Part shown: piece by piece, positions 1 to 42,176 of the stretch
Layout: every line of letters starts with the position of its first letter
Position numbering within the stretch: position 1 is the stretch's first letter
NCBI GenBank assembly: GCA_027366635.1
Contig: DAHXNE010000088.1
Coordinates: 1 to 42,176 of the forward strand
Source of the DNA: Gammaproteobacteria bacterium
GTDB lineage: Bacteria > Pseudomonadota > Gammaproteobacteria > Steroidobacterales > Steroidobacteraceae
DNA: 42,176 nucleotides
Direction: 5' to 3'
Notes under the pieces: model-generated
What the model was told of the DNA's origin: nothing
The model's database searches: none
The model's input: only the letters and a program-made list of their open reading frames with translations
Position numbers and translations under genes: made by a program

Positions 1-1762
1 GCCGCGAGCCGCCGTGGCCGCTCACCTGGCGCAGGAAGCCGTTGGGACCGTACACAGTCAGGGCCGTGTGCTGACCGGGCGGGGGGCGTACCAAGTCGGT
101 CAGCGTGTGTCCGGCCCCGATCGTGTAGTGGCGCGGGACGAGGTAGCTCCCGTCCCAGTAAGCGGTACAGCAGACTCCCACGCTCGAGCGATTGTCGAAG
201 CGCAGCGCGACGCCGTCGGTGTCGGCGCGCAGATCCAGATCGAGCGCGTAGGGTAGGGCGCGGGCCGGGCGCACACCCGGTTCCTGCGCGATGATCTCGA
301 CCGCCTGCCGGCTCGGAACTTCAGGCGGCGGTAGTCTCGACTGCTGGTGGACCATGTCCCGGTAGCCGCTGGTGCTGGGCAGTAGCAGCCGCCGGCTGCC
401 GCTGTACGCGGTGAAATCGAACGTCGTGGTCAGGTCGCCGCAGACCGAGCGGCGCCAGGGGCTGATGTTGGGCTCCTTGACCCCGAAGCGTGCCTCGAGA
501 AAGCGCAGCACGGAGGTGTGATCGAACACCTGGGAGCAGACATAGCCGCCCTTGCTCCACGGCGAGATGGCGATCAGCGGTACGCGCGGGCCCAATCCGT
601 ACGGCAGCTGATCGGCGCTGTAGAGGGGAGTGTGCTCGGGATTCACCACGTTGTGCACCTCGCCGGCGGTCGAGACCGTCGACATGCCCGGCAGCGCCGG
701 AGTCGGCGGCTGCGGCGGCACCACGTGGTCGAAGAAGCCGTCGTTCTCGTCGTAGTTCAACAGCAGCACGGTCTTGCCCCACACCTGCGGGTTGGAGGTG
801 AGCGCCTCGAGGACGCGCGCGATGTAGATCGCGCCGTAGGCGGGCGGATAGGAGGGATGCTCGGAGTAACCGGCCGGCATCACGATCCAGGAGACCTGCG
901 GCAGGCGATTGTTCAGGACGTCCGCGCGCAGCCGCGCGGTCCCGCCGTCGCGCATCGCCCGCTGATGCAGCTCGGAGGTCGAGGGGGCCTCGGCGAACGC
1001 CTTGAAATAAATGAGTGCATTGGCGTCGAAGTTGCCCGTCATCGGGTCGTGGTCGATTTCGTGCAACCCTTCCTGGTACACCTGCCAGGTGATTCCAGCC
1101 CGCTGCAACCGTTCCGCGTAGGTGGTCCACAGGAACGGCTGCACCGTCTTGTCGTAGATCCACACCTCATCGTCGATGAAGGGCCCGCCGCCGGTGCCGT
1201 CCGGATCGATCGAGCCGGTGAACAGCATGGAGCGGTTGGGACAGGTCGGCCCGGCGATGGAGCAGAAATACTGGTCGCAGACGGTGAAGGTCTCCGCGAG
1301 CGCGTAGTGGAACGGGATGTCCTGACGCAGGAAGTAGCCCATCGTCATGTCGGTCTTGTTGATCGGCCACGCGTCGTAGCGCCCGCCGGCGATGGCGCCG
1401 TGCTGCGACGCCCAGCTGTGATCGAGGTCCTGCAGCAGCTGAGCAGAGCTGGTCAGCGTGTTCAGATGAAACGGCAGAATCGTCTCGTCCGGCCAACGCA
1501 TGCGCGGCTGAAACCAGACCGGCTTGCCGCCCGGAAGGCGCACGCCGAAGCGGTCGTTGTAGCCGCGCACGCCGCGCATATGACCGAAATAGTGGTCGAA
1601 GGAGCGGTTCTCCTGCATGAACACCACGATGTGCTCGACGTCCTCGAGCGAGCCGGTCCGGCCAATGGCCGGCAGCGCCGCCGCGCGCGCCAGCGTGTTG
1701 TGCAGGAATGCGGCGGTGGCGGTGCCGAGTCCGACCGATCTGAGGAAGTCACGACGGTTCAT
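1..1762 (-). CDS. Tat-exported phospholipase C / phosphoesterase, C-terminus cut by window edge
   Basis: Phosphocholine-type (non-haemolytic) phospholipase C of the phosphoesterase family, expected to hydrolyse phospholipid or other phosphodiester head groups outside the cytoplasm. The start ATG gives MNRRDFLRSVGLG..., a twin-arginine signal ending near residue 28. The nucleotide-binding-like motif QENRSFDHYFG sits at residues 50-60, followed by DHSWASQHGAIAGGRYDAW and GPTCPNRSMLFTGSIDP, all typical of PlcH/PlcN relatives. The last visible residues (YGPNGFLRQVSGHGG) resemble the repeated C-terminal domain of the family. No stop occurs in 587 codons, so the gene continues beyond position 1; relatives are about 700 residues. 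Its ATG overlaps the stop of the upstream Sel1 gene (ATGA), implying translational coupling. Substrate choice cannot be read from sequence. Confidence 0.9.
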   Translation of the reverse strand, partial: MNRRDFLRSVGLGTATAAFLHNTLARAAALPAIGRTGSLEDVEHIVVFMQENRSFDHYFGHMRGVRGYNDRFGVRLPGGKPVWFQPRMRWPDETILPFHLNTLTSSAQLLQDLDHSWASQHGAIAGGRYDAWPINKTDMTMGYFLRQDIPFHYALAETFTVCDQYFCSIAGPTCPNRSMLFTGSIDPDGTGGGPFIDDEVWIYDKTVQPFLWTTYAERLQRAGITWQVYQEGLHEIDHDPMTGNFDANALIYFKAFAEAPSTSELHQRAMRDGGTARLRADVLNNRLPQVSWIVMPAGYSEHPSYPPAYGAIYIARVLEALTSNPQVWGKTVLLLNYDENDGFFDHVVPPQPPTPALPGMSTVSTAGEVHNVVNPEHTPLYSADQLPYGLGPRVPLIAISPWSKGGYVCSQVFDHTSVLRFLEARFGVKEPNISPWRRSVCGDLTTTFDFTAYSGSRRLLLPSTSGYRDMVHQQSRLPPPEVPSRQAVEIIAQEPGVRPARALPYALDLDLRADTDGVALRFDNRSSVGVCCTAYWDGSYLVPRHYTIGAGHTLTDLVRPPPGQHTALTVYGPNGFLRQVSGHGGSR

Positions 1763-2541
1763 GGCGATTGCCCCTGGAGATGCCGCACGGCGGCGGCGGC
1801 CCGAGTGTCGCGCAGCCGCACGGCGCGGCACAGATAGCCGGCCGCCCGGGCGCGATTGCGGCGCACACCGCGTCCGAGCGCATAGTCGAGGCCGAGATAA
1901 TAGTCGGCCCGCGCGTTGCGCCCTCGCGCCAGCGCGCGCAAGTCGGCAACGCTCTTGGCCATGTAATAGGCGGCCTTGGCGCGATCGGCCGGAACGAGAT
2001 GGCCGCGGGCATAAGTCAGCGCCAGGCCGCCGTACATGACGGCCAGCTGCGACGGAGCGATGCCGATGCGGAACCAATGGCCGGCCGCGGCGGCGTTGCG
2101 CCTGGTGCCCGTGCCGTTGAGGTAGGCATTGGCGACCTGCCGCTCGGCGAATCGGTTGCCGCGCTTCGCCGCCCACAAGTACCAGCGAAAGGCGGTGTGC
2201 GCACTGCGCGGGACCCCGAGTCCGGTGGCATACAGGCTGCCCAGAGTATAGCCGGCCCACGCATCGGCGTGCTGGTGTGCGGCGGCGCGCAATGCCGTCG
2301 CCGCACGCCGGTAATGCTTGGCGTCGATGAGCGCCTCGATCCGCCCATCGACACGCCTGAGCAGCGGCGCGCGCTTCAGCAAGGCGCGCGCGGCGGCGCG
2401 GCACGCGAGCAGTCGGTGCGCGGCGCGCTCGGGTGCGCGGTGCCGCAATTGCGCCGGACGCGCGTGCGCCGCCAGGGGCAGCACTGCCAGGAGCGCGACC
2501 GCCGCCCCGAGATTCCATAGTCGTCGAATCGCTGTCAACAT
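1759..2541 (-). CDS. Sel1-repeat (TPR-like) periplasmic protein
   Basis: A 260-residue protein. I chose the internal ATG at 2541 because it opens a clean Sec signal peptide (MLTAIRRLWNLGAAVALLAV, cleavage near AHA at residue 27). An upstream start at 2682 would add 47 Arg/Ala-rich residues with no signal. The body contains Sel1-type helical repeats, for example YTLGSLYATGLGVPRSAHTAFRW and YYLGLDYALGRGVRRNRARAAG, which act as protein-protein interaction solenoids. The stop TGA overlaps the ATG of the phospholipase gene, so the two are probably one operon, and this protein may be a partner or maturation factor for the exported enzyme. That role is inferred from position only. Confidence 0.75.
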   Translation of the reverse strand: MLTAIRRLWNLGAAVALLAVLPLAAHARPAQLRHRAPERAAHRLLACRAAARALLKRAPLLRRVDGRIEALIDAKHYRRAATALRAAAHQHADAWAGYTLGSLYATGLGVPRSAHTAFRWYLWAAKRGNRFAERQVANAYLNGTGTRRNAAAAGHWFRIGIAPSQLAVMYGGLALTYARGHLVPADRAKAAYYMAKSVADLRALARGRNARADYYLGLDYALGRGVRRNRARAAGYLCRAVRLRDTRAAAAVRHLQGQSP

Positions 2542-2701
2542 CGCCCTGCCTTGGATCGAGAGGCAATGCAAGCGGCGCCCGCCGCCCGGTCGCGCCGCCG
2601 ACAGCCGGGGAGCCGTGAGCCTGGCGCATCGGGCAATCCAGCCGCAACCGGCAACGATCCAGGTCCGTGGCGCATTCGGCACACCGGTGCTCGTGGGCCT
2701 G

Positions 2702-4066
2702 TTAGGCCTGCCGGGGCCGCGCCTTGCGCCGCGTTACGATGCGCAGGCCCAAGTAATAGATGCAGGATACGACCAGTGCGCAGCACACCTGCCAGGGAAT
2801 GAAGCGGCCCACGGTCTTCGCAAACGGATCGCCCCATTCGCCGAGGGCGATTCCGGCGAGCATCGTGGCGATCGCCCATGGCGCCGGCCACGCGAACAGA
2901 TCCGCAAAGCGCGTCACCCGCCGGTAGAACAGCGACACCGGGTCCCGGTAGTAGCGGCCGTAGAACCAGTCGATGATCAGGATGAAGGTGAAGGGGAAGA
3001 GCAGCGCGCCGAGCATCGACAGGAAGCCTTTGATGTAGCCGAGGATGCCGATGACCGCCAGCAGCGTGGAGAATACGCCGAGCACGATCACGGTCGTGGG
3101 CTGCAGCATGCGGTGCGGCTTCTTGTCGGTGACGTTGACGACCGCGATGAATGTGGTGACGGCCGGATACAGGTTCATGGCGTTCGTATGGGCGATCGCC
3201 AGGATCACGCCGATGGCGGAAATCTCGCCCCAGACGGGCAGGCTCTTGCCGAGCATGGCAACGTTCCAGTCGCCGGTCATCTGCAGCGCGATCAGGCCGA
3301 GAATACCCATGGCGAGCACGGCGGACATCACGCCGACGCTGGGCGCGAGCATATACCAGGCTCGCGAGCCGCGGCTTTCCTTGGCAGTCGGCGCCGGACA
3401 GAAGCGGGTGACCGTGGGGAAGATATAGGCCCACGCCAGGAGACTGAAGCTCAGGATCAGGTCGATGTCCCGGCCCCAGGCCACCGGGCCGCGGGTCACG
3501 GGCATGACGAGCCGGTAGCGGGTGAAGAGATAATAAGAGAGGACCGCATAGCACAGCAGAAACACCAGCGCGGTGTAGTTGTAGAATTTCTTCAGCACCT
3601 CCATGCCGAAGAACACCAGCGCGATCTGGATGGCCCCCAGTACCAGGTACCACGTCAGGCCGAAACCCGGGAACAGCGTGCGCAGAATCTGCCCGCCCAC
3701 GTCGGTGTTCAGGCCGAACCAACCAGCGCCGACGATGGTGTACAACACCGACAGCAGGGTGGCGCCGCCGATGCCGTAAGTTCGGCGCCCCATCACCATG
3801 GAGATGATCGGCACCTGGCGCCCCATGTGCGCCAACAGCATCGCCGGCAGCAGTCCGATGGCCAGGGACAGCAGATTGATCCAGACGAAATCCCACAGGC
3901 CGATGCCGTGCAGCACCAGGCCGATCACCGGCGTTGTCGCCGACGCGGATGCCAACGCCCAGATCACGAACAGCGAGCCCGGACGCATGGTTCTGGCGGA
4001 CTCGGGCACGGGCGCCACGCCGAGCGTTTCGAAACCGTGCGTTTCCAGTTCTACCGGCTCATTCAT
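2702..4066 (-). CDS. CodB/NCS1-like cytosine-purine permease
   Basis: A 454-residue integral membrane protein with about twelve hydrophobic segments, resembling purine-cytosine permeases (CodB-like branch of NCS1). Visible features are a short polar N-terminus (to about residue 28), a first helix rich in small residues (WALASASATTPVIG), the conserved GAGWFGLNTDVGG region near residue 112, and AHTNAMNLYPAVTTF near residue 297, which corresponds to a helix lining the substrate site in this family. The start ATG follows a Shine-Dalgarno-like GGAG. It lies downstream of deoB on the same strand (gap 228 bases) and probably imports a nucleobase or nucleoside-derived base for the catabolic genes. 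No operator resembling the RutR sites was found directly before it. Substrate assignment is by family only. Confidence 0.8.
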   Translation of the reverse strand: MNEPVELETHGFETLGVAPVPESARTMRPGSLFVIWALASASATTPVIGLVLHGIGLWDFVWINLLSLAIGLLPAMLLAHMGRQVPIISMVMGRRTYGIGGATLLSVLYTIVGAGWFGLNTDVGGQILRTLFPGFGLTWYLVLGAIQIALVFFGMEVLKKFYNYTALVFLLCYAVLSYYLFTRYRLVMPVTRGPVAWGRDIDLILSFSLLAWAYIFPTVTRFCPAPTAKESRGSRAWYMLAPSVGVMSAVLAMGILGLIALQMTGDWNVAMLGKSLPVWGEISAIGVILAIAHTNAMNLYPAVTTFIAVVNVTDKKPHRMLQPTTVIVLGVFSTLLAVIGILGYIKGFLSMLGALLFPFTFILIIDWFYGRYYRDPVSLFYRRVTRFADLFAWPAPWAIATMLAGIALGEWGDPFAKTVGRFIPWQVCCALVVSCIYYLGLRIVTRRKARPRQA

Positions 4067-4294
4067 GCGTCACTCCGAGGGTCACCGCTGCCGCCGGTCC
4101 ATGGCGCCGGCCGGGCATGCGGAAAACAGTGGGGAAAACAACTGGTCGGGAAAAAAATCGGGCGGCAATCGTCGGGGCGCCGGCGCGCATCTCGGCAGCG
4201 TCGTTTATGGAACCGTCGGTCACGTCAACTCGTGGATCGTGTGATTGGGCGGCTCGGTATGCGCTGCGCGGGCGTTACGTGATCCGATGGATTT

Positions 4295-5509
4295 TTACAG
4301 GAATGACTCGCCGTTGGCGAGCGGCGCCACGCCCAGGTGGCCCGCCAGGCTCTGGCCGATGTCCGCGAAGCTGGCGCGCCAACCGATGGATCCGGGCTCC
4401 ACGGGCGGACCGAAGGCCAGCACGGGAATGTATTCGCGCGTGTGATCGGTGCCCGCAAAGGTCGGGTCGCAGCCATGGTCGGCGGTGATAACGGTAATGT
4501 CGCCCGGGCGCATCGCCGCCCACAAGCGCGGTACGTATAGATCGAATTCCTCGAGCGCGCGGGCATAGCCACTGACGTCGCGCCGATGCCCGAAGTTCGT
4601 GTCGAAGTCCACGCAGTTGGCGAACAGCAGGCTGCCGTCCCGCGTATCCGCCATCGCCTCGAGAAGGCTGTCCATCACCGCCTGGTTGCCGTGCGCTTTG
4701 ATCGTACGCGTCACGCCGCGATGGGCGAAGATGTCGGCGACCTTGCCCACGCAGACGACCTCGCGGCCCGCGTCCTTCACGACATCCAGCAGCGTTGGAC
4801 CGTGCGGGGGCATGGCGATGTCGTGGCGGTTGCCCGTCCGGACGAACGTCGCGGCGGAATCCCCGATGAAGGGTCGGGCGATGACTCGACCGATTTGATA
4901 GGGATCGACCAGCTTGCGGGCGACATCGCACAGCGCGTATAGCCTGCCCAGTCCGAAGCGCCCCTCGTGGGCCGCGATCTGCAGCACTGAATCGCCCGAT
5001 GTGTACACGATCGGTCGCAACGTGCGCAGGTGCTCCTCGCCGAGCTCGGCAATGATCTGCGTCCCGGAGGCATGGCGGTCGCCGAGGATGCCGGTGATTT
5101 CGCCCTGGGTGATCAGAGCCTGGGTCAGCGCGGCGGGGAAGCACGGTTGTGTGTCCGGAAAGTAGCCCCAGTCGAATTCGACCGGCAGGCCCATCATTTC
5201 CCAATGCCCGCTCGGGGTGTCCTTGCCGCGGCTGCGCTCCGCCGCGTAGCCGAACCGGCCGGTGCGCAGCGCCGGCCGGTCGATCGGCAGTGGTGCGTTG
5301 CGGGCCGCTTCGGCCGCATCGACCAAACCCAGGGCCGCGAGGTGCGGAATCTCGAGCGCTCCATGCCGGCGGCCGCTGTCGGCGCGTCCCGCGGCGCACG
5401 CCTCCACGATGTGTCCAAAGGTGTCGGCGCCGGTGTTGCCGTATGCGGCCGCATCCGCGGCCGCGCCCACGCCCATCGAATCCAGAACGACAACGATCGC
5501 TCGCGGCAT
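4295..5509 (-). CDS. deoB: Phosphopentomutase
   Basis: Converts (deoxy)ribose-1-phosphate to (deoxy)ribose-5-phosphate in the cytoplasm, linking nucleoside phosphorolysis to DeoC. The 404-residue product starts [16 protein letters not shown], with the metal-binding Asp of the alkaline-phosphatase superfamily at residue 10, then [37 protein letters not shown] (phosphothreonine-loop region), [14 protein letters not shown] and [21 protein letters not shown] near the C-terminus. Length and motifs match the family. The frame stays open upstream to 5875, but the earlier sequence is not conserved-looking, so the ATG at 5509 was preferred; an ATG four codons upstream is possible. A promoter with an overlapping RutR-type operator lies about 165 bases upstream. 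Confidence 0.95.
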
Positions 5510-5669
5510 TTTCCACCCCATCTTCCCGGTCATCCGCAGGGATGGACCGTGGCTGTCAATGACTTGCTGCCGGGCTTCGCGGCGGCGTCGCGACCCCATC
5601 GGCAGGCGGAGGCGAGCGTGCCGGCATCGGCCCGCAGTCGAGACTCGCTCCGGCAAGCCTTCGGGAACG

Positions 5670-5698
5670 AGTCTAGATACACTTGACCAAGTAGTCAA
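5670..5698 (-). promoter_or_regulatory. Predicted sigma-70 promoter for deoB
   Basis: On the minus strand TTGACT (5698-5693) is followed after exactly 17 bases by TAGACT (5675-5670), a plausible -35/-10 pair upstream of deoB. The -35 hexamer lies inside the RutR-like palindrome at 5683-5698, so a bound repressor would block RNA polymerase. Predicted from spacing and sequence only. Confidence 0.55.
5683..5698. promoter_or_regulatory. RutR-type operator before deoB
   Basis: TTGACCAAGTAGTCAA matches the described E. coli RutR consensus TTGACCA-NN-TGGTCAA at all but one defined position (A for G at position 11). It overlaps the -35 element of the predicted deoB promoter and resembles four other sites in this window. 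Confidence 0.75.
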
Positions 5699-6144
5699 AG
5701 CGGGGCCGCGCGCGCCCGAAGATCGGTGGGCCGCGGCAACGCTTGCGACGCACGATCCGGCGGCGATGGCAACGGCAAGAGGTCGGCGGACGCGCGAGCG
5801 GCACTCAAAACATAACGGAACGAGCCCGCGGCGGTTGCACCGGGAGAGGGCGGTTACGGTGGGCGCGCACCGCAATGGGGCGATCCGGTGCGCGGTTTAC
5901 TCGAGCGTGTCGCAGCACGTTAAGATGCGGGTCGCGCGCCGGGTGCCAGCCGCCGGACCGCGAAAGTTCACTGACGGGAAAACTCCAATGATCGCGACAG
6001 AATGTGACCGGAACGTGACGGCGCGGATTGCGCTGGCGCGCGCGTCGCTGCCGAGAGGGCGGTGAGCGTTGGCCGCGTTGGTGCCGGCGCAGTCATGGGT
6101 GGGTCGGCCCGAGCTGAGTGGCCGAAATCAAACGGCGCGGTCCG

Positions 6145-6173
6145 TTGACTTCAATGCCGTGCTTCGATACCGT
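6145..6173 (+). promoter_or_regulatory. Predicted promoter for deoC
   Basis: TTGACT (6145-6150), a 17-base spacer and TACCGT (6168-6173) form a candidate promoter. The RutR-like operator begins two bases after the -10 element, a classic repressor position over the transcription start. The -10 match is weak. Confidence 0.45.
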
Positions 6174-6175
6174 AT

Positions 6176-6191
6176 TTGACCAAGTGGTCCA
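6176..6191. promoter_or_regulatory. RutR-type operator before deoC
   Basis: TTGACCAAGTGGTCCA differs from the RutR consensus palindrome at one defined position (C at 15). It shares its first ten bases with the deoB operator, lies 41 bases upstream of the chosen deoC start, and directly follows the predicted -10 element. Confidence 0.75.
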
Positions 6192-6232
6192 CATGCGCGC
6201 AGCAGACGCAAGCCGGCCGCAACGGGTGTGAC

Positions 6233-7258
6233 ATGAATTCGACTGCCGGTTCTGATCCGAAGAGCGGATTTCCCAGATTGGTCGCCGAGCGGGCCAAGAC
6301 CGAGTCCGCGGTGCCGTGCTCGCGCGGGATTGAATTTGACGCGGGTTGGGTCGATCGCGTCCGGGTGAATCTCTCGGCCGTCGAGCGGCGTGTGGCCACG
6401 CTGGCCACGCGCCGCAGCGTCAAAAAGGTCTGGCAGTGCGCCTGGCTGCTCAAGGCGATCTCCCTGATGGACCTGACAACGCTGTCGGCCGATGACACCG
6501 CGGGTCGCGTGCTGCGCTTGTGCGCCAAGGCCCGCGCGCCGATCCGCCCGGAGCTGCTGCAGGCGTTGAACTGGGGCGAACGCCCGCTCACCACCGCGGC
6601 GGTCTGCGTCTATCACGAGATGGTTCCGGTGGCGCGCGCCGCCCTGGCGGGCACCTCGGTCGGCATTGCCGCGGTCTCAACCGGCTTTCCCGCTGGGCTG
6701 TCGCCCTTCGAGCTGCGACTCGAGGAGATTCGCCGCTCGGTCGAGGCCGGCGCGACCGAGATCGACGTGGTCATCAGCCGCCGCCACGTGTTGCTGTCGG
6801 ACTGGCGGGCGCTGTATGACGAGGTGCGGGCATTCCGCGCCGCGTGTGGGCCGGTCCACATGAAGACCATCCTCGGTACCGGCCAGCTGGGCTCGATCGG
6901 CAAGGTCGCCAAGGCGTCGCTCGTGGCTCTGATGGCGGGCTCGGATTTCATCAAGACGTCCACCGGGATGGAGCCGGTCAACGCCACGCTCCCGGTCAGC
7001 CTGGTCATGCTGCGCATGATCCGGGAATTCGCCGACCGGACCGGTCAGCAGGCCGGGTTCAAGCCGGCGGGCGGAATTTCCACCGCGAAGACTGCGCTCA
7101 CCTATCTGATGCTGGTGAAGGAGGAACTGGGCGAGCAATGGCTGGTGCCGGAGCGGTTCCGGTTCGGCGCCTCGAAGCTGCTCGGCGACATCGAGCGCCA
7201 GCTCGAGCACCAGATCACCGGGCGCTATTCGGCGGCCCACCGCCATCCCTTGAGCTAA
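6233..7258 (+). CDS. deoC: Deoxyribose-phosphate aldolase
   Basis: Class I aldolase that cleaves 2-deoxyribose-5-phosphate to glyceraldehyde-3-phosphate and acetaldehyde. The 341-residue product is the longer, eukaryote-like DERA form rather than the roughly 250-residue form, with about 70 extra N-terminal residues. The Schiff-base lysine is K241 in SDFIKTSTG, and the second catalytic lysine is K277 in GFKPAGGIST. The substrate-site segments EIDVVISR and HMKTILGTG are also present. I chose the ATG at 6233 rather than the TTG at 6176, because the latter lies inside the operator and would add an unrelated leader. It is followed 25 bases later by the aldehyde dehydrogenase gene, which probably removes the acetaldehyde. 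Likely repressed through the adjacent RutR-type site. Confidence 0.95.
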   Translation: MNSTAGSDPKSGFPRLVAERAKTESAVPCSRGIEFDAGWVDRVRVNLSAVERRVATLATRRSVKKVWQCAWLLKAISLMDLTTLSADDTAGRVLRLCAKARAPIRPELLQALNWGERPLTTAAVCVYHEMVPVARAALAGTSVGIAAVSTGFPAGLSPFELRLEEIRRSVEAGATEIDVVISRRHVLLSDWRALYDEVRAFRAACGPVHMKTILGTGQLGSIGKVAKASLVALMAGSDFIKTSTGMEPVNATLPVSLVMLRMIREFADRTGQQAGFKPAGGISTAKTALTYLMLVKEELGEQWLVPERFRFGASKLLGDIERQLEHQITGRYSAAHRHPLS

Positions 7259-7283
7259 CGATCGAACCAGGAGCGCGGACTCG

Positions 7284-9758
7284 ATGAGCAGCGTCCCGGA
7301 AATTTTTGACACGTTGAGTTACGGTCCGGCGCCGGAGGATGCCAGCGCCGTGCGCGCCTGGCTGGCGGCGCACGCCGGCGGATTCCAATTGTTCATCGGC
7401 GGGGAGTGGCGTCCGTCGCACCGCCAGGCGCCGCCCATCCCGTGCGTGAACCCGGCCAATGGCGAGGTGCTCTCGAGCATTACCCAGAGCTGCGCCGAAG
7501 ACCTTGATGCGGCCGTCGCGAGCGCCCAGGCGGCGTTTCCGTCGTGGTCGAAGTCCGGCTACGAGCGCTCGCGGGCCCTGTACGCGCTCGGGCGCCTCAT
7601 CCAGAAGCACAGCCGTTTCCTCGCGGTGCTCGAGTCGATGGACAACGGCAAGCCGATCCGCGAGACGCGCGACCTCGACATCCCGCTGGCGGCCCGGCAT
7701 TTCACCTATCACGCCGGATGGGCGCAGCTCGTGGCGCGCGAGCTTCCCGATCACGCGCCGCTCGGGGTGGTCGGACAGATCATCCCGTGGAATTTTCCGC
7801 TGTTGATGTTGGCCTGGAAGGTGGCGCCCGCATTGGCGGCCGGCAACTGCGTGGTGCTCAAGCCCGCCGAGGACACCAGCCTCACGGCGCTGTTCTTCGC
7901 CAGCCTGTGCGCCGATGCGGGCATTGCGCCCGGGGTCGTGAACATTCTGACCGGCGACGGCAGGGTGGGCGAGTTGATCGTGGGTCACGCGGGAATCGCC
8001 AAGATCGCCTTTACCGGCTCGACCGAGGTCGGCCGGAGCATCCGCCGCAGCACGGCCGGCACGGGTAAGTCGCTGACGCTCGAGCTCGGTGGCAAGTCGC
8101 CGTTCGTTGTCTTCGAGGACGCTGATCTGGACGCCGCCGTCGAAGGCCTGGTGGATGCAATCTGGTTCAACCAGGGCCAGGTGTGCTGCGCCGGATCACG
8201 CCTCATCGTCGAGGAAAGCGTCACCGGGACGCTGGTGAGCAAGATCAAGGCGAGGCTGAGTCACATCCGGATCGGCGATCCGCTGGACAAGGCCATTGAC
8301 ATGGGCGCACTGATCACCCCGACGCACTGCGCCAGGGTGCAGGGCTTCGTCGAGCAGGCCCAGGCCCAGGGCGCGACCGTGTGGCAGCCGCAGATTCCGC
8401 TGCCGCGCCAGGGTGCCTTCTACCCGCCGACGTTGCTCACTGACGTATCGACCGCAAACATCGTGTGGCGCGAGGAGATCTTCGGGCCGGTGCTGGTGGC
8501 GACCAGCTTTCGCACCCTGCAGGAGGCGGTGGAGCTGGCCAACAACACGCGGTACGGGCTGGCCGCCACGCTGTACACCGAGAACATCAACCGGGCGCTC
8601 GAGCTGGCCGTGAAACTCAAGGCGGGCGTGGTCTGGATCAATACCACCAATCAGCTGGATGCGGCCTGTGGGTTCGGCGGCATCCGCGAGAGCGGCTTCG
8701 GGCGCGAGGGCGGCCTGGAAGGCATGCTCGACTACCTGCACGAGCGCGATGCCTGGGGCGCGCCCATCGCGGCAGATGCGCCACCGAGTGAGGCGCGCCA
8801 ACCGCAGACGGCCGCAGCGTCGCTGGCGCGCTCCGGCCGGCAGTTGGCCGATTCGCTGTCGGCGCAAACCTCGCTGGTCGAGGCGGGTGCCGAGCCGCCG
8901 CACGGCCAGATCGACCGGACCTTCAAGCAGTTCATCGGCGGCAAGCAGACCCGCCCCGACGGTGGCCTGTCGAGCCCGATCAGCGACGCGCGCGGGCGCC
9001 TGGCGGGCTGGGTGGCGCGCGGCAACCGCAAGGATATCCGCGATGCGGTCGAGGCGGCGTTGCGCGCCGAGAAGTGGCGCGACGCGACCGCGCATCTGCG
9101 CAGTCAGATTCTGTTCTATATGGGGGAAAACCTCGCGGTGCGGCGCGACGAGTTGGTCAGGCGGCTCGGCCGGCTGGCCGGCTACAAACCCGCGCCGGCC
9201 CGCGCCGAGGTGGACGGGGCGATCGAGCGCCTGTTTACCTACGGCGGCTGGGCCGACAAATACGACGGCTTGATTCATCCCCCGCCGGTGCGCAACATCG
9301 CGCTCGCGGTTCCCGAGCCGATCGGTATCATCGGGGTCGTCTGTCCCGACGAGGCGCCGCTCCTTGCCTTCGTGTCGCTGCTTGCGCCGGTGCTCGCCAT
9401 GGGCAATCGCTGCGTGATCGTCCCTTCCGAGCGCATGCCGCTGCCGGCAATGGATCTGTGCCAGGTGCTGGAGATCTCCGATGTGCCCGCGGGCGTCGTG
9501 AACATCGTGACGGGCGATCGGGACGAGCTCACCGAGACGCTGGCGCAGCACGACCAGGTCGACTGTGTATGGTACTTCGGAACGAAGGCCGGGAGCGCGC
9601 AGGTGGAGGCATGGTCCGCGGCGACGATCAAGCGCACGTGGGTCAATCACGGCCGCGCCCGCGACTGGCGGTCCGTGCGGCATGGCGAAGGCCGCGCCTT
9701 TCTGCGCCAGGCGACCCAGATCAAGAACATATGGCTACCCTACGGCGATTTTGCATGA
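7284..9758 (+). CDS. Two-domain aldehyde dehydrogenase, ALDH16 type
   Basis: An 824-residue NAD(P)-dependent aldehyde dehydrogenase made of two tandem ALDH folds. The N-terminal unit (about residues 30-490) is complete: the cofactor segment IIPWNFPLLM, FTGSTEVG, the general-base glutamate E267 in LELGGKSP, and the nucleophile C301 in NQGQVCCAGSR. The C-terminal unit (about residues 540-824) keeps the fold signatures (GNRCVIVPSERMPLP, GVVNIVTGDRDEL) but lacks both the ELGGK motif and the catalytic cysteine, so it is probably structural, as in ALDH16 proteins. A GGAG Shine-Dalgarno precedes the ATG. Its position just after deoC suggests it oxidises the acetaldehyde released by DeoC; the substrate is inferred. 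Confidence 0.9.
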   Translation: MSSVPEIFDTLSYGPAPEDASAVRAWLAAHAGGFQLFIGGEWRPSHRQAPPIPCVNPANGEVLSSITQSCAEDLDAAVASAQAAFPSWSKSGYERSRALYALGRLIQKHSRFLAVLESMDNGKPIRETRDLDIPLAARHFTYHAGWAQLVARELPDHAPLGVVGQIIPWNFPLLMLAWKVAPALAAGNCVVLKPAEDTSLTALFFASLCADAGIAPGVVNILTGDGRVGELIVGHAGIAKIAFTGSTEVGRSIRRSTAGTGKSLTLELGGKSPFVVFEDADLDAAVEGLVDAIWFNQGQVCCAGSRLIVEESVTGTLVSKIKARLSHIRIGDPLDKAIDMGALITPTHCARVQGFVEQAQAQGATVWQPQIPLPRQGAFYPPTLLTDVSTANIVWREEIFGPVLVATSFRTLQEAVELANNTRYGLAATLYTENINRALELAVKLKAGVVWINTTNQLDAACGFGGIRESGFGREGGLEGMLDYLHERDAWGAPIAADAPPSEARQPQTAAASLARSGRQLADSLSAQTSLVEAGAEPPHGQIDRTFKQFIGGKQTRPDGGLSSPISDARGRLAGWVARGNRKDIRDAVEAALRAEKWRDATAHLRSQILFYMGENLAVRRDELVRRLGRLAGYKPAPARAEVDGAIERLFTYGGWADKYDGLIHPPPVRNIALAVPEPIGIIGVVCPDEAPLLAFVSLLAPVLAMGNRCVIVPSERMPLPAMDLCQVLEISDVPAGVVNIVTGDRDELTETLAQHDQVDCVWYFGTKAGSAQVEAWSAATIKRTWVNHGRARDWRSVRHGEGRAFLRQATQIKNIWLPYGDFA

Positions 9759-9828
9759 GTCGTGGGCTGGTCGGCGACTGCGCAGGATCCGGCGGGCGCT
9801 CCGGTGGATCCGCGTGCGGCTCTCGGCA

Positions 9829-9844
9829 TTGACCGCATGGTCAA
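9829..9844. promoter_or_regulatory. RutR-type operator upstream of the TonB receptor operon
   Basis: TTGACCGCATGGTCAA is a perfect 6+6 palindrome (TTGACC-N4-GGTCAA) and differs from the RutR consensus at a single position (G for A at 7). It lies 70 bases after the aldehyde dehydrogenase gene and about 130 bases before the predicted promoter of the TonB receptor. No clear promoter overlaps it. Confidence 0.7.
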
Positions 9845-9957
9845 ACGGGGGCGCTGGAGCGCGTCGGCAACGGTGTGCCGTCGCTGATGCGGGGCCTGCG
9901 CATGGCTGTTGCGGGTGCGCAACGGTTGTATTTTGTCATGAAATCCTGGTCTGTCTG

Positions 9958-9986
9958 TTGACATGTGGTTCTGACGCATATATCGT
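9958..9986 (+). promoter_or_regulatory. Predicted promoter for the TonB receptor operon
   Basis: A consensus -35 hexamer TTGACA (9958-9963) is followed after 17 bases by TATCGT (9981-9986). The local sequence is clearly AT-richer than its surroundings. Transcription from here would give a leader of roughly 330 bases before the receptor start codon at 10324. Confidence 0.6.
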
Positions 9987-10007
9987 TTAACTGTAGTGCG
10001 TTAAACG
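9984..10007. promoter_or_regulatory. Perfect dyad over the receptor promoter
   Basis: CGTTTAAC-N8-GTTAAACG, two perfect 8-base arms, overlaps the -10 element and the expected start of transcription. It looks like an operator for a dimeric regulator. One arm plus flank (TATATCGTTTAAC, 9979-9991) recurs in inverted orientation before cdd at 28859-28871. The cognate protein is unknown. Confidence 0.5.
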
Positions 10008-10323
10008 TTTTAGATTTCGAGTCGGCGCGTTGCTTCCGGGCGCGGATGGTTCCAGAAGCAAGGTGTTGCGTACGGGGGAAGTCAAGTGCGGAACGCAATC
10101 TCGCCGCGCATCTGGCGCGGCGCCCGATCTGAGCTGCGACCCGGGGTCATTTGGGGGCCAAATGACGTGCCGCGTGTCATCGTTCTGCAATCTTCGCCGG
10201 CTATTTTCAATCGTTTCAATCGCGACTCTGAATTGCAGCGATCGGCTCAGCGCGGCCTGCCGATCGCATCCTTTTGTTTGTTTGGCACGGCCGTATCGTG
10301 ACCCGATGCAGGAGAGTCCTCTA
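9987..10323 (+). other. Long structured 5' leader of the TonB receptor mRNA
   Basis: About 330 bases with no convincing gene. It contains a perfect 9-base inverted repeat at 10146-10166 (arms GTCATTTGG and CCAAATGAC around GGG) and a second perfect 9-base stem at 10238-10267 followed by a T-rich run. The layout, structured RNA then a terminator-like hairpin then a start codon about 40 bases later, is that of a transcription-attenuation leader or riboswitch. No known riboswitch class was recognised. Confidence 0.45.
10238..10283 (+). terminator. Candidate attenuator hairpin in the receptor leader
   Basis: GCGATCGGC (10238-10246) pairs perfectly with GCCGATCGC (10259-10267) around a 12-base loop. 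TTTTGTTTGTTT follows at 10272-10283 after a four-base gap. This resembles an intrinsic terminator with an interrupted T-tract and ends 40 bases before the receptor ATG, so it would act as an attenuator. Confidence 0.45.
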
Positions 10324-12759
10324 ATGTCCAGTGAGATCCGTAAGGTGGTCCGACAGATCATCGCTCCAATGGCGGCTATCGTCCCGTGCGTGGCGCTGAT
10401 GGCGGCGGCGCCGGCCTTTGCGGCGCCGCAATCCGCGGGCCACAGCAGTTCCAGCAGTCAGGCGTCGGCCGCGGCAGGCCCCGCCGATCCCCCGCCGAGC
10501 AACGCCATTGCGGCGCCCGCACCCAGTCAATTGCAGCGGGTGCTCATCGTCGGGGCGGAAAAGGCGATAGCGACCGTGAGCGCCCAGAAATTCCAGCACG
10601 TCAGCCCGTCCGCAAGCGTCGTGTCGGTGTTGAACAACGTCCCGGGATTCAATGCGCGCACCTTGGGTGTCGGCGGCTTCGTCGTCAGCGACACCGCGTT
10701 CACCCTGGACGGTTTCCCGAGCTCGGAGCTCGGCACGACCTTCGACGGCATACCGGATATCAACACGTTCCTCGGCGGCTTTTTCGGCAATGGCGACCAG
10801 CCGATCGGGCAGCCGCTGGTCGCGATGGACGTCGCCGGCGCGCATGTGTACAGCGGCGCGAGCACGCAAGCGGACTCGTCGATCGATGACCTCGGCGGCA
10901 CCGTTGCATTCGTGCCGGCCATGCCGGCCAAGCACTTCGGCGTGCGGCTGGGTGTGACCGGCGGGGTGTATCAGGGTGGCGGCACGGAGATGGTCGATCA
11001 CATCTCGGTCAATTCCGGCGCCATCAAGTCACTGCACGGCATGCGGATCGTGGCGAAGTACCAGCGCACGCGCGTCAACGGGCCGTGGAGCAACGTCGAC
11101 GAGCACATGAATTCGTTCTACTTCGCGGCCTTGCAGCCCACTTCCTCCGGGCACGTCAAGCTGGTCGCGCTGGTGAACGCGGCCAACGGCAACACGCCGA
11201 GCTATGTGGCGGCGCCGATCATCGCCAAGTATGGCTACGACTATAACTTCCCGATGAACGTTTCCTTCCAGAATCAGGAAACGCAATCCACGTTCGTGGC
11301 GCTGTCGGCGAAGTCGCTGTTGAATCCCATGATGATCGGCGACGTCAAGGCCTTCTACGTCGGCACGAACAATGACCGGACCGCGTGGGCCAATCCGGCC
11401 TACGCGAACGGGTATGAGGGCTACAGCGACCTCAACGTGACATTCAAGCACTGCAGCGACCTCAACGCGTTTCTGAGCGCGGCGCCGTATCCGGAGAACT
11501 ATAATTGCGCGGTGGCCACGAGCCAGTTTGGATCGCCGGCGGCAGGCACGGCCTATCAGCGCTACATTCAGAATTACGCCGAGATGGGCGCGATGGGGCA
11601 TTTGACCTTCCTGCTGCCGGACAACACGGTGCAGGTGGGCGCGTCCGGCTTCGATGCGCCGAATTTGTCGACCGAGTCGTGGTACGGCTCCTGGCCGGTG
11701 CCGGCGGAGCAGACGGGCTACAATGCGGCCTGGCTGGAGCATGACGGGCAGACGTGGATGCAGGCCTATGCGCAGGACAACATCCGGCTGCTGGGTGGGA
11801 AACTGCACATTTATCCCGGCGTCAAGTACACCCGGATGGATATGTTCTCGAACGACGACCAGGGATATTTTTACGATTTCTCCGGCTCGGTCACCAAGAT
11901 CTATCACTACATCGAGGACTCGATCGGCGTGAACTATTCGTTTACGCCGGAGCTGAATGCCTACGTCAACTGGGGTCAGTCGACCAAGCCGCCGGACGTC
12001 AGCGCGCTGTACGGCAACATCGGCTCCTCGCAGGAGCCCGGAGCGGTGGTCGTGAAGCCCGAGAAGGTCGACAACATCGATGTCGGCGTCCGGTTCAAGG
12101 GTCCGCGCTACTACTGGGACGTGGCGTTCTATAACCGCGACTTCACCAATATCTTCAGCTCGACCTACAACAGCATCAGCGGCATCACCTTGACGACCAA
12201 TGCGGGCACCGCGACCTCGCGGGGCTTCACGGTCGGTGGCGGCGTGGACCTGCCGGATCATTTCCAATTGGAAGCGAACGGGGGCTATACGCATTTTGTT
12301 TATACGGAGGACTTCTGCAGTGTCGGGTGCAATCCGCAGGATCCGTCAGCAGGAGGGTTCTTCACCAATGGCATGTGGCGGCCGAATATTCCGGTCGAAA
12401 CCGGCAACCTCGAGCTCGACTACAGCCATGGCCCGTGGTACGGCAGCGTGCAAGAGCACTACACCGGCTCGGAATACCTGTCCAATTACTTCACCGGGGT
12501 CACGACCAACCAGCAGCTTGGCGGTTATGGAACCTTGAACCTGACAGGCTCCTACCGGTTCGCGGTGCATAGCCCGATGCTGAAGTCGCTGAAGCTGGAG
12601 GTGCATATCGATAATGCCCTCAACCGGCACTCGCCGTTCTATTCACCCGGGTTCGAGCCGCACAGTGTGGCCGATGGCAACCCGGGCGCGCCGTTCACGT
12701 GGGAGATCTACAACACGCCGATGTTTGCGAGTCTGACCTTGACCGCGGATCTGTATTGA
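10324..12759 (+). CDS. TonB-dependent outer-membrane receptor, possible nucleoside/nucleotide uptake
   Basis: An 811-residue TonB-dependent receptor. The ATG at 10324 follows AGGAGAG and opens a Sec signal peptide ending near AFA at residue 33. A longer frame back to 10030 has no signal. The plug domain spans roughly residues 70-220 (VSVLNNVPGFNARTLG..., DDLGGTVAFVP), and the rest is an alternating beta-barrel ending in ...LTLTADLY. It forms an operon with the phosphoesterase lipoprotein (2-base gap), deoA and a base transporter, and sits among deo and pyrimidine-degradation genes. I therefore infer a nucleoside, nucleotide or oligonucleotide ligand, but the sequence alone does not show it. 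Control probably involves the RutR-type site at 9829, the dyad at 9984 and the leader hairpins. Confidence 0.88.
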   Translation: MSSEIRKVVRQIIAPMAAIVPCVALMAAAPAFAAPQSAGHSSSSSQASAAAGPADPPPSNAIAAPAPSQLQRVLIVGAEKAIATVSAQKFQHVSPSASVVSVLNNVPGFNARTLGVGGFVVSDTAFTLDGFPSSELGTTFDGIPDINTFLGGFFGNGDQPIGQPLVAMDVAGAHVYSGASTQADSSIDDLGGTVAFVPAMPAKHFGVRLGVTGGVYQGGGTEMVDHISVNSGAIKSLHGMRIVAKYQRTRVNGPWSNVDEHMNSFYFAALQPTSSGHVKLVALVNAANGNTPSYVAAPIIAKYGYDYNFPMNVSFQNQETQSTFVALSAKSLLNPMMIGDVKAFYVGTNNDRTAWANPAYANGYEGYSDLNVTFKHCSDLNAFLSAAPYPENYNCAVATSQFGSPAAGTAYQRYIQNYAEMGAMGHLTFLLPDNTVQVGASGFDAPNLSTESWYGSWPVPAEQTGYNAAWLEHDGQTWMQAYAQDNIRLLGGKLHIYPGVKYTRMDMFSNDDQGYFYDFSGSVTKIYHYIEDSIGVNYSFTPELNAYVNWGQSTKPPDVSALYGNIGSSQEPGAVVVKPEKVDNIDVGVRFKGPRYYWDVAFYNRDFTNIFSSTYNSISGITLTTNAGTATSRGFTVGGGVDLPDHFQLEANGGYTHFVYTEDFCSVGCNPQDPSAGGFFTNGMWRPNIPVETGNLELDYSHGPWYGSVQEHYTGSEYLSNYFTGVTTNQQLGGYGTLNLTGSYRFAVHSPMLKSLKLEVHIDNALNRHSPFYSPGFEPHSVADGNPGAPFTWEIYNTPMFASLTLTADLY

Positions 12760-12761
12760 TC

Positions 12762-15539
12762 ATGAGCGGTTCGCACTGCGTACGGAGCCTGCCGGCTTCG
12801 TTCCGGCTGGGTGCGGTGGTGTTGGCCGCGGCCGCCCTCGGAGGGTGCGCCGCGGCCAAGCCGACCGCCTCGACTCCCGGTGTGTTGCGGGGACGGCTGA
12901 GCGATCTTGCGGCGGTCACGCATGTGATCGCCACCGGTCGGCGGATCAGTCCGATCGGGCGGCTGGTGAGTACGGCGAACTTCCCGTCCACCGTCCTGGT
13001 GGCGAAAGGGTCGGCATACGTGCTTGCGGACGGCGCGACGCACACGCAGTCCGTGGCACGGTACGACGCAGTGACGCTCGCGGCACAGGGACGGGTCTTG
13101 GGGTTCCGGGGTCCGGTCAAGAAGGCCGGTCCCCGGGGCGTGCTGAAGATTCCGCATGAGAATTTCTTTCAAGGACTGGCGGCGGGCCCGCACGGCACGC
13201 TGTACGCGGCCGGAGGCAGCAGCGATGTCCTGGTTGCGGTGCGCGCCGGGCGCAAGGGCTTCGCTCTGGTCAAGCGCTATCCGCTCACGTATTACCCGTT
13301 CCCGAAGGACCAGTATCCGTACGGGTATCAAGGATTTCATCAGGGGCCGCGGCATTTCTATCCGGATGGCGTGACGATAGGCCATGGCGGCGGGCACGCG
13401 TATGTGACCGGGTTGCTCAGCAACGCCGTGGCGCGCGTCAATCTGCGTAGCGGCGCGGTGCGCTACGCGAACGTAGGTCCGTATCCGTTCGCACCGGTTC
13501 TGACCGACCACGGCCGTCTGCTCGTGGTCACCGACTGGGGCGGTTGCGGAGTGGCGGTTCTCGACAGTCACACGCTGAAGCGCATCGGCCGGATCTGTCT
13601 TGGTCCGAAGACCGGGCCGACCAATGCCGATCCGGGCATCCATCCCACGGCGCTGGTGGCCGTTCCCGGCGGCAGCAAAGTGGTGTTTACGGCCTCGAAT
13701 CTGGATGAGGCCGTGGAAGTCGATGCGCGCACGCTGCACGTGGTGCGCATCTTCAATGACGCCCCGTATCCCGGGGCGCCGCCGGGAAGCTATCCGGACG
13801 GAGTGGCCCTGCACGGCGGCCGCCTGTTCGTGGCGAACGCCGGCAACGACGATGTGGCGGTTTTCAACTTGAGCAACGGCCGGCCACTCGGCTTGATTCC
13901 AACGGCATGGTATCCGACGGGAATCACCGCGACCGCGCACGCGCTGTATGTGGTCGCTGCCAAGGGCATGGGCTCGGGTCCGAACCTGCACTTCCAGTGG
14001 GTCGGGGACATGATGCATGGCTTGCTGCAGCGGATCTCCTACCGGCAGATCCGGCACGAGCTGCCGCGCCTGACCCGGGTTGCGCTGGCCGATAATGGTT
14101 TCGGGGCCGCCACGCGCACGGCGCTCGCCCAGCACAATGCGCGGCTGACGCGCATGCTGCGGCGTCACATCCGCTACGTCGTGTTCATCCTGCGCGAGAA
14201 CAAGACGTTCGACGAGGACCTCGGCAAGTTAAAGGGTGTCGGTCACTGGGCCGACCCGCATCTGGCGCTGTACGGCCCGCGGGAGCTGCCCAACCTGTTC
14301 TCCTGGGCCCAGCACGACGCGCTGTTCGTCAATTTCTATGCCGATGGCGAAGTGACCGCGCAGGGCCATCAATGGACCACGGGCGCATCCGATTCGGATT
14401 TCGTCCAGCGCACCTGGCCGCAGTACTACTCCGACCGCGGGCTGGTGAGCAATCCGGGCTGGACGCAGTCGCTGGTGCCGGGGTCGGCGGGCGTGGCGGG
14501 CATCGGCGGGGTCACCGGCACGAAGGCGGCGCGTGATCCGTACTCCGACTACATCAACCTGTCGGTGCTGGGCAAGTGGTCCAATCCCTGGATCGCCTAT
14601 CCGGAGCGGCTCTATCTCTTCAATGACCTGCAGGCGCATCACGTCAGCTTCGAGGACTTCGGCGAATTCGTCTCGCGCACCGAGGCCGGCAACATCCCCA
14701 AGGCGCTGCGGGCGCATCTCGCCCGGCAGTTCCCCGGCTGGGATCGGATGATCCTGGATACTCACCGGGCGAAGGTGGCGGTGCAGTGGATGCGCCACCA
14801 TGCGGCTGACCTGCCCAGGTTCATGTACATGTGGCTGCCGGACGATCACACGGCAGGGCGCATGCCGTGCTATTACACGCCCGATTACTACGTCGCCAAC
14901 AACGATGAAGCGACGGCTCAGGTCATCCATTATCTCAGCACGACGCCGCAGTGGAAGCACATGGTGGTGTTCGTAACCGAGGATGACGCACAGTCGGGTG
15001 CCGATCATATCGATGCGCACCGCACGTTCGCCGTAGCGTTGGGACCCTGGGTGAAGCACGTCGACATGACGACCCGATATTCCCAGGTCAACATCGTCCG
15101 TACGATCGAGGCGGTGCTGCACCTCTCGCCGATGTCCCAGTGGGATGCCAACGCGGCGGTGATCGGCGGCATCTGGCGCCACAAGCCTGATGACGCGCAG
15201 GTGCCGGTGATCCCGGCGAAAGTGCCGGTCGCCTTCAATCCGGGCAAATGCAGCAATGAGCGGCTGCTGCGGCGGATGACCTCGGCCACCGGACATGCGC
15301 TGAGCGGCGCGTGGCTGCAGGCTCACCAGGGGCTGCTCGCCCAACAGTTGCCGCCCGCGAGCGATTGGTACACGCCCACCAGTCTATTGAAAATCACCGG
15401 CCCGGAACAGATGCGTCAGGAATGGGTTGGGAGCAAGGGGGCGGCCAGCTACGCGCGCACCATGCGCTACCTGCGCAGGTATGCCCGTGCGCACCATGCC
15501 CCCGTGAGTCATTACCTGGCGAACGACGACGATGACTGA
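12762..15539 (+). CDS. Lipoprotein with YncE-like propeller and alkaline-phosphatase-like phosphoesterase domain
   Basis: A 925-residue protein starting two bases after the receptor stop. The N-terminus is a lipoprotein signal with lipobox LGGC (Cys near residue 28), placing it in the envelope. Residues about 50-440 form a YVTN/YncE-type beta-propeller (GGHAYVTGLLSNAVARV, GRLFVANAGNDDVAVF, LVAVPGGSKVVFTASN). From about residue 470 comes a PF04185-type phosphoesterase: RENKTFDED with E479 and T482 (metal site and nucleophile by family analogy), GHQWTTGASDSDF, WLPDDHTAG and VTEDDAQSGADHIDAHR, which supply the metal-binding Asp/His residues. The likely role is releasing phosphate from nucleotides or a related phospho-compound before uptake by the adjacent receptor. 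The substrate is inferred from neighbours. Confidence 0.85.
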   Translation: MSGSHCVRSLPASFRLGAVVLAAAALGGCAAAKPTASTPGVLRGRLSDLAAVTHVIATGRRISPIGRLVSTANFPSTVLVAKGSAYVLADGATHTQSVARYDAVTLAAQGRVLGFRGPVKKAGPRGVLKIPHENFFQGLAAGPHGTLYAAGGSSDVLVAVRAGRKGFALVKRYPLTYYPFPKDQYPYGYQGFHQGPRHFYPDGVTIGHGGGHAYVTGLLSNAVARVNLRSGAVRYANVGPYPFAPVLTDHGRLLVVTDWGGCGVAVLDSHTLKRIGRICLGPKTGPTNADPGIHPTALVAVPGGSKVVFTASNLDEAVEVDARTLHVVRIFNDAPYPGAPPGSYPDGVALHGGRLFVANAGNDDVAVFNLSNGRPLGLIPTAWYPTGITATAHALYVVAAKGMGSGPNLHFQWVGDMMHGLLQRISYRQIRHELPRLTRVALADNGFGAATRTALAQHNARLTRMLRRHIRYVVFILRENKTFDEDLGKLKGVGHWADPHLALYGPRELPNLFSWAQHDALFVNFYADGEVTAQGHQWTTGASDSDFVQRTWPQYYSDRGLVSNPGWTQSLVPGSAGVAGIGGVTGTKAARDPYSDYINLSVLGKWSNPWIAYPERLYLFNDLQAHHVSFEDFGEFVSRTEAGNIPKALRAHLARQFPGWDRMILDTHRAKVAVQWMRHHAADLPRFMYMWLPDDHTAGRMPCYYTPDYYVANNDEATAQVIHYLSTTPQWKHMVVFVTEDDAQSGADHIDAHRTFAVALGPWVKHVDMTTRYSQVNIVRTIEAVLHLSPMSQWDANAAVIGGIWRHKPDDAQVPVIPAKVPVAFNPGKCSNERLLRRMTSATGHALSGAWLQAHQGLLAQQLPPASDWYTPTSLLKITGPEQMRQEWVGSKGAASYARTMRYLRRYARAHHAPVSHYLANDDDD

Positions 15540-15589
15540 GGGACGAGGCGCATCCCGGCCATGAGCCGGGCACAGCGGGAAATCGGGCC

Positions 15590-16912
15590 GTGATATTCAA
15601 GAATCTCATTCGCAAGAAGCGCGATGGGTCGGCGCTGACGCCGGAGGAAATCGAGTTCTTCGTGCGCGGGCTCGCCGACACGTCGATTCCGGCCGAGCAG
15701 GTGGCGGCGCTCGCCATGGCGGTGTACTTCCGGGGCATGAGCTTCGCCGAGTCGGGTGCGCTCACGGTCGCCATGGCCCGCTCCGGCGTGCGGTTGCGCT
15801 GGGACGAGCTGCGCGACCGGGGTCCGGTGATCGACAAACATTCGACCGGTGGGGTCGGGGACAAGGTGAGTTTCCTGCTGGCCCCGATCGCCGCCGCCTG
15901 TGGTTGCTTCGTGCCGATGATCTCCGGACGGGGCCTCGGGCACACCGGTGGAACGCTCGACAAGCTCGATGCCGTTCCCGGCTATCGCTCCATGCCCACC
16001 GTGGAGGAATTGCGCGCCGTGGTCGGCAGCGCCGGCTGCGCCATCATCGGTCAGACCGACCAGTTGGCGCCCGCGGACCGGCGGTTGTACGCGATCCGCG
16101 ACGTGACCGCCACGGTGGAGTCCATCCCGCTGATCACCGCCTCGATTCTCTCGAAGAAGATCGCGGCGGGACTGGATGCGCTGGTGATGGACGTCAAGAC
16201 CGGTTCGGGCGCGTTCATGGAAACGTTGGAGGAGGCGCGGGCTCTTTCCCGCAGCATCATCGGCGTGGCGGGCGAAGCCGGCCTGAAAACCCATGCCGTG
16301 ATCACCGACATGTCACAGACGCTCGGCTCCAGTGTCGGCAATGCGCTGGAGATCGCCGAATCGATCGCATTTCTCGCCGGCGAAGCGCGCGAGCCGCGCT
16401 TGGCGGAGGTGGTCTTCACGCTGTCGGCCGAGATGCTCGTCATGGGAGCGGTGACCGGGAGCCATGCGCAGGCCCGCCAGCGGGTCGAAGCGGCGGTGCA
16501 CTCGGGAGAGGCTGCCGAGCGGTTCGCGCGGATGGTCGCCGAGCTCGGCGGCCCCGCCGATCTGCTGACGCGCGCGCCGCGCTACCTGCCGAAGGCGCCG
16601 CGGGTGGAACCGGTGTTCGCGCTCGAGGAGGGCTACATCGCCAGTGTCGATGCGCGCGCCGTGGGCAACGTGCTGGTGGAGTTGGGTGGCGGTCGCAAGG
16701 TCGCGGGGCAGAAACTCGATCTGGCCGTGGGCCTGACCGACGTGGCCGGAATCGGCGCCCGGGTCGGCAAGGAGCGGCCGCTCGCGATGGTGCATGCCCG
16801 GTCCGCCGAGCAGGTGCGGCAGACGGCGGAGGCGCTGCGCGCGGCCGTCACATTGTGCGATCAGCCGGTTTCGCCGCCGCCGATCGTCCACGAAATCCTG
16901 GTGAAGGTCTGA
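15590..16912 (+). CDS. deoA: Thymidine (pyrimidine-nucleoside) phosphorylase
   Basis: Phosphorolyses thymidine or deoxyuridine to the free base and 2-deoxyribose-1-phosphate, feeding DeoB and the Pre pathway. The 440-residue product closely resembles E. coli DeoA. It starts IFKNLIRKKRDG, has the phosphate-binding motif DKHSTGGVGDKVS (K83-T86), the family signature SGRGLGHTGGTLDKLD, base-site residues in YAIRDVTATVESIPL, and LVMDVKTGSGAFM. The start is a GTG; no in-frame ATG lies nearby. It follows the phosphoesterase gene by 50 bases and precedes the base transporter. No separate uridine phosphorylase is present in the window, so DeoA may serve several pyrimidine nucleosides. Confidence 0.95.
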   Translation: MIFKNLIRKKRDGSALTPEEIEFFVRGLADTSIPAEQVAALAMAVYFRGMSFAESGALTVAMARSGVRLRWDELRDRGPVIDKHSTGGVGDKVSFLLAPIAAACGCFVPMISGRGLGHTGGTLDKLDAVPGYRSMPTVEELRAVVGSAGCAIIGQTDQLAPADRRLYAIRDVTATVESIPLITASILSKKIAAGLDALVMDVKTGSGAFMETLEEARALSRSIIGVAGEAGLKTHAVITDMSQTLGSSVGNALEIAESIAFLAGEAREPRLAEVVFTLSAEMLVMGAVTGSHAQARQRVEAAVHSGEAAERFARMVAELGGPADLLTRAPRYLPKAPRVEPVFALEEGYIASVDARAVGNVLVELGGGRKVAGQKLDLAVGLTDVAGIGARVGKERPLAMVHARSAEQVRQTAEALRAAVTLCDQPVSPPPIVHEILVKV

Positions 16913-17052
16913 TTCATCGCCGCGCGTTCAGCATCGCGGCACAGCCGGCTCGCCGCAGATCTCGACGGGTTGGAGCGGGGCGCGGACCGAGCAGCCCCGC
17001 CGCGCCGGGTGAGCGTCGGGGCCGGGGCGCGCCTGGGGCGTAATATCAGCGT

Positions 17053-18552
17053 ATGAGCGCCGCGAATCACGAGGCCGAGCAGCTGTGGAATCGCGACCTG
17101 GCGCCGACGTCACCGCGGCAGCGCACGTGGCGCTGGTATCACTTCACCGCGCTGTGGATCGGCATGGTGATGTGCGTGCCGGCCTACACGCTGGCGGCGG
17201 GACTGGTCGGCTCGGGCATGTCGGCCTACCAGGCCATCGTGACCGTGACCCTCGGCAATCTGATCGTGCTGGTGCCGATGCTGCTCATCGGCCATTCGGG
17301 CTCGCGGTACGGGATCCCGTATGCGGTGCTGGTGCGTTGCTCATTCGGGACGCTCGGCGGGCGCTTCCCCGCGGTGTTGCGCGCGCTGGTGGCGTGCGGC
17401 TGGTACGGCATCCAGAGCTGGTTCGGCGGGTTGATGATCTATACGCTGATCGGCGTGCTGATCGGTCATCCGCTCGGCGGGGCCCGGCTGGCGGTGCTCG
17501 GCATCAGCCTGTGGCAGGTGGTGTGTTTCCTGGCGTTCTGGCTCGTGCAGTTCTACTTCATCGTGCACGGCATCGAGTCGATCCGCCGGCTGGAGACCTA
17601 CACCGCGCCGATCAAGGTGGTGATCTGCGTCGTGTTGCTGATCTGGGCCTACCACAAGGCGGGCGGCTTCGGTCCCATCGTGGACCGGCGCTCGCAGTTC
17701 GCCCCGGGTGGGCCGCGCAGCGGACAGTTTGCCGCGGTGTTCTGGCCAGCGCTCACGGCCATGGTCGGCTTTTGGTCCACCCTGGCGCTGAATATCCCGG
17801 ACTTCACCCGCTTCGCCAAGACGCAGCGCGACCAGGTCGTGGGCCAGGCGATCGGTCTGCCGGCCCCGATGGGCCTGCTGGCGGCGCTGGCGGTGTTCGT
17901 CACCTCGGCGACCGTGGTGATCTACGGCAAGGCGATCTGGGACCCGGTGACGCTGGCCGGGCGCATGAGCGGAGCGGCGGTGCTGCTGGCGTTGCTGGTG
18001 TTGCTGGTGGACACGATCAGCGTCAATCTGGCGGCGAATCTGGTCGGGCCGGCGTTCGACTTCTCGTCGCTGTGGCCGCGGCGGATCAGCTACAAGACCG
18101 GGGGTTATGTCACGGCGGTGGTGGCGGTCGCGATGATGCCGTGGAAGATCCTGGCGAGCACACACGGCTATATCCTCACTTGGCTCGATGGCTACTCGGC
18201 GCTGCTCGGCGCGGTGGCCGGCATCCTGATCGTGGATTACCACCTGGTTCGCCGCCGCGCGCTCGATCTGGAGTCGCTCTATCGGGCGCAGGGCGGCCGC
18301 TATCATTACTGGCACGGCTGGAACCCGATCGCGCTCGCCGCCTTCCTGGTGGGTGTGCTGCCCTGCCTGCCGGGGTTTCTGCATGTGTCGTTGCCGGGGT
18401 CGTTCCCGGACACGGGCGTGTTTTTCACACACCTGTACCGTTACGCGTGGTTCGTGGCGTTGGGTCTGGCGGGCGTCAGCTACGCGGTCGGGATGTGGTT
18501 GAGCAGGCTCGTGCCGCCGGCGCCCGCTGCCGGGGCGTTGCGCCGGGCCTGA
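17053..18552 (+). CDS. NCS1-family nucleobase/hydantoin transporter, Mhp1-like
   Basis: A 499-residue cytoplasmic-membrane symporter with about twelve membrane segments. The N-terminal NRDLAPTSPRQRTW and ALWIGMVMCVPAYTLAAGL, then GSRYGIPYAVLVRCSFG and GWYGIQSWFGG, are hallmarks of the NCS1 branch that includes Mhp1 (hydantoin) and bacterial uracil or allantoin transporters. The aromatic GWYGIQSWFGG helix and the LNIPDFTRFAK segment correspond to substrate-contact helices in that family. It lies between deoA and preT, so uracil, thymine or dihydropyrimidines are the likely cargo. The C-terminus is Pro/Ala-rich. It ends 118 bases before the operator that begins the next operon. Exact substrate unknown. 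Confidence 0.88.
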   Translation: MSAANHEAEQLWNRDLAPTSPRQRTWRWYHFTALWIGMVMCVPAYTLAAGLVGSGMSAYQAIVTVTLGNLIVLVPMLLIGHSGSRYGIPYAVLVRCSFGTLGGRFPAVLRALVACGWYGIQSWFGGLMIYTLIGVLIGHPLGGARLAVLGISLWQVVCFLAFWLVQFYFIVHGIESIRRLETYTAPIKVVICVVLLIWAYHKAGGFGPIVDRRSQFAPGGPRSGQFAAVFWPALTAMVGFWSTLALNIPDFTRFAKTQRDQVVGQAIGLPAPMGLLAALAVFVTSATVVIYGKAIWDPVTLAGRMSGAAVLLALLVLLVDTISVNLAANLVGPAFDFSSLWPRRISYKTGGYVTAVVAVAMMPWKILASTHGYILTWLDGYSALLGAVAGILIVDYHLVRRRALDLESLYRAQGGRYHYWHGWNPIALAAFLVGVLPCLPGFLHVSLPGSFPDTGVFFTHLYRYAWFVALGLAGVSYAVGMWLSRLVPPAPAAGALRRA

Positions 18553-18670
18553 GGCGCGACTGCGCGGCGGGTCCGCGTGTCCCGGTGCGCGGCCTGAGGA
18601 TCGGCGCCGCGGCGAGCGCGGGCCGCAACGGCGGTGTTACGTGGGTGCGCGGCGCGGCGCCGACAGTCAA

Positions 18671-18686
18671 TTGACCAAATGGTCAA
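18671..18686. promoter_or_regulatory. RutR operator, perfect consensus, before preT
   Basis: TTGACCAAATGGTCAA matches the published E. coli RutR consensus at every defined position and is a perfect 7+7 palindrome. It lies 46 bases upstream of the preT start in an intergenic region, and the operon it heads encodes a RutR-like protein as its third gene. Confidence 0.88.
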
Positions 18687-18699
18687 AAGTGGGCATGCT
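18671..18699 (+). promoter_or_regulatory. Predicted promoter of the pre operon
   Basis: TTGACC (18671-18676), 17 bases, then CATGCT (18694-18699) form a plausible promoter for preT and downstream genes. The -35 is the left arm of the perfect RutR-type palindrome, so repression by occlusion is expected. The -10 is moderate. Confidence 0.55.
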
Positions 18700-18732
18700 G
18701 CGAAATCTGTAGTGCAGATGGTGGAGAGTGCG

Positions 18733-20097
18733 ATGAGTGAGGAGCATCGAGCGGATATCCGTCCGGGCCGTCTGGCCCCGCAAGCGTATGCCGCTCGCTT
18801 CGCGGATCACGTTCCGCCGTTGACGGAGGCGCAGGCCCTGCTCGAGGCGAACCGCTGCCTGTATTGCTACGACGCGCCGTGCATGCAGGCCTGTCCGACG
18901 CGCATCGACGTGCCGTCGTTCATCCGGCGCATCGCCGAGGGCAACGTGCGCGGCGCGGCCGAATCGATCCTGGTGTCCAATCCCCTCGGCGGGCTGTGCG
19001 CGCGCGACTGCCCCACCGAGGTGTTGTGCGAGCAGGTCTGTGTGCGCAACATCCAGCAGGGCCAGCCGGTGGCGATCGGCCGGCTGCAGCGCTACGCGGT
19101 CGACGGGCTGCTATCCGGTGCGCACCAACCGGTGTTCCTGCGCGCGCCGGCCACCGGCCGGCGGGTGGCGGTGGTGGGCGCGGGACCGGCCGGCCTCGCC
19201 TGCGCACACGCGCTGGCCCGCGCCGGCCACTCGGTGGTGTTGTTCGACGCCAAGCCCAAGGCCGGCGGCCTGAACGAGTACGGTATCGCCGCCTACAAGG
19301 TCGCCGGCGGCTACGCGCAGCGCGAGGTGCAATGGTTGCTCGAGATCGGCGGGATCGAGCTGCGCTGCGGTTGGCGGCTCTCGAGCGCCGAGCAGCTCGC
19401 GGCGCTGCGCCGCGAGTACGCCGCGGTGTTCCTGGGAGTGGGACTGGCGGGCACGTACCGGCTGGGGATTCCCGGCGAGGCGCTCGCGGGCGTGCTCGAC
19501 GCGGTCGAGTTCATCAGTGAACTGCGGCAGACGCCGGACCTGGCGACGTTGCCCGTGGGCCGGCGCGTCGTGGTGATCGGCGGCGGCATGACCGCCATCG
19601 ATGCGGCCGTGCAATCGAAGTTGCTCGGTGCGGAAAGCTCCACCATCGTGTACCGTCGCGGCGCCGAGCAGATGCCCGCCTCGCGCAAGGAGCAGGATCT
19701 GGCGCAGATCCATGGCGTGCGCATCCTGCACTGGCTCGCGCCCGTGGAGGTGCTCGGCGAGGGCAGCGTGCGCGGCGTGCGCTTCGCCCGCCAGCGGCTC
19801 GAAGCCGGGCGGCTGGTGCCGGCGGGCGAGGAGCTGACGGTCGAGGCCGACATGGTGCTCAAGGCGATCGGTCAGCGACTGGACGCCAGCGTGCTGTCCG
19901 AGTGCGGGCTGGCGCAACAGGGCGGGCGCATCGCGGTCGATGAGTCCGGCCGGACCAGTGTCGCGAATGTCTGGGCCGGCGGCGATTGCGTCGCCGACGG
20001 CGACGATTTGACGGTTTATGCCGTCGCCCATGGCTTGCGCGCCGCGCACGACATGGATGCGCAGCTGCGCAACGGTCCGGCGCGTGCCGACGGCTGA
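18733..20097 (+). CDS. preT: Dihydropyrimidine dehydrogenase subunit PreT (FAD/Fe-S)
   Basis: Electron-input subunit of the NAD(P)H-dependent dihydropyrimidine dehydrogenase, which reduces uracil and thymine. The 454-residue product begins with a glutamate-synthase-small-subunit-like region carrying two cysteine clusters: CLYCYDAPCMQACP from C42, and CARDCPTEVLCEQVC. The FAD-binding VVGAGPAGLACAHALARAG follows, and the NAD(P)H-binding VVVIGGGMTAIDAA comes later. AGGDCVADGDDLTVYAVAHG near the C-terminus closes the flavin site. I chose the ATG at 18733 because GGAGAG lies just upstream; an ATG at 18718 would add five residues. preA follows after 14 bases. Confidence 0.93.
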   Translation: MSEEHRADIRPGRLAPQAYAARFADHVPPLTEAQALLEANRCLYCYDAPCMQACPTRIDVPSFIRRIAEGNVRGAAESILVSNPLGGLCARDCPTEVLCEQVCVRNIQQGQPVAIGRLQRYAVDGLLSGAHQPVFLRAPATGRRVAVVGAGPAGLACAHALARAGHSVVLFDAKPKAGGLNEYGIAAYKVAGGYAQREVQWLLEIGGIELRCGWRLSSAEQLAALRREYAAVFLGVGLAGTYRLGIPGEALAGVLDAVEFISELRQTPDLATLPVGRRVVVIGGGMTAIDAAVQSKLLGAESSTIVYRRGAEQMPASRKEQDLAQIHGVRILHWLAPVEVLGEGSVRGVRFARQRLEAGRLVPAGEELTVEADMVLKAIGQRLDASVLSECGLAQQGGRIAVDESGRTSVANVWAGGDCVADGDDLTVYAVAHGLRAAHDMDAQLRNGPARADG

Positions 20098-20111
20098 TCC
20101 GGGAGAATTCC

Positions 20112-21419
20112 ATGGCGCAATTGGACATTGATTTCTGCGGTATCCGCAGTCCCAATCCGTTCTGGCTGGCGTCCGCGCCGCCAACCGACAAGGCCTACAA
20201 CGTGGAGCGCGCCTTCGAGGCCGGCTGGGGCGGAGTGGTATGGAAGACATTGGCGGAGGCCGGGCCGCCGGTGGTGAACGTGAACGGCCCGCGCTACGGG
20301 GCGCTGCTCGCCGTGGACCGCAGCCTCATCGGCTTCAACAACATCGAGCTGATCACCGATCGGGAGCTCGAGATCAACCTGGAGGAAATCCGCGCGGTCA
20401 AGCGCCGCTGGCCCGACCGGGCCGTGATCGCCTCGATCATGGTGCCGTGCAAGGAGGAGTCCTGGAAGGCGATCCTGCCGCGTGTCGAGGACACCGGCTG
20501 TGACGGCATCGAGCTGAATTTCGGCTGTCCGCACGGCATGAGCGAGCGTGGCATGGGCGCGGCGGTCGGCCAGGTTCCCGAGTACATCGAGATGGTCACC
20601 GCGTGGTGCAAGCATTACTCGCGGTTGCCCGTGATCGTGAAGCTGACACCCAACGTGACGAATATCCGCATGCCGGCGCGCGCGGCCAAGGCCGGTGGCG
20701 CCGATGCGGTATCGCTGATCAATACGATCAATTCGATCATGGGCGTCGATCCGCAGACCCTGACGATGAGCCCGGCGGTCGGGGATCAGGGCACGCACGG
20801 CGGGTATTGCGGGCCGGCGGTCAAGCCGATCGCGCTGCACATGGTGGCGGAAATCGCCCGCGACCCCGACACCGCCGGACTGCCGATCTCCGGGATCGGC
20901 GGCATCGGCAGCTGGCGCGATGCACTCGATTTCATCGCGCTCGGGGCCGGGTCGGTGCAGGTCTGCACGGCCGCGATGGTGTTCGGGTTCAAGATCGTCC
21001 AGGAGATGATCAATGGACTGGCCGGATACCTCGACAGTAAGGGCTTCTCGAGCGTCGCGCAGCTGCGCGGCCGGGCGATCGGCAGCGTCACGGACTGGCA
21101 GTTCCTCGACCTGAACCGGGTGTCCAAAGCGCTGATCAATCAGGACACGTGCATCCAGTGCGGCCGCTGTCACATCGCGTGCGAGGACACCGCGCACCAG
21201 GCGATCACGGCACAGCGCGACGGACGGCGGCATTTCGAAGTGAAGGAAGAGGAGTGCGTCGGCTGCAATCTGTGCGTCAACGTCTGTCCGGTGCCCGGCT
21301 GCATCACCATGCGTGAGCTGGCCCCGGGGGAGATCGACCGGCGCACGGGCCGCAGGGCGAGCGAGACTCGGCTGCAATGGACGGCGCATCCGAACAATCC
21401 GCTGCGGAGCGGCGCCTGA
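20112..21419 (+). CDS. preA: Dihydropyrimidine dehydrogenase catalytic subunit PreA
   Basis: FMN-containing subunit that reduces uracil or thymine to the 5,6-dihydro form, using electrons relayed from PreT. The 435-residue product has a DHOD-like barrel: SPNPFWLASAPPTD, NFGCPHGMSERGMGAAVGQ, KLTPNVTNI, INTINSIMG and PISGIGGIGSW. Two C-terminal 4Fe-4S clusters follow (CIQCGRCHIAC from C347, then CVGCNLCVNVCPVPGC). A good GGGAGAA site precedes the ATG. In the active-site loop the position that is the general-acid cysteine in mammalian enzyme (GLACGQ) is valine here (V152), so the proton donor may differ. Its stop overlaps the rutR start (TGATG). Confidence 0.93.
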   Translation: MAQLDIDFCGIRSPNPFWLASAPPTDKAYNVERAFEAGWGGVVWKTLAEAGPPVVNVNGPRYGALLAVDRSLIGFNNIELITDRELEINLEEIRAVKRRWPDRAVIASIMVPCKEESWKAILPRVEDTGCDGIELNFGCPHGMSERGMGAAVGQVPEYIEMVTAWCKHYSRLPVIVKLTPNVTNIRMPARAAKAGGADAVSLINTINSIMGVDPQTLTMSPAVGDQGTHGGYCGPAVKPIALHMVAEIARDPDTAGLPISGIGGIGSWRDALDFIALGAGSVQVCTAAMVFGFKIVQEMINGLAGYLDSKGFSSVAQLRGRAIGSVTDWQFLDLNRVSKALINQDTCIQCGRCHIACEDTAHQAITAQRDGRRHFEVKEEECVGCNLCVNVCPVPGCITMRELAPGEIDRRTGRRASETRLQWTAHPNNPLRSGA

Positions 21420-22171
21420 TGGCCGCGCGGCGATCGAGCCCGCCGGCGCGTCGCTCCGGAGCCGGACCGCGTCCGAGCGGCCGCAAGGCACAGGGGCGCG
21501 GCGGCCCGCGCCCAGGCGCGGGCGGCTCGGGCCGGAGTCTGCCGCGCGGCAATCGCGAAGCCCAGGAGAAGGCCATCGTCGAGGCGGCCGAGCGGGTCTT
21601 TGCCGGCGCGGGCTTCGGCGGCGCCACGATGGCCGAGATCGCCACGGCGGCGGGCCTGCCCAAGCCCAATCTGCATTACTATTTCGGCAGCAAGCGGGCG
21701 CTGTACCGCGCGGTGCTGGAGCGCACGCTGCGGGAGTGGCTCGAGCCGGCCGACTGCATCGTCGCCAAGGCGGACCCGCGCGAGGCGCTCGAGGGCTACA
21801 TCCGCGAGAAGATGCGCCTGTCGTTCACCTGCCCCTATGCCTCCCGGGTGTGGGCCAATGAGCTGCTGCACGGCGCGCCAGAGCTGCGCACGACGCTGGT
21901 GCGTACCCTGCGTCCGCTCGTGCGCCGCAAAGCCGCCGTGCTCGACCGATGGATCGCCGAGGGCCGCATGGCGGCGCTCGACAGCAAGCAGCTGTTCTTC
22001 ACGATCTGGGCCGCTACGCAGACGTACGCCGATTTTGCGGTGCAGATCTGCGCCGTGCTCGGCGTCGAGAAGCTCGATCAGAGGGCGCAGGAGCGTGCCA
22101 CGGAGCACGTCGTCGGGCTGATCCTGCGTGGCTGCGGACTCGCGGGGACCCGTTCCAGCCGACGCAAATGA
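21419..22171 (+). CDS. rutR: TetR-family repressor RutR
   Basis: TetR-family regulator, the likely uracil-sensing repressor of this cluster. After an Arg/Gly/Ala-rich N-terminal extension of about 45 residues comes the helix-turn-helix (AIVEAAERVFAGAGFGGATM, then AEIATAAGLPKPNLHYYFGS), followed by a ligand domain whose landmarks match RutR: REWLEPAD, YIREKMRLS, NELLHGAPEL, FFTIWAATQTYADFA. The 250-residue length exceeds the roughly 212 residues of E. coli RutR because of that extension. I chose the ATG at 21419: it overlaps the preA stop (TGATG) and has a GGAG site upstream; an ATG 14 codons earlier would overlap preA more. The palindromes matching the RutR consensus in this window support the identification independently. 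Confidence 0.88.
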   Translation: MAARRSSPPARRSGAGPRPSGRKAQGRGGPRPGAGGSGRSLPRGNREAQEKAIVEAAERVFAGAGFGGATMAEIATAAGLPKPNLHYYFGSKRALYRAVLERTLREWLEPADCIVAKADPREALEGYIREKMRLSFTCPYASRVWANELLHGAPELRTTLVRTLRPLVRRKAAVLDRWIAEGRMAALDSKQLFFTIWAATQTYADFAVQICAVLGVEKLDQRAQERATEHVVGLILRGCGLAGTRSSRRK

Positions 22172-22178
22172 GTTTGCG
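22163..22178. repeat. Short dyad across the rutR stop codon
   Basis: CGCAAA-TGAG-TTTGCG is a perfect 6+6 inverted repeat covering the rutR stop codon and 70 bases before the aminotransferase start. It could be an RNA hairpin affecting the rutR/aminotransferase ratio or a binding site. No T-run follows. Confidence 0.3.
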
Positions 22179-22248
22179 CACTTTGTGATCTGAAATGAAT
22201 CGTCGATCTGTCATTCTGGGCGTAGTCTGAATGTCTGGAGCGCAAATC

Positions 22249-23607
22249 ATGGCCAATCTCCCGCGACCGCGGCTTGAACCGGCGGCGAAACCGGATCCCG
22301 CCTGGCTCGAGGCGCACTGGATGCCGTACACGGCGAACCGGCAGTTCAAGGCTGCGCCGCGCCTGTTCACCCAGGCCGAGGGCGCTTATTACACGGACGT
22401 GCAGGGCCGCAAGGTCTTCGACGGCCTCTCGGGCCTGTGGTGCACGGGGCTCGGCCATGCGCGCAAGGAGATCGTCCAGGCCGTGGCCCAGCAGATCGCC
22501 ACGCTCGATTACGCTCCGGCATTCCAGTTCGGGCACATGCTGTCGTTCGAGCTCGCCAACCGGATCGTCGAGCGCATGCCGGCCGGGTTGGATCACGTGA
22601 TGTTCTGCGGCGGCTCCGGTTCCGATGCCGTGGACAGCTCGCTGAAGATCGCGCGCGCCTATTGGCGGATCCGCGGCAAAGGCGCCAAGACCCGCCTGAT
22701 CGGGCGCGCCCAGGGTTATCACGGCGTGAATTTCGGCGGCGTGTCGGTCGGCGGCATCGTCGCCAACCGCAAGCTCTTCGGCCAGGGCCTCGAGACCGCG
22801 CATTTGGCCGATCTGCAGCCGCCCCCGGGCTCGTTCTTCCGGGGCGAGCCGAGCGCCGGCGGCGAGGCGCTGGCCGATTCGCTCCTGGCGCTGCTGCGAC
22901 TCTATGACGCCTCCACGATCGCCGCGGTGATCGTCGAGCCGTTCGCCGGATCCGCGGGGGTCATCGTGCCGCCGCGCGGTTACCTGCAGCGGTTGCGCCA
23001 GATCTGCACGGAGAACGACATTCTGTTGATCTTCGATGAGGTGATCACCGGCTTCGGCCGCTGCGGCGCGTGGACCGGGGCCGAGGCCTTCGGGGTCACG
23101 CCGGACCTGCTCACCTTCGCCAAGCAGAGCACCAACGGCACGCAGCCGCTGAGCGGCGTCGTGGTGCGCAAGGAGATCTACGAGGCGTTCATGGCCGCCG
23201 GCGGTCACGACTACCTGCTCGAGCTGCCCCACGGCTATACCTATTCGGCTCACCCGGTGGCCTGCGCCGCCGGCATCGCCACCCTTGACCTGCTGGCGCG
23301 CGAACAGGTGCCGGAGCGGGTGCGGGAACTCGCGCCGCATTTCGAGAAGGCGGTGCACGGGTTGCGGGGGGCTCGGCACGTCAGTGACATCCGCAATTAC
23401 GGCTTGGCGGCGGGCTTCACCCTGGAGGCCCTGCCGGGCGAGCCGGCACGCCGCCCGTTCGAGGTCGCGATGGCGATGTTGAACAAGGGCTTTTACGTAC
23501 GTTACGGCGGCGCCACGGTGCAGTTGGCGCCGCCATTCATCAGCACCCAGGCGGAACTCGACCGGCTCGTCGACGCATTGGGCGAGACGCTCAACCAAAT
23601 AGACTGA
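22249..23607 (+). CDS. Beta-alanine--pyruvate (omega-amino acid) aminotransferase
   Basis: Class III PLP-dependent aminotransferase that converts beta-alanine (and probably beta-aminoisobutyrate) with pyruvate to malonate (or methylmalonate) semialdehyde and alanine. The 452-residue product shows HWMPYTANRQFK and GLWCTGLGHARKEI as in omega-aminotransferases, the PLP phosphate loop CGGSGSDAVDSSLK, the ring-stacking YHGVNFGG, and FDEVITGFGRCG. The Schiff-base lysine is K292 in TFAKQSTNGTQPLSG. I placed the start at 22249, where GGAG lies 9-10 bases upstream; an ATG at 22231 would add six residues. Its position five bases before mmsA and after the pre genes fits the last steps of the reductive pyrimidine pathway. 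Confidence 0.92.
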   Translation: MANLPRPRLEPAAKPDPAWLEAHWMPYTANRQFKAAPRLFTQAEGAYYTDVQGRKVFDGLSGLWCTGLGHARKEIVQAVAQQIATLDYAPAFQFGHMLSFELANRIVERMPAGLDHVMFCGGSGSDAVDSSLKIARAYWRIRGKGAKTRLIGRAQGYHGVNFGGVSVGGIVANRKLFGQGLETAHLADLQPPPGSFFRGEPSAGGEALADSLLALLRLYDASTIAAVIVEPFAGSAGVIVPPRGYLQRLRQICTENDILLIFDEVITGFGRCGAWTGAEAFGVTPDLLTFAKQSTNGTQPLSGVVVRKEIYEAFMAAGGHDYLLELPHGYTYSAHPVACAAGIATLDLLAREQVPERVRELAPHFEKAVHGLRGARHVSDIRNYGLAAGFTLEALPGEPARRPFEVAMAMLNKGFYVRYGGATVQLAPPFISTQAELDRLVDALGETLNQID

Positions 23608-23612
23608 AATCC

Positions 23613-25157
23613 ATGGCATCTACATCCGTACTGAAATCAAGGGGCGCCAGCGGCGCGCTCGGGCAAACGGTGCAACATCTGATCCGGGGGCGGCACAGCG
23701 CCGGCGGCACGCGCACCGCGCCGGTCTACGATCCGGCCACCGGCACCATCGCCCGCGAGGTTCTGCTCGCGGACACGGATACCGTGAAGGCCGCGGTCGG
23801 TGCCGCGCACGAGGCTTTGCCGGCGTGGCGGGCGACCGCGCCGCTGAAGCGCGCCCGCGTGCTGGCCCGATTCCAGCGCCTGCTCGAGACCCATCAGGAC
23901 GAGATATGCGCCCTGGTGACCGCCGAGCAGGGCAAGGTCCTCGCCGACAGCCGGGGCGAGCTGCAGCGGGGGATCGAGAACGTCGAGTTCGCGACCTACG
24001 CGCCGCAATTGCTCAAGGGCGAGCACAGCTGCCACGTCGGGCCGGGGATCGATACGTGGAGCGAGTTTCAGCCGCTCGGCGTGTGCGCCGGTATCACACC
24101 GTTCAACTTTCCGACCATGGTGCCGCTGTGGATGTGGCCGATGGCGGTGGTCTGCGGCAACACGTTCGTCCTCAAACCCTCCGAGCGCGATCCCAGCGCG
24201 GCATTGTACGTGGCCGAGTTGGCGCTGCAGGCGGGGTTGCCCGCCGGCGTACTGAACGTGGTGAACGGCGACAAGGAGGCCGTCGATGCGCTGCTCGCGG
24301 ACTCGCGGGTGCAGGCCGTGAGCTTCGTCGGCTCGACGCCGATTGCGCAGTACGTGTACGCGCGCGGCACCGCCGCCGGCAAGCGGGTGCAGGCGCTCGG
24401 GGGCGCCAAGAATCACGCGGTCGTCATGCCGGATGCGGACACGGCGGGGACCGTGCGGGCGCTGATGGGCGCGGCGTTCGGAACCTGCGGCGAGCGTTGC
24501 ATGGCGATCTCGGTGGCCGTTGCGGTCGGGGAACAGACCGCGGCGGCGCTCATCGACGGCTTGAAGGTCGAGATGGCGCGGATCAAGGTCGGTCCGGGCA
24601 CCGATGACCGTTGTGACATGGGTCCGCTGGTCACCCGGGCGCAGCTCGACAAGGTGCACGGCTACATCGATCAAGGCGTGGCGCAGGGCGCGAAGCTGGT
24701 GGTCGACGGCCGCAAGCTCGATCTGCCGGACCACCGCGGCGGGTTCTTCCTCGGCCCGTGTTTGTTCGATCACGTCAAGCCCGACATGCAGATCTACCAG
24801 GACGAGATCTTCGGTCCGGTGTTGTGCGTGGTGCGCGTGGCGAGTCTCGGCGACGCGATGGCGCTGATCGATGCCCACCCGTACGGCAACGGCACCTGCA
24901 TCTTCACCCGCGACGGCGAGACCGCGCGCCACTTCGCCGCCGAGATCCAGGTCGGCATGGTGGGGATCAACGTGCCGCTGCCGGTTCCGGTCGCCTCGCA
25001 TTCCTTCGGCGGCTGGAAGGGCTCGCTGTTCGGCGACCTCAACGCCTACGGGCCGGATGCCGTGAGATTTTACACGCGGCGCAAGACCATCACCGAGCGC
25101 TGGCCCGCCGCCGGTGCCCGCGAAGGCACCGCATTCAGTTTTCCATCCCATCAATGA
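23613..25157 (+). CDS. mmsA: CoA-acylating (methyl)malonate-semialdehyde dehydrogenase
   Basis: Oxidatively decarboxylates malonate semialdehyde to acetyl-CoA and methylmalonate semialdehyde to propionyl-CoA, the final step for uracil and thymine respectively. The 514-residue ALDH-fold protein has the MmsA-specific segments CAGITPFNFPTMVPLWMWP, FVLKPSERDPSA, ALGGAKNHAVVMPDAD (lacking the general-base Glu, as in CoA-acylating members) and GTCGERCMAISVAV with nucleophile C296. The C-terminus carries FGGWKGSLFGDLNAYGPDAV, typical of the family. It starts five bases after the aminotransferase stop, so the pair is co-transcribed. No strong Shine-Dalgarno is visible, suggesting coupled translation. 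Confidence 0.94.
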   Translation: MASTSVLKSRGASGALGQTVQHLIRGRHSAGGTRTAPVYDPATGTIAREVLLADTDTVKAAVGAAHEALPAWRATAPLKRARVLARFQRLLETHQDEICALVTAEQGKVLADSRGELQRGIENVEFATYAPQLLKGEHSCHVGPGIDTWSEFQPLGVCAGITPFNFPTMVPLWMWPMAVVCGNTFVLKPSERDPSAALYVAELALQAGLPAGVLNVVNGDKEAVDALLADSRVQAVSFVGSTPIAQYVYARGTAAGKRVQALGGAKNHAVVMPDADTAGTVRALMGAAFGTCGERCMAISVAVAVGEQTAAALIDGLKVEMARIKVGPGTDDRCDMGPLVTRAQLDKVHGYIDQGVAQGAKLVVDGRKLDLPDHRGGFFLGPCLFDHVKPDMQIYQDEIFGPVLCVVRVASLGDAMALIDAHPYGNGTCIFTRDGETARHFAAEIQVGMVGINVPLPVPVASHSFGGWKGSLFGDLNAYGPDAVRFYTRRKTITERWPAAGAREGTAFSFPSHQ

Positions 25158-25243
25158 GGGATGAGTGCGGGCGCGGGCGGTGGTGCGCGCATGATCGGCG
25201 CGGGCTCGATCCGTGGAGGCTGGTGAATATTGCGCGGAGGTGA

Positions 25244-26692
<1,449 letters not shown>

Positions 26693-26782
26693 CCGTTACA
26701 AACCTATGGCCCGCTCCGACGGCGCGTCTGCGCGCGGCGGCCGGGCCGTGTCGCAAAAGTATTCAAGTCCGGGAGACAGACG

Positions 26783-27649
26783 ATGGCAAAGATGCGTGGG
26801 GGTCTGATACAGGTTGGGTTGAAGGCGGACACGAGCGACTCGCCGGCGAAGATCCGTGATGCGATGCTGGCGGCCCACCGCCCGCTGATCGAGAAAGCCG
26901 GGCGCGGCGGCGTGCAGGTGCTGTGCTTCCAGGAGGTGTTCACCCAGCCGTATTTCTGTCCCAGCCAGGACGTGAAGTGGTACGCGGCCGCGGAGTCGAT
27001 CCCGGGGCCGACCACCGAGGAGATGCAGGCCGCGGCGAAGAAGCACCAGATGGTCATCGTGGTGCCGATCTACGAGGCCGATCCGGTGGCCGGCGTCTAT
27101 TACAACACCGCGGCGGTGATCGACGCCGACGGCAGCTATCTCGGCAAGTATCGCAAGACCCACATTCCGCAGGTGGCGGGCTTCTGGGAGAAATTCTTCT
27201 TCAAGCCCGGCGCCTCGCGCTGGCCGGTGTTCCAGACACGCTATTGCAAGCTCGGCGTCTACATCTGCTACGACCGCCACTTCCCGGAGGGCTGGCGCGC
27301 CCTGGCGCTGAACGGCGCGCAATACATCGTCAATCCGTCGGCGACGGTCGCCGGTCTGTCGGAGTACCTGTGGAAGCTCGAGCAGCCGGCGGCCGCGGCC
27401 GCCAACGGCTGCTGGATCGGCGCGATCAACCGCGTGGGCCGCGAGCAGCCGTGGAACATCGGGGAGTTCTACGGCCAGAGCTATTTCGTCAATCCGCGCG
27501 GCCAGATCGAGGCGATCGCCAGCCGCGACAGCGACGAGCTGCTGGTGCACGACATGGATATGGACATGGTCACCGAGGTCAGGAATCTGTGGCAGTTTTT
27601 TCGCGACCGTCGGCCGGATGCCTACGGTCGCTTGACCGACGCCGAGTAG
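26783..27649 (+). CDS. Beta-ureidopropionase (N-carbamoyl-beta-alanine amidohydrolase), nitrilase superfamily
   Basis: Hydrolyses N-carbamoyl-beta-alanine to beta-alanine, CO2 and ammonia, the step between dihydropyrimidinase and the aminotransferase. The 288-residue product belongs to the carbon-nitrogen hydrolase family. The triad is visible as E51 (CFQEVF), K125 (KYRKTHIP) and C162 (YICYDRHFPEG). NPSATVAGLSEYLWKLEQPAAAAANG and INRVGREQPWNIGEFYGQS are close to known ureidopropionases. GGGAGA precedes the ATG. It is the last gene of the plus-strand pre operon; 78 bases separate it from the convergent LysR gene, where I see GC-rich repeats but no clear terminator. Agmatine or other amidase activity is less likely given context. 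Confidence 0.92.
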   Translation: MAKMRGGLIQVGLKADTSDSPAKIRDAMLAAHRPLIEKAGRGGVQVLCFQEVFTQPYFCPSQDVKWYAAAESIPGPTTEEMQAAAKKHQMVIVVPIYEADPVAGVYYNTAAVIDADGSYLGKYRKTHIPQVAGFWEKFFFKPGASRWPVFQTRYCKLGVYICYDRHFPEGWRALALNGAQYIVNPSATVAGLSEYLWKLEQPAAAAANGCWIGAINRVGREQPWNIGEFYGQSYFVNPRGQIEAIASRDSDELLVHDMDMDMVTEVRNLWQFFRDRRPDAYGRLTDAE

Positions 27650-27726
27650 CGCAGCTGCGCGGCGCGCCCGGCCCGGAGCGCGGCGATGCGCCGGCACGGG
27701 TCCGCCGCCGCGCGGCCACGGGCCGC

Positions 27727-28656
27727 TCAACCGCTCCAGCGGGTCGCCAACAGGCAGTTGAGGAACACCTGCGCCACGCGCAGCGGCGGCGGTGTCTTGC
27801 GGTGGATCGCCGAATAGCGGCACTGGTACCGCAGGCCGGCCGGATGCACGGCGCGCAGCCGCTCATCGGCCACGAACGGGGCGGCGTAGTGGGCCGGCAG
27901 GAAGCCGACGAAGCGCCCGGAGAGGATCAGATGCGCGATGCCTTCCTGGTCGGAGGCGGTCGCGCTGCAGGTCAGGGCGTGCTCGCGGGCGAGTTCCATG
28001 TTGGGTGAATGATAGTCGAGTCCCGCCAGCGGCTGACCGGCCAGATCGCTCCAATCCCGCGTGGCATCGGCGCTTGCGAACCAGGGATGGTCGTGCGCGG
28101 CGTACAGCAGCATGGTCTCGTCGAACAACTCGTGATAGGCGAGGCGCTCGGAGCGGCGATGCTCCGGGATCAGTCCGAGGTGGAACTGACCGTCCATGAT
28201 GCCTTTCTCGATCGCCGTGATGTTGTTGACGTGCAGATGCAGCGTCACGGCGGGCGCGATCTGGGTGAATTTCGCCAACGCGCCGGTGATGCGCGCATGC
28301 GGATTGGTGACGGTCTTCTCGAACAGCGCCAGGTGCAGCGTGCCCTCGAGTTCCCGGCCGGTATCGAGCACCTCGGTGCGGAACGCATCGACGGCGCGCA
28401 GCAGCTGTTGGGCGGCGGCATAGACGCGTTCGCCGTCGGGCGTCAGCGCGAATCCTGAGCGGCCGCGCCGGCACAGCACCAGGCCCAGGCGTGTCTCGAG
28501 GTCCTTGACGTGCCGGGTGACGGTCGAGATGTCGATGTTGAGCTTCAACTCCGCGGCCGCGATGCCGCCGCAATCGGCCACCGCGCAGAAAATGCGTACC
28601 AGACGCAAGTCCACGTCGCCGATCTGGCCCAGTAGTGCGCGCTCGCGTAGTGACAT
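27727..28656 (-). CDS. LysR-family transcriptional regulator
   Basis: A 309-residue LysR-type regulator. The start MSLRERALLGQIGDVDLRLVRIF was chosen because it fits the family; an ATG at 28719 would add 21 unrelated residues. The winged helix-turn-helix covers residues about 16-75 (FCAVADCGGIAAAELKL, ISTVTRHVKDLETRLG, LCRRGRSGFALTPDGERVY). The effector domain follows to the C-terminus (NITAIEKGIMDGQFHLGLIPEH). It is divergent from cdd and convergent with the ureidopropionase gene, so it probably responds to a pyrimidine-pathway metabolite and controls cdd, the pre operon or itself; this is inferred. A RutR-like dyad covers its start codon, which would make it part of the same regulatory circuit. 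Confidence 0.88.
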   Translation of the reverse strand: MSLRERALLGQIGDVDLRLVRIFCAVADCGGIAAAELKLNIDISTVTRHVKDLETRLGLVLCRRGRSGFALTPDGERVYAAAQQLLRAVDAFRTEVLDTGRELEGTLHLALFEKTVTNPHARITGALAKFTQIAPAVTLHLHVNNITAIEKGIMDGQFHLGLIPEHRRSERLAYHELFDETMLLYAAHDHPWFASADATRDWSDLAGQPLAGLDYHSPNMELAREHALTCSATASDQEGIAHLILSGRFVGFLPAHYAAPFVADERLRAVHPAGLRYQCRYSAIHRKTPPPLRVAQVFLNCLLATRWSG

Positions 28657-28670
28657 GACCGTCGGGTCAA
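28655..28670. promoter_or_regulatory. Weak RutR-like dyad over the LysR start codon
   Basis: ATGACCGTCGGGTCAA keeps the TGACC-N4-GGTCA core of the other operators but has three deviations from the full consensus (positions 1, 7 and 10). It overlaps the LysR start codon, so binding could block LysR expression. It could be chance. Confidence 0.4.
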
Positions 28671-28858
28671 CCTCAAAAAATGGCGGGTGATTGCAGCACG
28701 AAAGGTCGGCGCGGCGCAATCGGCGGCGGGCGTGGCCCCCGGGGTCGACGGCTGACGGTGGCCGGTAGCCGCGCGGGTGCCGCCGGGCCGCGATGTCCGC
28801 TCGCGCGGTCGTGGCCGGCCGCGCGCCGACGTTGCCGCGCGGCGGCGGGGCGTGCTAG

Positions 28859-28871
28859 GTTAAACGATATA
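28859..28871 (+). promoter_or_regulatory. GTTAAACGATATA element before cdd
   Basis: This 13-base AT-rich element, 37 bases upstream of cdd, is an exact inverted copy of 9979-9991 at the TonB receptor promoter. Here only one half of that site's dyad is present. It may contain the cdd -10 region (GATATA) or a shared regulator half-site. Confidence 0.35.
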
Positions 28872-28907
28872 CGTCGATGGGCGGGCCGCACGGACGGTGC
28901 AGGGGAT

Positions 28908-29324
28908 ATGAACCAAATGACGATCGATCCAAACACGCTGATCGCCCGTGCGCGCGAATGCCTGGATGGGGCTTATGCGCCGTATTCGCGCTTCCGGGTG
29001 GCGGCCGCGGTCGTTGACGAGCGCGGCCGGGTGTTCACGGGCGTGAACGTCGAGAATATTTCTTACGGACTGAGCATGTGCGCCGAGCGCGTCGCGGTCT
29101 TTACCGCGATCGCCGCGGGAAGCCGCCGGATCACCGCGGTGGCCGTGACCAGCAGCGGCGCCGACCTGCTCTCGCCGTGCGGCGCATGCCGGCAGGTGCT
29201 GGCGGAATTCGCCGAGCCGGACGTTCCGGTCTACTGCGATGCGCCCGAATCGCCCCGCCGCTGGACGGTGGCGCAGCTCCTGCCCGCCGGGTTCGAGGCC
29301 GCGCAGCTCGGCGGCCCGCGCTGA
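28908..29324 (+). CDS. cdd: Cytidine deaminase
   Basis: Zinc enzyme that deaminates cytidine and deoxycytidine to uridine and deoxyuridine, bringing cytosine nucleosides into the uracil route. The 138-residue product is the short, tetrameric form. The zinc ligands and proton shuttle are C58 and E60 in SMCAERVAV, and C91 and C94 in SPCGACRQVL. YAPYSRFRVAAAV and NVENISYGL form the substrate site. The ATG at 28908 follows AGGGG; the frame is open upstream to 28680, but that part is Arg/Gly-rich and unlike the family. Divergent from the LysR gene. The final residues (FEAAQLGGPR) end where the decayed zone begins. Confidence 0.94.
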   Translation: MNQMTIDPNTLIARARECLDGAYAPYSRFRVAAAVVDERGRVFTGVNVENISYGLSMCAERVAVFTAIAAGSRRITAVAVTSSGADLLSPCGACRQVLAEFAEPDVPVYCDAPESPRRWTVAQLLPAGFEAAQLGGPR

Positions 29325-29792
29325 CCGCAGGCGGCGATTTGCGCCGCGAGCCGCACCGCCGGACCGACGTTGGGGCGCAATGGCGTGCGGGAGACGCCGC
29401 GGGGCAGGGCGTGAGCGCCGAGCTTCTGTTGCGGGTCGCCGCCTAGCTTCGGAGCGCCACGGCGCGGGTCGTGGCGGCGCCCGAGCACGGGATCGAGCTC
29501 GATCGCACGATCTGGTAGCCACTCGGCGGCGGACAGCCGGGTGATCGTGGCGTCCCGATGCGCGAGGACGGCGAGCGTATCGCGGACAGCACCCGAGTTG
29601 CGCTTTGGGCGACCGCGACTCTGTACGCGCCGCAGTGACAAGCGCAATGACTGAAGTGCGCGTCTGCTGCCGCAAGCCCCGCTAGTCAGCGCCGGAGTCG
29701 GGAGATTCCGGCGGCCCTGTTCTCGGTCCTGTGTTGAGAATATCGACAGCCGCGATGCCTGCAACGCGCCGGTTCGACCGCACTGTCGACGG
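29325..29792. other. Gene-free stretch after cdd
   Basis: About 470 bases without a recognisable gene on either strand. Open frames are interrupted and show no family features. It precedes transporter fragments and is probably decayed sequence; nothing specific was identified. Confidence 0.5.
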
Positions 29793-29796
29793 GTGG

Positions 29797-30205
29797 CTCG
29801 CGGCACGCCGCCGCTGTGGACACAGCATCCCACACTCGACAACCTAATCAACGGCATCAGCCGGCAGCATATCGGAACGTACTTCTTCAACTCGCTGGTG
29901 GTCGCCACCGCAACGATGGTGCTGTCGGTCCTGGTGGCCGGATCGGCCGGCTACGCGCTGGCGCACGTCGAGTTTCGCGGCAGACGCGTGGTGTTCGGGC
30001 TCACGGTGGTCGGCGTGCTGATTCCTACTCAGGCGTTGGTGCTGCTACTGTTCGAGATATTCCGCGCGATGCACATGTTGTATCACTACGCGGCGCTGGT
30101 TCTGCCGGTGGCCGCGAACCCGGTGGGCATCCTGCTGGTGCAGGCGTACATGCGCGGAATTCCGACGGAACTCCTCGATGCGGCACGCATCGACGGTGCG
30201 GGCGG
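29797..30205 (+). pseudogene. Fragment of a MalG-type sugar ABC permease
   Basis: The frame reads TPPLWTQHPTLDNLING, FFNSLVVATATMVLSVLVAG, SAGYALAHVEFRGRRVVFG and ends at PTELLDAARIDGAG. This matches the middle of carbohydrate ABC permeases (MalG/CUT1 type), including the EAA loop (ELLDAARIDGAG) that contacts the ATPase. The N-terminal membrane segment and everything after the EAA loop, about a third of a normal protein, are missing, so it is a remnant. The sequence changes abruptly at about 30205 into a piece of an ATPase gene in another frame, which indicates a deletion between adjacent transporter genes. Confidence 0.8.
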
Positions 30206-30325
30206 GTGCTGGTGCGTTTGCGGCCGGAGCAGGAGTTGGCGGTTGGCGAGCCGCTTGGGCTTTGGCTGAAGCGGGCAAATGTGCACGCGGTCGAGGCCGC
30301 CACGGGGGCGGCGTGTAGAGTTGGC
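30206..30325 (+). pseudogene. C-terminal (TOBE) relic of a MalK-type ABC ATPase
   Basis: In the frame starting at 30206 the translation VLVRLRPEQELAVGEPLGLW, then LKRANVHAVEAATGAA, resembles the last 35 or so residues of MalK/UgpC-type ATPases (pattern R-PE---GE---L----VH-FD--TG). It directly abuts the permease fragment in a different frame. Walker A, signature and Walker B motifs are absent, so only the tail survives. The identification rests on a short pattern. Confidence 0.55.
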
Positions 30326-30752
30326 AGGACGCTGACCGGACGGTGGTCGCCTGACCGGCGGGTCCTACAGGCGATTACCGCAAGGATATGAAGAACTCGT
30401 AACAGAGTCGTGTCCGGCCGGCGCCGGTGGCGCCCGCGTCGCCGCCCGCCGACACATCCCTGCGGCGGAGCGATATCTCGATTTCATCGGCTGATCTGAA
30501 ACACGCTGGCGGGCGCGCCGGTGAGCATGGCCAGGCTCGATCGACCTAACTACGCCCATTAGCCGCGATTCCGGCTCGCGCTCGAGCACCTGCAGATGGC
30601 CCAACTCGAGCCGGGCGTCACGCTCGAGATCTGCGCGGCCACTCGGGCTATCGCGGTCCCGGAAAATGCTTGGTTGGCATTCGCCGCTCGTTCTCGCCGG
30701 CGTGCCGTTATTGACATGCGGCGGGCCGCAGAGTAAGAATTTCCACTCTAGA

Positions 30753-30768
30753 TGTAAACGGTTATACA
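30753..30768. promoter_or_regulatory. Possible LacI-family operator
   Basis: TGTAAACGGTTATACA is an imperfect palindrome with a central CG, like operators of LacI-family sugar regulators. It lies in an AT-rich patch before the carbohydrate locus, but more than 500 bases upstream of the receptor start. Confidence 0.25.
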
Positions 30769-31018
30769 CGTACGGAAGCGATTTTCCGCCGGGGAGATGG
30801 CGAGTCTGCGTGGCCTGATGCGACATTGCCGTCGCGGCAGCCACGAACCTAAGATTCGGCTGTACGAGAGGGAACTTCTATGATCCGACGTTCCGCGAAG
30901 CGCAGTCGCCTCAGCGTGACCTTCGTCGCATCCACCATCCCTGGCCCGATGATCGCTTCTGCGTCACGCGCCCGAGGTGGAAGCCAAGTGCCTAACTCGG
31001 GCCCGCTCGCTTTTGCGC

Positions 31019-31028
31019 GGGGGGGGGG
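31019..31028. repeat. Homopolymeric run of ten G
   Basis: Ten consecutive G bases about 260 bases upstream of the second TonB receptor. Such runs slip easily during replication. It lies in non-coding sequence, so any effect would be on promoter spacing; it could also be a sequencing-prone spot. Confidence 0.7.
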
Positions 31029-31167
31029 CGACAACGATAGCCGTCCCTGCCGCGATCCCACGCTCGCAGTTAATTCGTACATGGCGCTGACTGACGTGCA
31101 ACGACGGAGCAACGGAGAAATTGAGTGCCGCGCGGCTCGCAGTTAGCGGACCACCTGAGGGCTCAGC

Positions 31168-31195
31168 AGAAGTATTGCACAGACGCAACACTTCT
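31168..31195. promoter_or_regulatory. 11-base dyad upstream of the second TonB receptor
   Basis: AGAAGTATTGC and GCAACACTTCT form an inverted repeat with ten of eleven positions paired around a six-base loop, 89 bases before the receptor ATG. It could be an operator or an mRNA hairpin. No T-run follows. Confidence 0.4.
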
Positions 31196-31284
31196 AGTGA
31201 TGCGGCAAGGAAGGCGAATCTGTGCTGCCGCTTTCGAGCTGACACCGAAGCGGCAAGGTCGAACCGTAATTTGGAGGGCGGAAC

Positions 31285-34200
31285 ATGCAAAAGTTCAGCA
31301 AACGACGCCGCAATCCCATTGCCAGCATTGTGGTATCCACGCTCGCCGCCTGCGTCGGGGCGCTCGCTGCACAGGCTGCCCATGCGCAAATGGCCAGTGC
31401 AACGCTCCAAGGCACCGCGCCTCCAGGCATTAAGGTCATCGCCACCAACATCGCAACCGGCGAGCGTCGCGTGACCACGGCTACCAAGAACGGTGATTAT
31501 TTCTTGATCGCCCTGCCGGCGGGCCGTTATCGCGTCAGGGCAGGAACGCAAGTGCAGGAACTGACGCTCAGTGTCGCCTCGACTGTCGTCTTCGACTTCA
31601 CCAAGACCAATCTGCGGGCTGCAGAATTGCGCCAGATTACCATTACCGGCCATCGACTTGTCGACGTTAGAACGCAAGCAGTCGGCGGTATCGTGACGCA
31701 TCGCATGATCGAGACCGTACCGGAGATCACCCGGAATTTCCTCGGCTATGCCGACATCCTTCCCGGCGTCACCTTCACGTACAACGACGGCAACACCTCG
31801 TTTCGCGGCGGTACGCAGGAATCCGAGAACGACAATGTTTACATCGGTGGCATGCCGATGACTAATTTCATCCAGGGCGGCATCGCCGGCCAGTCAGGAC
31901 CAAGTAAAAATCCAAACCTAGGGGACCCCGGCAACCCATTTCCACAGTCGGCCATAGCTTCGTACCGAGTCATCAATTCCAACTACAGCGCACAGTACGC
32001 CCAGGCATCCAGTGCGATCATCGTCGCCCAAACAAAATCCGGGACCAATCATTTTCATGGTAGTTCGTACGTGAGTTTCACCAATCAGAATCTTCAAGCG
32101 GAGACTCCCGCCGAGGAATACGCAACAACCCCGGGTGACCCAAAGCCCGCGGGTGCGGAGGATTTGGACTACGGAGTGTCACTGGGCGGCCCCATTGTGA
32201 AGAACAAGGCGCACTTCTTTTTTGCCTACGAACACAAGTATCTTACTCTGCCGAACACGGTATACCCGTCGACTGGGAACGGCATCCCGACCGAGGCGCA
32301 GCTGCAGTCGCTGCTGCCCGCAGACGTCTGGTCGCAATTCGGTCCGAGTGAGAACCCGTTTCACGAAAATCTGCTGTTCGGCAAGATTGACTACGAACCG
32401 GACGACAACGACCGCCTGACGTTGACCGACCTTTATCGTACGGAAAATTATATCAATGGAGCCGCCGGGCAGACCGCGGCGTCGTCGTCCAATGTGCAGG
32501 AAAGCCGCTTTAATCAGGTGGGGCTTTCCTGGCTGCACGCCTCAAGCGGGTGGACAAACCAACTGCGCGTTGCTTACGAATCGTCAGATCGCATGCCGCT
32601 GCCGTCGACCACCACGCCAGAGCGTACTTATCAGTGGTTTGGTCAAGGCCTGAATGCGACGCTGATCAATGTTGACGGACAGAGTCCGTATGCGGAGTTC
32701 AAGAACCAGCAAAAAGTTCTATCTGTTTACGATAATGTCACGCTGCCAGGCCTGCATTTCTTTGGAACTCACACGATCAAATTCGGCGTCAGTTTCCAGG
32801 GGACGAAACTGTCGTATGAAGACGCCGGACAGGGCGAGGACATCTACTACGCCGTTGACTCCACGGGCACGTATTCCACGCCTTATCAGGTTACCTATAC
32901 CGACTTGTATCCGGGTGGCAAGCAGGTTGTGGGGAGCTCAAACAATGATCTGCTCGGAGCGTACTTTCAGGATGACTGGGCGATCAACAAACATTTGACC
33001 ATTGATTTGGGCGTTCGAGACGACTGGCAAGACGATCCGCTTTATCAGAATTTTGTGGTCCCGCAACAGATCGTCGCCGACATTTACGGGCCTTACTCGC
33101 CGGGTTCGAGCGAGACATATGCGCAGGCGCTGGCCCTCGGCGGCGTGAACATCGGCGATTACATTGGCAACGGTCACAATCGCCCGTCCAGCAATAACAT
33201 TGCGCCGCGACTTGGATTTTCTTATGACATCGAGGGTAATGGGCGCTACGTCATTTTCGGCGGCTATGCGAAAGCGTACGATTTCAACAATTTCGACCTC
33301 ATGTCCCTGGAAACGACCAAAGCGGCGCTCGCCGAGCCAACGATGGATTTCTATGGTGGCGGGTACACCGTCAATAATTGCCTGACTGCCGCGGATGCCA
33401 GCCCGACATGCGTCGCATGGAACCCGGCCTACGAGAATCTCGCCAACCTTCAGAAGCTTACGACGACGCCGTATGGCGAGATCGATTTAATTAATAATCA
33501 TATCAAGACGCCTTATTCCAATCAGTTTAGTCTCGGCTTTCGCACGCGCCTCGGGGCGTGGAACGCAAGCATTACGTTGTCCGAGATCGACAGTTACGAT
33601 CGTATGGTCGGCGAACTCGGCAACCGCACCGCGACCGGGGCATACTACGTCGTGAACAATGGATCCATTAGTCCGGATTTTGGCGGTATTCCGGGTACGA
33701 CCGGAAATCTCGTGCTGTGGAACAATGGCGGACGTGATACGGACAAGCAGGTGTTGGTGTTCTTGCAGAAGCCGTACACCCGCCGTTCCGGGTGGAGCGC
33801 GACGGTCGCTTATACCTATTCAGACGCGTACCAGAACGATTACTACTCGTATTTTACTAACAATACATACTTGTTCGATTTGCCGAAAGCGTCGATGTAT
33901 CCTATGATCCCGAGCAGTGAGATACCCAAGAATCGCGTGGTCTTTACCGGGTCGATCGACGGCCCGTGGGGCATAATTTATGGCGGTAAGCTGACATTGG
34001 CGACGCCAATCGGGTTTGGAGGTGCGGAGCCGTGCCCAACCACACTCCAGCAGTGCCACCAGTTGGACTTTCCGGTAACTGGTTTTCCTACAGCGACCTG
34101 GGGCGAGACCAATCTGGATCTGCAGGCGACCAAGTATTTCAACTTGCACGTGTATGACAGCCGCGGATACGTGCGTGTGGCCGTGTTTAATGTTTTTAAT

Positions 34201-34329
34201 TCGCCGCAGTACGCCGAAGCAAATTTCAACCCGAAAGTCGGCCCATCGCTACCGCCGCAGTATGTGACCAATGGGCCAATCTACGGCGAGCCGCTGACTC
34301 TGAAGCTCACGATGGGCATCAGTTGGTAG
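31285..34329 (+). CDS. TonB-dependent receptor with carboxypeptidase-regulatory-like N-domain
   Basis: A 1014-residue outer-membrane TonB-dependent receptor of the large OmpA/Oar-like, oligosaccharide-importing type. GGAGG lies eight bases before the ATG. The signal peptide ends near AHA-Q at residue 35. Residues about 38-100 form a small beta-sandwich regulatory domain (GIKVIATNIATGERRVTTAT, NGDYFLIALPAGRYRV). The plug follows (VDVRTQAVGGIVTHRMIETV, YADILPGVTFTYNDG, FRGGTQESENDNVYIGGMPM, SSAIIVAQTKSGTNHFHG), then the barrel, ending in KLTMGISW with the terminal aromatic residue expected for outer-membrane insertion. It is visibly less GC-rich than regions A-E, consistent with transfer. Downstream halogenase remnants and glycosidases suggest a plant or microbial polysaccharide as ligand. 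Confidence 0.9.
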   Translation: MQKFSKRRRNPIASIVVSTLAACVGALAAQAAHAQMASATLQGTAPPGIKVIATNIATGERRVTTATKNGDYFLIALPAGRYRVRAGTQVQELTLSVASTVVFDFTKTNLRAAELRQITITGHRLVDVRTQAVGGIVTHRMIETVPEITRNFLGYADILPGVTFTYNDGNTSFRGGTQESENDNVYIGGMPMTNFIQGGIAGQSGPSKNPNLGDPGNPFPQSAIASYRVINSNYSAQYAQASSAIIVAQTKSGTNHFHGSSYVSFTNQNLQAETPAEEYATTPGDPKPAGAEDLDYGVSLGGPIVKNKAHFFFAYEHKYLTLPNTVYPSTGNGIPTEAQLQSLLPADVWSQFGPSENPFHENLLFGKIDYEPDDNDRLTLTDLYRTENYINGAAGQTAASSSNVQESRFNQVGLSWLHASSGWTNQLRVAYESSDRMPLPSTTTPERTYQWFGQGLNATLINVDGQSPYAEFKNQQKVLSVYDNVTLPGLHFFGTHTIKFGVSFQGTKLSYEDAGQGEDIYYAVDSTGTYSTPYQVTYTDLYPGGKQVVGSSNNDLLGAYFQDDWAINKHLTIDLGVRDDWQDDPLYQNFVVPQQIVADIYGPYSPGSSETYAQALALGGVNIGDYIGNGHNRPSSNNIAPRLGFSYDIEGNGRYVIFGGYAKAYDFNNFDLMSLETTKAALAEPTMDFYGGGYTVNNCLTAADASPTCVAWNPAYENLANLQKLTTTPYGEIDLINNHIKTPYSNQFSLGFRTRLGAWNASITLSEIDSYDRMVGELGNRTATGAYYVVNNGSISPDFGGIPGTTGNLVLWNNGGRDTDKQVLVFLQKPYTRRSGWSATVAYTYSDAYQNDYYSYFTNNTYLFDLPKASMYPMIPSSEIPKNRVVFTGSIDGPWGIIYGGKLTLATPIGFGGAEPCPTTLQQCHQLDFPVTGFPTATWGETNLDLQATKYFNLHVYDSRGYVRVAVFNVFNSPQYAEANFNPKVGPSLPPQYVTNGPIYGEPLTLKLTMGISW

Positions 34330-34367
34330 CGAGCCGAGCGGTGGCGTAGCGGAGCGTTGCGTGCCGG

Positions 34368-35508
34368 ATGAAAGAGAATGGCATTCCCCGCATGGCAATC
34401 GTCGGCGGCGGTACGGCCAGCTGGATGACGGCGAGCATGCTGCGACGGTTGCTCTATCCCGAATTCTCGATCACTGTGGGTGAGTTCGAGGAGGTCGACA
34501 TCATCGGCGTGGCAGAGGCAAGCATTCCCCCATTCCATACGTACAATGCGCATCTCGGGTTTGACGGGCGGGAGTTCGTGCGCGCAACTCAGGCGACTTT
34601 CAGGCTCGGCATCGAGGTCCAGGAGTGGGCCGGGCCGGGGGATTTCTATACCAATGGCTTCGGCCCGCTCGGCTTGGATTTGGAAGAACAGCCCTTGCGT
34701 CAGTACTGGACGGGGGCGCTGGACCTGGCCGTGACCAAGGATCTCGGCGTGTGTTGCTTCAATGCCCACACGGCCCGAAAGGGAGGAGTCATGCCGACCC
34801 TGGTTGACGCACCTAGGAATACAGCGCTGGAGGATATCCTCTACGCGTGCCACTGCGATGCGGCGCTCTGCGCCCGTTATTTGCGTCGGTTAGGGAGGCA
34901 GAAGGGACGCGCCGCACCGACGGGCGGATGGTCTTGGGGGGAGTTCTTCGTCGACTGCTCGAGGTTCCGCGGTGGGCTTATCGAGCAGTGCCGGCATGCC
35001 AGGTGCGACGACTGGTGGAATTGGCGGCCGTGCGGTCGTGCGGTCGTGCGTGGGCGGTGCCGTGCGAGCGCGTTACGTCGCCCGTGCCGTATACCCGCGC
35101 GACGGCGCGGCCGTCTGAAAGGCGGTGGCGCATTCCGCTGCACAATCGCGTGGGCAGTGGGGACGTATTTTCGAGTCTCCCTATGAGCGAGGACGGGACC
35201 GCAGCGGTGCTGCTCGAGAACGTCGAAGGCCTGCCGCTCCGTGAGCCGGAGTTCATGGCGTTTCACGGTGGCAAGCGCCAGCGTGCCTGGGTCCAAAATA
35301 TCGTGGCTATTGGACGTCTCGCCAGGGTTCCTCGAGCCCCTGGAGTCGAGCGCAATTCACTTGGGGCACACGGCGATCGCGAGGCTGTTAGTGCTGTTTC
35401 CGGAGCGGCACTGCAGTGCTACGCTTCAACAGCGCTGCGACGCGCACATCGATGAGGAGTTCACCGGGGTGCGGGACTTCCTCATCCTGCACTGCCACGC
35501 AATGCGGC
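34368..35508 (+). pseudogene. Flavin-dependent tryptophan-halogenase-like gene, multiply disrupted
   Basis: The first frame has the FAD-binding IVGGGTASWMTASML and GVAEASIPPFHTYNAHLGFD of tryptophan-halogenase-family proteins, which often accompany TonB receptors in carbohydrate loci. The family sequence continues only by changing frame: EGTRRTDGRMV (frame 2, about 34890), FFVDCSRFRGGLIEQ (frame 1, about 34945), AVPCERV and WRIPLHNRVGSGDVFSS (frame 2, after an 8-base duplication), then GFLEPLESSAIHLG and RDFLILHCHA (frame 1, after about 35320). About 30 internal codons seem missing near 34935, and the C-terminal part of the family is gone after about 35505, where a GH39 tail begins. At least four lesions make it non-functional. 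Confidence 0.85.
35031..35046 (+). repeat. 8-base tandem duplication inside the halogenase pseudogene
   Basis: TGCGGTCG occurs twice in tandem. Removing one copy restores the family reading WRPCGRAWAVPCERV across the junction, so this duplication is the exact cause of one frameshift. Confidence 0.9.
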
Positions 35509-35827
35509 GCGCTGGAGATCGCGCTGGGGAATACCCTCGATCCGGGGGTGAAGGGTCGGGCCAAGACAATACGCCTGGAGATGAGCGGCGTTCCGGTCAA
35601 TGCGCCAGTGGCCATCCGGCGAGTGGATCGCAGTTACGGCAACGTATCGCCTGTGTATCGGGTAACGGGCAGCCCCCCGTTACCCGGCGCCACAGCAGGT
35701 CGCCGCCATGAATGCGCCCACGGCTGTGTCCGCGCCACGGAATGTTCACTGGCGCGTGGGAGCGTTGCAGTTGCCGTTGCGAGCAAATACGCTGCTTTTG
35801 GTGCGCATCGTGGATCCTCGAGGGTGA
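35509..35827 (+). pseudogene. C-terminal relic of a second GH39-like glycosidase
   Basis: Directly after the halogenase remnant the translation becomes ALEIALGN, TIRLEMSGVPVNAPVAIRRV, DRSYGNVSPVYRVTGSP, then after a +1 shift in a run of six C (35673-35678) RYPAPQQVAAMNAPTAVSAP and GALQLPLRANTLLLVRIVDP, ending at a TGA. This aligns with the end of the intact GH39 gene at 38183-39829 (IVIALWNY, FRISVHAF, RVDDRHSDVLQAFNAMGRPR, WPTRQQIAVLQ, GGQITVRVPQHGLFLLLLD). It is the last 100 or so codons of a lost paralogue whose catalytic domain was deleted. Confidence 0.8.
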
Positions 35828-36093
35828 AGGGCTGGTGAGGCGGGTCGACGAGAGATCGGGCGTTTTCGCACCATCGGTGCGGATGGCAAATCCAGAATCG
35901 TGGTTCTCCTGGCCCGTGATCGGTGCAGGAGTGCGTTGCGAGCTGCGCCGCTGCGGCGTTCTGGTCTGCATGAGACATGCGGCCAACGGCCACTGCGGCG
36001 CCAACGACATGGAATTGCAAGGCTTTCGAGAGCAAGAGCTTTCCGCGTCGCGTGCTGCCTGCGGGCTCGTATGATCTCGATCAGGAGACCGGT
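35828..36093. other. Gap before the six-hairpin glycosidase gene
   Basis: No recognisable gene. The frame of the next gene is open back to 35977, but its upstream part lacks a start with a good ribosome-binding site. Probably decayed sequence left with the GH39 relic. Confidence 0.5.
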
Positions 36094-38178
36094 ATGACTT
36101 CATGCATAAGAGCAACCGCCGAGCGCGCGACGGCAGCCGCCGTAGTGGGCCGGACGGTGAACCCGGTGGTGCCGGCTCTGCTGCTGGCGCTGATTGCATT
36201 ACTATTAGTAATGTTGCCGGCGGAGGGTTCATGCGCGCCGCCGGCGCCATCAGCAGGTATTCCTGTAAGGCTGCAGTCTGGCGCCGTCCTGGCTACGGGA
36301 AACAACTGGATCTCGCTTCCGGAGATCCGCGCGAATGACGGTGCGATCGTGAGCTTCAATGTTCTATCGATGCGAGAGCGTGGCCTGCTGCAGGTGCAGG
36401 GCTCGGGAAGCGTAAACTCCGGTCCCGGCGAGAAGTGGATTCCGGAGCGTAAGCGGGTCCCGGCCGTTGCGCCCTGGGTGACTGCCGGTGCAGGTTCGGG
36501 CAGCCTGCATATTTCCCATTGGCGCCTGATCGACTACTGGATACCGGTGGCCAGTGCCCATATCGGACCGGTGCGGATCACGATCACCTACGTCACCCCG
36601 CCCCACGACCGAGCGGCGTGGATCCGTATCGCGCTGGTGAATCGGGGCAAGACGATGCAGCCGGTCAAATTCGGCATAACTGCCCGCTGGGGCGGATTGG
36701 CCCGGGTGATTTACCATCCATCCATGATCATCGGACAGCGGCTGCAATCGGCGGCCCCGGCGTGGATTCCTCGTGTTCAGGTGTTCAACTTCGTGGAGAA
36801 CGACACCGTATTCGCTTGGGCGCTGGGACATCCGGACTGCGCGAGCGCGCACCACAGCGGCGATGTCTATACTGTCGGCTGCCAGCGCAGGCTCGCTCCG
36901 GGACAGCGGGCGGTTGCGAATTTCACGCTTGCTGTGGGTCTTGACAAAGACAGCGCCGAATACGCCGCGAACGTGCTGGATGCGCAATTGGCACATTGGG
37001 GCGCCGCGGCCATCCTTAACAGCGAACGACGCTGGCTCAAGCCGCGCCTGCGCACCACGGGCAATCCGCAACTCGACCTGTTCATGAACCGCAACTTGCT
37101 GTTCTCGTCGTTTTACGCGTGGGGAAGAACCCTTGACACCGAGCAATTCGTTGGAGTTACCTCGCGATCTCCCCGCTACTACGTGGCCGCGGCATACTGG
37201 GACCGCGATGCCATGCTGTGGAGTTTTCCGGCCGTGTTGGACACTGATGTCCGGCGCGCGCGTCGCGCCTTGAACTACGCGCTCACCATTCAGCTGCGCA
37301 ATGCCGGAACCCACAGCCGCTTCATCGATGGTGTGGTACTGGAGCCCGGCTATGAGCTTGACGAGAATGCCGCGCCGATAATTGCCCTATTCGAGTATTG
37401 GCGGAAAACCCACGACAGCGCCTACGTGCGCGAGCATCGCAAAGCATTGGCAGTGCTGCTGCGGAAGCTGGCCGCGCATCGAGGCCTGGCAGGGTTGTAC
37501 TGGACGGAGCAAGACTCCCAGGACGAGTTCCGTCGCTGGCCGTATGAGACCTACGATAACGCGCTGGTCTGGCGGGCGCTGCTCGATGCGGCCGCGCTGT
37601 ATCGGGCCATCGGACAGCCGATCGTCGGGCAGCGGCTCGAGGCGCAAGCGAAACGACTGCGCGGGGCGATCATGCAGCACCTCGTGGCAACGGGGGCGCC
37701 TGGTATGAGAAAGCCGATATTCGCTTTTGGATGGAATGGCAAGCGTTACAAATTCGACAACGTTCCCCCCGGATCGGTACTAAGGCTGCCGGCGCTAGGA
37801 TTCGTCGGGCAGAATAATCCCGTGTTTCGCCGCACCTATCGCTGGCTCCACTCGAAATATTTCCCGTACTCAAATCTGGGCAAGCCGTACGGACTGCCGG
37901 GTAGCTATCGGCTGCCGTACACAACATCCTGGTCGATCGCCGATGAATTGCAATTGCGCGCAGGGCGCAAGCAGGCGCTGAAGATCCTGCTGGCGAGCCC
38001 GTGGGATGGCGGGATCGTTTCCGAACAGTTAAGTCCGGAGACCGACGCAAGCGTCGGGGGAGGTGGTGGTTTCGCCACTGCGGCGGGATATCTGGCGTCT
38101 ACGGTCTGTCAGCTGTATTGCCTGCCGCGATCCAGGAAGTCGTCGGCGGTTAACGGGTCAGTCAGTGAAAGGCGGTGA
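36094..38178 (+). CDS. Exported six-hairpin (alpha/alpha)6 glycoside hydrolase, debranching-enzyme-like
   Basis: A 694-residue protein. AGGAG precedes the ATG at 36094, which opens a long hydrophobic export signal (core near residues 24-44, LLLALIALLLVMLPAEG). Residues about 50-330 look like an all-beta N-domain. From about residue 345 comes a helical-barrel domain resembling glycogen-debranching and related six-hairpin glycosidases: GNPQLDLFMNRNLLFSSFYA, YYVAAAYWDRDAMLW, LEPGYELDENAAPIIALFEY, YWTEQDSQDEF, YETYDNALVWRALLDAA and YTTSWSIADELQLRAG. The acidic residues in YWDRDAM and TEQDSQDE are candidate catalytic or binding residues. It ends four bases before the GH39 gene, so they are one operon. 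The exact GH family and linkage cannot be fixed from sequence alone. Confidence 0.75.
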   Translation: MTSCIRATAERATAAAVVGRTVNPVVPALLLALIALLLVMLPAEGSCAPPAPSAGIPVRLQSGAVLATGNNWISLPEIRANDGAIVSFNVLSMRERGLLQVQGSGSVNSGPGEKWIPERKRVPAVAPWVTAGAGSGSLHISHWRLIDYWIPVASAHIGPVRITITYVTPPHDRAAWIRIALVNRGKTMQPVKFGITARWGGLARVIYHPSMIIGQRLQSAAPAWIPRVQVFNFVENDTVFAWALGHPDCASAHHSGDVYTVGCQRRLAPGQRAVANFTLAVGLDKDSAEYAANVLDAQLAHWGAAAILNSERRWLKPRLRTTGNPQLDLFMNRNLLFSSFYAWGRTLDTEQFVGVTSRSPRYYVAAAYWDRDAMLWSFPAVLDTDVRRARRALNYALTIQLRNAGTHSRFIDGVVLEPGYELDENAAPIIALFEYWRKTHDSAYVREHRKALAVLLRKLAAHRGLAGLYWTEQDSQDEFRRWPYETYDNALVWRALLDAAALYRAIGQPIVGQRLEAQAKRLRGAIMQHLVATGAPGMRKPIFAFGWNGKRYKFDNVPPGSVLRLPALGFVGQNNPVFRRTYRWLHSKYFPYSNLGKPYGLPGSYRLPYTTSWSIADELQLRAGRKQALKILLASPWDGGIVSEQLSPETDASVGGGGGFATAAGYLASTVCQLYCLPRSRKSSAVNGSVSERR

Positions 38179-38182
38179 TGGT

Positions 38183-39829
38183 ATGTCCAGCATGAGGAGA
38201 CAATGCACGACGTTCTACGGGGTCTTCGGACTGGTGTCCTCGCTGCTTGTGGTGTCGATCTGCCAGAGGCCCGTGCACGCCGCCGCTGCGGCCGGACTCG
38301 GTTCCGCAGTACCGGTGGAACGCCTGGTGATTGATGCCCGCGCAGCAGGTCGGCCGTTCCCGCACTTCTGGGACCACATGTTCGGTTCAGGCCGCGCCGT
38401 GCTCGTCTTGCGCGCAAATTATCAGCATGATCTGACGATGATGAAAGCATCGACCGGGATCCGCTTTGTGCGCTTTCATGGCTTACTGGACCGCGGCGTG
38501 GGACTGACGGGAAGGCACACTGCGGCGTTCTACAACCGATATGCCGCCGACTCCCATGGCGCTCGGGCGAGGGCGCCGTACAATTTCTCGTATGTCGACC
38601 AAATCATGGATGCGCTGCTTGCGCATGGGGTGCGTCCGTACGTGGAGCTGGATTTCATGCCGCCGGCGCTCGCGCGAAATCCGAAATTGGTGCAGTCGTT
38701 CTGGTATCACCCAGTCGTTTCCCCGCCGCGCAGCTATGCGCAATGGGACGACATGATCAAGGCGCTGGCGCGTAACTTTATCGCGCAGTACGGCATCAAC
38801 GAAGTCGCCAAGTGGTATTTCGAGGTCTGGAATGAGCCAAATTTGAGTTTTTGGGGCGGCGTTCCGAAGCAGCGCAGTTACTTTACGCTGTATGATCACA
38901 CCGCCCGTGCACTGAAGAGCGTCAGCAAACGCTTGCGCGTGGGCGGCCCGGCAACGGCCCAGGCCGCGTGGGTAAGTGCTTTTTTGCGCCACGCCGCCAG
39001 GGCGCACGTGCCGGTGGATTTCGTAAGCACGCACGTCTACGGCAACGACACGGCGGAGAATGTGTTCGGCAAGCACGAGAAAATATCCCGCCGCACGATG
39101 GTCTGCCGCGCGGTACGGAAGGTTCACGACGAAATCGCGCGTTCGCCGTTTCCGCATCTGCCGCTGATTCTATCCGAATTCAACGCCAGCTACAGCAACG
39201 AACCGGATGTAACCGACACGCCCTACATGGGACCGTGGATCGCGAGCACCATCCGCCAGTGCGACGGACTGGTGCAGATGATGAGTTATTGGGCATTCTC
39301 GGATGTATTCGAGGAGCAAGGAGTAATCCGCAAACCGTTCTATGGCGGGTTCGGACTGATTGCCGAAGACAACATCCCGAAGCCAGCGTTCAACGCGTTC
39401 GCATTGCTGCATCGACTTGGACATGTGCGTCTGATGCCGAACGTCAGATCGGCGCTGGTTACTAGGCGGAGGGATGGGTCGATCGTAATAGCGCTGTGGA
39501 ACTACTCACCGCCGGACGGTAGCGGGCCTAAGTACACGCCGCCACCTGTGCGCCGGTCCTCTCGCGTGTTCCGGATTTCTGTGCATGCGTTCCCGGCGCG
39601 CGCGCGAGGATTTCTGTGGCGCGTCGATGATCGTCACAGTGATGTGCTGCAAGCCTTCAATGCGATGGGCCGCCCGCGGTGGCCGACGCGACAGCAGATA
39701 GCGGTGCTCCAGGCCGCGGGGCGGCTCGCGCCGGCGGAGCCGGTGCGGCTCACCGGCGGGCAGATAACGGTCAGGGTGCCGCAGCACGGCTTGTTTCTGC
39801 TGCTCCTGGATGGGCCGCAGGGTGGATGA
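38183..39829 (+). CDS. Exported GH39-family beta-xylosidase-like glycosidase
   Basis: A 548-residue secreted or periplasmic glycosidase. The signal peptide ends near VHA-A at about residue 34. The TIM barrel carries the GH39 pair: acid/base E218 in FEVWNEPNLSFWGG and nucleophile E332 in LILSEFNAS. Also visible are RFVRFHGLLDRG, VRPYVELDFMPPAL and DFVSTHVYGND, then a C-terminal beta-sandwich (VIALWNYSPPDGSG, RVDDRHSDVLQAFNAMGRP, GGQITVRVPQHGLFLLLLD). The length is normal. A chance alternative start is the ATG three codons later. The previous gene's stop is four bases upstream. A degraded paralogue of its C-terminus lies at 35509-35827. Likely removes xylose or a related unit from oligosaccharides imported by the TonB receptor. 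Confidence 0.88.
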   Translation: MSSMRRQCTTFYGVFGLVSSLLVVSICQRPVHAAAAAGLGSAVPVERLVIDARAAGRPFPHFWDHMFGSGRAVLVLRANYQHDLTMMKASTGIRFVRFHGLLDRGVGLTGRHTAAFYNRYAADSHGARARAPYNFSYVDQIMDALLAHGVRPYVELDFMPPALARNPKLVQSFWYHPVVSPPRSYAQWDDMIKALARNFIAQYGINEVAKWYFEVWNEPNLSFWGGVPKQRSYFTLYDHTARALKSVSKRLRVGGPATAQAAWVSAFLRHAARAHVPVDFVSTHVYGNDTAENVFGKHEKISRRTMVCRAVRKVHDEIARSPFPHLPLILSEFNASYSNEPDVTDTPYMGPWIASTIRQCDGLVQMMSYWAFSDVFEEQGVIRKPFYGGFGLIAEDNIPKPAFNAFALLHRLGHVRLMPNVRSALVTRRRDGSIVIALWNYSPPDGSGPKYTPPPVRRSSRVFRISVHAFPARARGFLWRVDDRHSDVLQAFNAMGRPRWPTRQQIAVLQAAGRLAPAEPVRLTGGQITVRVPQHGLFLLLLDGPQGG

Positions 39830-39910
39830 TGCCGGCGGCATCGGGACCCGGTGCGGCGCGCGGTTGCGGGGCGGGCGGCTGTGCCAGACGATGAACGGGC
39901 CGGGGCAGCG

Positions 39911-41677
39911 ATGAGAGTCAGGACCTCGCTGCTTGTGGCCGTCGCACTCGATGTGCTGACGGCGATCGCGGTGATCGCGTGGATACGCGTCACGTCGACG
40001 GAGCGTACCCAGGCGCGACAGCTGGTGGTCGAGGTGCGCCAGCTCGGCAGCCGGGCGAGCCGGCTGGCCGAGCGGGGAACGGGCCGGGCCATCCAGGCAA
40101 CGCGCGTGCCGCAGCAGCCCCTTGATCTCGCGCGGCTGCAAGCTCGGGGCGCGCTGAACGCGGTGGTCTCGCGCACGTGTCCGCCGGCCTTGATGTCGCA
40201 GGTGCTGCCGGACCCGATTTCGCCGCTGTCGCGCGGCTGCGTGCGCAATCTGGCGCGTCACCCGCGCCACATGTTTCGGGATATCGAGCGGCGCACATTC
40301 AACTTTTTCTGGCTGACCGCCAACCCGATCAGCGGATTGACGCCGGATCACTGGCCGTCACGCCACGGTCCCTCGAGCATCTCGGCCGTCGGTTTCGCAT
40401 TGACGGCGGATGTGATCGGAGCCTACCGCGGCTACGTCACCCGGCATGCCGCCGCGGCCAGAGTGTTGAAAGTTCTGTCGTTCCTGTGGAGCCTTCCGCA
40501 AGGGACCGGACGGCACAGAGACGCAGGCTATCATGGGTTTTTCTACCACTTTCTCGACATGCGCACGGGCCTGAGGTATCGCAACAGCGAACTGTCAACC
40601 ATGGATACCGCGCTGCTCATGGCCGGTGTTCTGACCGCCGGGCAGTACTTCGATCGCGACACGCCGACGGAACGGCGGATCCGTCGACTGGCCAAGCGAC
40701 TGTACGCGCGGGTCAATTGGCGTTGGGCGGCGCCGGGCACGGACGGTTTGGTCAGCATGGCATGGTATCCGCGCCGTGGCTTTTCCAAGTGGCAGTACCG
40801 TGGTTACGACGAAGCCTCGATCCTTTACGTCCTGGGCCTGGGCTCGCCCACGCACCCGTTGAGCAAGAATGCCTGGACGGCATGGAGCGCCACGGACAAG
40901 CGCCATCTGCGCAGCCTCGGCGGCCTGACGCTGCTGTCCTTCGGTCCGCAGTTCGGCTATCAGTACACCGCGGTGTGGGTCGATCTACGGGGGATCGCGG
41001 ATGCGTTCATGCGCTCCCAGGGAGAGACGTACTTTTTGAACGCCACGATTGCGACACTCGTGCAGCGCCGGTACGCGATCATCAATCCGAAGGGCTGGGC
41101 CGGCTACGGCCGCAACATCTGGGGTTTCACGGCCTGTGACGGGCCGGGATACGTGCGCGCCCCTTATCGCGGCCGGATGCGCCAGTTCTACGGCTATGCC
41201 GCGCGCGGCGTCACCAAAAACAGTGTCGACGACGGCACGATCGCGCCGACCGCGGTGATTGGCTCGCTGCTATTCGCTCCGCGGTACGTCACCGAGGCGA
41301 CGCAGGCGCTGCTGCGCCGATACGGCGACATGATCTACACCCGGTACGGATTTCTCGATTCCTTCAACCCCAGCTTCACCGATGCCAAGCTGGCTCGCGC
41401 TGGCCACGTCGTGCCGGGTCGCGGCTGGGTGGCCAGCGCGTTTCTCGGCATCGATCAGGGCCCGATCGTTGCCATGATCGAGAACGAGCGCAGCCACCTG
41501 CTTTGGCGTCTCATGCGTGGCAATCCCTACATCCGCACCGGGATGCTGCGCGCGGGATTCTCCGGCGGGTGGCTCAACCGGCACCGGGCGTCCCGGCGGC
41601 GCTCCGGAGCGGCCGTGCAAGAGGCTGGACTGACCGGCTGGCGCGAAGATGCGCGGGACTCCGATCGGCTGCGCTGA
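39911..41677 (+). CDS. Membrane-anchored or exported glucoamylase-like protein (PF10091, GH144-like)
   Basis: A 588-residue protein. The ATG at 39911 opens a hydrophobic segment (residues 5-26, TSLLVAVALDVLTAIAVIAW), then a linker predicted to be partly coiled (Arg/Gln/Glu-rich, residues 28-70). The catalytic-type domain starts near residue 120: DIERRTFNFFWLTANP, HGPSSISAVGFALTADVIGA, DAGYHGFFYHFLDM, STMDTALLMAGVLTAG, SMAWYPRRGFSKWQYRGYDE, GPQFGYQYTAVWVDLRG and GFTACDGPGYVRA. These are hallmarks of the PF10091 glycoamylase family, which includes GH144 beta-1,2-glucanases. The Glu in YDEASILYVL and Asp in TACDGPG are conserved candidates. The Arg-rich tail after about residue 555 is unlike the family. 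It closes the carbohydrate operon; a frame extension to 39851 lacks support. Confidence 0.78.
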   Translation: MRVRTSLLVAVALDVLTAIAVIAWIRVTSTERTQARQLVVEVRQLGSRASRLAERGTGRAIQATRVPQQPLDLARLQARGALNAVVSRTCPPALMSQVLPDPISPLSRGCVRNLARHPRHMFRDIERRTFNFFWLTANPISGLTPDHWPSRHGPSSISAVGFALTADVIGAYRGYVTRHAAAARVLKVLSFLWSLPQGTGRHRDAGYHGFFYHFLDMRTGLRYRNSELSTMDTALLMAGVLTAGQYFDRDTPTERRIRRLAKRLYARVNWRWAAPGTDGLVSMAWYPRRGFSKWQYRGYDEASILYVLGLGSPTHPLSKNAWTAWSATDKRHLRSLGGLTLLSFGPQFGYQYTAVWVDLRGIADAFMRSQGETYFLNATIATLVQRRYAIINPKGWAGYGRNIWGFTACDGPGYVRAPYRGRMRQFYGYAARGVTKNSVDDGTIAPTAVIGSLLFAPRYVTEATQALLRRYGDMIYTRYGFLDSFNPSFTDAKLARAGHVVPGRGWVASAFLGIDQGPIVAMIENERSHLLWRLMRGNPYIRTGMLRAGFSGGWLNRHRASRRRSGAAVQEAGLTGWREDARDSDRLR

Positions 41678-41773
41678 AGCTCCGGTGGCAGGCGCACCTG
41701 AGTGGGTGCGATCGGCAGTCGCTCCCCTGCGGCCGGAAGCAGACTGCAGGGTCTGATCACCACAACTGCGCGC

Positions 41774-41897
41774 AGGGTCGCGCCACGAGTCCTCGAATTG
41801 CTCGGGTGTGATGTTCTCGACTTCCGCAAGAATGCCCGATCCGGCGATTGATAGCTGAATGTTGATCGGCCCAAGCTCCGCTCTGATCGCGGCGCTT
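41774..41897 (-). pseudogene. Short-chain dehydrogenase/reductase relic
   Basis: The minus-strand frame reads AAIRAELGPINIQLSIAGSG, then ILAEVENITPEQFEDSWRDP. This follows the SDR pattern G-ID-LVNNAG--G--EEITPE-FE-SWRVN. NNAG has become SIAG and the frame soon departs from the family, so it is only a fragment. Identification by pattern memory; moderate certainty. Confidence 0.4.
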
Positions 41898-42106
41898 GCC
41901 GCTGTTTGGTGATGCGGCCTCGCTCGAAGGTCGCCTCAGAGCGCACCGAGGAGTGTTGGAATCGCCCGTCGCCCGTCCGAGCGTAGGGACGCCGGCAGCC
42001 GGTGGGTTGAATGGCGGGCGTTGCGGCGGCGGCTGTCAGTAATTTCCAATCCAGGTATGAGTCTGAGCGGGGTGGTTTCTGGGGTGGGCGACTGGGTTGA
42101 TCAATA

Positions 42107-42128
42107 GGGGGATTCTGGGGGGATTCTG
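42107..42128. repeat. 11-base tandem direct repeat
   Basis: GGGGGATTCTG occurs twice head to tail. No known function; the window ends too soon to see whether more copies follow. Confidence 0.6.
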
Positions 42129-42147
42129 CCTCAAGTCTTGATCTTCG

Positions 42148-42175
42148 GCTTCGATCTTTCGCTATCGATCGAAGC
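42148..42175. repeat. 9-base inverted repeat at the right edge
   Basis: GCTTCGATC (42148-42156) and GATCGAAGC (42167-42175) pair perfectly around a ten-base loop. It could be a hairpin terminator stem or part of a dispersed repeat; the right flank is outside the window. Confidence 0.5.
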
Positions 42176-42176
42176 G

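Follow-up and report, generated by a model that had tools for sequence, protein, structure and literature searches.

This locus raises the question of whether a repressor that answers to a free pyrimidine base could also control the catabolism of deoxyribose and the uptake of its sources. RutR of E. coli is a TetR-family protein that recognizes a 16-bp palindrome and has uracil as its ligand, as described in the available text of two papers (PMC10891134, PMC6245113). The window, the whole stretch of 42,176 nucleotides that was analyzed, makes up 1.4% of a 3.03-Mb assembly, 86.6% complete, from an uncultured gammaproteobacterium. An initial annotation had proposed that four RutR-type palindromes extend the regulon of this repressor to deo genes and TonB uptake, forming a self-contained unit. 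The extension is supported for pre together with deoB and deoC, and it recurs in other lineages; TonB uptake and self-containment fared less well. Control of pre, deoB and deoC by RutR is well supported in silico, and we hold it to be quite probable, given the conserved sites, their absence in congeners with no RutR hit, their recurrence in distant genomes and the retained uracil-binding residues.

A gene cluster, probably for pyrimidine deoxynucleosides

The cluster runs from an NCS1 permease and deoB, both on the reverse strand, through deoC, a double aldehyde dehydrogenase (ALDH), a TonB-dependent receptor and a large protein with a phosphoesterase match to deoA, a second NCS1 permease, preT, preA, rutR and then base-degradation genes. 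Phosphopentomutase, the product of deoB (4295..5521, reverse strand), was recognized by an NCBIfam equivalog above cut-off, deoxyribose-phosphate aldolase (deoC, 6233..7258, forward) by Pfam DeoC, and the double ALDH (7284..9758, forward) by Pfam Aldedh in two stretches. The open frame of the receptor (10030..12759, forward) matches Pfam TonB_dep_Rec_b-barrel, and its true start probably lies near 10324. Also on the forward strand follow deoA for thymidine phosphorylase (15590..16912), with the Pfam pyrimidine nucleoside phosphorylase domains, and preT (18697..20097), which combines Fer4_20, the dihydropyrimidine dehydrogenase Fe-S domain, with Pyr_redox_2. The latter gene adjoins preA (20112..21419, forward; NCBIfam PreA equivalog above cut-off), and next comes the rutR homologue (21503..22171, forward), whose start is uncertain. 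Further downstream lie an omega-aminotransferase, a methylmalonate-semialdehyde dehydrogenase, a dihydropyrimidinase, a carbon-nitrogen hydrolase that is probably a beta-ureidopropionase, lysR on the reverse strand and cdd. The domain and equivalog matches confirm the names first given to deoB, deoC, the TonB beta-barrel and preT, and a profile search placed one RutR homologue inside the cluster, as had been claimed. Judged by these families, the whole appears to be an almost complete pathway leading from pyrimidine deoxynucleosides into central metabolism. Among named relatives, a close deoC gene was found in metagenome-assembled genomes (MAGs) labelled Gammaproteobacteria, Proteobacteria or Steroidobacteraceae.

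Palindromes in the window and in the genome

Four sites of the form TTGACC-N4-GGTCAA with at most one change are present where the initial annotation had located them, at 5683, 6176, 9829 and 18671. Those before deoB (5683..5698, TTGACCAAGTAGTCAA) and before deoC (6176..6191, TTGACCAAGTGGTCCA) have one mismatch each. The third (9829..9844, TTGACCGCATGGTCAA) is exact; it is located 3' of the ALDH gene and about 490 bp upstream of the TonB receptor. The fourth (18671..18686, TTGACCAAATGGTCAA) stands before preT, so that a pyrimidine-catabolic promoter bears the exact 16-bp box; it fits the consensus of E. coli RutR, TTGACCANNTGGTCAA.

A scan of the whole genome, which had been suggested together with these sites, showed that the exact pattern occurs twice in the 3.03-Mb assembly, both times in the window (9829 and 18671). 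Allowing one mismatch gives nine sites, five of them in the window (5683, 6176, 9829, 18671 and 28655), an enrichment with a binomial P of 6e-8, or of 4.5e-6 if four of the nine are counted. The pattern read backwards has no exact match in the whole assembly and three with at most one mismatch. With up to three mismatches, 26 matches fall in the window against a shuffle mean of 11.7.

The fifth match (28655..28670, one mismatch) sits in the 5' part of lysR; it forms the right end of the interval originally reported, where it went without discussion. As a candidate operator of cdd it was rejected, a site being found at one of nine orthologous places, and it is probably due to chance. Likewise rejected, as evidence for a wider regulon, were the four other one-mismatch sites of the genome, all of which lie inside open frames of 163-773 residues. 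This open-frame argument is itself weak because long frames are common on both strands in this DNA. One of the four, TTGAGCAGCAGGTCAA, recurs in at least six other genomes, as expected of a coding stretch.

Conservation within the genus

A search of 58 genomes of the genus found, at the thresholds used, RutR in 12, the receptor family in 20 and DeoC in 22. A site was counted as conserved if the flank stated for the gene held a match with no more than one mismatch, and 179 palindromes built from shuffled half-sites served as controls. By this rule the deoC site is kept at 10 of 10 loci. The deoB site is kept at 10 of 10 as well, eight loci having a site of their own and two (G032 and G080), where the intergenic region is short, sharing the one at deoC. 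At preT it is kept at all 11 loci, in ten of them exactly. The scrambled controls reached means of 0.01, 0.02 and 0.0 at deoC, deoB and preT, with maxima of 1, 3 and 0. At every orthologous place examined, deoB, deoC and preT are thus preceded by the site; conservation before orthologous deo genes was one of the points on which the initial annotation had let its proposal depend. In the alignment of the deoB-deoC region, whose intergenic DNA is 234 to 798 bp long and poorly conserved, both sites stand out as islands. No site was found upstream of deoA (0/8 genus loci), in the gap between preA and rutR (0/9) or upstream of the first NCS1 permease (0/6); transcription of rutR may come from the preT promoter.

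Within the deoB box lies the -35 element of a promoter-like pair, TTGACT-17-TAGACT (5670..5698, reverse strand), the one such pair found by a consensus scan against a shuffle mean of 0.1. Directly 5' of the deoC box lies another, TTGACT-17-TACCGT (6145..6173, forward strand), which was picked by eye from the alignment and is absent from the list of the consensus scan. With the boxes on or beside these elements, a repressor bound there would block transcription. The same arrangement brings up the alternative that the palindromes are fortuitous or are promoter elements that merely resemble an operator, as the half-site TTGACC is similar to a -35 hexamer and the deoB box does hold one. We regard this as highly improbable: both half-sites are conserved, the scrambled controls fail, the two exact sites of the genome both fall in the window, and the deoC box lies 3' of the -10 element.

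The genomes of the genus that carry DeoC and have no RutR hit offer a further comparison. Eleven of the 22 have a distant deoC and no RutR hit; the best piece of this gene is 59-65% identical in ten of them and 41% in one. The 400 bp upstream of deoC in all 11 hold nothing better than four mismatches. Two exceptions combine sites with no RutR hit, namely G068 (95% complete), with the deoB and deoC sites, and G008, with the preT site. Both contigs end short of where rutR usually lies, and the gene was possibly lost in assembly.

The RutR homologue and a proposed mechanism

The RutR homologue of the window matches TIGR03613 with an E-value of 1e-50 and 173 bits. It falls below the curated cut-off of 368, which is passed in none of 50 other genomes and in one of 14 control genomes. 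The protein aligns with E. coli RutR over 192 residues free of gaps. For the latter, the available text of PMC10891134 names W77, Y97, W167, Q171 and Q179 as contacts of uracil, along with K52. All five contact residues are identical in the window protein and K52 is kept; the recognition helix reads PKPNLHYY where E. coli has SKTNLLYY. Every one of 30 RutR rows from distant-genome loci likewise has the ligand residues and K52, and so do a further 20 rows as far as they are complete, one being cut off. Among 11 rows of the genus, L041 (G080) has the same residues. Two types of helix occur, PKPNLHYY as in the window and SKPNLLYY in most copies from Rhodobacterales, and some genomes have both.

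TetR operators can resemble one another, and G068 carries sites with no RutR hit, so another member of the family with a similar operator could control the deo genes in place of RutR. We judge this unlikely. The sole strong match to TIGR03613 in the genome is the gene of the cluster itself, the next TetR protein reaching an E-value of 7.5e-10; preT, an expected target of RutR, has the same palindrome; and the 11 congeners with no RutR hit have no site before deoC.

Assuming control by RutR, the cluster would work as follows. DeoA would split the pyrimidine deoxynucleoside, DeoB and DeoC would degrade the sugar phosphate, and the double ALDH probably carries acetaldehyde onward; the base would be degraded by PreTA and the downstream enzymes. 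Most likely, RutR binds as a dimer to the palindromes of the deoB, deoC and preT promoters and keeps these promoters repressed, and it would be released by the freed base, which could be uracil and perhaps thymine. In E. coli, the physiological ligand of RutR is given as uracil and not thymine, contrary to an earlier report (available text of PMC6245113). Because the freed base would release the repressor, the base branch and the sugar branch would be opened together by a base signal. The genes, sites, positions, conservation and ligand residues were observed in the sequences; binding, repression, ligand and flux are inferred.

Recurrence beyond the genus

A DeoC scan of named genomes covered the best 80 loci of 571 confirmed, seven close and 73 distant, the latter mostly from Alphaproteobacteria. 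Within 300 bp upstream of the distant deoC genes among these best 80, the exact site occurs at 9 of 73, a site with at most one mismatch at 15 and one with at most two at 20; the 179 controls gave means of 0.0, 0.05 and 0.81 and maxima of 0, 4 and 9. The nine exact sites upstream of deoC compare with none elsewhere in 1.25 Mb of the same loci, and at the one-mismatch level 15 upstream of deoC compare with 10 elsewhere. At the other 58 of the 73 distant genes no site with at most one mismatch was found, and RutR is present in most of those tested. Carriers of the site include Boseongicola aestuarii, two Phaeobacter (in the form TTGTCC), a Roseicyclus MAG, Rhodobacteraceae MAGs, Kordiimonas laminariae, K. 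marina and a Robiginitomaculum MAG.

RutR was searched for in 50 of the 73 genomes with a distant deoC (TIGR03613, E at most 1e-25), and 48 of them enter the comparison. Homologues are present in 17 of 17 site-bearing genomes versus 23 of 31 site-lacking ones (one-sided Fisher P 0.021), the latter being hand-picked and not random, with L077 and L118, in which RutR is present, left out. Of the site-bearing set, 15 genomes have a deoC site with no more than one mismatch, and the remaining L082 and L088 have one with two; L093, L102 and L139, also with two, lay outside the search. Twelve of the 17 have another site, again with one mismatch at most, next to rutR, pre, hydA or aptA genes, a position that ties the motif to RutR in those genomes. 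In G084, G087 and G095 such a site lies a few kb from rutR, and in G096 and G097 the stretch examined holds none. Among 30 short RutR loci, a site of this quality is present in 19 and absent from 11.

Other arrangements involve deoA. A Kangiellaceae MAG has two near sites, one about 300 bp upstream of deoA and the other ahead of a nucleoside transporter, a cytidine deaminase and rutR. Two of three Emcibacter-like RutR loci have rutR and deoA in divergent orientation, with TTTACC-N4-GGTAAA in the gap between them. This sequence, two changes away from the box and with an N in the spacer of one copy, is possibly an altered RutR box.

As observations that count against a RutR-deo link, we recorded the score below the curated cut-off, the lack of a site of its own at deoA and the sites in G068 and G008 with no RutR hit. 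We also counted the 58 of 73 distant deoC genes and the 11 of 30 short RutR loci at which no site of this kind (one mismatch at most) was found.

Considering this genus together with Rhodobacterales, Kordiimonas, the Robiginitomaculum and Kangiellaceae MAGs and the two Emcibacter-like genomes with TTTACC-N4-GGTAAA, we lean slightly towards a broader role. RutR would then widely regulate pyrimidine deoxynucleoside catabolism as a whole, with the free base as the signal for the sugar half, and some lineages would have added outer-membrane or nucleoside uptake.

The TonB receptor and a second motif

Does the receptor belong to the same regulon through the site at 9829? The site is exact here, and at a like distance 3' of the ALDH gene a counterpart is present in 7 of 12 genomes, including our own: with at most one mismatch in G000, G004, G072, G007 and G068 and with two in G018 and G029. 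G014, G023, G066 and the second receptor of G007 were left out of this comparison. An independent case comes from Kordiimonas laminariae (L182) and an Alphaproteobacteria MAG (L194), where a one-mismatch site precedes an outer-membrane receptor-like protein of 1116 or 1139 residues that adjoins rutR; deoB is near this locus in both, and in the former deoA is too. In K. marina (L186) a site lies at a like place, before a large frame. Against these stand the five genomes with no counterpart, G030, G067, G013, G012 and G032 (best 4-5 mismatches). The first two of them retain the deoB, deoC and preT sites, and the receptor of the last is only about 30% identical. Moreover, none of the five receptor loci from genomes with no RutR hit has a RutR-type site.

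The local architecture also speaks against the receptor as a target. Its likely promoter, TTGACA-17-TATCGT with two GTTAAACG elements, spans 9958..10012 on the forward strand, the promoter-like pair itself lying at 9958-9986. Between this pair and the 9829 site is a terminator-like hairpin (9902-9929), a weak signal with two found against a shuffle mean of 0.9. The 9829 site is therefore not on the likely promoter of the receptor. Of the originally proposed regulon, deoB, deoC and pre are supported by their conserved sites, and the inclusion of TonB uptake is weakened by the 7 of 12 counterparts and by the position away from the likely promoter. We regard it as rather unlikely that the receptor is a RutR target in this genus.

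Another motif is concentrated at the same place. GTTAAACGWTWTA has three copies in 3.03 Mb, two at the receptor promoter and one before cdd, and its reversed control has none. GTTAAACG or its complement occurs upstream of 15 of 17 receptor loci, including four of the five from genomes with no RutR hit. In view of this distribution, the receptor is, in this genus, more likely to be controlled mainly by a second regulator. Such a regulator, perhaps of the LacI type, could act through the GTTAAACG elements on the receptor and in some species on cdd, a reading to which we give an even chance. AAACGTTT is LacI-like, and the genome encodes six LacI-type DNA-binding domains, none of them linked to the GTTAAACG motif. 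Weighing against a second regulator, the annotated window genes include no LacI gene, and upstream of cdd GTTAAACG is exact in just two of nine loci, altered in G072 and not found in six. At the receptor, moreover, GTTAAACG makes up a hairpin with a T-run as well, and its action could be at the level of RNA. That the regions upstream of the receptor and of cdd share a GTTAAACGWTWTA-type motif found nowhere else in the assembly makes the notion of a self-contained RutR regulon doubtful.

Comparison with known systems

The arrangement is like the E. coli RutR regulon (rutA-G, rutR and carAB) in its TetR-family regulator, its 16-bp palindrome and the five uracil residues kept, and it differs in its neighbours, which are reductive pre/hyd and deo genes and not rut genes. 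In this context, Leyn et al. (2016) described mosaic RutR regulons in 68 genomes of 13 groups, with an average of 10.9 target genes and taxon-specific changes of the motif in Proteobacteria; the available text names no deo gene or receptor under RutR (PMC5343134). The titles and abstract openings of the open-licence literature that we found do not state a RutR-deo link, which may already be contained in Table S3 of PMC5343134 or in RegPrecise.

If true, the proposed control would make it testable what RutR senses at thymidine-catabolic targets, uracil alone or thymine too, and would help in the annotation of uptake genes from lineages that have not been cultured.

The deo genes are a textbook example of regulation through sugar-phosphate and nucleoside signals. 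In E. coli, deoCABD is under DeoR and CytR, with deoxyribose-5-phosphate and cytidine as the signals. The genes of the same catabolic step are found here, and unlike in E. coli the one HTH_DeoR match in the 86.6% complete assembly is marginal (21.9 bits, cut-off 21) and belongs to a 616-residue frame outside the window. On the evidence of sequence, a known regulon has been widened here, and the widening is recurrent. If the deoxyribose branch were gated by a repressor that senses the base, this pathway would be wired differently from the classic case, with a repressor apparently recruited more than once.

Shared motif and the receptor region

An exact-match scan of the whole assembly found exactly three copies of GTTAAACGWTWTA, all of them inside the window. 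Two lie at the likely promoter of the TonB-dependent receptor gene (open frame 10030..12759, + strand), at 9979-9991 and 10000-10012, and the third is located upstream of the cytidine deaminase gene cdd (28859-28871). Downstream of the receptor, a large protein with a match to the phosphoesterase family PF04185 is encoded at 12699-15539. A protein with the same match likewise follows the TonB receptor in several relatives, and it is possibly a secreted phosphatase that feeds the receptor.

In G007, a genome of the same genus, the fetched locus L030 carries the TonB receptor gene twice (569-8783) with a deoA-like piece in between; either the region was duplicated locally or the assembly is faulty here. 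Judging by eye, window positions 31285-35455 hold the frame of a second TonB receptor, which is Oar-like, and after it a tryptophan halogenase-like frame that splits into further frames.

Neighbours of deoC and RutR variants

A single-chain double aldehyde dehydrogenase is encoded directly after deoC (7284-9758). Among the 73 distant loci, drawn from the best 80 of 571 confirmed candidates, most have the same neighbour beside deoC.

In the RutR loci of two Emcibacter-like genomes (L150 and L157), rutR is divergent from deoA and the gap contains a TTTACC-N4-GGTAAA palindrome, perhaps an altered RutR box. As the RutR alignment shows, some Rhodobacteraceae carry two RutR copies per genome with different recognition helices, the paired types being PK-N-HYY versus SKPN-LYY.
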